Of a DNA stretch of 64,000 bases, positions 1 to 64,000 are shown piece by piece. Within the stretch, counting starts at the first letter, position 1; each line of letters opens with the position of its first letter. The DNA comes from Thysanoteuthis rhombus. Lineage: Eukaryota > Mollusca > Cephalopoda > Oegopsida > Thysanoteuthidae. Under the pieces are notes generated by a model. The model worked only from the letters and a program-made list of their open reading frames with translations. It was not told the origin of the DNA and did not search any database. The position numbers and the translations under genes were made by a program. The DNA lies in assembly GCA_963457665.1 (NCBI GenBank), contig OY735219.1, forward strand, positions 13,972,532-14,036,531, given 5' to 3'.

Positions 1-106
1 ATCCTACAGATTGAGTTGAATTGGCAAGTCTTAGATATTAACGAAAATTTATCATAAAGATATGTACGGGCTTATTTCATTCTAATACATAAATACATTT
101 ATTCAA

Positions 107-147
107 ATATATATATATATATTTATATATATATATATATATATATA
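107..147. repeat. (AT)n microsatellite
   Basis: Near-continuous AT dinucleotides with short interruptions. Confidence 0.95.
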
Positions 148-150
148 TAA

Positions 151-212
151 TTATTGTGTCATCCACAGACAGCTGTTTCGATGTATTATATCTCTTCAGT
201 GTGGCTATAAAC

Positions 213-254
<42 letters not shown>
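151..254 (-). repeat. Interspersed repeat with GAT tail
   Basis: Positions 151-210 match 60853-60913 in the opposite orientation (words TGTCATCCACAGACAGCTG and CTTCAGTGTGGCTATA). A (GAT)n run follows at 215-254. The matching copy lies inside the large palindrome at 60.7-61.1 kb. Confidence 0.8.
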
Positions 255-396
255 ATGAGCACCTAAAGTATAGATTATTTGATTGGCCGATGTTAGACAG
301 TCAAAATGAAACTCCATACTTTTTGCTTCTTTCGCAGACCAAACTAACGTGTCCTCTATTTATAGATCGGAAATATCAAAATAACGCCACATTGAT

Positions 397-1409
397 TATG
401 TAAGGTTGGTGCAAAAATAATTGCGGTTTTTATTATTTTGAACTCAAGCTGGACGTTTTCTTTCTATCTATTTTGGTTTATTTGAGGTTGTCAAATCAAA
501 GATGGAAAAAAAAAGGCAAAGTCGATGAATTTTGTTGTATTATTCCAGAGAGGGACGTAAAATGGTTGAAACTGCTTGCAGTATCAACAAGTATCCAGCC
601 AGGGAGACCGTCAACGAAAGAACTTATCAACATTGGTTTCAATAATTTCGAAATAAAAACGAGAGCCTTGAAGACGAGGAGGGTGTTGGGCGTATTTCTG
701 TGATTGACGACATCCAATTAAAGGTCATGTTTCAGGGGGAACCCACAAAAACACCTCGAGAGGTTGCAGAGGAATTAACGTCGATCACTGAATAGACATT
801 TGCACCAAGTTGAAGAAGCAAGATTGGATCCTACTCGAGCTGAACAAAAAATGGTCGTTACGAAGTCTGCTCTCCTCGGCTTCTGTTGTGCAACAAAAAC
901 GATCCATTTTTGATCGCATTGTGACATGTTACGGAATATGGATTCTGTACAACAATCTACAGCCTTCTGTCCACTGGACAGAAATGGATAAAGCATCAAA
1001 ACACTTCTCCAAACCAAACCTGCATCAAAAGAAGTTTATGGTCACCGTGTTGGTGGTCAGCAAGCGGAATCATCCATTACGACTTCTTGAATTAAGAACT
1101 GCAACGCTTACTTTCGATATTGAAAACGATATGAAAACGCCCGACCGCATGTCGTGCAAATGACCTTGCAGGTCTTCAACAAACAAGCAGCTGCTGAAGA
1201 CGCCTTCAGAGGATTCATTGGTTCCAAGACCCCAGAATTCTATGCTTCTGGGATGAACGGATTTGTTTCTTATTGGCAAAGTTTTGTTGATCCTGAACGC
1301 TCTTATTTCGATTAACAACTTTTATTCTAAGCTGAAAAATACCGCTTTAAAGTTGATGGTAAAAAAATACCATTTTTTTTTCTTTTTTTTTTTTTTGCAC
1401 CTAATATAC
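397..1409 (+). pseudogene. Dead mariner (Tc1/mariner) transposon
   Basis: The left end at about 399 reads AGGTTGGTGCAAAAATAATT, the classic mariner terminal repeat; a decayed right end (TTTTGCACCTAAT) lies near 1396-1409. Between them, in shifting frames, are mariner transposase words: EPTKTPREVAEEL (about 740-780), FDRIVTC..WILY (about 910-950), LHQKKFMVTV (about 1020-1050), NARPHVVQMTL (about 1135-1170) and the C-terminal AAEDAFRGFI..YASG (about 1190-1250). TCDEKW of active enzymes has become TCYGIW, and the NARPHV Asp has become Glu, so two catalytic acids are gone, along with several frameshifts and stops. Confidence 0.85.
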
Positions 1410-2270
1410 AGGCTGAGATATACAGAATACTGGGGAATAGCAGTTGTGGATTATGTGGAAATAAAGATGCGACAATCATGTAGTAAATGAGTTTAGCAGA
1501 CTATCCCCTTAGGGAATGCAAAAACAAGTACAACTTGGGGAGGAAGGTGATCTGCTGGGAACTAAGTTTTTACCACAGAAACTAATATGCACTAACTAGA
1601 ATCTGTGCTAGAAAATGAAACACAAGATTCTCTGGGACTTGGTAGGCTTTAGATATTTCACTCTAGATGGTTTTAAACTATAATTTCCAAGGATTCACGT
1701 GATTTTTAAGCTGAAAAAAAAAACGCGTTTTTGAAGACTGTATTAAAAGTAACTTGTTAAAGATAAGCAAATCGAAATTCATTTTTTTTACATTCACTGC
1801 ATTTATTTCGATGGAGGTTCAATTTTGCTTTTTAGTATCCATATGATATTGCTCAAGAGGTTTAAATGTAAACTAAACAATCTTTTGACCAAACCTCACT
1901 GTATTAATTTCAACTACTATTTTCCTTCATGAAGTACATAACATTACTTATTTGCTGTTCAAATATCAGGATGTCTGTTATTCGAGTTAAACAGACACAG
2001 AATTCAAGTTTAGACCGGATCTTAATTGTTACTTTTTGTAAGTACTAAAAGTTATTATCATAACAACGATTTTTTTTTCAAATTACGTCATCCTTTTCAA
2101 TTCATCTGCAGTAAATATAACTAAACTTTAAAAAAATGACGGTTTTTATTCAAATTTACTTTCATGATTCAATTTGTTTGGAGTAAACAGTAAACTGAGG
2201 TGAATGTTCTGCAAGAAGTGCCTTCTATTTACTTAAAACATCACCTAATTTGACTCTAATTTCTATACTA
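1410..2270. other. No gene seen
   Basis: AT-rich sequence with many stops on both strands and only short homopolymers. I recognise no repeat family or coding unit here. Confidence 0.6.
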
Positions 2271-2274
2271 GCTG

Positions 2275-2389
2275 AAAAATACCCGCTATCCGGGTGGTTA
2301 TCCATGCAGCAGTGGATTGCTGTCTAGAGTGTAAATATTTTCAGCCCTCAAGCTCAATTGGTGTGGCCTGTACTCGTGTCATATACATG

Positions 2390-2420
<31 letters not shown>

Positions 2421-2512
2421 TTGATTGCCCCCCTTTTTTCCGAAATTTTTAATTGATTACCACATGCTGTTACGTAATGGTTTCTATTGAGTGACTAACC
2501 AGACCGGTATGT
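2275..2512. repeat. Composite copy of the dispersed 'Rep-1' element with (AGCC)n
   Basis: The left part (CAGCCCTCAAGCTCAATTGG) matches the right half of Rep-1 at 40.7, 47.0, 50.3 and 56.4 kb; an AGCC tetranucleotide run follows at 2391-2421. The right end (GAGTGACTAACCAGACC, about 2488) is the Rep-1 left end in reverse orientation, so two copies are joined head to head or rearranged. Confidence 0.7.
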
Positions 2513-2841
2513 ATTTTGTTTTGTTTGTTTTCTGCTTGTTTGCTTGTTCTTGGGACGGGCACCCCTATCGGTTGGCACCAAGTGCCCCTTGCCAGAGTTG
2601 TCACTACGTAGGGCGAGCCCTGCTTTCAGAACCTTTGTCTGAATTTGTCGTCTCTCACCATTGCCTCAAGTCGTCCTGGTCATCTCCGTTGCCTTTTCGA
2701 TTAAAGTTGTTGACGACAATGACAACAACAACTAATGCAGCAACATCAACAACAAGTTACCACGAAAATGAGTCAAGATTAACTTGTACTCTAGTGAGAC
2801 TAGTTTTCTAATCATCACTATACCGCTATATTATTTGGGAA

Positions 2842-2843
<2 letters not shown>

Positions 2844-2876
<33 letters not shown>

Positions 2877-3235
2877 TAACGTCCATCGTTGGATATCGAC
2901 CTTCCCCAAGATTCACTAGTTCGATGGCATCGTGGGGCCAATCCTTTCTCAACTTGTGTGGGTCCATTCTATTTTTTCGCAGGGATCCACGTTGTGGATT
3001 GTGATCTCCAGCTACTGTCTGACATCCTAGCAACATGACCAGTCCGTTGCAATTGGAGTTTTCTAATGGTTTCTATGATGTGACTCCTGTTTGTTTTTTC
3101 CCTCTGATATACTGTGCTGTCTCTTGATCTCTCCACGAGATGTTGAACCTGATTCTCTCCTGTGCTCGTTGCATGGTTCTTAATTCGAGAGCCAATCATT
3201 AGGTTAGGTTCCACATCTCAGCTCCATAGGTGGCT
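2844..3235 (-). repeat. LINE (non-LTR retrotransposon) 3'-end fragment with CAT/ATG tail
   Basis: On the minus strand it encodes IRKLQLQRTGHVARMSDSSW, the typical C-terminal end of the reverse-transcriptase ORF in animal LINEs, then about 150 bp and an (ATG)n tail at 2844-2873. The upstream RT core is absent, a normal 5'-truncated copy. Related copies: 4730, 6630, 10725, 21150 and 45650. Confidence 0.75.
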
Positions 3236-4729
3236 ATCGGGGAGACGCATTGGTTATAGACTGGGTCGGTTATAGACTGCAGGAAATTCAATGAGGTCTG
3301 TAATATGCCCCGACTTATCCCTATAAGTCGTGCCTGGATAGATATACACACGCAATGACTCCAGCACTATGTAGACTCCATGCCACGCCGAGTAGTCACC
3401 GTTCTTCAGGCGGAGGGAGGGGCAACGCGAAGCTGTCTCAAATTGTTTTACACTTCAGTTTATGTTTTAATTAATAGTTAGCTCAGTAACGGTAATTAAA
3501 ACTATGTGTTCCCGTTTTCGTCCATAATTTCCTTAGTTTAATTGCTTTTAAAGCCGATCGCGTAATTAAACTTCGCTTTTATTCACTTGAATTTCAATGC
3601 TATTAGAATGACTGGAAATCATTACAGATTGAAATGAACTGCAGACGTTGATCATACAAGGTTATATTGCATTAACATAAAAACACTGACTGTATCAAAC
3701 CTAAAAACTTAAGCCCGAAAATCCCCTAATAAATTACATATCTAACCAGCCATGATTATATGTCTACTTGAAATGTTTCTGCATACATATGAACTTCATC
3801 TGAAAAGTAGCCTGCCATTTAATATTAACAAAAATATCCTAACTTAGATACGGAGCCTGAATTTATTTCAAACACTCCCAGCGTCCCTTCAAAATTTTTA
3901 AAAAGTCTGCAAAGTCTTCTTCAGAGATCGCCATCAGTTGCCTGATCACATTCTCATCAATCTCGTCTACGGTCTAAAATCGGGGAAGAGTCAGAAGGCA
4001 CAGAGAGTCAGATCTGAACTGTAGGTGAGTTCCTGACAGATTTTGGTGATGAGATGTTTGGCCAAAAAAAACTCTGTACAAGACATGAAGAATGACTCAC
4101 TCAGCCATTGTGAATGTGACTGTCACAAAGTACACAAGCTCACTCAATGGCGTGTCACTGCCGTTTGAGCAGACCAACGGGAAATTTTCTGTGTATGCAT
4201 ACGGAATAAGATCCTCTCTGCCAAGTCACATCAAGGCCACTTAACTGCTCTCGTCCTATTTTCGTATATATTCTCAATACTTTTTTTTTATAGTTTTCAT
4301 TAAAACTTTGCTCTTGCATTGAATTGAAGAGTGACATGTTTTCTACTCAGTCAAACGCTTTTTCATAATCAAAAAGAGTTACACAAAGTTATTTGTAGTA
4401 TTCTCTTATCTTTCCGATCAACTGATTTATTGTAAGTAGGTGGTCTATTGTTGAGTTAGCCACACGTAAAACCTGCCTGTTCTTTAGGGTGGCTGATTTT
4501 CTCTTTATAAGTATTTTTGAAAACAGTTTGTATGTGTTAGATTGTAATGTGACAGCATGATAGTTGCCAATATCTTCATTATCATCTTTCTTTTAAAGTG
4601 GGATCCCTATTCCTTGACAGAAGTTTTTAGGTGCCTTTCTTTCTCATGTGCAGTGTGCGAACAGATAGATATGTAACATAGTATATGTAAACTATCAAGC
4701 GAAAATCACTTTAGGATAACAAGCCTTCG
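3236..4729. other. No gene seen
   Basis: Unassigned AT-rich sequence. It may contain older upstream parts of the LINE copy starting at 4730, but I cannot read a continuous RT frame. Confidence 0.5.
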
Positions 4730-5215
4730 GTAGAGCAAGCTTAGTCTTCGAGAACAAGAGATTCTCTATAGTTCTAGAAAAGAACAATGCATCTTCCTGA
4801 TCGTCACTTATGGAGCTAAAACATGCAACCTAACTAAGAGACTGGCCCTTAAACCAAGAACCCTGCAACGTGCACAGAAGAGAATCATGCTCATCATCAC
4901 ATGGAGAGGTCACAGTATATTAGAGAAAAAACAGGAGACAGGGATCTCATAGAATCCATCAGGAAACTCAAATTGTAATGGGCTGGTCATGTTGCAAGAA
5001 TGGCAGACAACCGCTGGATATCATGACTCACAACATGGATCCCCAGAGATCAAATGCAGAACGAAGGCCGGCAGAATATGAGGTGACAAGACGAATTGGA
5101 CATATTCAGAAAGTATTGAAACTGCGACGCCCACGACAGGGATGTCTGGTGAATCCTAAGGATAACCAATGTCCAACGAAGGACGATGAAAGATTGATGG
5201 CGATGTGTAACCCAG
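4730..5215 (+). repeat. LINE 3'-end fragment, plus strand
   Basis: Broken frames read ..VTYGAKTCNLTKRLALK.., then ..GLVMLQEWQ.. (a frameshifted GHVARMADNRW) and a tail with SNEGR. This is the same LINE family as at 2844 and 21150, with stops and frameshifts. Confidence 0.75.
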
Positions 5216-5694
5216 ATGCACGTACACGTATATCTAAATATAAATAGATTTACTACTAGACTAAACAAGTCTTACTAGGTATATGAATCTACGTACTCAC
5301 TAATTTATGAGGTATATTCTACCCTTGTTTACAGCAGTTATGTACTCATACACCCTTATGCACCCAGATCTTAATGCACATTCATATATACATATACTTA
5401 TACGTGCAATACCTTCACTTAAGCACATCAGAAACTGTGAACCAAAACTGTCACCACTACTGTCAACATAGGTTTCTTCAGTTTTCAAGTGAGTCTGTCT
5501 TTCCAGCCATCTATCAATATATCGCGTGTACAAGTCATACCAATGGAGCTAGAGAGCTGAAATTTTAATCATTTACTCATTATGTCTTGAAAAGAATGGT
5601 TTTCGTTCGTTTTTTTTTTATCTGTCCCCAATAGGCTTTTAGTAAGGGGTTTCGATTTACATTGTAAATTCATGCAAAATAAGTCCACTGGCTT

Positions 5695-5915
5695 GTGTCC
5701 CGCAGCGTACATGCTTTTTTTTTTTTGGCGATCATATTTTCCTTGTGATCACGGTCTATCAAAAGGCGAGAGAAGTAATTTTCTTCGTTGATTACCCCTT
5801 TTTCCCTAATTTTCTAATTGATCACCCTCAACACGCCATGCCACTAAAGACGCTGTTCACGGGACGGTTTCTATTGAGTAAGTAACCAGACCTGTTTTAC
5901 ATATTGTTTGCATAT
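5695..5915 (-). repeat. Rep-1 element, left-half copy in reverse
   Basis: It contains TTGTGATCACGG, TCTAATTGATCACCC and GGTTTCTATTGAGTAAGTAACCAGACC, the reverse of the Rep-1 left half. Confidence 0.7.
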
Positions 5916-6032
5916 GCTGTTTGATGTTTAATTTCCATCCAGGATATGGGCTCATGTTTAAGCATGTGCCCACAATTATAACATTTTAATAACTTGAAAT
6001 ATGAAAAATCGTTCATTTATCTCGTTTCATTC

Positions 6033-6086
6033 ATTTATTTATTTATTTATTATTTTATTTATTTATCTATTTATTTATTTTTATTT
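6033..6086. repeat. (TTTA)n microsatellite
   Basis: Imperfect TTTA/TTAT repeats. The ORFs that cross them are low-complexity artefacts. Confidence 0.9.
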
Positions 6087-6629
6087 TTTTGTTACCGAGA
6101 AAAATCTAAAAATGTTTCCCCTGATTATTTTAAAGATACAGTCTTCCATATTGATGATTCCAAGCTTTATTTTACGGATGTACAAACGCGATAAATGATG
6201 TCTTGCTCAGCTGATCATCCGTAACAATTCAATACTCCGCTTGGATTATTTCATTAACTATATTTGGACTGTTTATTCCCTGTGGAAATCTTTGCGGATA
6301 TAACAGAATCTATAGAAGGGGTTGATTCGTTACGAAACTGTCTGTACTGTTCAAAACCGCTTTGTTCATTGTCTTATGAGTTAATGAGGGTTTTTTGAGC
6401 AACTACTCAGAAAATTAATCAGAATCATAGAGGCTTCATGTTCTGGGTTGCCTCACAAACGCTGTTCGAAAGAAATCTGGACGGGACATTTTCCCCGTCA
6501 TAAAAAAATATCAAACCAGATTTGGGATTTTTTATTTAAATATTTGTACAATCTTCCGTTAATTGTCTTTGTGAGTCAAGAAATAATGCATTTCATTTGA
6601 ACCCAAGGACTTTGTGCCTGCCCTGTACA

Positions 6630-6870
6630 TTATTATCATCATGCTTATTATTATCATCATCACCATCGACATCAACATCCTTTTAATGTCGGTTGTTCGA
6701 TATTAATCTTTCACAAGATTTGCCAGACTTCTCTGTCATGGGCGCTGCTACGCCAATATTTTCTGAACTTGTCTAATTCGTCGCTCCATCTTCTTTTTTG
6801 TCGGCTACAATTTCGTATATGATCTCTCGCGATCTACGTTGTGATCTGCGACTACCCTGTGGACTAATTT
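6630..6870 (-). repeat. LINE 3'-end fragment with ATG-type tail
   Basis: It shares the tail words of the 2844 copy (TTTAATGTCGGTTGTTCGATAT, TTTCTGAACTTGT, ACGTTGTGATCTGCGACTA), with an interrupted CAT/TAT tail at 6630-6680. Confidence 0.65.
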
Positions 6871-8750
6871 AAAACCACCAACATTACGACCAAAGAACAT
6901 ATACGTACACATAGACTTATTTAAATGAATTGCATGTTGATTCAATTGGACTAATTTCTTCGTCTTCATTTTTTTATTTCCAAGTTCCCGATGATGATGA
7001 TGATGATGATGAACTTGAAACACAGATTGTTATTTTCAGATATTTTTTGCTGAATTTTGAAAGTATGAACACGTCACTGTGATATTCTACACTATATGTC
7101 TTACTCTTCATTCTTCTTCTTGTAATTGTATTCGCTGACGTAAATGGGGGATAGTAACGTCACAAAAATGGTATTTTTTTTTTCTTGAAAGTTGTGATAT
7201 GCATACTACTATCAAGCATTTATGAAAAGACAGGGCTGGTACCAATTGTCCCAAATTTGGTACAAATTTCCCAAAATTTTGGGTTGGGCTCTTACACTAT
7301 TTCGGCTGTTGTACCATCCGTTTTTGTTTTTTTTTTAGAGTGTCTGTCGTATTTTTGGACGTGTCAAACTCAAAAATAAGACAGAAGGAGACAGATGCTG
7401 AAATAATTCACAAGTCTTGCTTAAAGAACAATAAGTGTAGCAGCCGTGCTTGAATAATTCCCGTCTATCTCCTCACAATCACAGATAGGGGCGTACCGAA
7501 TAAGAGGCGCGTTGTGTCTCAATGCTCTTTCCCTCTGAAGATTTCTTCGAGGGTTGCCGGAATCAGCCATTCTAGCTACATCTGGCTTATTATCTTCATT
7601 TTAGTCGATGAGATCAGCGATAGCCAAAAATAAACTGGCTGGTAAATTTATTAATATAAATGATTAATCTTTATCAATTAAATGTTCTGGAATCGTCATA
7701 AATACCTTTCTAGTCTTTAAATGAGTGTCTTTAAACACCAAACACAGTAAAAAAAACTTCTTCAAAAATATTTTTTGTCTCTTTCGTCACTTATTTCCTA
7801 ATATCTGTTCATGTAATTTATGTAATTTTCTTCGGTGTTTTTTCTGTTTTACGTATACTTTGTTATTATGGTACTATGAGTAAATCCTCTCTTGTTGGGG
7901 TCATCAGTCGTTTACCATGTAACCATTTTGGGGATTTAAAAACAGTTATGTTAACATGGCTCCTCAGCAGTATTTATCAAACGCCCCTCCTCTTCAGCTA
8001 TGATTTAAATTTTTAGCTCATGTCATACTTCATGTAGTTAGATAATTTATATAGGGTATCATCATAATGTATTGTATATGGATGTTATTTTATACTAATG
8101 GTTTTGCTTTTTTTTTAATATAGGGCTTGTCACTTCTATTCTACTGAGTGTTTCCCTATGTGAATATTAACTGTCAGTTTATGTAATATTTGAATTTTAA
8201 CCGATTTTAGCCATTTTAAATATCTGCTATGAATTACAAACTATAGCAACATTGATTCCTTCCTTTATTCGGTCGGCACACCCACTTTGTCGACAAAATA
8301 GATGCGTGCACACACACACACGCACACACACAAACATGCACACACACCTTTAAAAAAAATCATCAGGTACATCCCATCTCTCGAACCAACAAAGTTTGAT
8401 CATCACAACAAATACCGGGAAAGAAGGTAGTGGCGTCATATTGTTGTGCTTTGGGGCGGGTATCCAGGTTTTGGACAAGGTTTAAATGCACAGCCATGAT
8501 TTACTCGTATTAAGGAACAGGACAGTGGTATAAACAGGGCCAGATTTATTAGGGGGACAAAGGGGCGGGAAATTGCCTTGGGTCCCTCGATACAAAAATT
8601 TAAAAAAATAATATAAAATAAATGCTTGGAATTCATTTCATAATAACGCCTTCAGTCAATTTAAATGAATTAATACAATTACTGCTTGTAATTTGGATCT
8701 GTCGGAATTCGAGTATGGAAATACTAAAAATCTACTTTTTGTTGGCATAT
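6871..8750. other. No gene seen; short simple repeats only
   Basis: It contains a (GAT)n tract at about 6990-7010 and a (CA)n tract at about 8310-8347. The short ORFs have no recognisable protein character. Confidence 0.6.
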
Positions 8751-8751
8751 G

Positions 8752-8845
8752 TATTCGCCTCAGATAAATAACTCATTTAACTACTATGTACATTTAACTA
8801 TAAAGGTATTAAAGGCCTATAGTCCTATAGTGTGTGGAAGAAGAA
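8752..8845 (+). repeat. Direct repeat, copy 1
   Basis: About 94 bp starting TGTATTCGCCTCAGATAAAT and ending GTGTGTGGAAGAAG; nearly identical to 9331-9427 in the same orientation. Confidence 0.9.
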
Positions 8846-9330
8846 CTACAACAATTATAGTGATACTACTAATAGCAGTAGTCATGTATAATTTTTCTGT
8901 GTTGAAGTAAAAAAAGAATAAGCATGCGACTATTGCCACACGGTGAGGCTGCCGTAAAATATGCATGAATTTACACAGAGACGTTTGAAGGAGAAGGTAG
9001 AAGTCTCGAAGTCATGACAGTCAACATTTTGGCTTTGTTAGGAGCACATGTTCAAAGCATTTTGAATAAATGGACACGAAGGATCAATCAATGTTCATAA
9101 TTGAAATAAAGACAAATGCAGAGTTTTTTTGATAAGCAATAAAACGTAAATTTGATGAAAGACAAATAAGACATTTAGAAAGAGAGCATACCAAGCTGAA
9201 AAGTAGAGGGTGTAAACATTTAAAGATCGTTTTAGTATAGACCTGGTTAATAAATAAAGTACGTGTCAGGAAGGAAATAGATTTACGATACAGATGATTT
9301 AAAAAGCTAAAACGCTCAAGCAAATGGATC

Positions 9331-9427
9331 TGTATTCGCCTCAGATAAATAACTCATTTAACTACTATGTACGTATAACTATAAAGGTATTAAAGGCCAA
9401 TAGTCCTATAGTGTGTGGAAGAAGCTA
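9331..9427 (+). repeat. Direct repeat, copy 2
   Basis: Second copy of the 8752 repeat with about four differences. The 485 bp between them show no coding signal, so this may be a local duplication or the ends of a small LTR-like (TRIM) element. Confidence 0.9.
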
Positions 9428-10724
9428 TTTCTGATGATTTTAACGGGAAGCAGTAAAGAATAGTGAAAAATTGCATCTCGATAGTGTTGGCATGTAGTGA
9501 TATCGAAAGACGGGCAATCAATGGAGAGATAAGATTGAGAAAGCACTCGAAGCAAATAGCCACATCAAATATTGCCGAGGTTAGTACGTTAGAAACTGTT
9601 CAGTGGGCTATCGAGGCAGAAATAAATACAACCAAAATATTTGCTCATTTGCCGAAAGTGACGGTACGGAAATGAGACAACGGAAATTGGAGATAAATAG
9701 GAAGGTTTCACGCTGGGTAGAAAGATGGCAAGTTAGTTACGTGATGTAAATCAAAGCAAATAAATGGTAAGAGGTATGTATGCATATGTCCAGAAGTACG
9801 GAGAAAGTAAAAGGTAAAAGATTAAAAATTCAAGGGAAGATAACCGGTTCTTGTGAAACGGGGCTAGTACCTTAAAAAGTGAGCAATGATAAACAGAAGT
9901 TTGAGACTTCTATAGCAAAGAGCCAAAAGAGACGTCAATAAATATTTGGCCAGCTTTTAGGTTTCGCATTCAAAGCTATGTAAATATTCCTATTTATTTT
10001 CGTATCGATTTCAACAGGTGATCCAATAAGGTCACTATAACTTGTCGGTTCCAATTATGTACAATAAACGGACTTTGATGTGCGCATTCATGAACTACTA
10101 TAGATTTTAATTTGTGTATGGGTGATCCACCGAACCTGAAGCGCCCCGGGCCCCAAGGTCTAAATCCGGCCTTCTGTATAGTTAGATTTTCACCTGTATT
10201 GATGGACAGGACAGTGGTAAAAATAGCTTTATTTATATAAACCTTCCCCCGCAGAAATACGCCAAGACCGGCACAGTTTCTTGTAACTGGATTAATCTGT
10301 TTAGTTAGTTTCCTTGTTGATAAGCAAATGTTGAGGAGGTGAAGAGAAAGTACATATATAAACATACGTATAAGATATGAATAATAAGTAAATATACACT
10401 GAAAAAAAAACACGCACAGAGCGGAGATTGAATTGGGGGTACGTAGGGGTGAAGCGCACACCTATTTCTCAATGTCAAGGTTTGTTTGTTTTTCTATAGT
10501 CTATTAATAAATACATTTCCGTTTACCTAGTTCCCTAAGCCCAGTCTTGACGTATTACCTTGCTCCCAAAACCGATTCTCGTCATTAATGCAGAGACTGT
10601 TAAGAACGGACTGAGACAAGGTGAAAGCTGACAAATCATCTATGCTTAAATTGCTGGCGGTGAGATTTTTTCATAAGATGAAAAATCTTATCAAATCGAT
10701 GGTTTATTCGGACTAATATCCCTT
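9428..10724. other. No gene seen
   Basis: A 155-residue minus-strand ORF (9994-10461) has a composition like translated intergenic DNA and no domain. A short GC-rich island near 10140-10165 (GCGCCCCGGGCCCC) stands out but is not coding. Confidence 0.5.
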
Positions 10725-11135
10725 TTATAATCATCACCAACTGTTGCTTTTTAACGTCTGTCGTTGGACGTGGACCTTCCCTAAGATTCACCAGATCTCT
10801 CGATCGCGGGCATCGAGGAGCAAATATCTTCTGAACTTGTACTAAATAATCACGTTATCTCATATTTTGCTTCCACAATGTCACTTATCTCTTGGAGTCC
10901 ACGATGTTGTTATGTTCAGTAGTTGTCTGACATTCTTGTTACATGGCCTGTCTATAGCCTTTTTAGTTTTTTAATAGGTTCTATGATATCTCTGGCTTCT
11001 GTTTTCCCTCTACTGTACTGTCTTGTGATCTTTCTATGTGATGTTGAGCATGGTTCTTTATGAGCACTTTGCATGGTTCCCAGTTTAAGGGTCAATCTTT
11101 TGGTTAAGTTCCATAGGTAACTATTCGGACTAATA
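10725..11135 (-). repeat. LINE 3'-end fragment, minus strand
   Basis: It shares GTCTGTCGTTGGACGTGGAC, TGTCTGACATTCTTGTTACATGG and the RT C-terminal coding relic with the 2844 copy, but is more decayed. Confidence 0.7.
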
Positions 11136-11274
11136 CCCTTCTCTTGATTATCATGTTGCTCTAACCTTACAAAACGTCACCATCACGACCCATTTTAGAA
11201 CTTCGATACCAGCATCTTAGACCGGGCTCGTCCCAAGAGGCTGGTATTGAACCTTGGCCTCCAGACTAGCTCGA

Positions 11275-11360
11275 TTTCTAAATTTGACGGGATTCCATTG
11301 ACTGTATTGGATGAGTTTCCAAAATAAAGCTCGGATTATCTCCCCTTCTGACACAAGTAT
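11275..11360 (-). repeat. 'Family B' dispersed repeat fragment
   Basis: The words CATTGACTGTATTGGATGAG and GCTCGGATTATCTCCCC are the reverse of the family copies at 12965, 19215 and 58725. Confidence 0.6.
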
Positions 11361-11504
11361 ACAAAGCTTCCATTTTTGTTTTTTTTTAAATTCTCACCTA
11401 CGTACGGTCGGTGGTGGTGGGAATAATTTACAATGTATTTCCATGTTAAATTGGTCTTTTAGTTTGTGCTTGGCAGCATTCATGCTTATTTTTTGAAAAT
11501 TCTG

Positions 11505-11610
11505 ACCAACAAATGGTGAGAGAAGAATTTTATTCTTAGATCACCTCTTTTTCCAGACATTGATGGTTTCTTTTGAGTGACCAACCAGACCTGTCATTTT
11601 ACTGATTGTT
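11505..11610 (-). repeat. Rep-1 left-half fragment in reverse
   Basis: It contains TTGAGTGACCAACCAGACCTG and ATCACCTCTTTTTCC, matching the copy at 5695. Confidence 0.65.
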
Positions 11611-11799
11611 TTGCCTGTTATGCAACCTGGTGTTTGGAAGAAACGATTAAGAAAATAACTTCAGTCTTTTTCTCATCAAACAAAGAATTGAACGTCACAC
11701 TTTTTGCAGTTTGAATAATTCATAATTTTTTCTTGTATTTAAAAAGTTCAGACAGGATTTCCTTTTATGGTTAATAACATTCAAAATTATATATGTATA

Positions 11800-12015
11800 T
11801 CATCATTCTTCACTTATACCCCTACCAAGGGTGTCGCAGAGTTAGGTGAGGTACACATGGGCAGTTGTTAGTAAGACTCACTACAGGCGTGCCAGGGCTG
11901 TCAAAGCTGTTCTGCTTACAGCACCTGGTATTCCCGTACAGTCACCCATCTAGGTACTGACCAGGCTCAGTATTGCCTAAATTCAGTGATCTTACACGAA
12001 CTGGTGTATACAATG
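11800..12015 (-). repeat. 5S rRNA-derived SINE (SINE3-like)
   Basis: On the minus strand, 12010 down to about 11918 aligns with eukaryotic 5S rRNA: an A-box-like AATTTAGGCAATACTGAGCC, then the box-C region GGTCAGTACCTAGATGGGTG and ACTGTACGGGAATACCAGG, ending in GGTGCTGTA. It continues past the 5S 3' end into about 110 bp of unrelated body (AGCCCTGGCACGCCTGTAG..) and AT-rich sequence. A 5S head fused to a body is the layout of 5S-derived SINEs rather than a plain 5S gene; substitutions make a working 5S gene unlikely. Confidence 0.75.
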
Positions 12016-12084
12016 TGATTTGACTGAAACCCCTCAACTCAATCTTAGTCCTTGTACTTAGCAGAGAGGCATCAAGTATCATCT

Positions 12085-12178
12085 TTTCAAGTTTCTGGTA
12101 TGACTTTGCATTGGATTGAACAAAGGACTACTGAACCAGTGTCTAACACTAACCACTGGGCCACGGTGATTGGTCCTA
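12085..12178 (-). repeat. tRNA-derived SINE head
   Basis: The minus strand reads GTGGCCCAGTGGTTAGTG (box A) then TTTGTTCAATCC (box B), a decayed tRNA-like pol III promoter. It adjoins the 5S-derived element. Confidence 0.6.
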
Positions 12179-12964
12179 AGTTACAGTTTAAAAATTAATA
12201 TTGTTGCTTCCTGGCAACATAGAATAGTTATTGATATGCAATGAAACTACTGAACTTTCCATATGCCTGACTTCTTGAATAGAAGGTCAGTCTGCCTTAG
12301 TTAAAGAGTAAATAATATGACCACAAAAAGCCAAGAGTTTCGATAACATTAAGAAAGCATGGATTCTCATTTGTTATAAACCATTTATTGGTAAACAACA
12401 GTCAACTCATCTCATTAATGGACATGTTTATATTGACTTGGAAGTTTTGATACACGGTTATACCCAATAAACTCTCGGATCCCCTTTCTTGGCCCCTTCA
12501 GACCATCCCTGGCTCTCTGACCCCTGGTGCAATGTACTGGCCGCACCTTATTATCAAAGGCCTTGTGAGTATCACACACAGAAAAAGGCTTTGTACCACG
12601 TCCTATCTCCATGGATAAGTAAAAAAAATTTTTTTAAATTGTAGAAAAAAGTAGAAAAGTCAACAATGTTGTCAGTTGCTAAATACGGGTTTTGGTATGT
12701 GTATTCAAACTTTGTTGAAAATTGGACCCTATGTTTTATTGCTATCGAATGACTTTCCATCTTAATAGAATCATTGAAGGGTCTGCGAGTGGTTAATTTC
12801 ATTCTATATATTCACAAGCTACTTCAAGAAGAATATCTGTTAATCATTCACATTTTTGTGTTAATACAAACAGCCAAAAATTGATAAATTGACTCTCAAC
12901 ATTATAAATGTTGAAAGCCATATAAACAAATTAAATTTTCAAAGGCTTCTGAAAACAGCATTGT

Positions 12965-13245
12965 CAGATTTTGCTACAAGAGAGGATAATTCAAGCTTTA
13001 TCTCGGAGACTTACCCAACACAAGCATTGGAATAGTGTTGAATTTGTAAATTGAGGGAGTCACGTTTAATGCCAACCTCAGAGGCTGGTATTGAACTTCC
13101 AAATGTTTTGTTCATGTTATCAGCAGCTTGAGCAGCATGTCCAAATTTGAAAATTAGCCTAACCATTACCTCCAGATTACTCTGATGCCTGTGTTGGGTA
13201 AGTCTCAGGGTATAAAGCTCAGATTATCTCCCCTTGTAGTCCAAT
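12965..13245. repeat. Head-to-head pair of Family B repeats
   Basis: 12980-13100 reads forward (GGAGACTTACCCAACACAAG, CATTGGAATAGTGTTGAATT); 13150-13240 carries the reverse (TGTGTTGGGTAAGTCTCAGG, AGCTCAGATTATCTCCCC). Together they form an inverted repeat of about 270 bp. Confidence 0.8.
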
Positions 13246-14105
13246 CTAGCAACCTTGTTTGGGAAAATGAAAAAGTGAAAACAAGTGATATCTGGGAAAA
13301 GTTTAGTAAAACTGTAGCACAGAAGATTGAGCAAAATGTTTCAAGATAACAGACATCAAACATTACAGATTTTATTGAAAAATACATGAAAAATAGATTT
13401 TAAAAAGTAGAAAAAGAAAAAGTAAATTTGAGATATTTTTAAAAGAGCTTTGATTTCAATGATCAATAGTTACCATATTGAGGGGAAAAAAAAGGCTTTA
13501 AGAAGAAAAATTGTCATAACAGTATGTCATATCAACTGTGAGATAATATGTTATTAGATGCAAATGAGGAGATAATAAAGAGGGTGGTAATCTTTGCTTT
13601 GATGTGAATAAACGTATGGTGGCATTAAACCAGCTTTGGGAGGAGCAAAAAGTCATAGATAGGCTCTAAAAATGTATAATTTTCCATTAAAACGTATAAT
13701 TAAACAGAATTCATATATCAGATTGCACACCATGAACTTATCAATTTGATACACCACATACCTTGACAAGTCCACTGTGTACAATCTAATGAATATATAT
13801 GCATTTAATTTTATTATTGTTTATAGTGTGGATGTGAGATAATCCAACAAATGATTCCACAAATTTCAAACAAGTAAAAAGCAGTTTATGATTTAGTTTG
13901 TTTTTTTTTTGAAAAAGGTGGTGGCAACCATCAAAATGCATCAGAGCATGCCCATATGATATGAATTTTCAAGATGTAATGCCTGCTTTTTCTCTTAGCC
14001 TTTCAATTATAAATTTACCAACACAATTTTATGATTATGTTTTGGAGCCTCTCCATGCTGGTTAAACTCAGTCATAGGTTTATGTTAAAGCAAAGATAAG
14101 CAAGA
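13246..14105. other. No gene seen
   Basis: AT-rich unassigned sequence. Confidence 0.6.
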
Positions 14106-14106
14106 G

Positions 14107-14108
<2 letters not shown>

Positions 14109-14159
<51 letters not shown>
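14109..14159. repeat. (AT)n microsatellite
   Basis: About 25 AT dinucleotides. Confidence 0.97.
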
Positions 14160-14161
<2 letters not shown>

Positions 14162-14727
14162 TTTTATGATATGATATCTTTATTCCAGTGACTTAGAAAA
14201 TGAAAGAGTAAAAATCCACACTTGTAATGAGCTTGCCAAGAACCTCCCATTTTTAAATACATACTGACACAAGGGAGACAACTCACAATAAGCTCTAATG
14301 AAGTTCAAACATTCCACTATTGTTTGAGACATGTGTAACTAACTACTTTACAAGACAACACATTATATACACTTATTAATTACTTGCATTAAAATGCAAT
14401 CTTCCAGTCTATTAGAATGCTTCTATAGGCTGATTGCAATCATTTCTAGAATAAGCATTTATTCATAAACAATACTAATTCAGTAATAATATATTTTTAA
14501 AAAAATATGAGATGTACTTATTTTGAGACTATAAATCTTGATGCATGGTTTTTATAAGCATTTCCTACTTGTTTTTTTGATTCTCACTTTGGATTTTTCA
14601 AACCACCCTTTGCTTGCTGTGAATGATAAATTGTCTGTGCTATATTTCGTTGATCGTGCATGGACATCGGTCCTGACAGTGAAATGATTTTAATGACAAT
14701 TGAAATAATGAAACTGAGATCGCTTTG

Positions 14728-14765
<38 letters not shown>

Positions 14766-17285
14766 GCATACATAAGGGGGTTAGTCGAATTCAAGGGCAT
14801 TAATCAAAACCACATTAATCAAGGGATATTGCATTAGTCGAGAGATACCTGTAGTTCCATGATCCATTAATTTTTTCAAAGAATATTTCTAATTCGCATT
14901 TGTTCAATAGCCATGCTTTATGTTTCACTGAAATTTTGCAGTGTGTATTATATATAGACTGGAAATACTTTTTTTCATTTTGCCCTCCTTATCTTTTTTT
15001 CTTTTTATTATGCTCACTTTTTTATTTTGCCAAAGTTATTTTAATACTGGGAATATACTTATACATTTTGGATGATATCAAGTACTTTTTAATGGTTATC
15101 CATATTCAGTTATCCCATAGAAGTTCATAAATCGAATCCGGCTCTCATCACTTATAGGTATGGAAAAAGTGACTCAACACCTATTTTACAATTAACAGAC
15201 AGACTTTAAGCAAATGAATTTTTCATGATATTTCTTATAAAAAGAAAAAATGTTTTTTTTAATTCAGTTTAATAATTATCAAATTGACCAATTTTCATTG
15301 AATCCTAAATAGATAAAATGTATTAATTATGGGGGTGATCAGTTTATAACTAAATACCGATAAAAAAACCCGATTCCTCTATTTACAGACAGGAATATCT
15401 TATGCTAAGATATTTTAATCATGGAGGGATCTGTTTATCACTTCATAATAGAAAATTGATCCCTCACTTTCTGTACAGCGATTTTAAAAATATTTTAAAA
15501 CCTGCTTTAAGTATGCAATTTTTTTTCCTTTAAAACCTTTTCATTAACAGGTATTTGGAGCTGATGCAAGCAAAATATGAAAGTTGTCGTTGGTTTAAAC
15601 ATATAAGAACAAAAACAAAACGTGACCATTTTAGCATTACAAAGCAAGTGTGAATGAGAACAAAATATTCATAAAAAACAAGAGTGTTGTACCTATTGTG
15701 AGATCATTACATTCAGGATGATTACAATTAAACTATTTGGGCAGAAATTCATGAGAACTATCACTTGATACTAATAGTTTGATATTGAATTAATTTGTTT
15801 CCTTCTGCTAGCAATAAGGAAACCTTTTTTCCCGGCATCAAGGATGCACCACAATTTTGACTTTAGGAAAGGGGAAAAGAAGAAAAAAAAAAAAAGTAAC
15901 CATCTGTTGGGTGGAAGGTAAGTTTTGCCAATGGGGAAATACAGGGATATATTTTTTTTAAATGACATGAGCCTCAAAACAGGAAAGGCATGTTTAAAAT
16001 ATAGGAGATAAGATGCATACCACTTAAGCAGACAAATTTACCATATTACAGTATGAAAAAGTTTTGTTAGTCACAGCTAACTAGTATTAAACATACACAG
16101 CCAATCCTTTAAACAAGAAAGTTACAAAACTAAAATAAGTAAGTTGAAAGTGTCATCAAAATTTTCATGAAATTATAATTGAAAATGAGAAACAAAGAAA
16201 AAAGGTGGTAAAAAAAGTAACCAATTCTTTTTTTCAAATAAGAAAAAAAAAGGAAAAAAAAAAAAGACTAGTTAACCAAGTGAAAAAAAAAAAAAAAAAA
16301 AAAAAGCAGTAATTTTTTTGTACTTTTGAGCCATTAGACCTAGGAAACTTGCAATAATCCGCTGTTTTTTGGGTTTTTTTTTTAATTTTTTCGGGTTTTA
16401 CGAGATGAGTCCTATTTACAGAGTGAGTGTAATGGTAACCCAGACCGTTACTTTCTGTCTGTTGTACGGAAGTAAGACTTCAAAATACATTGTTACTTCC
16501 CTTGCGAGGCTCTTTTGCTATCATTGACAATTATGGGCTTTGGTCAAGTTTTGATGAATCAAAAACCAAACAAAAAAAAAAAAAAAAAAAAAAATCACAG
16601 ACTGGTTAACTGAAGTGAATAATAACCTGAAGAGGAGGAGGAAGAAGAAGAAAAAAAATATAATTATAATAATAATGATGATAATAATAATGCTGCTGCA
16701 TTAGACATTAAAGAAAAAAGGGGGATTTGGCAGTGTAAATGATCAATCAAATTTACACCAAATATAAAAACATTACTCCTGTATTTCTGAGTAAGTAACA
16801 CTAGAAGATGTAAAACTTGATCATTGTATGCGGGCCCTATACAAGCACAGAATCTATCAGTGGTGGGGTCAAATCAGTGGCCCGGGGGCAAAGACAATGC
16901 CCACCGCAATTTCATTATATCTTAGGGAAGGGCATAATTATTAACAGGCATTACAAGCCGAAGAAATTTTGCCCCTGGGGAGGTGACTGCCTTCTCTCAT
17001 CATGCCATTGGATCAAACATATCCTTTCAAACCCATTCTATTTATATAAATAGACTGAATGACTGAAAGTATAGAAAGATTTTACTGCAGCATGCTAATA
17101 CACTTATGCTCAAAATTTAGCCAAAATATTTACATAGCAGTTAAAGTCTCAGAAAGATGTTGAAAAATTTATCTCACACATCATTGATATGTTTATTTTT
17201 AAACTTTGAGAGGACTATATTTGGGGGGGGGGTTCAATTTAAAAATATGAATCCTCACATTACAAATACACATTGCTACTGTTGT
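14160..17285. other. No gene seen; AT-rich with long poly-A/T runs
   Basis: It contains poly-T at about 14731-14762 and poly-A at about 16285-16305 and 16570-16593. 14770-14860 resembles one end of the 17538 MITE family (CATTAATCAAGG, ATTAGTCGAG). Confidence 0.6.
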
Positions 17286-17305
17286 TCAAATGACTTTAAA
17301 GATAA

Positions 17306-17336
<31 letters not shown>

Positions 17337-17537
17337 TGAAATGTTGACGGTTTGTCTTCTATGGCTGATATAAAAATAAAAAAAATTCTTTAAAATAAAA
17401 AATTAATACTGTTTGCCAGAATTATTTCAGAAGAGCAAATTACATAATTTTACATATACCAGTAATTTCAAGATGAAATATATTTTGATGAATGATTTCA
17501 AAAAACTATTTCTATATTAATAAGAATTTCCTAGTGT

Positions 17538-17702
17538 ACAGGTATAAGTTCATTGATGCAGCTAATTTGTTCCGGAATTTTCCATACTGTTCAATTTATT
17601 GTGATTTTGTTTTCAGTTTACACTTAGTTACATTAATTTGCACAACAATACCTTAACAGTATTACAACAAAACCCACGGTAATCAAGGTATTCCTGCATT
17701 TT
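17538..17702 (+). mobile_element. MITE 'A' (about 165-185 bp inverted-repeat element)
   Basis: The left end is TACAGGTATAAGTTCATTGATGC; the right end (AATCAAGGTATTCCTGCA) is its inverted match. Other copies: 24092-24276, 29558-29738 and 63566-63738. A CAG start and TA flanks suggest mobilisation by a Tc1/mariner/pogo-type transposase. Confidence 0.75.
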
Positions 17703-17818
17703 TTTTAAAACTAATTCTCAATGACCACAAAAAGAACAATTGATAAACTAGTACTACTAATAATAACATTTCATATTAGCAATATGAGACCTATTTTTTT
17801 TTTAACCCAAGTTGATTT

Positions 17819-19014
17819 TCAAAAAGAGAGAAAGGAAAAAAAGAGAGAAAGGAAAAAAAAGAGAGAAAGGAAAAAAAAGAGAGAAAGGAAAAAAAAGAGA
17901 GAAAGGAAAAAAAAGAGAGAAAGGAAAAAAAAGAGAGAAAGGAAAAAAAAGAGAGAAAGGAAAAAAAAGAGAGAGAAAGGAAAAAAAAGAGAGAGAAAGG
18001 AAAAAAAGAGAGAGAAAGGAAAAAAAGAGAGAGAAAGGAAAAAAAGAGAGAGAAAGGAAAAAAAGAGAGAGAAAGGAAAAAAAGAGAGAGAAAGGAAAAA
18101 AAGAGAGAGAAAGGAAAAAAAGAGAGAGAAAGGAAAAAAAGAGAGAGAAAGGAAAAAAAGAGAGAGAAAGGAAAAAAAGAGAGAGAAAGGAAAAAAAGAG
18201 AGAGAAAGGAAAAAAAGAGAGAGAAAGGGAAAAAAGAGAGAGAAAGGGAAAAAAGAGAGAGAAAGGGAAAAAAGAGAGAGAAAAAGAAAAAGAGAGAGAA
18301 AAAGAAAAAGAGAGAGAAAAAGAAAAAGAGAGAGAAAAAGAAAAAGAGAGAGAAAAAGAAAAAGAGAGAGAAAAAGAAAAAGAGAGAGAAAAAGAAAAAG
18401 AGAGAGAAAAAGAAAAAGAGAGAGAAAAAGAAAAAGAGAGAGAAAAAGAAAAAGAGAGAGAAAAAGAAAAAGAGAGAGAAAAAGAAAAAGAGAGAGAAAA
18501 AGAAAAAAAGAGAGAAAGGGAAAAAAGAGAGAAAGGGAAAAAAGAGAGAAAGGGAAAAAAGAGAGAAAGGGAAAAAAGAGAGAAAGGGAAAAAAGAGAGA
18601 AAGGGAAAAAAGAGAGAAAGGGAAAAAAGAGAGAAAGGGAAAAAAGAGAGAAAGGGAAAAAAGAGAGAAAGGGAAAAAAGAGAGAAAGGGAAAAAAGAGA
18701 GAAAAGGAAAAAAGAGAGAAAGGGAAAAAAGAGAGAAAGGGAAAAAAGAGAGAAAGGGAAAAAAGAGAGAAAGGGAAAAAAGAGAGAAAGGGAAAAAAGA
18801 GAGAAAGGGAAAAAAGAGAGAAAGGGAAAAAAGAGAGAAAGGGAAAAAAGAGAGAAAGGGAAAAAAGAGAGAAAAAGAAAAAAAGAGAGAAAAGGAAAAA
18901 AAGAGAGAAAAAGAAAAAAAGAGAGAAAAAGAAAAAAAGAGAGAAAAGAAAAAAAGAGAGAAAAAGAAAAAGAGAGAGAAAAAGAAAAAAAGAGAGAAAA
19001 AGAAAAAGAAAAAA
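17819..19014. repeat. 1.2-kb homopurine satellite, GAGAGAAAGG-A(n) units
   Basis: Units of 16-18 bp (GAGAGAAAGGAAAAAAA and variants) run as block-wise variant arrays: AAAGG units, then AAAAAG units at about 18270-18505, then GGGAAAAAA units. The whole plus strand is purine. All frames on both strands are open because a pure purine strand cannot spell a stop codon and its complement rarely does. Confidence 0.97.
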
Positions 19015-19214
19015 ACCAATCCAACAATTCTCCTCCTGAGCCAAACAATTCCATGATTTTTCTATTTTGTTGAAAATTTGAATTTGATACAAAGATTTCA
19101 AAATATCAATAATTACTCACATCAGAACAGAAAATGGCCTAAAGGCTCAGCAGGCATTGCAAATGACTAGAGAGCTCAAATCAGATACTGAACCTATTTC
19201 GATTCATTCATCAC

Positions 19215-19365
19215 AAATCAGGGTTGCCAGGTTTGACCAAAAGGGGAGATAATCCAAACTTTATGACAGCGACTTACCCAACACATGCATTGGATTAGCA
19301 GATGATTTAAAAATCAAGAGAGTCAAGAGACTGCTATCAAAGCTCTGTCACAAGTGTTAAAGACA
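19215..19365 (+). repeat. Family B dispersed repeat
   Basis: It contains GGTTGCCAGGTTTGACC, GGGGAGATAATCC, CGACTTACCCAACACATGC and ATTGGATTAG, matching 12980 and 58725. Confidence 0.75.
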
Positions 19366-21145
19366 AACACATGATGAACACTTTAAAATGTTTATGCGAC
19401 AAATTGAATTTTCAAATTGTGTAAAAGCTAGAAGTGTATTCACTGCATTGAGGAATATGAAAGATGAACATTCTAACTTTTGTTCAGACAATCAGATCTC
19501 TTCTTTGTAGCCGCCAGCACAATGTTTCAGCCAATCCATTCTTCAGCCCTCATCAAGTGTATAAGCCTAGAAAAGAGGCAAACCTTTTTTCTCCAGGCAA
19601 AAAAAAAAAAAAAAAAAAAAAAGCGATCATTAAACTGGATTAATCCAGATTAGCAATGTCAGGTACACAGACATAAACATACTATCAACCAAGCACTCTG
19701 GCAAAAGCAAACTGTACGCAAGAGCCTTCCCAAGCACCTGCTTTGCTAATCAAAGAAAACCACATGGTGTAATCTATACAAGCCTGACTTATGCATTCTG
19801 CCAATACATGCAGCTATTTCAACTTCCTCACACAACAATTATCTGAATCTCATCCCAGAGAGGGTATTGTATACCCTTCTCACTCCAGATATGGTCTGCC
19901 ATACCAGATTCTTCCACTTCTTTGGCTATGGTTTCTTTATAATGCTACAGTATGACTAAGGGAACAGCAGGTTTCTTCTTTATATAATTTTCCACATGTG
20001 CATTGAATGCCATATGCACAATCTCCTGCCAGACCATTCTCCTGTAAAGGACCAACTTTTGTAAAGAGGTTACAAAGAATAGTTGGCATAGATTAGTTTT
20101 ACTATTGAACTTTTATTATTTATGGACCGAAACGTTGTGTTGGCAACATCAAGGATAGGAAGAAAAGATTAAATTATCTGAACAAAAGCTGGAAAAAAGA
20201 TAAATCTGAAAATATATTTTGTTAGACACAAGTAGAAAGCAAACCCACCAAGTGTTGTAACGTTCTTAAGGAAGGAAAGGAAACACTCCCCCTAAAGGAG
20301 ACATGGAGTCAGTAAATGACGATGATCATCTAATAATCAAAGAGAAGTGCTCTCTAAAAAGGAAACGGGTTGACTATAAAGGGGGTGGTCATCTTGCTAC
20401 GCAGAAAAATATTCTTCCTGACACAAACCAAGACTATGCTGGCAGTCCATAACAAGTGCCAAGTAAATTTCACTTTCTTTTTTTTTTCTAATTAAAAGAA
20501 AAAAGAAAAAAAATTGTTTGATATTTTCACTTTTGAATATACCATGTATGAAGAATGATAATTTACCACTTTTCACAAACTGTTTTCCAAGGAAAAAGAT
20601 CTATTTTAACAAAAGAATGAATGAATAAATAACAAAAAAAGATAAAACAATCAAAACTTGATATCAAAATGAAATATGTTAAAAATATTTTTTGTTATAA
20701 AACATGTCTACTCCAGCCCACGTCAAAAATGATTGCTGACCCCCGATATTGAATATTGTTGAGTGCATTGTAATACGCACTCGTTTATTTTTCAGAAGCG
20801 GAAAATCATGAATTTTAGAGGTTTCAAGAATGATTACAGAAGTGATTTTTAACGAGGGTTGTACATTTGGATTTATTGAAGGGGAAAGGGCAATTTGGAA
20901 TTTAGGTGTGAAGACTGAAGAGCATTCTGTGGCTTAAAACGAGTCTTGTTAGTCAAGGATTAGATGATTAATTCCTAGTTTTACAATAATAATTTCTGAT
21001 CACACTATAGATTCTATAGTAATAAATGCTCAACTTATTAACTTTGGGAGCTATAGAAGTGATCTGGAAACCATATGAGACATGGTTTTTCATACTATGG
21101 GATACGCAATTAGAAATTCATTTCTTTATTGTAAAGGGGACATCA
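19366..21145. other. No gene seen
   Basis: Unassigned. 20270-20460 has a higher-GC segment that could be another SINE body, but I found no second copy in the window. Confidence 0.5.
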
Positions 21146-21149
21146 AGCT

Positions 21150-21565
21150 TTTTGCACTATCAATACATCCTCCTGACAGTCACCTATGGAGCTGAAATAT
21201 AGAAGTTAACCAAGATACTGACCCTCAAACCAAGAACCATGCAACATGCTCAGGGAAGAATCATGCCAACATGTTCGTGGAGTGATCTGAAAACAGCACA
21301 ATATATTGGGGGGTGGCGGGACCACAGGAGTGCAAGACGTAGGATCCATTAACAAACCCTAATGGCAACAGGCTGGTTGTGTTGCAAGAATGGCAGACAA
21401 AAGCCGGACATGAAGATCTACAACATGGATCCCAAGAGATCACATGTGAAACCAGAGCCAGGAGAATTAAAAAAAATGGCAGGACAAGCTAGAAAAGTTT
21501 AGAAAAAAATTAACTCTGCAAACCCCTGATAGAGAGGTCTGGGGTAGGTCTACATCCAACGATTC
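21150..21565 (+). repeat. LINE 3'-end fragment, plus strand
   Basis: It reads ..HLWS..LTLKPRTMQHAQGRI.. and ..GCVARMADKS.., then a tail containing GGTCTACATCCAACGATT. It is the same family as 4730 and 45650, with frameshifts. Confidence 0.75.
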
Positions 21566-23825
21566 TGAAAGCCTGATGATGAACAGAGAAAGAAATGTAT
21601 AGTTTCACTCTCAGCTGTCGAGTCATTTGAGTCTAATTCAGTGTTTCTAAGTGCAAAGATTTTTTAGTCTGTCTGTCACCATCTTTTGGCAACTGCTTTT
21701 CTAAAGTTTCTTTTTTGGTCATCTTTGCAAAAATGTACTGGAGAACAGACATTTTGAATAGCAAAGAGTGGCTTTTCTTTTTAATATGGCAAAATTCAGT
21801 AGAATTAATTTCCATTGGGTATGCTATAAAAACTCGTACAAAGGCTCAAAAAAATATAATTATCAGAACATTTTTCTTGATTTAAAAAAAAAGAAAAAAA
21901 AAAAGAATGGTACTATTCTTCCTATCTATTTATACTTTTTGAAGCCTTTGTAGGAGTTTTTGATGTGTATACTTACCTGGAAATGAAATCTACCTGATTT
22001 CAGCTATTTTTCAAATAATCTAGCCATGTTCAGCAATTCAAAATGGCTATTTTCAACTGTGCATTGTTGCAAAGATTGCCTTTTGTCTACATCAGCATTT
22101 TGTATCTTTTATTATATTAATATTTTAGGCAAACTAAGCATCTTTCTTTTTTAGATCTCTTCAATTTCAACCTGTACTGTAGAACAGAGGAATCAAATAA
22201 TTAAGCGAATCTCAATTTATATTATGGCCAACACATCGCCAGGTTTCCTCCAAAGGCCAGTCAAGGCCCTACCAAAACATCTTTAACACAGGCATTGTCT
22301 ATCACTGTATGGTCAAAAGTGAAGCTAGTTTGACCACAATTGACAAATAAACTTAATTTCAATTTCCAATCGGGAACTTTTTCCAGCCCACCTAGAATAT
22401 ACCCAAATCAAGAACTCAAATTATTCCACTTCGGAGTTTGAGGGGTTTGTTGAAATGTCAAAAAGGAGATCTTACTTTCTTAATTCCGTAAGGTGGCTAC
22501 AGAAAGCATTTTCCTCTAAACTTGGAAAGCATCGTGGTTTTGGTTTGACTAACCCAAGTCATTTCCCATTTTCATCAACCATAGCAACATTCTTTGTGGT
22601 GATATATACTGTAATTTCTCATATATAATCCACTTTTTTCCGAAAATTTTGAGCTAAAAATCTCTAGTTGTGTATCATTTACGTAACGTTTTTCTAGCAC
22701 TGTTCATTGGGTAAAGAAGGTCATTCAACCACCACTATTGTTGGGATGATAGATAAAAGAGGAAACTGAAAACACATTCGGCAGATGTGGCAGTAAATTA
22801 CGATGAAAGTACCCTTTCAATCACACCTTTTTCAGGTAACTAAAATAATTATCATATATTATTATAAGTTTGGCTAAAATTAATTTATGAAAATACGCCA
22901 GCCGTTAACACAATAATAACGAGGCATGATATCTTTCTTTCAAAATACACTGATATACAATCTCCAACATAGAACACCAACTCAAAACAAAAGGAGTACA
23001 TGACTTTTTTTACAGATTGGATGAATGAAAATTTGTTTCAACTAACTCAGTTGTTTCAAAACTGGAGTCTGTAGACACCAATGGGTCCAACAAATAATAC
23101 ACAGGAGTCCACAGCAGCGTTCCCTCTAAACCTGACATTTTGAATCTTGTGATAGAGAAATAATATCCATCCCACAGCTATCAGAAACCATACCTGTACC
23201 AAATATTAGAATTCAAATAAATATAATCGATTTAGAATAAATATGATTTTTCAAACTGTCAAAATTATTTATTGCTGTTCATGGATTTCTGAAAAAAAAA
23301 AAAAAAAAAAGTAGTGGGGGGGGGTCTTCCTTTATAGAAGGGTTCTTGAGTTTTCAAAGTCTCATTGATATCTCCCTTCCTCGACTTCGTATATAGTCAG
23401 TTACACCATTAACAATGACTATACTGTTTCCACAGTAACAGTACTTCGCTACATGATCATTCAGAACCAGCATACATTTGAGGACAAGAAAGATTTACTA
23501 CTCAACAAGGCTTGGGTTAAACTAACATTTCCCAACTCATAGCAAACACTTTGGAAATGTCGATCAGATCAAAGAAAGTGGGGGGGATAATATATATACG
23601 AGAGAGATCATGCATTTATCATTCAAGATTGAAGCTTAATCCTGGGGTGGAGGGGGGAGATTATTTATGATAGTAGATGATACCAGGGAATTACAGTGTG
23701 CGCATGTATATATACACACACATATACACAGAAGTAAGAAAATAAAATTAGCTGCATTTGACCAAAATATTGGTCCAATTATTTTGAACTAGCACCAAAA
23801 ATTAAAACAATCAGACAGCTTAAGA
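21566..23825. other. No gene seen
   Basis: AT-rich sequence with poly-A at about 23292-23310 and short G runs. No coding or repeat family recognised. Confidence 0.55.
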
Positions 23826-23833
23826 CATAGCAC

Positions 23834-23998
23834 CCTTTTAACCCATTGTATCCTTATTGGGATTTAGTGTGCAAAATGGCCACCTAAAAAGATGCTTTTT
23901 GCAGGGAGCAGAGATGGAGATGGAACTTCTTAATGAAAAGTACTTTTGCTTTTCGTGAGATTTTTCAAAGCAATATTCCTCTGGATACAATGGGTTAA
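23834..23998. mobile_element. MITE 'C', about 165 bp
   Basis: The ends are TTTTAACCCATTGTATCC and GGATACAATGGGTTAA, a 15-16 bp inverted repeat. The interior is non-coding. Confidence 0.75.
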
Positions 23999-24091
23999 GT
24001 ATAGAATATCAACCCAAAGGAAAGAATAAAGGTGGAAAGAATGAACAACACTATAGACATCAGACCAGCAACTCCAGCAGTTACTTTTAAC

Positions 24092-24276
24092 AGACAGGTA
24101 TATCTTGATTAGTGCAGTTAATTTGTACTAATATTTTCCAAACTCTTCACTGTTCAAGGTCTTAATATCATTTAATTGTTTTTTTTCTCGGCTTATACCT
24201 AGTTACTTTAATCAATACAGCAATACCTTAACCATACTACGTCAAGACCCACACTAATCAAGGTATTCCTGCATCC
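24092..24276 (+). mobile_element. MITE 'A' copy 2
   Basis: The left end GACAGGTATATCTTGATTAGTGC and right end CACTAATCAAGGTATTCCTG are inverted. The interior matches 17538 and 29558. Confidence 0.8.
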
Positions 24277-24921
24277 AGACAGGGCTGGTTTTTGAACAGC
24301 TTGGCAGACACTTCTCATCCACAGGAAGAGGACACAATCTTGCTTCCCTAGCAATAATATACAGTTGTGAAATTCTAAAATCTGTAATGTTCAAGTTTTA
24401 CATAAACATACACAAAAATACAATTTGAAAAAAAAGTGAGAAGAAAGATTCAGTTGGTATAAACTACGAATGCATGGTACTTTATATACATACATATTAA
24501 ATAGAACATTCTTTATATATTTCAGTGGAAACAAAAAAAAAAAAAATCACACCTGCCACTTATACAAAAATTATCATTACAGAAAAGCAAAAGAACCAGA
24601 CAATAATAAGTTAGGAACATGAAACAATACATATCTGATTAGTTATCGAGATTAGTAATACGTATAACAGTTAGTATTTTTGATATGTCAGGATTAGTTT
24701 TGGGGATCTTAAGGAATTCATCAAGTAAATGATTGTTGCAATGTTTTGCTCTAATTTTTTTAATGATAGCATTTCCCCAACAACTTGTTTTATTTCATTT
24801 TTGTATCACTATCATGAACTTGAATCCCACAATGTTAGTATTAAGTCAATTTAATATTTTTGGTATTTGCTACATATAGCCTAAGATTCTTGGATAAGCA
24901 GTTGAAAAAACTAAACTACAA

Positions 24922-25015
24922 TTAAGAGAAAAAAGGGGGAAAACAGAGAGAGAGAGAGAGAGAGGAAAAAAAGGGGGAAAACAGACAGAGAGAGAGAGAG
25001 AGGAAAAAAAGGGGG

Positions 25016-25063
<48 letters not shown>

Positions 25064-25855
25064 AGGGGGAAAACAGAGAGAGAGAGAGAGAGGAAAAAAA
25101 GGGGGAAAACAGAGAGAGAGAGAGAGAGGAAAAAAAGGGGGAAAACAGAGAGAGAGAGAGAGAGGAAAAAAAGGGGGAAAACAGAGAGAGAGAGAGAGAG
25201 GAAAAAAAGGGGGAAAACAGAGAGAGAGAGAGAGAGGAAAAAAAGGGGGAAAACAGAGAGAGAGAGAGAGAGGAAAAAAAGGGGGAAAACAGAGAGAGAG
25301 AGAGAGAGGAAAAAAAGGGGGAAAACAGATAGAGAGAGAGAGGAAAAAAAGGGGGAAAACAGAGAGAGAGAGGAAAAAAGGGGGAAAACAGAGAGAGAGA
25401 GAGGAAAAAAAGGGGGAAAACAGAGAGAGAGAGAGGAAAAAAAGGGGGAAAACAGAGAGAGAGAGAGAGGAAAAAAAGGGGGAAAACAGAGAGAGAGAGA
25501 GAGAGGAAAAAAGGGGAAAACAGAGAGAGAGAGAGGAAAAAAAGGGGGAAAACAGAGAGAGAGAGAGAAAAAAAGGGGGAAAACAGAGAGAGAGAGAGAA
25601 AAAAAGGGGGAAAATAGAGAGAGAGAGAGAAAAAAAGGGGGAAAATAGAGAGAGAGAAAAAAAGGGGGAAAATAGAGAGAGAGAGAGAGAAAAAAAGGGG
25701 GAAAATAGAGAGAGAGAGAGAAAAAAAGGGGGAAAATAGAGAGAGAGAGAGAAAAAAAGGGGGAAAATAGAGAGAGAGAGAGAGAAAAAAAGGGGGAAAA
25801 TAGAGAGAGAGAGAAAAAAAGGGGGAAAACAGAGAGAAATGGGAAAAAAGAAAAA
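24922..25855. repeat. 0.9-kb homopurine-rich satellite, (AG)n-GGAAAAAAAGGGGGAAAAC units
   Basis: About 25 units of 28-40 bp, each an (AG)n block of variable length followed by GGAAAAAAAGGGGGAAAAC, in which AAAAC becomes AAAAT past about 25610. Unit lengths differ mainly in AG number. Confidence 0.97.
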
Positions 25856-26648
25856 AGGTTGATTTGAACCATAAGAATTTCGATATCCGAGGGGAGAATT
25901 GTTTGAAATTCATTATTCCAGAAACCTAGGCAGTGTACAAAAGAGAAAAAAAAATGAAATCTGGATAAAACTGACACAGGCATCTTATGAACAGATATGC
26001 ATAATTTTTGACAAACAAGCATTCTTGAAATCCAATTTCTAATTTATCAGATGAAGTATTGTAAAATAATCAATTTTTTGCTACTATTCACTTTCATCTT
26101 AATTGTGTTGCTTTTTATCACAACTAAACTCAGGCTGGGTTCTCTAGTTGTAAGTAAATAGATTAACAGCAGAGTTCAAAATTCTCACCTGGAACTTATT
26201 CTTCATTCCAAACTGCACAATTAATTCATCTACTCACAGCTGAAAGATACCCAGCCTGAGAACAGTTGCGATAAAAAGAAACATCAATTTAAGATAAAGG
26301 TGAATAATTACAAAAAAAAAAAAATATTAATGATAATGCATTTTTGAAGGTTAACGTTAGCAGAAATATCAAGAATGGTTCTGCTTGAGTAGAATAGAAA
26401 ATTTTGAAAAAAATTCAATATTTGTAGATGATTATATGATGTATTTACATTTGATGGTGCTGAGTGCAAATAAAATGCTGACTCAAATGCATGAAACAGT
26501 CATTTACAGTTAGCACTTATTAATGTTTGTGTACAAGCAAAATGTGAACTCTCCTATAAGTCATACTGATAACACATTCACTGTTCTCAAAACAGAAGAC
26601 TTGTTTTTTCGATTGATGAAATGCATGTGCACACACACAGAAATTATC

Positions 26649-26689
<41 letters not shown>

Positions 26690-28415
26690 GGTGGGTGTGT
26701 GATCAGTAAATGTCCATATAAATACTATAACACCGGTTTGCGCTTGATAACCAATTTTAGGCATTAATATCAAATGGGTAACAATTTTTGTTGGTTTTTA
26801 TCACTACATTTTGGTTGATATATTCTTAGGCCTAAATAGAGTACTAGTTAAGAGGATAAGTTGAAAAGTGTTAGGGTTATCGTTTAGGAATAGGAGAGAT
26901 TGTAGGGACAAATGTCAACTAAACTATGCATAATGTATTTTTATTACAAGTGCTACAAAGGACCAGGAGGCCACAAATATACTGTAGAAGTAAATAAAAG
27001 TAGATTGAATATCAGGTAATTCTTTTTGAGCAATAGAGTGGTAGGACTATGGAATAAATTACCAGAATATAGAGGGCTATTAGTGACTGTCACTGAAATA
27101 GTGAATTGTGGTAACAGTTCACTATATCCCAATAATCAATTTCTTTGTTCTTCACTAGAAAAATAAATCTGCAAGACATGTTGAAAATGTAGTTATAGGA
27201 AAAAATTATCGAAACCACGAATAGGAAAACCACAAATATGAAGGGTGAAAAGAAAAGGGTAAAGAAAGCTATATAGGGGAAGAAAAAAAGTTATTTTCAG
27301 TCAGTGTAAATCAAACTGGCGAAAAAGCAGAACAAAAACTAAAACCGAATTTAGGTAATGAAAATTATATTCAAAAGGAAGAAAAAAATTGATTATATAG
27401 TATATAGTGAACTGTTGACATGATTCAGTGATCTTTAAAAAGGGGGGGAAAAAATGTTTATTACACCAACGAAAACGTTTAAGGCCGTAGATAATATAGT
27501 GCAAATATGATTGTTATGATGAGTACTTGTACGAGTGTGTATACATATTAAGCATACTTTATTTCTCTCCACAAAGTAAATGTTTTAAAGGCATCAGCTG
27601 AAATGTAGTGAAAAAACCAACATGGATCAGAATATTAGTTTGATTTCAGACAATTATTTAATTACAAGTTGAGAGAAAAGAAAATCCCTTTGGGTGATTT
27701 GTCTTGTGAATAGAATTTGCCATTAAAATTCCAAGTGGCAATCTTATTCATTGAAGAAGGTTTCTCTATAGCATATCATTTTCCTCAATTATCTGTTGTC
27801 TGTTACTAACAAAATATTGAAGCCGAAGAGGAAATCAAACACATCGGAGGAGGTTAATTTCATCTTTATCTCAAAATTCATAAATAACATCATAAGAAAT
27901 ACTGGCTTTTGATGGAAAACAAATTAGACCCATTGCTTAGCTTTTCATGAAAGTACCTTCTCTATGGGCATTGGCTCAAATAATCTTATAAGGTAGGAGT
28001 TTAATTTAGAAAAAATAGTTTAGAAAGAGAGAAAAAAAAAAAATGTTTGTCTTAGACTTCGAAGTGATAAGATGGCAGGGGCAGACTGAGCAGTCAAACA
28101 ATCGGGCAGTGCCTAAGGACCGAAAGCACCAAGTGGCCCAAGTAGCAAATAAACCTTTTCGCCCAGACGCTCAGATTACCTCAAAGATGGTGATGGTTTT
28201 GATATAAATACCCATGTTTAGTAATGATATTTAACCAATTCTAGCTTTCTTTTTGTGATACCAATTTTTGAATTTTAATGAGCAATCTGTTCTGATATTG
28301 GTGAAAATATATTTCCCATGGGCATTACACTCATTAGAATTACATTAAGACGAGTGTTATTAGATGATTTGGGGAAGTATGTGAAATGGTAAAATTCTTA
28401 GCAATGAGACCAATA
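25856..28415. other. No gene seen
   Basis: It contains (AT)n at 26651-26686. The other short ORFs show no protein character. Confidence 0.55.
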
Positions 28416-28416
28416 A

Positions 28417-28592
28417 TAGGGTGTCAGAAGTAACAACCGATTTATCCCAAAATTAATGTCAGTTCTAATAGAAGCAACCAATTGTGTTTTGTAGTCATTT
28501 ATATGATATTTATTCATCCATGGTAGCTTTCTGGAAATGAAAGATTGATAATTTGGAGACAAATCAGGCATTACTTTTGCGACACCCTATGT
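28417..28592. mobile_element. MITE 'D', about 175 bp
   Basis: The ends AATAGGGTGTCAGAAGTAAC and ATTACTTTTGCGACACCCTAT are inverted matches. Such ends are typical of Tc1/mariner-type non-autonomous elements. Confidence 0.7.
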
Positions 28593-28848
28593 AATTTTGA
28601 AAGGAAAAAAAAAAAAAAAAAAGTGCATTTTCGTATTAGGTTCTGTAACCTCAATGGTTGAATATACCAAGTCTTTGGACGGTATCAATGCTGCCCACAT
28701 CATATTGACTAATGTCCAAAGCTATATTAAGAATGCCTACAATTTAGTACTCGCAATCTATATCATGAACGAGAGTAATAATTGAAGAGTCGTTTCCCTT
28801 GGTTATTAGTAATTCAAGTGATATTAGACTTTCTGAATAAGCTATTCT

Positions 28849-29191
28849 ACAGGGTGGGTGAGAATTAACTCCCTATTAAAATATTATACTTAACTTTCGT
28901 ACTATAGCCCTATTTATGTGAAACAAATTCTATTTTGGTCCTTGGAGTGGTAAAATTTGATTTAGGATTTTTAATTTCAGGTACCAGTGTAGGTATATAA
29001 GTAATCAAGAGAATTTCAAATTTAAAAAAAACATTCCAGAACTACATCAATATCAGGTACATTTTAATCTTGAGATTAAAATGTTGAATTTTAGGTATTG
29101 TTATAGTTAATTATCAATTCAAGACAATGACTGAATAATAAAGTTATTACCAATTTCCAATAGAGAGTTTCTTTTCACCCACCCTGTATAC
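28849..29191. mobile_element. MITE 'E', about 340 bp
   Basis: The ends CTACAGGGTGGGTGAGAATT and TTTCACCCACCCTGTATA are inverted matches with TA at the edges. A related copy at 44886-45232 has diverged ends; a left-end relic lies near 60013. Confidence 0.75.
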
Positions 29192-29557
29192 AGTGTATTG
29201 TTGACCATCAGAATGAAAAAAATAGATTGGACCAGGATCCAACCAGAAAATGTTTTTTGGAAAATGAACATCCAATGTTTTTATCATTTCTTCCCCCCCC
29301 ATGAGTATTTTCTGTCTTTCCAATGACTATCAACATGTGAATATGAAAGATTGGGATCAAAGCTACCCATAACTGCAGATGATATTTTCATAGTACATAG
29401 GTAGGGCAGACGTCCAACTATTGATCTGAGAGAACAACTTTTCCAAAATCCAAATAATGCTGTTTTTACTGTTGTTTTCAGTCGATGTGACATCGGTTAA
29501 TGGAATGACATGATTACTTGATTCAATTGCACCTTTATAGGTTGTTTTTTTCTATGT

Positions 29558-29738
29558 ACAGTTATACCTTCATTAGTGCAGTTAATTTGTTCCGAATACT
29601 TACTACACTGTTAAAAACCGCATTGTTCAAGGACTTCTGGGCGTTTTTTTTTCTTCAGCTTAAACTTACATTAATTTGCACAGCAATACCTTTACTGCAT
29701 CACGTCAAAACCGTACTATTCAACGTATTGCTGTACAC
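29558..29738 (+). mobile_element. MITE 'A' copy 3
   Basis: The left end GTACAGTTATACCTTCATTAG and right end ACTATTCAACGTATTGCTGTACA are inverted. It lies about 350 bp beyond the candidate poly(A) site of the TIR-TIR-SLOG gene. Confidence 0.8.
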
Positions 29739-30080
29739 GATTTCATCAAACAAGATCTGACCGAGATACCTTCTGTGCAATAATTATCTCCCTTGACTTT
29801 TCATGTAGCAGATTGTGCAAGGATTATCTCCCTTGAAATTTTCCGACAGATAGCTTTTTTTTAATGACAATCGGATACTATTCAGGTTTCTGCAATGAAA
29901 TGTTCGGTTGTGAAAAAGAAATCTTTAAAAAGAATTGTTTTTTTTTTTTTAAATCTTTGATATGTTATGTTTTTTGTATGATATGCAATATCAGAATCTT
30001 ATGCGACAGTCTCTTTAGGAATGTCAACATGATCAGATCTAGTTTCTGGCTATGCTGCTATTATAATGTACACATTTCTT

Positions 30081-30086
30081 TTTATT
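30081..30086 (-). promoter_or_regulatory. Candidate poly(A) signal AATAAA
   Basis: This is the first AATAAA on the minus strand after the TGA, about 350 nt downstream of the stop. It would give a 3' UTR of roughly 370 nt. Only the hexamer supports it. Confidence 0.35.
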
Positions 30087-30432
30087 TCATGATAAACAAG
30101 CCTGAAAGTCAGACTATAGATGCACAAGTTCTCACCCTCGCATTTTCAGACATTTACAAAAGTCGATGGAGGAAACGAGAGGTGGTGGGATTTTTCCAGT
30201 ATGTCAGTCAGTGACAGTAATTGGTACTAGAGATGCTTGCACATCAGAAAAAAAATTTCAGAATTAATTTAGTCAAAGTAATCAGGCTAGTTTTTCTTTT
30301 TTTTTTTTTCCTTTTCTTCTCTCAACCCCCAATTGAAATTTGGCTGTAGGAAGAGGAGACTGAAAGAAATGCATCCAAGTCAAAAGTGCCTCGTTTCAAG
30401 ACTGAAGCCCTCATGATCTGCTCACAGGACAA

Positions 30433-30705
30433 TCAGGGTAGAAAAGCATCCGGGGGTAGGATCAATGTATCCTGTTGAGTCAAACTGACCATTGCGCTAT
30501 CATCCTGTTCTCGCATCAGGGAAAGAGACTGAGGAGTTTGGGCAAAGAACTTATTCAACGATGCTTTCACTGGCGGCGTTGAGTAATCTTTGGATAAGTT
30601 GAACAAGGACTCAACAATGTGTGTTAGACAGAGTCCCACAGAGTCTTGTTCATGTTCTCCTTGTATTACATACAACCAGTCAGATTCTTCAACACCAGAA
30701 GGAGG
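30433..30705 (-). CDS. Coding exon 19 (last), C-terminal tail and stop
   Basis: The acceptor is ACAATTTCAG; phase 0. It encodes residues 741-830 and a TGA stop. It opens with [13 protein letters not shown] and a helix ([13 protein letters not shown]), probably the end of the SLOG fold, then a Ser/Gln-rich tail of about 50 residues with no recognised motif. The Met seen upstream of it lies in intron 18. Confidence 0.93.
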   Translation of the reverse strand, partial: PPSGVEESDWLYVIQGEHEQDSVGLCLTHIVESLFNLSKDYSTPPVKASLNKFFAQTPQSLSLMREQDDSAMVSLTQQDTLILPPDAFLP

Positions 30706-32773
30706 CTGAAATTGTAAAGAGATAAAAAGTATATAAAACTGAATGAAATTTTGATACATTGACATTTATACAAGTAATGGAATTCTAATGACAAACAAAA
30801 ACTTTTGATTAGGTCTATTATAAAAGGCATGATAGATAAAGTTCACCCAAAAATTTTACAACTAAGCACAAGTGGTAAATACAATCTAAATTTTTTCAAT
30901 GCAAATTTTCAGCAACAATCAATATGTTTAATAATATCATATAAAATCCACATACATAAAATGCAATATATATATATAAAAACACTTTCCATTGATCCTA
31001 GGAAGATCCATACATTGGATCATACATTTTTTTTACAGATACTATTCTTGTAGTATTAATGAAAGGTTGATGTTTTTTAACTTGATATTCATAACTTTTT
31101 TGCAAAGTTATCAAATGGAGTCATTTACTTGATGTCAAAGTAATAAATATACAAAATATTAGATGTATACGGTAATTAACAATCAAATAATTTTAGAAGT
31201 ACTTTTATAAAAATTCTTGAAGTCATTTTTATAGATTTTTGTTCACTAATAAAAAAAAAAATTAAGAAAAATAAATTTTTTTAAATAATAAAAATCTCAA
31301 CATACTATGCCTTTTCATCTTAAACCACTTTTATAGAATTTTCCCAAGTCATGTAAATCTAAGTTCATATGGCTAATAAGAAGTTGATTACTTCCATAAG
31401 AACTTTGATATAAAAAAAAAAATTAAAATCTTTGAAAATATTTTAACTTAAATTAATTTGAGAAAAAAAAAAAACAAAAAAAAACAAAAAAAACAAAAAA
31501 AAAACTTTCCAAACTATTTGCATCGGTGATATTTTATGAATAAAAATTTTGCGACACATTGAGTTTTATTAACCACACAAAATATATAATACAGTCACAG
31601 GTGTTCAACCAACTCAGGAAAAGTATCTTTCAAGCATAAAATAAACCTTAATTTCGTGACACGGTAAAGCGTCACAACACACTCTTTTGGAAAGATAATT
31701 TACCTCAAATATTTTTTCTGGAAAAATTTCCTTGTTCTTGTAGCAACTCACTGGAATGACAATGTTGTCATTCCACACAAAGTGCTGAATCATGGACGCC
31801 ATGTCTGCATCACCTAATAGAAGAAATAAAAATATTGGTCACAAATCATGGCAAAAATGTTGTAACAGCCTTTTATGGCTTGCATGACTGTAGGAAAAGT
31901 AACTTTTTAGATACATTTTGCACTGGTAAAGAATATGGATTCAATGGTACAAGGAAAATTAGCAAACTATTCTACGAAATATCAACAGGACAGAAAATGA
32001 AGTGGAAAATTCAAATAGAACCTGTGCTTATAATAATTATTGTAGATAGCATAGTTTAACTGAAAGTGAAAGCATAAAAGCCTATTATGAAATAGTAGCT
32101 AATAATCTGGACCAATATAGCGGAAGTTATTATGCTCTCTCAAGAAGTTGATTTATTGATAGAAAATATTTCATCAAAAGATCTTACCCTCAACAAGAAT
32201 ACAGCGTTCAAAGGCATGGGCAGCAATGATGTCTCTCTGGAGACGGCCAGAACCAATATAAAGAATCTGTCCAGGAACCAAAGTAGAACATTCTCCATTT
32301 TCCTTTGGCTTCTGGAAGGAAAAGAAAAATGAACTAATATATATGATATAACATAATATATTAGTAGAATGTGGATTTGCTACACAAACTCACTCATGTT
32401 TCTGCCCTCTTCAGGAGAATTCACCTGATGGGGCCCGAAGAGGGCAGAAACAGGAGTTAGTTTGTGTAGCGAATCTACATTCTACTATTTATTTCCAGCA
32501 CCACTAAAATAATTTAACTTCAAGAGTAAAAAGTTGTATGTATCGAGCACCCTATGAAATAAATCCAATACATTTTAGAAGTGGCTTTATACTATTGATA
32601 TATTATTATATTATGTTATACTGCTAGCCTAATTTGTACCACAGAAACTGTGTGTGTGCGTGTATATATATATATATATATATATATAATACGAACTGCA
32701 AAGAGTGAGAGACTCAGGAGTAGTGTTTTGAAGTTAGGTTTATTTATCCATAGATTTTTTTTTTGTTAATTTA

Positions 32774-32809
<36 letters not shown>

Positions 32810-32927
32810 AGAGCTATGTTAGTGACACACAGAGCTCTTTCTTTCTTTCTTTCTTTCTTTCTTTCCTTTCCTTTCCTTTGCCCTAATTGAACTTTTTCCT
32901 CCTTCTCCAACCAATGCTCAGTCTAAA

Positions 32928-32961
<34 letters not shown>

Positions 32962-35900
32962 ACACACGTTTTGCAACCAGGGCACAGAAGGAATTAATGT
33001 GAGCACAAAAGGTTAGTTCCCTAAGATAATGTAGTAATAAATGTGTTTTGATGAAGCCATTTCAAGCAAGTTCATTATAATGATCTGTGGATCCATGGGT
33101 GTTATTTTGATTATTTCATTTTGACATTGCATAACAAAATAAAAATACACATTGATATTTCATTTAATGCAGAGATTCAACCTTTCCTGCATTGCAGACT
33201 AGTTCAAGATTGAAAATATTCTTCCACGACTGAATATAATGGCTGATATACATAGTCATACACAGTTAGTGTAAGTTGACTTTAGGCATAAAGCATTTCC
33301 CTAACAGATAATATTAGTCTATGAACTTGACATTCTGAGGAACACACAGCTGCCTTATGTTGGAGAGTCAATTTATCCAGCAAAAATTTGACTAACCTCA
33401 AATTAACACCTTAGTTTTGGGATTGACTCATACATAGACATATTTTTTGTTCTACAAGGGTTTATCTAACAAATTCAATATTGGACTCCAAGGAAATGAT
33501 TGTTATTATTTTACAAAAAATATTGCCAAACCATATTGTTTCCATGCGGCCTCATAGCACATTTGCCGCCTGTTGGGATCCACCATTTTAATGGAACAAC
33601 AAATTGAACAAAATAATTCGAAGTATACCGTAAAATCTTGAATAAATACATTCCTTTGTAGAATGCAGTCATATTAAAACACACCAATACAGTTTCATTA
33701 GACAAGAAAGATAGGTTGTGCTTGAATTATCTTGGAACAATATCCGAGTTTAAATTTACAGTCAGTGAGCACATATCTTTGCTTCCTATTCACATAATAC
33801 CTGCCTTTTCTTCCAGCCCTCTCCCTTCCTACCCTCTTATTATTCTGCTCAACTTTTGTTTCTTCCTTCTCCCAGTCTGGCACACTTATAGTATCAGTAG
33901 CAGCAATGAGCAGAGCCTGTTGCACAATTATGATAACTATCAGCAAAGCGAGGAGTCATGAATTAATAATCAAAGATTTCGGATGGGGTGGTTGTTAAAA
34001 CCAAAAGTTGTTTTTTCTATACCCAATGGTTGCCCCTCGATTGTGGACTGCATTCAACAAACATTGTTCAGTCAATCTGAAGGCAGTTCAGTCACTCCTT
34101 ATTCTATTTCGACCTTACAAACATGTGTGCACCACATTTAGTGATCTCTGTTCAGTAAAATTGAAATTTTCTATCAACATGTTTGCTGCATTCATCGAAG
34201 TCAGTTCAGATGGATCCACAAGTTCGTTAAGGAATTCTTGTCAGAAAAAGCAATGTCAATCGAGTGAGGCTTACCTTACAGTCAACCTTTGGAAGAATGT
34301 GGGTAATAGAAGGATAAGAATTTGCATTGGAACTGTGTTTCTGTAGAAAGCCTTTGCAGATCTCTTGTGCCACACCGTAATAGCCACTCGTCACAAGTTG
34401 AATACCAACAATAGATGCAAGGTGTTTGCCAATAGATCTGAAATGAAAGGGAAAATATTCAGTTAGAACTTGCAGGAACCATTTTCTTTTTTCAACTGAT
34501 AAGAAAAACAGCACTAAGCTACAGGGAAACATTATCAAACATCAGAAATTACACTGTGTAACATCAAAAGCATTCATCTCTTACAAGTCAAGTCCTATTG
34601 GAGTATGAACGGCCAGTGACAAAGTCCTGGTTTCTGCTGCATGCGTCAGCTTAGTGATTTTTCAAGTTTTTATGACCATCCCCTTGGTTGGATGTATGTC
34701 CACTGAAAGGACACCTCCACCCTAATCACAGAGCTTAGTGTGTACTCAGTTAGCTGCTGAACGCACAGGGAAATTTGTCCAAATGAAGAGTTTTTTCACA
34801 CTTTTTGCTCATACTGGGAAGCAAACCCAGGACCTTCTGTGTGCGTTACATTACACCATCTGATCAGACACACTATGCATTTATTATTTTTTGTTCCTGG
34901 GTAATAAGTGTTATTTACTGATCGATTATTTTTAAAATGTATAGAAAATGGCTATTATTCCCTTCAAACTCTGATTTTGCAATCAGGACAGTAAATCTGA
35001 AATCTACTAATTCCCAGTTGGACAACGGGTGAATTCAGACATTTTCAATCATATAGAGAAAGAAAAGCAACAACTTATGAATATCACCGTTCTGGTCACA
35101 AAAGCCGAGTTCGATGGGAATGATAGCCATTCTCTTTCTATTTAAACAATTAGAAAATAACAGTCACTACCTGGGAGCAAAAATGGCGTTATCAAATATA
35201 TCCAGGTGAAATCTACTTACCTACACAAGTTGCTTGTGGCCTCATCAGGTGTGGATGTGCCTGTAATGTAGATACATTTCTCGAGGTTCACTTTCTGCAT
35301 AAGATTCTGCATCTGTGAAGAAAAAAAATATGTGTATGAATTTACTTGATTGAGTTATAGGCTACTATTATCATACAACCTAACGTTCATACTCAACTCA
35401 ATTTAAAGATTAGGCTGTTGAAAAGAAAAAAAAAAAACAACTAAATACTGGATGAGATTAATTAATCCAGTAATACTTGGGCTTGAATGTTGAGTATTAG
35501 GGACTAAGACAACTCAGAGAGTTAGAACATTTTGCTGATATTCAGAAGTTTGATAATGAAGTCCGTACCTACAACTATAGTTTGTTTGTTTTTCAAACTT
35601 ATATATAAACTTATCATTGGTGAAAAAATTAACAGATATATACTTCAATTTATATGAGATCAATTTTTTCTAAGGAAAGGAACTATATATGAAGAGTTCT
35701 AAAACATAAGCACCATTTAAAAAAAATAAATGTGTTTAATTGAATTTAGAGGAGAAAAAAAGAGAAAAAAAAAAAAGAAAGAAAAAGAAATCATTTTTTC
35801 ATTTGAATTACCCATCCTATAAAAATTTTATAGACTGTATGTACATAAAAAGGTTGTAATAAGATGTAAAAGAATCGAAATCCAGAATTTGATTTTTAAT

Positions 35901-38900
35901 TTATTTAAACACGCATTTCAAATGGCATTTATAGCATTTAGGAACTACACTTTTCAAATATATAAAAAGAGGTAAAATGTCTGTTTGTTAGAAGAGTCCC
36001 TATTAGAGTAGGAATGGCCGGTGACAAAGTCCTGGTTTCCTAAACGGGTATCAGTTTAGTGATCTTTATAAGTTTCAGGTCTTGACAAGATCAAAACATT
36101 CTTACAGGTTTTCATAACTACCCCAAGGATATATATTTATACATACTTTCACATTTATAATACAGCTCAAATAGTACTTTACTTAGCTGCCAAGTGCCTT
36201 GAGAAATTGTAGGGAATTTTTGCTCATAAAAGAAATTGAACCGGGGACCCTCTGCATGTGAGGCAAATGTGCTAAACATCACACTATCCAAGCAGATATA
36301 TATCTCCTTATCTCGCATAAATTACCATAACCTAAGCGTGTACCAGAATTGATTATCTAGAAGTTTCCCCAACCCACAAATTATTTAAAAAGAATACCAA
36401 CACAAGATTTGGGCGTTGTTGCTTCAAGAAGACTATAGAGACTCAAAAAGAGCATTTGAAAAAAAAAAAAACTGTTGGAGAAGATGGTATCAAGTGGTGT
36501 ACCCATGCTGTAGGAGTCAGTAGGAGTGCCTGCAGACACAAACACTCAAAGAGAGAAGAACCTATAGCCCACTTGACTAGTCATTTGTAGGGCTTTAGTG
36601 AATCGAATAATATATATATAGATATATATAGATATAGATATAGATATAGATATATATAGATATAGATATATATAGATATAGATATAGATATAGATATATA
36701 TAGATATAGATATATATAGATATAGATATATATAGATATAGATATAGATATAGATATAGATATATATATAGATATAGATATATATAGATATAGATATATA
36801 TAGATATAGATATATATAGATATAGATATATATAGATATAGATATATATAGATATAGATATATATAGATATAGATATATATAGATATAGATATATATAGA
36901 TATAGATATATATAGATATAGATATATATAGATATAGATATATATAGATATAGATATATATAGATATAGATATATATAGATATAGATATAAATATATATA
37001 TAGTAATGGCCATATTTTTCTATGCCAGCAAAGATCAAGTCACTCTGCAGAGTTCTTGGGAAATTTGCAAAAAAAATTCAATAATTGTTGACTTACAATG
37101 CTTTTTACTTCTGCTTCATTGCAATCATTTTGATCTACAGACGACTGAGTTTTGGGATCAAGAATTTCTCGCACCCATCTTAATAACAGCTGCTGGAAGT
37201 TGGGCTGGTGAATATCCTGGAATAAGAAAAAAAAATAATGATTTTAAACAGCACATGAGAAAGAACATAAATTTTTGGCACATAATCAAAAATGAATCAT
37301 ACTATGAAGAGTTATTTCATGTTTTAATCCTTTCCGTGTTTATTAAGTCAGGATATATCTTACTAGTTGTGTGGAGTCGAAAGTCAAAAGAAATTTTGGA
37401 TTACTGGAGTCAGTAAAAGTGTTCTGAACTCCAACCTTATATCCTGGAAAATATGTGTTTTAAAAACGAAAGGCCTGAAATCAGAAATTCAGCTTAAACT
37501 CAATTGAATGAAATAAAAAAAAAAAATTATAATTCAGCAACCTATTCATCAGAATTTAAAGCTATAACGACACGTGGGCGGGCCGGCTGCGGGAGAATAA
37601 CACGGAGACACTTGGGCGGGCCGGCTGCGGGAGAATAACACGGAGACACTTGGGCGGGCCGGCTGCGGGAGAATAACACGGAGACACTTGGGCGGGCCGG
37701 CTGCGAGAGAATAACACGGAGACACTTGGGCGGGCCGGCTGCGGGAGAATAACACGGAGACACTTGGGCGGGGGCAGCTGCAGCAGAATAACACGGAGAC
37801 ACATGGGCGGGTCGGCTGCAGGAGAATAACACGGAGACACATGGGGGGGCAGCTGCGGGAGAATAACACGGAGACACGTGGGGGGGCAGCTGTGGATGAA
37901 TAACAAAGAGCCATTGGGGGGGGGGGGACAGAGGAATAACAAAAGTGAGGGGGGGCTGCAGAAAAGAAGAGAAGATTGGAAAATTAAGTGAGACTTACTC
38001 TAAGTTTAGATGACAGCATTAGCATGCTCATCCAGGAAGGAATGTTAAACTCTTCGTATTTCAGTGTGATCATCCATTTTCGATGTTCACAGTAGAAAAC
38101 CTTTGAAATGAAATAAAATAAATTTTCACAAGATGTTCTTTCTTCATTAGATTGAAAATGCTTTGTCATTGGAAAACTAGCAAAAACAAATTTAAAACAA
38201 CTTTTGAGATCATTAACCATTCTTTTACAAAAGACACAAAAATTCACATATCATAGAAAATCTTAATACTTTGTATAAAAATTCATACAATAAATATCCA
38301 ATGACAAGCATTAGAAATATGATATCAGTGTTAATGTTTATGGCTATATTTTAATGATAACTATTTTATAAAAGTGTGATAATCTGTATTGTAAAAGCTT
38401 GTGATATATTTTTCTATACTTGACAGTGTTTGGTAAAGAAAAGTTTCACTATTTTTTCTCAAACTAAAAAAAAATTTCAAATGCAACAAATTTCAAATCT
38501 GAAGATGGTCATAAATACTCCTACTATAGTATCTACTTGGCCAAGATTGTGATACATTTTATTTGAACTGATAATATTACAGAAACCTAGCCATACAGAG
38601 ATTAGAAAATCATCAAACAGTGACAACTATATCTATTCTCAGTTTTGTTTCACTCTAAGTAAAAAAATTGTATTCTATATGAGAGTTCTTCAAACTTTCA
38701 CTCACAACCTAGTTTAATCTTATGCAATAGCCTTATGACCAGTGACATAATACAATCCATTTTATCTCAAGGTTTGGGCATAAACTTGAAAGAAAGACCA
38801 CTTCATACTATCAAAATTCAAATGCAACTTATCTAGATTGCTTTGCCTTCCACCCATCTCCCTCTCAAACTTTGGTTGTGGTTTTTCAACCAAGCAAAGA

Positions 38901-41900
38901 TTACTAGAAATGGGCTTCCATTAAAGCAATTCAAATATGAAAGACTATGAACTGAATAAAAAAATTTAAAAAAATTTTTTTAAATCAAATAAAAAAAAAA
39001 AAAAAAAAAAAACACACACAAGGAGTAAATATTCAATTTTTTTGCCCTCTGGCTCTATTGTTATAGCCTGTATGCAAGATAGGTAGAAAGCCAGCCTGAA
39101 CAACTAAGAAACTGATGCTAACAGTTTCTAATAAAAAGCTATTTAGATTGTTTTTAAGCTTCTTGTTACTAAAGACGAATTCTTTAGTAAAAAAAATGTC
39201 TTGTCTGACACCCATCTCATTTAACTTTGTTTTTCAACCATGCTAAGCTTAATATTATGGTTATGATACAATGGATTTAAAGTATTGATTTCAAATAAAT
39301 ACATACACATAAATGATACTTTATACTTGAGATAGATATACATAAATAAATCAATAACATTTTTTTTATATATAATTCCAATACTAGTTGTCAATTTTGT
39401 TATTAAAAGTTTATTGAATAAAGAATGCTCAATGTATTAAAAATCAGATTAAAAAGAAAGACATATTTCATGTTTAATCCATTTTCCTAGATTTCAATAT
39501 TTTGTATTAGACTAATGCTGTTAATTTCTCTTCTAACAATATTTACAAACTCAAATGAACAAAACTTTGCTCTTTATCTCTTTATTGAAGATTCTTTTCC
39601 ATTTCATATTGAACTTACGTTTATAATGGATCAGAATTATTTTTTTTTATCAAAAATACTCTTAACAACTTTGAAAATTCAAATTATTCATTCTAATTTG
39701 ATTCTGAAGGAAATCGTCAATTAGTTTTGGTCAAATTATTGTAAAGAAAATTATCTCGAAATAACCTTGTATGTTATTTATCTATATATATGTACGTACA
39801 TACGTATATATAGATAAGTAACATGGGTAGTGAAGGGTTCTATCCCTTTTTATATTTGTGTGTGTGTGTGTGTGTGTTCTTGCACTCCTGGCCATACCGT
39901 TATGTCTACATAGTTGAAAATTGGCATCAGTACTACACTAAACCGCTGAAAAAAAATTTTTTCCAAAAATAAAACAAGCTTTGACCTTTGACCAAAATGA
40001 CAGGTTTAATAATTTTTCTTTCTACTTTATTTTAGATGTTTTCTGTTATGATGTAATAAATAGAATTCATTAATACATTTTTTTTTTTTTTCTCTTTTCG
40101 CACTCAAGTATAATGCCATGTTGCTAGTGCATCTACGGTCCAACTTTCCATCTTGTCATACCAAGCTGCCCTTAAAACCCTTTGAATTTGATAAACAGTC
40201 AAAACGAACCTGTTGCAGACATCTTCCACTAGATGTATAGGCTTTTGAGAGAACAAATATGATTGCTGCAGCTTCATCTGCTTTCTCTTGGAATTTCTGA
40301 CAACCTATCTGGGAATTGCAGTCTGAAGATTAAAAAAAAAAAAAAAAAAAAAAAAAAGTTATTTAAAAGAACACAAACAGGTCTGGTTAGTCACTCAATA
40401 GAAACAATGGCACAATGGTGTGGTTGGGTGACCAATTAATAAATTGGATACAGGAATGATCAATGAATAAGCTACTTACCTTTTGTTGGGTGGTGATCAC
40501 TAAAAAAAGTCTGAATTAATATAATTGAAAAAAATTAAGTGAATGCTGCCAGACACAAAGTAAGGAGCAAATTTAGTATAAATTTGCATCGTAAATTGAG
40601 TCCAATTCCAAAATAGTGGGGGGGCGGTAACAAAAAAAAAAAAAAAAAAGTTTACAAGGAGTGAATGTTTTAATCTTCAGCTCTCCAGCCACATTGGTGT
40701 AGCTTCCACTCATCATCCATATATAACCAGCCAACCAGACCCACTTTAAAACTGAAGAAATCAACACTGACATTTTTGGTTGATGATTTTTTTTAAATTA
40801 TAACAACTGAACAGCATAACTAACATGCTCATAGAAATATTGCATTTGATAGCATACATTCAGACTGATTATTAAAAAGCAAAACGCTTTTTCTCTGGAT
40901 TTCAAGTTCTGGCTAATGTGGAGCTGGTTATGTTGATATTTCCAGCCAGGGAGGGGAGGGGGTCTCATATGCCAATTACAATACTTATTTCAAATAATTG
41001 TATTGAAATTATGGAAAATAATTCAACTGACCAATTGCTTTTTGTAGAGAAACACTTCCAATGAATACTGAAATGAAGCCATACTGGAGGTTTATCGTCA
41101 GATCAACCAATGATTATAAAAATCAGTAGTAAATGTATAACATTAAAATCTTATTTCTCTAAAAATAAAAAAAAAATAAAAACAACATTATTTCTTAAGT
41201 TTGCTTTTTTTCTTTTTAAACCAGTCCTGCTGTTTGCTTCTTTCATTTCACTCTTAGTTACTGTCATAGCAAAGTAATTATTGAGTAGGATTTGTTTTTT
41301 GTCAACTCTAATAGGTATAGGTTTTTGATATCGTCCAAGTGTTTGGTTAACGGTAACTGTGTGGGGGGGGGGGATTTCCCCTCTGCTCAACAGAAATGGA
41401 ATCTTTAGTCTAGACTCTTGATTCTTTGTTGTTTCAAGAATGAGAAAAATTTTCCGTCTTAAAATTATGGAATAAGCTGTACTGCACATTCTTAAAATAG
41501 GATATTTACAAATGTTGCAGTTAACGTTTAATTTTTCTGACTGATACTGTATTTTTGCTCAGCATCACCAGAGAAAAACTGCTAAAAGAGACTCTTTCCT
41601 TGCAGATTTACATCTTACACCTGGAAAATGCCATGGAATGAATCTTCCAAAACACTGTGTCAGCATCAAAGACGTAGAGAGATTAAATTGTTCTAACAAA
41701 AATTGGAATACATATTTTCTTTTCCTATTGGTCGATCGGTTCATTAGTAAACAGGAGAATCTTACAAATTGATAGTCTCTATTTGTCTCATGTACTTCAA
41801 ACGAATGTAATTTTTTTAGTTATAGTCTGCCAGGCTAACTTATTAAACATTACGCAATGGCAATGTCTCAAAGATAGAAACAAAGAAATGTTTCTTGTAT

Positions 41901-44900
41901 TGTTATAAAAGCTCTTACTGGAGTCAAGTTCTGTGGTCAGCCAAACAGTAAAGCCATCTTCCTGAAGCCATTGTTTAATCTGGCAACCCTGAAAAAGACA
42001 AACAAGTTTAACAGAAGAGATACGATACTGATGGTATATTATAGTATATCAAATCATGTTGAACCCCCAAGGGTCTTGTATGTAATCCTCCTAACAAGGA
42101 GACCTTTCTCCATAATAGAAAAGGGAGGTAGAAGAGTAGCTGACCTTATATGAATTCAAGAGTTACTTTCATTTTTTCTCCTGGAATACTCCAATGAGTA
42201 GAAAGCAATATGTCTGAATGCAGTATTATATAAGAGAAATCAATTTCAGGAATCACCATTTAGAAAAAGTTCTTCACTTCGGCTTATAATTTTTAATGAA
42301 ATTTGGTCACTTAGTGGTCAGCTTAGTTTTGGAACAATGCCACATGTATATTGTACTTACGACTCACTAAAAATTATCTATCATACCAGTTTGCCAACAA
42401 TTACACTACAATGAGACACCTTGTCTTTCAATGTAGGAAATGGGGATAGTCGAGTATTAGAAGGATAGTCGAGTATCAGAAGGATAGTCAAATAGGATCC
42501 AAGTGTCATTTATTTATTCAGTTCATGACTAAAGCTGTAGACTAGTGCAAGAAGTTTAAAGTTACCTACAAACAATATAAGATTCTAGTGAATACAAGGA
42601 TCAAATACATTTCTGAAGTTTAAGATTATTTCTCTTAACAAAAAGAAAAGATATTTCATTTATCTACTATTGACTTTGTTTTAAGCAAAATGATAATGGC
42701 TGCTAGCCATTCTTCTAAGTTATACTTCAGAAGTTACATAATGATTACACAGTCTCAACTGCAAATTATGACAAGTTTTGCCAGAGATTCATCTTCAGAC
42801 CTCACATAAAGCTAGCTCTAATGCCTCCCCAATACTAGGTGTGGGGACTGGAGGAATTTTTGGCTTGCTAAGAACCCCACCCTAAACTCAACCTTGTGCC
42901 AAATTTGCCACTATGGTGAGACAAATTAATAGAATACTTACAAAAGCATACTGTTCCTGGTGAAGACTAACAACAATGAGGGTTTTCTGGTTATATGTTG
43001 AAGAACCTTCACCATAAAAGTTTGTGAAGTGGACAGCACTCATAGCACAGTTGTTGATCTTGGATGTCTAGAAACGGCAAAAAAATTCTAGGATTAAGGA
43101 AAAGCTAAGAAAACTTGATAAAAATTCACATGGTAAAAATTCATTTGACTAATTTTAAACTTATTCTGTAAGAATCCCTGATATGAGGATTTATAATCAT
43201 ACATTGATAATTCAAATGCTTCTAACATCTCATATGACACTATTTGAAATAATTTATGAAATGAGATCTAAAGCATAAGTTGAGAAAAATCAAATTTTGA
43301 TAAACAATCATTGTCAAAAATAGAATTATACTTCATCTGTTCTCTTTATGTAGCAATTGGTCAAATGTTAAAAACCATTGACCAACCAGAGGAATTAATA
43401 GTGGAATCCTCTCCTTGGATAGCAAGGTTACATTCAACATTCATAGTGGTTTTGTCTAAAAATTTTAGAAAAAAAAAAAAAATCTTAGAATATATTACAA
43501 CATACCCGTCTGAATAATGATGGTTTCCGTTCCATAGAATGTGGTCTATTTTCATTCAAAGACTTCAAACACTTGTGAATCTCCTTAGCAATCATTTTTA
43601 CATTAACTGGAAGACCGTCAGGCTTGGGACTTAGATTCTGTTGTATCGAGTGATGAGGAGACTTACAGGCTATAGAAGAAGTAAAAGTTATCAAAAAGCA
43701 GTAGAAAAGTTTCTTTTGATTTTCATGAGAATACTGATAGAGAAAAAAATGTATGAGCATTGACATTGACTTATTTTAGGAGATAACTGATTTTCCAAGA
43801 CAATTTTATAAATTTGATTGTTTTTTTGAAGGTCTATAGAGAGAGAATGGTTCAAGATAGAATGCTGCTATCAAGAAATAAAATGATCAGTATGGCATAA
43901 GATTTATGTTGGAAAAATATAAATAATTTGTACATGATATTACTATTAGAGAATCTGGCAAATCTTGGAGGTCTATGTCCAACAATGGACATTAACAGAT
44001 GAGGATATCATTAAGTGGTAGCCGACCTGGATTTAAGAATTTTTAATACAACTTTCTACCCAGTAATACACAATATTAAGTTTCAAACATTTCACAACCA
44101 AAAAATACCAAAAAGGTAAATGATATATTTGTACAAATAATGAATTTTTATTTTCAAAGATGTTCCATCTAAAAGTCAATATAGGGATTATTCTGTGTGG
44201 ATTGTGATTGAATTTGTAAGACAGAGGAGGTTGATGTCAAAAAGTTCAGATCCAAATAAAAAAGATTCATCTCAGATTTACGAGCCATGCATATTGGATT
44301 AGTGTTAAATTTGGAAATCTAGAATCTGGAGACTGAATGGCACAATGAGATATGCTGCATAAAAAAGCGTGTAAAACAATTCTTGGACCCTAGATCTGAT
44401 TGGCTCTTGAGGAGGAGGAGGAGGAGGAGGAGGAGAAGTAGATTGCACTTTGGGTTGTGAATTTAGAGTTACCCTTCTCCTAGAATGGTGGCCAACCAAG
44501 GCTACAGAGCCTAGTTTGCCCTATTATTTTTCTCAAAGTTTGGAGAAGAGATGGATTCTTGCCTTTCTGGAGGGTATTAGTGCAAACTGAACACGAACGG
44601 CCTAGGCTAGAATCTGAACTTGGCTCAACAAGTCAATTTTCCATAACAGTAATCATCATACCACTCCAAACTCCGCTAAGAGACAAAAACAATTTGAAGC
44701 CATTCCCATGAATTTGATCATCCTGGGGAAAAGTTTGCAAAAACTAATAATCCAATCATAGTTGGCACTTCTGTACTCTGGTTGAAGAACAACTAATCAG
44801 ATCAATCATAGTTTTTAGAATCACAACTGAAAACTTTCCAGCAGATCAGATTGTAGAGTACAGTCATGGAAGTAATCAAATATATATACAGGTTGGGAAA

Positions 44901-47900
44901 GAATTAAATAAGAATTATTAGAAATTGAATACAACACATAGCCCTGACCTTATGCTCTGTGACTTCTTGAAGGGGTAAGCCAAGCTGGGGATATACTACA
45001 CCTAACCTCAAACTCTGGTTCAACTGGAGGTGCACGTTTGACATGTTATGGATAATATTTCACCAGACTTACAACATAGGTCTATCAAGGCCATACCGAA
45101 ATACTAGGAGAAACAATGCCAAATTTTAAAATACCGAGCAAATTCTACCAAGTAATGCTAGTTTGACTAAAATCAACCAATAAATAAAGTTATAACCAAT
45201 TTCCAATAGAAAGTTCCCTTTCATCCATCCAGTACAAGTAATTTTGCATTGATTTTTCTTTTTATTGATAATGAAAAGGTTTTTCATAAGACTTCTGAAC
45301 AAGGAATTTTTTATAGCAGTTCTGTATAAGTATTTAAAAAAAAAAAATTTTTAAATAAAAAAAATAAAATAAAATGAAATGAAATAAAAGCCGGCCTACT
45401 TATAAAAAAGGGATTTTCAAACAATACAATGAAAAAAAGGTACTTAAGAACTCACCCTCAGAAATCTTGAAGCCATCAATATATTGAGTAGTAGCCAGTT
45501 GGATGGCCAGGCAACTGGGTGGCCACTCATTTTGGAAGTTGATAGGCAGAATAAACTTTCCCAGAACATCAGCAAGTTTTACCTGAAAGTAGACATAAAT
45601 CATTGATATGGAACCAAACCAAAAATATCGGCTCTCTGGGAACTATGTAATGCATACAGGAGAGGATTCCGCTAAAAATTGCATGGAGAGTTCACAAGAC
45701 GGCACAGCATATTAGTGAACAAACAGGGGTCAGATATCACAAAAAAACTCACAAAACTCAAACGGCAGACCATGAAGCAAGAATGACATACAACCGCTGG
45801 ACATCGCGACTCAACGTGGATCCTCATGTGAAATTGTAACCAGCAAAAAATGAGATGACCTGAGGATTTAGACAAGTTCAGAAGATATTGGTATCATGAT
45901 GCTCACGATTGAGAGGTCTAGCCAATCTTAAAGAAGGTTCATGTCTGATGTTGAACAATAAAAGACTGAGGATGTACTGATTTCAATTCCTGAAACGCTT
46001 TCTCCTCTGATGAATTCTGTTGCCTTTTGTGGATTTCAAGAGTAGGTTTGGTAAAAGAAAATTCAGGACTTCAATCTTTTTGCCACTATTACTGTGTATC
46101 AGAATAAAGAATGAACATCATTAATGATCTGGTTTTCTTATATTTAGCTTGGAACTTTAAAATTGGTCAGATTTATTGTCTTGAAATTTTCATGTTTAGC
46201 AAAAGAGTATTTTTTTTTATCCACTCGAATAGTGTAATGGTTAGTATGTCTTCTTCACATGCAGAAGGTACTGGGTTCAGCGAGCAAAGAATCTGGAAAA
46301 CACTCCATTAAAACAAAATTTCCTTGAGCACTCAGCAGCTAAATGAGTACACTAAACTGTGTAATAAGGGTGGAGGCATCCCTTTGGTGGACTTGCATCC
46401 TACAAAGAGGGTAGTCATAAAAACTTGTATGCATAAAATCCTTGTCTCAACCAGATAAGAGACTTGCAAGGATCACTGAGCTGATGCATGCAACAAAGAC
46501 CAGAACTGGTCACCAGCGGTCATATTCCATGGAGGGTTGTGAGATGAGACACTTTATCTCACCTTAACAGATAGTGTAATGGTCAGCACATTAACTTTGT
46601 ATGCAGAGGGTCCCAAGTTCAATTCCCAGTAATAAAGAGTAGGGAAAACCATTCATTAGGACGAATTTCCCTGTGCACTGTGGTTAATTGAGTATATGGA
46701 TTAAAGTGGAGAAATCCCTTTGGTGGACTTTACTCAAATAAACATGCTTGAACTTACTTCACGGTTGGTCCAGCGTGTTTGACCATAACGTGGGGTCAGA
46801 AGAGGAATAAAAACTTCACACTTTGTGACTGCTTCATTCAAGGAATCCTGCCAGTCAACACCAGTCTTGATCTCATCCACATCCTAAGGAAGAAAAAAAA
46901 ATCTATTGGTGACACAAAAGGATCAATTTAGCATAAACTTACACTGTAAAATGAATCCCCAATAAAAACCTATGTTATGAGGAATTTCTTTTTCAAAGTT
47001 GTTTTTTTCGAGACATAAGGAGTAAGTGTTTAAATTTTCAGCCCTCAATCTCCATTGGTGTGGCCTGATATATACATAGACCAGCCAGATCCATTTAAAC
47101 TGGAGAAATCTATGTGGACAGTTTTGGTAGACAATTTCTAAAACACTGATTGCATTTGAACCTGGTTTTCATGGACTAGGTTTCAGCTTTTATTGACTTC
47201 ACCATTACTCCTCAGCTCAGCTTCGGTCATTTTCTGCACTAACAAATCAGATATTTCTGGTTGAAGAAATATTTAGTGGTCAAACATTAAGATTTGACCA
47301 AAAATTTGTTTCAGCATTCAAGCTGTGAGAAGGAAGAAAGGGATAGCCAGTAGTCAGGAATTATGGCAAGGATTACAGACAGAAATAGGCTATATATACT
47401 AGCTGAAGTACTCACTATGCTGGAAGAAATATTCAAGTTAATTTCTAAAGAACTAAAGCTTTCAGACTAGTGAAATTTTTCATAACATTGTTTCATAGAA
47501 TATTGTACTTTATTTTTAATGATTTTATTCCCCCACCAAACTTTACTTAAAAACCCTCCCCTGGGTATACTGTGAATGCATGTTAAATTTGGTTTGGCTG
47601 CACCTTTGTGTAGATGGCTGCTGGTGGCAGCCAGACATAACATGCATAGAAAGAATTTTGAAAAATTTCCAAAATTAAAGATTTTTTTTCTAATCCTTCC
47701 CCTTGGTCCACTGAGTATGCAAACCAAATTTGGTCGGGCTGTGCCCATGTTTAGTTGGTTTTTATAGGATAACAGACACACACAAACAGACATCACCAAA
47801 TTACATACAGTAAACCCTCGCAATATTGACATTATTTGGGAAGAGGTTTCCATTAAAGCCGAAGGTTTGTTATAATTGACGGTTGACCCTTGTTCGGTAA

Positions 47901-48822
47901 ATAGCGGAGGAGTTCAGTTCTCCACATTTGATGAACATCATTAAATAAATCCAAAGACAGTTTGACTGCCCTTGTCCTATTTTCAAAATGAGAAATTCCA
48001 ACAATGGTTCAACGGACCCAAATTTGAAACACCCTAAAGATATTGCGGGAGGTCTTCACTGGTTGTGCAGCGAAACAACTGAACTCATTTACTTAACACA
48101 AAAAAATCTTTCAGATGAATCAAATTTGGGTTTCCAAAAACATTGTGCTGAAAGTTTGGTATGGTCCATGTGTTCACCACATTTATTGAACTTTGTTCAG
48201 TAAATCTGAAGTCAGTTCAGATGGATCCACTAGTTCATTAAAGCTGAAATTCATTACATCAAGAGGTTTTTATAAAGATAATTATGCCGCAAAGATGTCA
48301 AACGCACAAAGAATGAGCAGAAAAAAACTCACCAGAAAAACACTGACATTAAGGGCGAGGAGCTCTGCCTTGAGACAACTTGCTAATTGAGAAGACTCTG
48401 CCCTGACATAGCTGATGAGAATTTGTTTGCCTTGATTTGAATAACTCAGGGATTTGACCCTAGAACTTTCACCTTCGCAATCAACAGGTTGCATTTGAGT
48501 CAGTGACGTGTCCGAACTGAGGGTAAAAAAAGAGAAACATACCTGTTAAAGGTAAACATGGAAGAAAAAAAAGAAAAAAAAAATTAGCTTGGTATATTTT
48601 TTGTTACAATTATACAAGTGGATCTTATATAAGGTTAAGTAAGATCTAGACGGCTGACATCTTTATATAATAAATTGTTATATTACCTAACTAAACCTCA
48701 ATTTGATATACAATAAATCTGAGCCAGATTGGCAGGTTCATCTGGCTATGTTATTCCAGTACTTGTTGATACTCCATAGATGTATGGAGAAAATGTAATC
48801 TAATTTAAAAGAAGAAAGAAAG

Positions 48823-48865
<43 letters not shown>

Positions 48866-51800
48866 AGTCAGAGAGCTGCTTTGTTACATATGCACAAACT
48901 TTCAGAAAGGCACTTTAGGCTCAGTTGAAAATTCATGAAGCCATATAGGCCATATACATGTATACACACAGAGGAAAAATATTAAAACTGTACGAGGTCA
49001 ATATTCTTATATTCCATTTAATTCGATGCATTATTTTTGTTGTGTCTCCTATCAAAATACTAACAATAACCTCACATCCCCATTTACTCCCCACCCAGAT
49101 TTATCTAATATCGGGAACTTCAGTCATTCAGACCCATAACAACTTTAACCTTGGTAGGGCATCCCACTCGTACAAATCAGAGCTAACATATTTCAATGAC
49201 CTGTAAGGTTAATACATATGAAGTTCCTCAACCTCATCACCCCTCCATCTATATTATCTCTAACCTACCCAACACAATCTAACACTAAACTACTTCCCTC
49301 CTACCCTTCCACCCTATGGCCTCTCCGAGACCTACTCATGCTGCTAACACCAAAGACTTTGTCACAGATTGAATGAAGTTCCACACAACAGGATGACCCT
49401 CGCAGATGGGATCCCATTTTTTGCTCACAAAGCAAAGCTCCTGATGGTGGACTTATGTTCCAAGGCAAACTTATAACTATCAAATGGTACACACACACAC
49501 ACACAACTGAAGACAGGTTTACCACACGAAACTTGTAGACCATCAATGAAAACATTTACAGATTAATAAACCTAGTTTCCATACACTTCTACTACCGAGT
49601 CAGTCTCACTTATAGTTCAAATTACATACACACATACATACACACACATATATACATACACAACTATGATTAAAAGGGCAGAGACTGAAGCACCCCAAGC
49701 CCTGCTCTGTACATGCACAAAGATAAGACAGATGAACTTACAATTTTCTTTTCCGTCTGGTGTCCACTTTTTCAGCGCTGTTCTCCTGCTGGAAACGTTC
49801 CTGGGCAGAATGACAGACTTGGAGGCGTATATAACTATCCACCAGAACATCCATCACCTGCAGAGATTTTTCCTGGATTATACTCACTGGCCATTGGTTG
49901 GAGGTTAAAAAGATGAATGGAACTTCTCTGCTGATGATTCTCTACAAACAAAACACAAACAGGTCTGGTTATTCACTCAAAAGAAACCATTATGAGACCA
50001 ACAACTTTTGGCAGCATCCAGAGTTGGGGGCGATCAATTAAAAAGTTGGGAAAAATGGGTAATTGCTGAATAAGTTACTTCTCTAGCCTTTTTCTTATGC
50101 CGTGATCACTAAAAAAAAAGTTTGAATTTTCAAAAAACAAGCAGAGATGCTATCAAATACAAACGAAGGGATCAATATAGCATGAACTTACATTGCAAAT
50201 TACCCCCCCCCAAAAAAAAAATTTAAAGGAGGGATTTTCAAAAAATAAAGTTTTTTTCTAGATATAAGTAAATGTTTAAATTTTCAGCCCTCTAGCTCCA
50301 TCGGTGCAGCCTGTATGTGTGATACATACATACATAGCCAGACCAACATAAAAACTTAAGAAATCTATGCTGACAGTTTTAATTGACGGTTTCTGATACA
50401 ACCAATCACAAGTGTCAATTTCAAAATAGAAAAGGATCAAAGAGAACAGTCAAGTAACTTTCACTTTCTGTTTCAGTTGGAACGTTTTAAAGTTTTCAAA
50501 TCAATCTTTTACTTGTAGTAATTACCTTCAATTCCACCCATAATTACCTTAAGGAGATACTGAGGTAGTATAGAATTCTTTTGCTTCTGAGCATGATCAA
50601 TTGTTGTCAGTCACTAGTGCAAGATACACTTTGCTGATTTATTGAATGCTATACACTGGTGACATTCCAATAACTGAAGCTTTAGTAGAAAACATCGTCT
50701 GAGAATTCTTCATATTTTTGTAATCCTAGTTAGGAAAGAAGTGTTTATGCAAACCATTTTCATGTGACATTTCTCATCAAACTTAGAATATCTTAATCAT
50801 ACATAACTATCCAGTTTCTCACTCAAAAACTGGACCATTATATCCAATAACAGCAACTGATTGATACCTATAAACAAAAGAATGAGTAAACCTTTGTATG
50901 CAGCTTTTACAATTGGTAACAACTTTTTCTATTATTATCTATCACAGAAAACTGCAATAAATCCCAACTCAAAGAAAAGTGATTTTAATTGTCAAATATC
51001 CATTAAGTCAAATTTAAGGTGTAAAAATCAACTTTAACAATCAAATCTCCATTGTCATATGGTCAAAAGCAGCCAGGCATATACTTGACTATCTCTGGCA
51101 AGTGGATGTGGGTTCAATTCTCACCCTGGGCTTACTATCAATTTTCCGATTTATGTTTGACCGTTGCTGTGGAATTATGGTCAGAGTCAAAGTTGTAATA
51201 AAAAGAAACAGGAAGTTAAGAGTAAAGTAAAAAAACTAGCGAAAATTAGAACAAAGAAACTTCTTTACTTACACGAGACACTAGCAAATCTCGAAGGGTT
51301 GATAAGGACATTGTATACTCAGCCAAGGTGTAACCAAGGCCCTCACCCATTTGGTTCATCACTCCAATCCTAGGAACTCCTACAGGAAAAGAAAAATACC
51401 AAAATGAAAATCATACAATAGAGAGAATGAGAGACATTCAAGATCTTGAATAACCAAGCGAATGAAATTCTGACATTGATATAACAAATAAGGAAACAGT
51501 ACTAAGGGAAATTTTTTTTTTCTAAGCATTTATGCTTAACCAAATTTAAATAAATACACAAAACAATGTTTCATTTATTCATGCCTCATTGGGTTATCTC
51601 CAATTAAATACACAAACTTTAAAATGAATACAAAATTCATAAAATACCTTTGAAACAAACATATCCAGAAGGAAACTTCGAAATATAATTTCAGTTATAA
51701 GTTAGGAGGTGAGAAGCTAAGCTGAAATAGAAAAACCCAGGCTAACACTGTGCATTTGGGCATATGGTTGGAATTGAAAAAGGCCCAGATATTCCGAAAT

Positions 51801-54800
51801 GAAAGTGCCATTGTAGATAAATGGAGGGGTAATAGTAAATTTTCAAGCGTTTTACTACACTGTGATAGACAAATAGGGATCAACAGATTTGTTTTTGCTA
51901 TGAATCTGGATCATCTGTTTTCAAGGCCATTGGAATGTTGGTTTTAAGTGTACAGGACACACGAGGGGATTTTGAGACACTTGGAAGAGAGGAGTGCCAT
52001 TTTGAGAATTATTTTGTGCCCAATACACTGATAGAAAAATCTCAGCAGAGGCCAAGTTTTAGGTATGGGGGGGGGGGGGGGGGGAATAGATGACATTATA
52101 CATCATTCATACAGCTAGAACATTTTCAATCACAACAATAAATTAACCTAGGGTGTCTTTTTTCAAAACTAAAAGAGAAAAAAATCGTTGGTTTCATTGA
52201 TTTATATAAATCATAATTTAATCATAACCTGCCACATGGATGGAATAGTGATGTAATTCCTACCGGTGCCAGAGGTCAGTGTTCAAGCCTAGATATATGC
52301 TGATGTTCTAGTCAGGCAAATCCTTCCCACAAGGTGAATCAACAAATACATAGCCCGACAATTGTTAGCTAAATTTTAATCAGAAATTTTCAGAATATAA
52401 TGTCTGATCTCTGTGATTAATGGAGAAATGTGGGGTCAAGTGAATAGACAAGGAAGGGAGATTGTTGAAAAATAAGTATTTATGTTAAATAAATGCCCTT
52501 CCCCCCTCCCCATTTGGCTGTGGACTTATTGATGTACCTACGTATATTGCATTTTCACAAACAGAAATTTGAAAATTTGAAGTATCAGAAATGGACAGAA
52601 TATACAAAAAGCAACTCACCAAAATAGCGCTCAATATGGATACAGCAGTCACTGGAGACAATTTCTTCAATTGGAACATCTTTTTCTTGTTCAGGGAGAA
52701 TGGGCCACCTGTAAGAGCAATAGAAAATAGTCCATATAGACTGGGACATCTTGAGAATATTTGAGGCCCTGATGACTGGATCTGCCCTTAAATCTAATCA
52801 ATTCTTACTTAGCTCATGGCCCATCCTTCAACAAAAATGTCATTAAAATTCATTGAAACCTTTTCAAGATACTATGCAGACAAACAAACAGGAGTCGAAA
52901 CACATATACCTCTTCCAAATTTATTGGTAGAGGTAATGAATTTTACTCAGAAATCTTTTCCCAGTAAAATCAAACCTAAAAAAGTCTCTTGGTGAAGACC
53001 TGGATTCTGCTTTGAATGTAACGTCTTGTCATATCTTTTTTAAAGCCAAGAACTTGTTAGTATCAAGGTAGCAAAGAAAAACTTATTCCTACTGCTGGAT
53101 AATAATTGATAAACCTGTTATTTGCTATACACACCCGAATATGATACAGTGAATTGACTATCATTCAACTCAACAGATTTTTCCCAATAAAACAGCCTCT
53201 CTGGAAGTAATGATAACCACTTGGATAATATAATGGTTAGCATGTCTTACACAAAGAAGGTCCAGGTTCACAGTACCAGCCAAGAGAGTGGAAAACTCTT
53301 CATTACAATAAATTTCCCTGAGCACTCAGCAGCTAATTGAGTACACTCTAAGCAGTATCCCTTTAGCGGACTTGCATCCTGCCAAGGGTATGGTCATAAA
53401 GATTTGTACGAATAAAGTCTCAGATCACCAAGTCAATGCATGCAATGGAACCTGGGGTTTTGTAACAAGCTGTTTATACTCCACTGGATGATGACCTACC
53501 AGCAACAGAATCTCTCCCCTAAAGATCAAAGGATCTTTCATGTTTACCTATCTTCAGACATTGAATACCTGACTTGGGCAAGAGAAATCAAAAGGTCTAT
53601 GCTTGAAGCAACCTATGACACTTCCGGGGACTGTCAATATGATTGGGTATGTATAAGAAGAAGCAAAAAGTATCAGTTTAGTAATAAACTAGGGCAATAC
53701 CTGTTCCAACGTTGCTGGACATTATGGTGTGTTGAGCAGATTGCCAAAATAATCACGAGTTTTCCGTCCATCATAAAGAAATATGTCTTTGAAGTATTTT
53801 GGTTACTTCTCAGTATTGCCAATTTAGATATTTTGTATCTAAATTTAGATCAAGTATTTTAGATAGATCTATAATGTAAATTTTTTTTAACTTTTTTTTT
53901 TTATTGGATTTCTCAAGAACCACCAATCAACAAAACTTCAAGCTGCCTTGCGTGCTGACAAATATATCTGGAAAATGTCAACTTCATACAATGGCCAATC
54001 GTCGAGTATTCGAGATTTCTTCAACCGTACTTGATTGTAATCGGATATACAAATATCCATCTAGAAGAAAGGATATCTTGTTCATTCCGAGGAGAAAACC
54101 AATGTTGTAAACATTCCATTCATTTCTTGTCGCTCACAGCCAGGCTAACCAGAGGATTCAACAGTGGGTTGGGGTAGCAGGGGAAGAGGCCCTTGGCTTG
54201 CATCATTGAGTGTAATGTAGAGATCAGTCTCCTCTCCTCTTTCGGAGGATTAAAAGGATCCTCTCAAGAGGCTCCCCACACGATCCCCGGCTGCCAAGAT
54301 ATTTTCAAGATATCTGACAATGGAGGAAAGTGCATGGCTAGTGAATCCATATCTTTCCCAAGGTCATTACCCTTGGAAGCAAGCAAGAAAAAACCTACTC
54401 CGCCTAATGGTTAACAAGCAACAGACTTCAAGAGCAAGGAAGAAAAAGAAAAAAAAAGTTGTACCAGAGAGGATTTGATCCCAAGATTAACTGGTTACAG
54501 GTTGAAATCCCCAAACCACTGAGCCATAGAAATATTAATGAAAATTAAAATTTGTGTTCATAAGCAACATTATATTGTTTAGATGGCTTTGTTATTAGCT
54601 TAGTTTTAATGGTAATTTTCAATGAAAAGATATTTATATAAAGTTTTACAGCTTTGAAAACTAAACATTAAAAAATTTTCAATATTTTTTGTATCACTTC
54701 AGTCACTTTTCCCAAATACTTGCTAATACAATTCATGTAATGTTCTTCAGTATTTTTTTTTTTCCCTGTTTAACAAATACTTTGCCATTAAGGCTACTAT

Positions 54801-56347
54801 AATGTAAATTCTCTTTTGTTGCGAACATCAATTGCTTACCATGTAACTGTTCCAGGGATTCTAAAAACAAAAGTTATATCAACATGCCCCCCACCACCAA
54901 CAGTGCTGATAGCATATATATAATTCAGTTATTTTATATAGGGGTATTGTATGATATTTTTCATAACCAAAATTCAATGTTTACAAAAAATACATCTTTT
55001 ATAGAAATAGATATGCCCAAATTAATTTATCGTTTATTTGGGGAATGAAAAATATTCTATTCATCATGAGAAGAAATCTAACACTGCCTTTTACATTGTT
55101 CGACTCATCAGTGTTTACATAAGTCAAGTTTATGACTTACCAGTTTTTGGTAATGTAAAATTGTTACATGAAAAAAAAGAGTCAAATTTAGAGTTAGTTA
55201 AAAAAAAAATTTTTTAAAGTTTAAAACTTACCCTCTACAAGTACGGAATGTAAAGTTTGTGGGTAGGTGCTTGTGGAGTTGGGTTTGCAGCAGTGAGCGC
55301 ATACTACTTGTTGTGTGATTACTGAGCATATAGGCAGGCACAGAGAGAACCCCGAGACAGAGACTTCGGGAAGGACCCTGCACCAGCTGAACACCAAGAA
55401 TGCGACGGTCACAAATAACAGCTCCTAGAAGAACAAATATTAATTATGTATCATTATTGAGCAAAAGTCATCTAAATGTTATCAGATTTACTTCTGGGTT
55501 AAAAAGAATGTGTGGAGCAATGATTGAGCATGAAACAACTGAGCCAAAGACAATTGAGAGTGAGACAATTCAGCAAATTGAAAATTAAGAAATTTGATAG
55601 GGAAAAAAAAAAAAGTTTCTATAAAATATGTTCCACCCAATGTCTATGTGCCGTACAAATAAAAAAAAAAATATTTTAATTCAAATTTTCACAAGGTAAA
55701 TATAACGTTAGGTATTTGTAAACTAAGAAATAAAAAAATGTGTAGCAAATTTATGAATAAAAAATATTTCAATTCATACAATTATCCAGAGTAAATATAT
55801 ATACATAGCATATATAAACAAAACACCATTTCTTACATTTTTTCCATTTTTGATGCTATCATTGTGTGAAATGATAGAAAGTATGATATAGATATGCTCA
55901 GTTGTCTTACACTCAATTGCCAGCAAACCAAAAAAATGTCTCAGGACTTGTTTTTCCCTAGTGACAAATTCCTGGATAAACAAACAATAACATCCAACCA
56001 GAAAAGACAAAACGATTTTAGGAGTAAAAAAAATCAAAATAGAATTTATAGTCAAAAATATAACTGAATGGTAGAAACAAAAATTTTAAAAAATAAATAA
56101 ATAAAATAAAACAAAAAAGGTCTGGTTAGTCACTCGATAAAAACCATCTTATGACCAACATCTCTTGGCAGCATGGTATGTGGAGGTGATCAATTTAAAA
56201 ATTGGAAAAGACATGATCAATGAAGTCGTTACTTCTATTGCCTTTTGTTAGGCAGTGATCACTAAAATGTCTGAATTTAAAGAAAAAAAAGATGTTGAAC
56301 CTCATAGAATGAACCTCCCACTAAAAATCTTCCAAAGAAAGGGGTGA

Positions 56348-56385
<38 letters not shown>

Positions 56386-59300
56386 TTCTAGACGCAAGTA
56401 AAAAGCTTCATCGGAATGGCCCGTATGAATGATACATACATAGCCAGACAGGTAGACCAACTTGAAAACTGAAGCAACCTTGATTGTTTGACAGTCTCAT
56501 ATAGATATTTCAACTGTTTTACCTCAGTCAACTAAGTTGGTTGTTTGTGCACACGGTGTCTCCAAACCTTCTCAATGAATTTAAATTTAAATGACATTTT
56601 GTATAAGGAGAACCATGGCCCAAAATAGAATTGATAAAATTTTGGTGGATCAAGGAAATCTTTTATTTTCAGTTCTGTTAAGATTATGAGAGAACAATTT
56701 TTTCAACTTTTTGGGTGAGGAAAAAAACAGTAATGACATCCATCAACTCATTTAATGAATAGTGGTTCTTTGTCCGTAACAGTGGATTTTTCCACTAATG
56801 GGTAAAAATTTTGCAGATAATACTTTCTATCCACCATTCCCCATCTATGAACAGTCCCTGGAAAGCAAATTCAGTTTTTTTTTTAACCCATCTCAATCTA
56901 AATATATCCATGGATTTTTTTTCAAGAGGATTTAAATAGATCATATGAAAAGAATTGAAAAAAAATATTTCAAATGGATCAGGATGTACACAGTATAGCA
57001 ATGATCAACAAGCTAATATCTTGCTAGCCATTGTTAGTTGAATTGATCCTCATTGAATCTCCAACTATTTATGGTCTGGTACAAAACTGCTACGTCAATA
57101 GATAACTTTGGTTCTTTTAAATAAATAGATAGATAAAAACTGATCAGAACATGTTGTATAGCAATGATCAGCCACCTAATCTGTTTGTGTTACCATAAGA
57201 CAGCAAAAACTGAATGTCTTAGGAAGAGTTTTGTTAGCCCTACACTTTCAAAATGCTTCAACTTGAATTCAAAATTCATCTGGGTGATTTGCAACAATCA
57301 GATCAGAGTTTTAAGAGGAAAGGTTTATTCACAATGAAGCTATAATGCTAAACTAAACCCTCATTTTGAGCACAGTAGCTGCGATGTCAGAAGAATACGT
57401 TGTGACGTAGAAAAAATCATTTATTCTGACATCTTCATTTTACAAGGCACTGTTTTCCGTTCATACTTTTTTTTTTTTCAAGTCAGGATCAAAAGTGAGG
57501 GGAAATATTTTTTCCTTTTTGGCGGTCAATTGCAGGGAAACTTTTGTTTTGGAAGTCAAAAGTCGGAAATTGTTTTCCCCCTTTAGGGGTCAATAGTGTC
57601 AGGGAACTTTCCTTTTAAGGTCTAAAAAGGATGAGGGAATTAGCTTTCCATTTTTGTGAATCAAAAGTGAGGATAAACTTTTTTTTTCACTCCTTTTAGG
57701 TGAAAATGCTGATTAGAGAGTAGTTTACCTTATTTATTGGCAATTATAATATAAATTTGATACAAAGAAAGTGACTTGATAGCAGGGAGTGTTCATAAAT
57801 GGAAAAAAATATTTTCAACAGCAAAAATAACATCCAATTGCAGTTTGAGTGAAGATAATCGCACTAATGCAATATTGCAGCATGTGCAGTTATTTAGTGG
57901 TAGAGTACAGAGGAACCTTGATTATCCGAACACCAATTTTCCAAGTTTCAGATTATCCAAACAAAATTTCAAGGTTCCATGAATATTTAATTTCACAACT
58001 TTGTCCTGAGAACGTTTCTGCTAAGAGCAATGGAGTTTATTGCTGAAGTTTACAGCTGAAGAGAAACTAGTCAATCTGCTTGATCTCAGTCAATTCAAAC
58101 AGTATGGAAACAAATTTAAAACAGAAAAAAAAAAAGAAAAAAAAAAGAATGAAGGTTTTAAAAAACATTTACATGAACTTTGCAACTTTGAACTTTCTGT
58201 GTGCATACATAAATGTATACTTTTTATTTACGTCTGGTTTCCTTGAATTTTCAGCTTAATATTTCCCTCATTTAAACAACACAGAAAGTGATTTTTTTCG
58301 TAAAATATAATATCACTAATTTTCAACAATATTCTGTGTTTGTACACATTTTATCGATTGAATGAAATCAAACCATTTAAACATGCTTTTTTTTTTTTTT
58401 ACGTACTTGTATTCAGCATGGCTTCCTTTTTTATGATCGAATCAGTTATCCAAACAAAATAATCCCCGCCTGTCTCATTCGGATAATCGACGTTCCACTG
58501 TATATGACTGAAAAACAAAATTCTAAGATTCTATTCCTAATAATCCCAGTCAGTGAAAAATAAGAACATGAACTGGACACAAAACAAGTTTAAGCAGCAA
58601 TTCCTGAATTTATGAAACCTGAAACCCAAATGTTATGAACCCTGACTTGTGGCTCAAATTATAATGGAAATGACTAAAAGCTGGATTCAAAATTCCAGCT
58701 CAAGTGGCAGGTTGGTTAGAACAGGGTTGCCAGATTGGGTCAAAAATGGAAACAATCGACGCTTTATCTAGGAGACTTACCAAATACAGGCATTGGAATA
58801 GTGTTGAATTTGGATGTTATGCAAGTCTGGAGGCAGAGGTTCAATACCAGACTTAGACAGCATTGTCTATCTTACCAGTGATGCTGTAAGACTCCCAAAC
58901 ATTGATAGAAAATCTTTTTTCTTTTTTTTTTTTTCTTGAAACAGCAATGTCTAGCATTCTTTCAAAAAATGATGGAACAAAGCACTGTAGATATTACTTT
59001 ATGAATACATACTGAATGAATGCGTTAGAAATGCTACTAAATTTAGAGATTGTTCTCAGAAGTCAACTACAAAAGCAAAGATGAGCCGGCCATGTGATAC
59101 AAATGTCATAATACTATAGTTTGGCATCCAAGAGCAGAGAAATGGAAGAGAGGAAGACCCTTAATGAGATGGAATGAACTGGCAATAAGCAACAGAGAGA
59201 ACCGACAAAATGTGGTCAGAAACAGAAAAAAAAAAATCTCCCAGGATCAAGGTTTCCTCTAATTGTTCTCAAATGTTTTCTAGGGACAAATGTGTGTACT

Positions 59301-60354
59301 TTTGAATTCGACATAGGGGATCAATATTTTCTTCAATAAAAACTCTGTAAGCTATCTACAGAATTTGTGCACACATTAATTTCCTTTGAGCACTGATTGC
59401 AAACCATGTGCACGCTCAAAGCTTAGAGGCAACAGGGATGATTTATATACAAGTTGAGGGACCAATCAGATGCAGGATGAAAACCAGGAGAAAGGTCTTT
59501 TTCAGTAGCTAGAGGGACACTTTTACAACAATTTTCAAGCTCTTCAGCTACCTCGTGCAATAGAAGTTGAATCTCATAATTTTTATTGGAACCTTTCAAA
59601 ACACATGTTATGTTCTGATTTTAAATACGTTTTAGTTTTATGAACCTACTGATAATTTTTAAAAATTTGTTTTGATTTTAAATACAAGATGAAAATGTGA
59701 AATGAATGTAAAATTATTAGTCTTTGCTTCCTATAACTTTAGGGCGTGGCTAAACCCCTAGGCCTTTTGTTCAAGAGGTTCATCTGGTGTTTGCAAACTG
59801 AAGGTTTGAGTTAGCATCTAATTAACAATTAAATGATCTAAGGTCTCACTCCAAGCCAAGAGGAGGAGTTTGTCGCTACAGATTAGCCAGCAAAGAACGG
59901 CCTAGGATCAGAATGTAGTATCAGCACACTCATTGAAAAGTGTTACACGGAAGAAAATATTGATATACATTGCATTTTATAAACATGAATTTTCTACCTT
60001 GTTTTATTGTGTTCTGGCAGATGGGTGAAAAGTAACTCCCTATTCAAAATTTATGAAAATCTTATTTATGGGTCAATTGTAGCCAAACAAGATTTACTTT
60101 GAACCAGACAAAGGTTGAATTGGCCTTCTGAGTTGAAATTTGATGTAGTCAACAATTTTGATAAGCATTTTTGTATGTCTTCTATAGACCATTGCAGGAA
60201 GTTAAGTGGTATATTGACCACAGAATGTCTAATGCACGCCTCCAGAGTTTGTGGTTTGATGCAGTACACCTCCTTCAACCACCCCACAGGAAGAAGTCAA
60301 GAAAATATATCAATATACGCAAAAGGTACAGATTTCTAATAGGATGTCAATCAG

Positions 60355-60413
<59 letters not shown>

Positions 60414-60646
60414 TATTAAACCACCTGCAAAATTGCCATATGAATTGGAGGCAGGTTTCTACAACCTAAAGATTGACATTAGGTTATAGTAATGTTCAAG
60501 ATGTACCTGGGGGCGGGGAATAGTTCACTTGTGATGAAAAAGAATGCCAGAAACATTCAGAAAAATTATAATCACAGGTTACAGGGTTAAAGTATACTCC
60601 TTTATTTTAACTGAAGATGATTACTGCAACTTTTGCATTGTAAAAT

Positions 60647-60706
<60 letters not shown>

Positions 60707-61302
60707 ACTCTGGTGGATGACGAATTTCTGTGTAAAATAAATATATCGCTTAAATTCAGCCTTACTGACCATCCAGAGGTAGGATATCGGCCTCCGGGTC
60801 TGAAGTGAAGGTTTCAATCCTGCCTCACGGTACTGGATAGGATAATGGAAAGTCTATAGCCACACTGAAGAGATGTAATACATCGAAACAGCTGTCTGTG
60901 GATGACACAATAATATATATATATATTATTATTATCCCATCCAGTACCGCGAGGGAGAATTGAAACTTCACTTCAGACCCGGAGGCCGATATCCTACCTC
61001 TGGACTGCGGAACTGGACAGTCAGTAAGGATAAATTTAACGATATATCTATTTACACAGAATAGTAAAATGTATTTATTTGACTGAAATTAACCCTTGCG
61101 TATTTGTAACAAGTTTTCTCAGATACGCATGACTTGTTTGGTTCAGTCACCTACTGATCACTTGGATGTGATTTTAAATCACTGATGGAATGTTTTGTTT
61201 TTTGATTGATATAGATAGATAGATAGAGAGCATACTGGTGGATGGGGAATATAAGCTAAATAGATATATCATTTTAATTCAGCCTTCTGTGGGACAGAGG
61301 CA

Positions 61303-61358
<56 letters not shown>

Positions 61359-63833
61359 ATTTGGTTTATCGTGAAGGGGGCAGACAAACAGTGAACAGTT
61401 TACTTCTCTATATTAGAAGATTATTTTTGTAGGATTATTCTTGCTACGGTGGGGGGGGGGAATAAGTCAACTTGAGCCTCCGACTTGAACTGGGGTTTCT
61501 ACTCTAAAATCAATTATGGCTTTAAGCTGGGTATTCATTAAATAACATGGATATTTTCCTCCCTTTTTACACACGGGTACTTAAAGAGTCCTGAGAAAAA
61601 AAACCCTTTCTCGTTAGTGTTGGCAAAAGGGGACTTAAAATTTAGTACATCGAAATCAATGTTATAGCCACAAGAATCTTTCATGACGGTTCACTTAGTT
61701 TAGGAAATACGATGTTTTTTTGTAGCGAACAAGACAGTTCTTTAGTCACTGAAATAATACAAACCAGAGGGATATCTATTCATCCATAACTCCCTCGTAT
61801 AAAATCACGGATGTATGACTGCTAAAATAGCAGCAGTACCGTATTATTCTGAGAAACAGAAATTGAAAATGAGTGGATTGAATTCAATGAAGAAATTTAA
61901 TGAAAAAAAAAAAAAATTTCAGCGCTATATAGTTTTCCCCTGTACAAGACAAATAGGCATTAAGTTTATTTTTAGAGGTTTCACAATAATTCATTTTCCC
62001 AAAGAAAAATCCATCTCAGTTTATTTTTTTTTACAATATCTATTACAAAGGAGCAAGACGAAATATGATCCCCCCAGGCCGAACCCCAAAAATGTCAGAT
62101 TATTCCAGTAGAGCGTGAAATGTCTTTTCCCGTGGGATTTACTTACTTCAAAGGAAAGAAAAAAAGAAAAAGAAAAACAAACCTATATATTTTAGATTTT
62201 TCAATCTATTTGAAAGATTAAATTTAGAATCTTGCAGTACTTCATAAGAGAAAAATTGAACTGAGAAAGAAATACGCGTGGATCATTTTTCACAGAAATT
62301 ATTCAATAAAAATTAGGAATAAAAGAATTTGAAATTAAAACATCAATTTTTCAAATGAAACTTTACTTTTTCCATTTGAGTAATAATGACAATAAGGTGT
62401 TGTGATTTTCTTTTTTTATTTGAAATTCTAAAACACAGCCTAACCCAAGGGTGAAAAAAGTTTTTCATTTAAAAAAAGAAAAAGTAGGTGGTATTTTTGT
62501 CTGTTTAAAAAAAAAACCCACCCATTCTAATAGATGAATAGGGGCTTTTTTGTTTTGTCATTGTTTAAACTCTATATTTATAGATATTCAAATATTGAAA
62601 GTTATTTTTCAAGATAATCTTTTTTCATCAGAAAAAAAATAATTTAAGAAAAAAAAAATGTTATCTGTCAATTTGATAAGGAGATAATTATTTTAATTAG
62701 ATGTGTAATATTTTGTTTCATATGTGCGTGTGTGAAATGTAAAAATAACTCTTTTCATATTAGCTGAATAGCTCTTTAATTTTTTATATTTTACAAAACA
62801 GAAGATAGAAAACAGTTATCCATAGAAATAAAGAAAAAAAGCGAAATTAAGAGTTATTATTATCATCATTAATTATTGGATTCACTCACGTAAAATGAAG
62901 CATTGTCTTTTTCTTTATAAAAATTGTTTTATTAATTTTATTGAATTAAAATCTGAAAAACAGAGATCCAGAAATTTTTTTTTATTAATCAATTTCAATC
63001 TTTATAAACATTGTGCGGGCGTGAATAGCTTGATTTTAAATCATAATTTTCATTTTAAGAACAATGAAAATATTTTTTATTAAAAATATTGATTTTACTG
63101 TGAGGCCGTCTTCCTTCAAATTCTTCACGAAGATGCTGCTACTACTACAAATGGACAATTTTGACAATCTTTTATTTCAAATGAAATATTCCAAAATAAT
63201 TAATACAAAACTATTTTAGGCCGAAACGAGTATCTTCTTGAATAATGACAATAAAATACGTAAAATAATTCTACTCATAGAATATTGAAACAAAACCACC
63301 TTCTTTTTTTTTTACCTCGTTCATTAGGTAAACAAAAACACTAAAAACAGGTTTCTAAGTGTAGCCTTTCCGTACCTACTTAAACAGGTCATGGTACAGT
63401 TTACAAAAATGCATTTAGTTACCTCAAGAAAATTTTACAAAACTCAGGAAATGACATGAAACTACTGAACTTGATAAAAAAAAATCAGAATACAACAATA
63501 TAACAAGTCAAGTGAATGATATTTCAATTAATTAAAATATGACATAACAGAACAACCTTACTTGAATTGTGCGCTTTTGATTAGTGCATGTTTTCATGAA
63601 GTACACGGTCAAGATTTTGCTGTACAAATTAATGTAACTAAATATAAGCTGAAAACAAAACCATTAAATTATGATAAGGTTTCGAAAAATACATCATAAA
63701 AATTGGGAACGAATTAACCGCACTAATCAAAGCACCTGTACACAAGTGTCAGGTTAAAATGTACTTTAGTTTTTAAATGCTACCATCACAACTTCTTGAT
63801 GGTGAAAGAAATCGGGTACAAACCTCCTGCCAT
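30433..63833 (-). CDS. TIR-TIR-SLOG-like protein, 19 coding exons, 830 aa (complete spliced gene)
   Basis: The gene was assembled from 19 coding segments (2,493 nt with stop) listed separately below; every intron is GT..AG and the phases match throughout. Domain order: two 81-residue-period N-terminal modules (about 10-96 and 99-176, possibly ubiquitin-like), basic stretch 195-199, TIR1 about 230-345, linker, TIR2 about 428-537, SLOG/LOG-like Rossmann domain about 588-790, and a Gln/Ser-rich tail ending [11 protein letters not shown]1 resembles SARM1: first strand [14 protein letters not shown] loop, and W299-x3-E303 at the place of the NADase glutamate. TIR2 has Q503 there. No signal peptide or membrane segment is visible, so an intracellular protein is inferred. 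Inferred role: an NAD+-cleaving or TIR-scaffold immune or stress sensor whose own SLOG domain may bind an ADP-ribose-type product. The start rests on a 10-nt first exon; the rest is secure. Confidence 0.87.
31704..31813 (-). CDS. Coding exon 18, SLOG-like final strands
   Basis: The acceptor is TCTATTAG and the donor GTAAAT; phase 1 in, phase 0 out. It encodes residues 704-740: GDADMASMI where enzymes of the LOG family have GGxGTxxE, then NIVIPV (720-725). Loss of the GGxGT glutamate motif argues for ligand binding rather than LOG hydrolase activity. Confidence 0.9.
32188..32311 (-). CDS. Coding exon 17, SLOG-like GSGR segment
   Basis: The acceptor is CCTTCCAG and the donor GTAAGA; phase 0 in, phase 1 out. 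It encodes residues 663-703: YIGSGR (680-685), [17 protein letters not shown] (688-704). An Arg-Asp helix followed by a strand ending at a Gly is the expected second half of the nucleotide site. Confidence 0.9.
32362..32487. repeat. Near-perfect hairpin (about 50-bp arms) in intron 16
   Basis: Left arm TAGTAGAATGTGGATTTGC.. to ..CTGCCCTCTTC, right arm GAAGAGGGCAG.. to ..CATTCTACTA, with a loop of about 22 bp and only a few mismatches. It lies about 50 bp before exon 17 on the transcript. Confidence 0.85.
32664..32970. repeat. Microsatellite cluster in intron 16
   Basis: (AT)n at 32664-32688 and 32778-32806, (CTTT)n at about 32840-32878, and (GT)n at about 32930-32958. Confidence 0.9.
34030..34245 (+). 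repeat. 'Repeat F' copy next to exon 16
   Basis: It shares CAGTTCAGATGGATCCACAA, TTTGTTCAGTAAA-like and CATGTGT.CACCACATTTA words with 48120-48250. It ends about 30 bp from the exon 16 donor. Confidence 0.75.
34275..34437 (-). CDS. Coding exon 16, SLOG-like glycine loop
   Basis: The acceptor is TCATTTCAG and the donor GTAAGC; phase 2 in, phase 0 out. It encodes residues 608-662. After a helix ([10 protein letters not shown]) comes [18 protein letters not shown] (621-638), the strand/G-loop/helix unit typical of LOG, DprA-like and TRPM SLOG domains. Confidence 0.9.
34590..34866 (-). repeat. tRNA-derived SINE
   Basis: On the minus strand: a box A relic, box B-like GGGTTTGCTTCCC, then the common body (AATTTCCCTGTGC, CAGCAGCTAACTGAG, GTGTCCTTTCAGTGGACAT, ACCAGGACTTTGTC). 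Same family as 35990, 46215, 46560 and 53210. Confidence 0.8.
35221..35312 (-). CDS. Coding exon 15, first strand of the SLOG-like domain
   Basis: The acceptor is TTCACAG and the donor GTAAGT; phase 0 in, phase 2 out. It encodes residues 578-607, including KCIYITGTS (589-597). The strand ending in TG(T)S fits the first nucleotide-binding loop of SLOG/LOG Rossmann folds. Confidence 0.86.
35990..36298 (-). repeat. tRNA-derived SINE
   Basis: Minus-strand box A GATAGTGTGATGTTTAGCAC and box B GGTCCCCGGTTCAATTTC, then a body ending in CAGGACTTTGTCACCGGCC. Lies in intron 14. Confidence 0.82.
36609..37000. repeat. (TATAGA/TATATA)n satellite, about 390 bp
   Basis: TATAGA and TATATA hexamers alternate in a higher-order 18-bp pattern (TATAGATATAGATATATA). 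Lies in intron 14, about 100 bp from the exon 14 donor. Confidence 0.95.
37097..37216 (-). CDS. Coding exon 14, TIR2-SLOG connector
   Basis: The acceptor is TTATTCCAG and the donor GTAAGT; phase 0 on both sides. It encodes residues 538-577: [19 protein letters not shown], probably a helix, followed by an acidic stretch. The genomic frame here is masked by a longer plus-strand ORF that is spurious. Confidence 0.85.
37565..37966. repeat. GC-rich 38-bp minisatellite in intron 13
   Basis: About nine units of 38 bp (GGGCGGGCCGGCTGCGGGAG + AATAACACGGAGACACTT) with starts at 37576, 37614, 37652, 37690, 37728 and so on, then degenerate units to 37966. It is far more GC-rich than its surroundings. 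Because 38 is not a multiple of 3, all minus-strand frames cycle through the same peptide; the ORFs are artefacts. Confidence 0.95.
37999..38100 (-). CDS. Coding exon 13, end of TIR2
   Basis: The acceptor is CATTTCAAAG and the donor GTAAGT; phase 0 on both sides. It encodes residues 504-537: [18 protein letters not shown], the post-catalytic helix and strand E, then PSWM. Confidence 0.87.
39020..39125 (+). repeat. Rep-1 right-half fragment (intron 12)
   Basis: AAGGAGTAAATATTCAA, CCCTCTGGCTCTATTG and AAACTGATGCTAACAG match the Rep-1 right half loosely. Confidence 0.5.
39771..39824. repeat. 54-bp palindrome (intron 12)
   Basis: ATGTTATTTATCTATATATA on the left mirrors TATATATAGATAAGTAACAT on the right around a GTACGTAC centre. 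A (GT)n tract follows at 39857-39876. Confidence 0.85.
40210..40322 (-). CDS. Coding exon 12, TIR2 core with Gln at the catalytic position
   Basis: The acceptor is ATCTTCAG; the donor is the weaker GTTCGT; phase 1 in, phase 0 out. It encodes residues 466-503: [17 protein letters not shown] (480-496 region) is a clear TIR strand D and loop, then C500-L-Q-Q503 where active TIRs carry Cys-x-x-Glu. The exon ends exactly at Q503, matching exon 7 ending at E303. Confidence 0.86.
40375..40785 (+). repeat. Rep-1 element, full-length copy (intron 11)
   Basis: Order: CAGGTCTGGTTAGTCACTCAATAG, TGACCAATTAAT, TGATCAATGAATAAG, GGTGATCACTAAAAAA, then TAAGGAGCAAATTTAGTATAAATTTGCAT-like, TTCAGCTCTCCAGCCACATTGG, CCAGCCAACCAGACCCACTTT. 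The same order recurs at 49957 and 56108, so it is one element of about 390-440 bp with a mid-element A-rich/G-run stretch. Type unknown; no coding. Confidence 0.8.
41919..41988 (-). CDS. Coding exon 11, TIR2 helix A and strand B
   Basis: The acceptor is TTTTTCAG and the donor GTAAGA; phase 0 in, phase 1 out. It encodes residues 443-465: [17 protein letters not shown], the helix-strand step of a TIR fold. Confidence 0.88.
42942..43067 (-). CDS. Coding exon 10, start of TIR2
   Basis: The acceptor is CGTTTCTAG and the donor GTAAGT; phase 0 on both sides. It encodes residues 401-442, with the first TIR2 strand KTLIVVSL (428-435). The usual SY/SH pair of active TIRs is changed to SL. Confidence 0.87.
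43506..43669 (-). CDS. Coding exon 9, linker between TIR domains
   Basis: The acceptor is TTCTATAG and the donor GTATGT; phase 1 in, phase 0 out. It encodes residues 346-400: a polar, Pro-containing linker, a helix-like [17 protein letters not shown] that could be the last TIR1 helix, and a basic end (KPSLFRR). Confidence 0.88.
44262..44340 (+). repeat. Family B fragment (intron 8)
   Basis: GAGCCATGCATATTGGATTAG and TGTTAAATTTGG resemble the family B core. Confidence 0.45.
44400..44430. repeat. (GAG)n/(GGA)n microsatellite
   Basis: Nine or so GAG triplets within intron 8. Confidence 0.9.
44886..45232. mobile_element. MITE 'E'-like copy, diverged (intron 8)
   Basis: The left end TATACAGGTTGGGAAAGAATTAA and right end AGTTCCCTTTCATCCATCCAGTACA parallel the 28849 element. 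The inner right sequence (AATAAAGTTATAACCAATTTCC) matches its 29140-29165 segment. Confidence 0.7.
45456..45582 (-). CDS. Coding exon 8, end of TIR1
   Basis: The acceptor is CTTTCAG and the donor GTGAGT; phase 0 in, phase 1 out. It encodes residues 304-345: the helix after E303, strand FILPINF (313-319), then EWPP (322-325), all standard late TIR elements. Confidence 0.93.
45650..45975 (+). repeat. LINE 3'-end fragment (intron 7 region edge)
   Basis: It contains GGAGAGTTCACAAGACGGCAC, ACATACAACCGCTGGACAT, CATGTGAAA and a tail with TCATGTCTGATGTTGAAC. It is the 21150 LINE family in the plus orientation, between exons 8 and 7. Confidence 0.7.
46215..46545 (+). repeat. tRNA-derived SINE (intron 7), copy 1
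   Basis: Box A ATAGTGTAATGGTTAGTATG, box B GGTACTGGGTTCAG, then the body (AAATTTCCTTGAGCACTCAG, CCCTTTGGTGGACTTGCATC, CACTGAGCTGATGCATGC). Confidence 0.85.
46560..46748 (+). repeat. tRNA-derived SINE (intron 7), copy 2, truncated
   Basis: Box A ATAGTGTAATGGTCAGCACA, box B AAGTTCAATTCCC and body up to CCCTTTGGTGGACTT; truncated 10 bp before the exon 7 donor. Tandem with copy 1. Confidence 0.83.
46758..46883 (-). CDS. Coding exon 7, TIR1 core with putative catalytic Glu
   Basis: The acceptor is TTCCTTAG and the donor GTAAGT; phase 0 on both sides. It encodes residues 262-303: the BB-loop-like DVDEIKTG (262-269), FIPLLTP (286-292), then W299-T-N-R-E303. In SARM1-type NADase TIRs the glutamate four residues after this Trp is catalytic. 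The exon ends exactly at E303. Confidence 0.94.
46915..47135 (+). repeat. Rep-1 right-half copy (intron 6)
   Basis: GGATCAATTTAGCATAAACTTAC, TTTTCAGCCCTCAATCTCC, CCAGCCAGATCC and TGTGGACAGTTTTGG match Rep-1. Confidence 0.75.
47490..47800 (+). repeat. Dispersed repeat with an internal duplication (intron 6)
   Basis: Two similar segments, 47555-47650 and 47690-47765: CTGGGTATACTGTGAATGCATG..TTTGG versus TTGGTCCACTGAGTATGCAAACC..TTTGG, each ending in a GCTG(C/T)(A/G)CC word. The A-rich end (GACAGACACACACAAACAGACA) resembles a retroposon tail. Confidence 0.5.
48120..48250 (+). repeat. 'Repeat F' copy next to exon 6
   Basis: It shares CAGTTCAGATGGATCCAC and ATGTGTTCACCACATTTA with 34030-34245. 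It ends about 80 bp from the exon 6 donor. The sequence from 47808 (CAGTAAACCCTCGC) may be the element's left end. Confidence 0.7.
48333..48516 (-). CDS. Coding exon 6, start of TIR1
   Basis: The acceptor is TTACCCTCAG and the donor GTGAGT; phase 2 in, phase 0 out. It encodes residues 200-261: a Ser-rich linker, then QILISY (231-236), helix [12 protein letters not shown] (241-252) and strand VSVFL (257-261). The wording is close to the start of the SARM1 TIR domain. Confidence 0.93.
48822..48863. repeat. Poly-A run
   Basis: About 40 consecutive A residues in intron 5. Confidence 0.95.
49742..49941 (-). CDS. Coding exon 5, end of repeat 2 and basic linker
   Basis: The acceptor is GTTTGTAG and the donor GTAAGT; phase 0 in, phase 2 out. 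It encodes residues 134-199. FIFLT (142-146), W150-P151 and Q156-E157-K158 repeat the exon 2/3 motif with identical spacing. It ends in the basic cluster RRKRK (195-199), a possible nuclear localisation signal or acidic-surface binding patch. Confidence 0.88.
49957..50395 (+). repeat. Rep-1 element, full-length copy (intron 4)
   Basis: ACAGGTCTGGTTATTCACTCAA through GGCGATCAATTAAAAAGTTG, GCCGTGATCACTAAAAAAAA and CAGCCCTCTAGCTCCATCGG to TGCTGACAGTTTTAATTGACG. It starts only about 15 bp upstream of exon 5 on the transcript. Confidence 0.8.
51050..51135 (+). repeat. tRNA-like SINE relic (intron 4)
   Basis: Box B-like GTGGGTTCAATTCTCACCC near 51107-51126, with only a weak box A. Confidence 0.4.
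51273..51379 (-). CDS. Coding exon 4, start of N-terminal repeat 2
   Basis: The acceptor is TTCCTGTAG and the donor GTAAGT; phase 1 in, phase 0 out. It encodes residues 98-133, including PRIGV (100-104), EGLGY (110-114) and STLRDLL (124-130). The TLRDLL helix matches SMRSLL of repeat 1 exactly 81 residues earlier. Confidence 0.87.
52620..52708 (-). CDS. Coding exon 3, end of N-terminal repeat 1
   Basis: The acceptor is TCTTACAG and the donor GTGAGT; phase 2 in, phase 1 out. It encodes residues 68-97, with W69-P70 and Q75-E76-K77, the second half of repeat 1, which recurs in exon 5. Confidence 0.87.
53210..53465 (+). repeat. tRNA-derived SINE (intron 2)
   Basis: Box A ATAATGGTTAGCATGTC, box B GGTCCAGGTTCACAGTACC, body CAATAAATTTCCCTGAGCAC and CTTGCATCCTGCCAAGGG. 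Confidence 0.82.
53466..54415 (+). other. Intron 2 segment with unusual open frames, unassigned
   Basis: A 140-codon frame starts inside the SINE tail at 53440 and runs to 53862; two further open stretches follow (53904-54110 and 54193-54414). The peptide has a mixed, protein-like composition ([20 protein letters not shown]) but no domain I can name. It may be a decayed retro-copy or chance; it lies opposite the host transcript. Confidence 0.3.
54450..54535 (-). repeat. tRNA-derived SINE head (intron 2)
   Basis: Minus strand: box A TGGCTCAGTGGTTTGG and box B TTGGGATCAAATCC. A different tRNA head from the 46215 family. Confidence 0.6.
55232..55424 (-). CDS. Coding exon 2, N-terminal module repeat 1
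   Basis: The acceptor is TTCTTCTAG and the donor GTAAGT; phase 1 in, phase 2 out. It encodes residues 4-67, including helix-like SMRSLL (44-49) and the strand FTFRT (61-65) that opens the FxFxT..WP motif. The correct frame is not the longest ORF here: another frame begins with a spurious Met. Confidence 0.85.
56108..56495 (+). repeat. Rep-1 element, full-length copy (intron 1)
   Basis: AGGTCTGGTTAGTCACTCGATA, GAGGTGATCAATTTAAAAATTG, GGCAGTGATCACTAAAA, a 30-nt poly-A at 56353-56382, then AAGCTTCATCGGAATGGCC and CATACATAGCCAGACAGG. Confidence 0.8.
56500..57900. other. Intron 1, no gene seen
   Basis: AT-rich unassigned intron sequence. 57480-57700 repeats a GTCAAAAGT.GGGGAAA motif several times at irregular spacing. 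Confidence 0.5.
57906..58504. mobile_element. pogo/Tigger-like element, about 600 bp (intron 1)
   Basis: The left end TACAGAGGAACCTTGATTATCC and right end CGGATAATCGACGTTCCACTGTA are inverted repeats of about 25 bp with TA edges, matching the well-known Tigger-type end (CAGTGGAACCTCGATTATCC). An internal subterminal repeat (GATTATCCAAACAAAAT / AGTTATCCAAACAAAAT) is present. No transposase, so non-autonomous. Confidence 0.85.
58725..58870 (+). repeat. Family B dispersed repeat (intron 1)
   Basis: GGTTGCCAGATTGGGTC, GGAGACTTACCAAATACAGG, CATTGGAATAGTGTTGAATT, GGTTCAATACC. The last word is a B-box-like sequence, so this family may also be pol III-derived. Confidence 0.75.
59040..59225 (+). repeat. 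LINE 3'-end relic (intron 1)
   Basis: It contains GAGCCGGCCATGTGATACAA (AGHVI relic), AGAGGAAGACCC and GAGATGGAATGAACTGGC, the RT C-terminal GHV..RGRP..RWNDEL theme, out of frame. Confidence 0.55.
60653..60703. repeat. (AT)n microsatellite
   Basis: AT dinucleotides; similar tracts at 60355-60404 and 61301-61356. Confidence 0.95.
60725..61066. repeat. Large palindrome of a dispersed repeat (intron 1)
   Basis: The left arm 60725-60843 (GGTAGGATATCGGCCTCCGG, TCTGAAGTGAAGGTTTCAAT) and the right arm 60935-61066 (its reverse complement with one ~16-bp insertion) flank a 90-bp spacer that carries the 151-210 repeat. A third partial copy follows at 61228-61303. Confidence 0.85.
61067..63560. other. 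Intron 1, no gene seen
   Basis: AT-rich with (AT)n at 61301-61356 and many A/T runs. I recognise no additional exon or repeat in 61500-63560. Confidence 0.55.
63566..63738 (-). mobile_element. MITE 'A' copy 4, close to exon 1
   Basis: Reverse orientation: the right end reads AACCGCACTAATCAAAGCACCTGTAC and the interior AATTAATGTAACTAAATATAAGCTGAAAAC matches 29600-29680. It sits about 85 bp inside intron 1 from the exon 1 donor. Confidence 0.78.
63824..63833 (-). CDS. Coding exon 1 (ATG plus 7 nt), TIR-TIR-SLOG gene
   Basis: ATG GCA GGA G is followed by a GTTTGT donor. Joined to exon 2 it gives [11 protein letters not shown] in an open frame. The tiny size makes this the least certain exon, but the phase fits exactly. 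Intron 1 is about 8.4 kb. Confidence 0.65.
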
Positions 63834-64000
63834 CGTGTTGATTCCTTGCGTTAAAGGCTCACAAAAGCTGTCCCTGCGATTAAAAGGAGTCTACCAAACA
63901 TACTGGAGAGAAAGAAAAAAATAAACGTCGTCTCTCTCCTTTTAACAAAAACACATGGTAGGCCAATGCCGGAAGTGAGGCAACTTGCCTCAAATGATAA
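63834..64000 (-). other. Probable 5' UTR/promoter side of the TIR-TIR-SLOG gene
   Basis: This is the sequence upstream of the ATG on the minus strand. I see no clear TATA box or initiator. The window ends here, so further non-coding exons could lie outside. Confidence 0.4.

Follow-up and report, generated by a model that had tools for sequence, protein, structure and literature searches.

A predicted cephalopod protein with two TIR domains and a SLOG-like domain could form a self-contained NAD+ switch resembling a bacterial anti-phage signaling pair

Nucleotide signals made by TIR domains are read by SLOG domains in bacteria, and TIR-made signals are known in plants too. The catalysis of animal TIR domains has been studied mainly in SARM1, which combines sensing and cleavage in one chain and is in this respect the nearest precedent for the gene described here. 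Among animal proteins, TRPM2 carries a SLOG-class domain that has been linked to ADP-ribose. For the pairing of a TIR product with a SLOG reader, the nearest precedent is Thoeris, as set out in passages of two papers (PMC10022894; PMC11204291), and bacterial SLOG-TIR immune systems are mentioned in passages of two others (PMC7824862; PMC9503650). In a section of PMC7075850, a TIR group with varied architectures is characterized as largely lower-metazoan, 22% of it coming from mollusks, so that unusual molluscan TIR proteins are to be expected. In the full-text literature, judged from the titles and abstract openings of the matches listed and with subscription papers mostly outside the collection, no paper on an animal TIR-SLOG layout was found. 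An animal fusion of an intact-looking TIR active site with a SLOG-like domain is a direct and testable candidate for TIR-SLOG signaling in animals.

The window analyzed is a stretch of 64,000 nucleotides on one contig (C22) of the genome of Thysanoteuthis rhombus, which comprises 2,731,506,558 bases in 514 contigs. A hand-revised model places in it a gene of 19 exons on the minus strand (63833..30433), with 18 GT-AG introns of consistent phase. The encoded chain has 803 residues and carries two copies of a repeat of about 75 residues, a first TIR domain (TIR1, residues 232-341), a second one (TIR2, residues about 401-510) and a SLOG-like domain (residues 563-698, perhaps up to 745). The order TIR-TIR-SLOG within a single predicted chain, put forward in the original prediction, is borne out by the gene model and the domain profiles, as are the 19 phase-matched exons. 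The 830 residues claimed for the chain are not, and past TIR1 the earlier domain numbers exceed the present ones by about 25-27; the extra residues probably lay between TIR1 and TIR2, and our guess is that the exon at 43669 had been given an acceptor further upstream. On the basis of its domain analysis, the layout could represent a self-contained NAD+ switch similar to a bacterial anti-phage signaling pair. The exons and the evidence for each are as follows.

63824..63833, minus strand: exon 1, 10 nt with the start ATG; phase compatible with exon 2, start context with A at -3 and with G at +4, donor weak
55232..55424, minus strand: exon 2, tandem repeat 1; exon score 13.1, one genome place at E 1.7e-34
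52620..52708, minus strand: exon 3, end of repeat 1; exon scorer, automatic chain, genome tblastn
51273..51379, minus strand: exon 4, start of repeat 2; exon scorer, automatic chain, genome tblastn
49742..49941, minus strand: exon 5, end of repeat 2 and linker; repeat comparison, automatic chain, genome tblastn
48333..48516, minus strand: exon 6, start of TIR1; exon scorer, Pfam, genome tblastn
46758..46883, minus strand: exon 7, TIR1 including W299 and E303; SARM1 alignment
45456..45582, minus strand: exon 8, end of TIR1; Pfam, genome tblastn, SARM1 match
43506..43669, minus strand: exon 9, TIR1-TIR2 linker; exon scorer, automatic chain, genome tblastn
42942..42986, minus strand: exon 10, 45 nt, first strand of TIR2; phase 0/0, splice scores 0.1 and 0.1
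41919..41988, minus strand: exon 11, TIR2; exon scorer, automatic chain, Pfam, genome tblastn
40210..40322, minus strand: exon 12, TIR2 with Q476 at the place of the catalytic Glu; Pfam, tblastn, alignment
37999..38100, minus strand: exon 13, TIR2; added by hand, genome tblastn
37097..37216, minus strand: exon 14, end of TIR2 and linker; automatic chain, genome tblastn
35221..35312, minus strand: exon 15, start of the SLOG-like domain; acceptor ttttcttcacag immediately 5' of an ATG, genome tblastn
34275..34437, minus strand: exon 16, first glycine loop of the SLOG-like domain (SGYYGV); LDcluster4 matches
32188..32311, minus strand: exon 17, second half of the SLOG-like domain (R661); automatic chain, genome tblastn, profile alignment
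31704..31813, minus strand: exon 18, end of the SLOG-like domain; automatic chain, genome tblastn, profile alignment
30433..30705, minus strand: exon 19, C-terminal tail and stop; automatic chain, genome tblastn

The exon scorer used splice-site matrices and codon usage taken from general knowledge and was not trained on this genome. Automatic chaining yielded 18 minus-strand exons from start to stop (score 84.6). On positions 30000-64000 the automatic 18-exon chain, as it stood before the hand edits that led to the 19-exon model, scored 90.4 on the minus strand; the plus strand reached 9.5, and 10 first-order Markov sequences gave 1.1-6.5. By hand, the lysine-rich first exon of the automatic chain (58957) was replaced by the 10-nt exon with its ATG at 63833, the TIR2 exons 42986..42942 and 38100..37999 were inserted, and the exon 33916..33833, whose acceptor is weak (0.4) and without which the phases fit, was removed. 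With this last exon the full-chain match to LDcluster4 was shorter (E 0.11, compared with 0.03 in the revised chain, which differs in other ways too), and exons 10 and 13 together with other edits raised the full-length TIR_2 score from 76 to 82.2 bits. Certainty is lowest for exon 1, whose donor is weak, and for the 45-nt exon at 42986. The coding exons have a GC content of 43%, compared with about 31-36% in the surrounding 4-kb stretches. When the protein was compared with the whole genome by tblastn, with the best candidates scored, 18 places appeared at E<=1, of which 17 are the gene's own exons (2-9 and 11-19, each at E<=2.5e-6) and the last (E 0.31) belongs to another TIR gene; only the 10-nt exon 1 and the 45-nt exon 10 have no place of their own. 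At this sensitivity no second copy of the gene was seen, and a genome search with the SLOG part matched only its own five exons. The gene thus modeled appears, as far as its sequence goes, to be a real animal gene and looks intact. Elsewhere in the window, the intronic stretch 37542-37999 is repetitive by eye and open in all three minus-strand frames, and positions 17715-19116 and 24870-26043 hold long purine- or pyrimidine-rich simple repeats that leave many frames open on each strand and are not genes.

The joint between exons 14 and 15 deserves separate consideration, since exon 15 starts exactly at an ATG, exon 14 is able to read through to a stop (37040) and the intron between them measures about 1.8 kb. 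These features would also be expected if the model had falsely joined at least two genes, a TIR gene and, downstream of it, a SLOG gene with its first coding exon starting at the ATG of exon 15. We regard such a join as improbable, given that a good acceptor (score 3.7) lies 5' of this ATG, that the phases match and that the automatic chain links the two exons unprompted. The exons would belong to a single transcript.

The best supported domain of the chain is TIR1. By itself it matches Pfam TIR_2 at E 7.4e-17 (62.4 bits, cut-off 28), its best match in NCBIfam is the Thoeris type III protein ThcB4 (NF058526, 2.9e-17; 62.6 bits, under the model cut-off of 220), and its best match in PADLOC is ThsB (5.4e-13). 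Among solved structures, the best match by sequence is SARM1 (E 9.6e-9). In the alignment, Y236, R238, D262, W299, E303 and W323 keep all six of the SARM1 positions Y568, R570, D594, W638, E642 and W662, which we take to be those of the active site, and E303 aligns with the catalytic Glu. These profile matches and the six retained positions make TIR1 a likely active NADase. Outside animals, 35 plasmid records match TIR1 at E<=0.01 (identity at most 34.5% among the 20 listed); viral contigs gave no match, and none of 88 pattern-matching stretches in a genome-contig collection was confirmed.

TIR2 is more divergent. Alone it falls just below the cut-off of 28 for Pfam TIR_2 (27.2 bits, E 6.1e-6), and two TIR_2 stretches are found in the full chain at the lax limit of E 10. 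A small TIR profile built without TIR2 scores 11.7 bits on TIR2 and 0.0 bits on the SLOG region; nothing was listed for TIR2 in NCBIfam or PADLOC. The assignment rests on profiles because TIR1 and TIR2, compared pairwise, show no significant similarity (1642 of 2000 shuffles score as high). None of the six SARM1 active-site positions is kept in TIR2, which has S, H, T, R, Q and I at those columns, with Q476 in that of the catalytic Glu. TIR2 is therefore likely a catalytically dead pseudo-TIR, a point that had been overlooked when NADase competence was first proposed; by its residues, such competence is supported for TIR1 only.

The C-terminal domain shows modest similarity to SLOG proteins. 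The isolated region matches Pfam LDcluster4 (PF18306) at E 0.0018 (18.4 bits, below the curated cut-off of 26.3), a value that becomes 0.0032 with the C-terminal tail and 0.03 within the full chain. The first half alone reaches E 0.0087 with LDcluster4, the second half alone has no match in Pfam, and TIGR00725 of NCBIfam matches the first half only (E 0.16). For our own LDcluster4 profile, 80 bacterial and archaeal relatives were kept of 156 found with a hand-written consensus as probe; all five that were scanned in Pfam matched LDcluster4 at 3.9e-32 or better. This profile gives the SLOG region 16.4 bits over its first half, compared with 2.4 for the best of 500 shuffles (301 reported) and -1.3 for the reversed sequence. 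A single-sequence hhalign comparison aligned query residues 14-135 at E 0.00073 (for one comparison) with a probability of 26%. The second half alone behaves as shuffled sequence does, 108 of the 755 shuffles reported (of 1000) scoring at least as high. All this evidence comes from one family rather than from independent ones, and it weakly places the domain, mostly by its first half, in the LDcluster4/TIGR00725 branch. At the level of sequence, homology can be graded as strong for TIR1 and modest for TIR2 and the SLOG-like domain.

Other SLOG classes found no support, and the SLOG assignment of the original prediction survives weakly and in this branch alone, not as TRPM-like or ThsA-type. 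A TRPM-like domain was suggested by eye from the second half (VEG...) and was rejected, as our own TRPM profile, made from three of the five TRPM-like loci in the same genome, gave -0.5 bits (best of 500 shuffles 5.1, with 379 reported). LSDAT_euk is absent from the Pfam listing for the region, ThsA-type models did not match it in Pfam or PADLOC, and neither did any other PADLOC model. Searches of phages and viral contigs by tblastn yielded no relative, and PHROGs gave no match. The only tblastn match in plasmids (Acinetobacter, E 10) is by eye unrelated and probably a secreted protein, and the single match in the PDB, to an unrelated protein, is at chance level (E 0.39). The weakness of the second half, together with the lack of a match in PHROGs and the chance-level match in the PDB, would fit a Rossmann-like fold other than SLOG, in which LDcluster4 recognizes a generic nucleotide-binding half. 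We consider this distinctly improbable: Pfam, NCBIfam and our own profile, which all represent one SLOG family, give the same register, and the Pfam scans list no other nucleotide-binding family for the region.

The motifs of the SLOG-like domain are degenerate. Neither GT..E nor GG was found in residues 551-760, and the second glycine loop is degraded; all 80 relatives have GT..E, although the probe used to find them included this motif and biased the set in its favor. By its residues the domain does not qualify as a LOG phosphoribohydrolase, whose motif we take to be GGxGTxxE, and it is predicted to be catalytically dead. The degraded loops may also mean that no ligand is bound. Degraded motifs in both TIR2 and the SLOG-like domain could indicate a decaying gene without function, a reading that we hold to be very improbable in view of the GT-AG splice sites and the conserved active site of TIR1; the 803 codons free of stops and frameshifts speak in the same direction, with less weight because the hand-revised model was itself picked for openness.

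The N-terminal tandem repeat had no place in the original prediction. Its two copies align with a score of 58, which none of 2000 shuffles reached (best shuffle 56). The repeats have no convincing match in Pfam (best DUF4518, E 0.096) and none by sequence in the PDB up to E 10. By eye, our guess is a ubiquitin-like (beta-grasp) fold, and a docking role may be guessed for them.

Taken together, a competent-looking TIR1, a dead-looking TIR2 and a SLOG-like domain without the catalytic motif fit a design of enzyme, gate and sensor. We tentatively favor, at somewhat less than even confidence, a real gene whose single chain holds two repeats, an NAD+-processing TIR1, a TIR2 that checks or scaffolds it, and a dead, ligand-binding SLOG-like domain that acts as the switch. 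The SARM1-like TIR1 would hydrolyze or cyclize NAD+; the pseudo-TIR2 would pair with TIR1 and restrain or scaffold it; and the SLOG-like domain would bind an NAD+-related ligand and set the on or off state. The whole would amount to a Thoeris in one chain, or to a SARM1 in which SLOG replaces the ARM sensor. The NADase activity, the binding of a ligand and the direction of control are inferred, and a role in immunity or stress may be envisaged. It is plausible that an NAD+-derived product of TIR1 would be sensed by the SLOG-like domain. The fuller version, in which an ADP-ribose signal, cyclic or linear, is produced by TIR1 and read in cis by the SLOG-like domain of the protein itself and the pseudo-TIR acts as the gate, that is, a metazoan Thoeris-type circuit in one polypeptide, seems to us rather unlikely. 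Somewhat unlikely is a scaffold or adaptor, whose TIR domains work by assembly in the manner of MyD88 and whose SLOG-like domain is structural only, with no NAD+ chemistry. The loss of all six checked positions in TIR2 and the lack of GT..E and GG agree with such a protein, and TIR domains, according to a section of PMC7075850, mostly assemble signaling complexes and are less often NADases. Against it stand the six positions kept in TIR1 and the finding that, among named proteins, TIR1 matches Thoeris TIRs and SARM1 best.

Several other TIR and SLOG loci were seen. In the same genome, a tandem array on another contig (C34:2946561-3207301) holds 15 TIR-encoding exons on one strand, with 10 of the 14 gaps at about 13.6-16 kb, and two more TIR exons lie elsewhere on that contig. 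In the two copies that were read, a helical stretch, TPR-like by eye, precedes the TIR, and the array looks like a lineage-specific expansion of immune genes. A second TIR gene on the contig of the window (C22:40569000-40575000), about 26.5 Mb off and split over exons, has weak similarity to TIR1 (E 0.31) and keeps the Glu (SRELSLADLL). Genes that by eye are TLR-like and TRPM-type LSDAT_euk matches also occur in this genome, as would be expected of an animal. Among the 80 LDcluster4 loci, one has a TIR-like ORF in the stretch examined: in this actinobacterial locus (L091, 3001-5101), a TIR-CHAT gene (TIR_2 5.1e-17, CHAT 2.3e-25) comes after the LDcluster4 gene and has the same orientation.

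Compared with known systems, the predicted protein resembles TRPM in that both hold an animal SLOG-class domain, but Pfam finds no channel domain in the chain and the TRPM profile gives no signal. With the LDcluster4/TIGR00725 proteins of bacteria and archaea it shares the first strand, the helix, the glycine loop SGYYGV and an Arg close to the GxxRN position, whereas the GT..E of all 80 relatives is missing. SARM1 aligns over the whole of TIR1, which keeps the catalytic Glu together with the five other positions checked; unlike SARM1, the chain has no ARM or SAM by Pfam along its full length, and it carries the N-terminal repeats, a pseudo-TIR and a SLOG-like domain in addition. Thoeris consists of two proteins (a ThsB or ThcB TIR and a SIR2-SLOG ThsA), while the gene described here encodes one chain, with no SIR2 by Pfam in its full length and a SLOG-like domain of the LDcluster4 branch. 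It resembles Thoeris in the match of TIR1 to Thoeris TIR models, in NCBIfam under the model cut-off, and in the occurrence of a TIR together with a SLOG-like domain.
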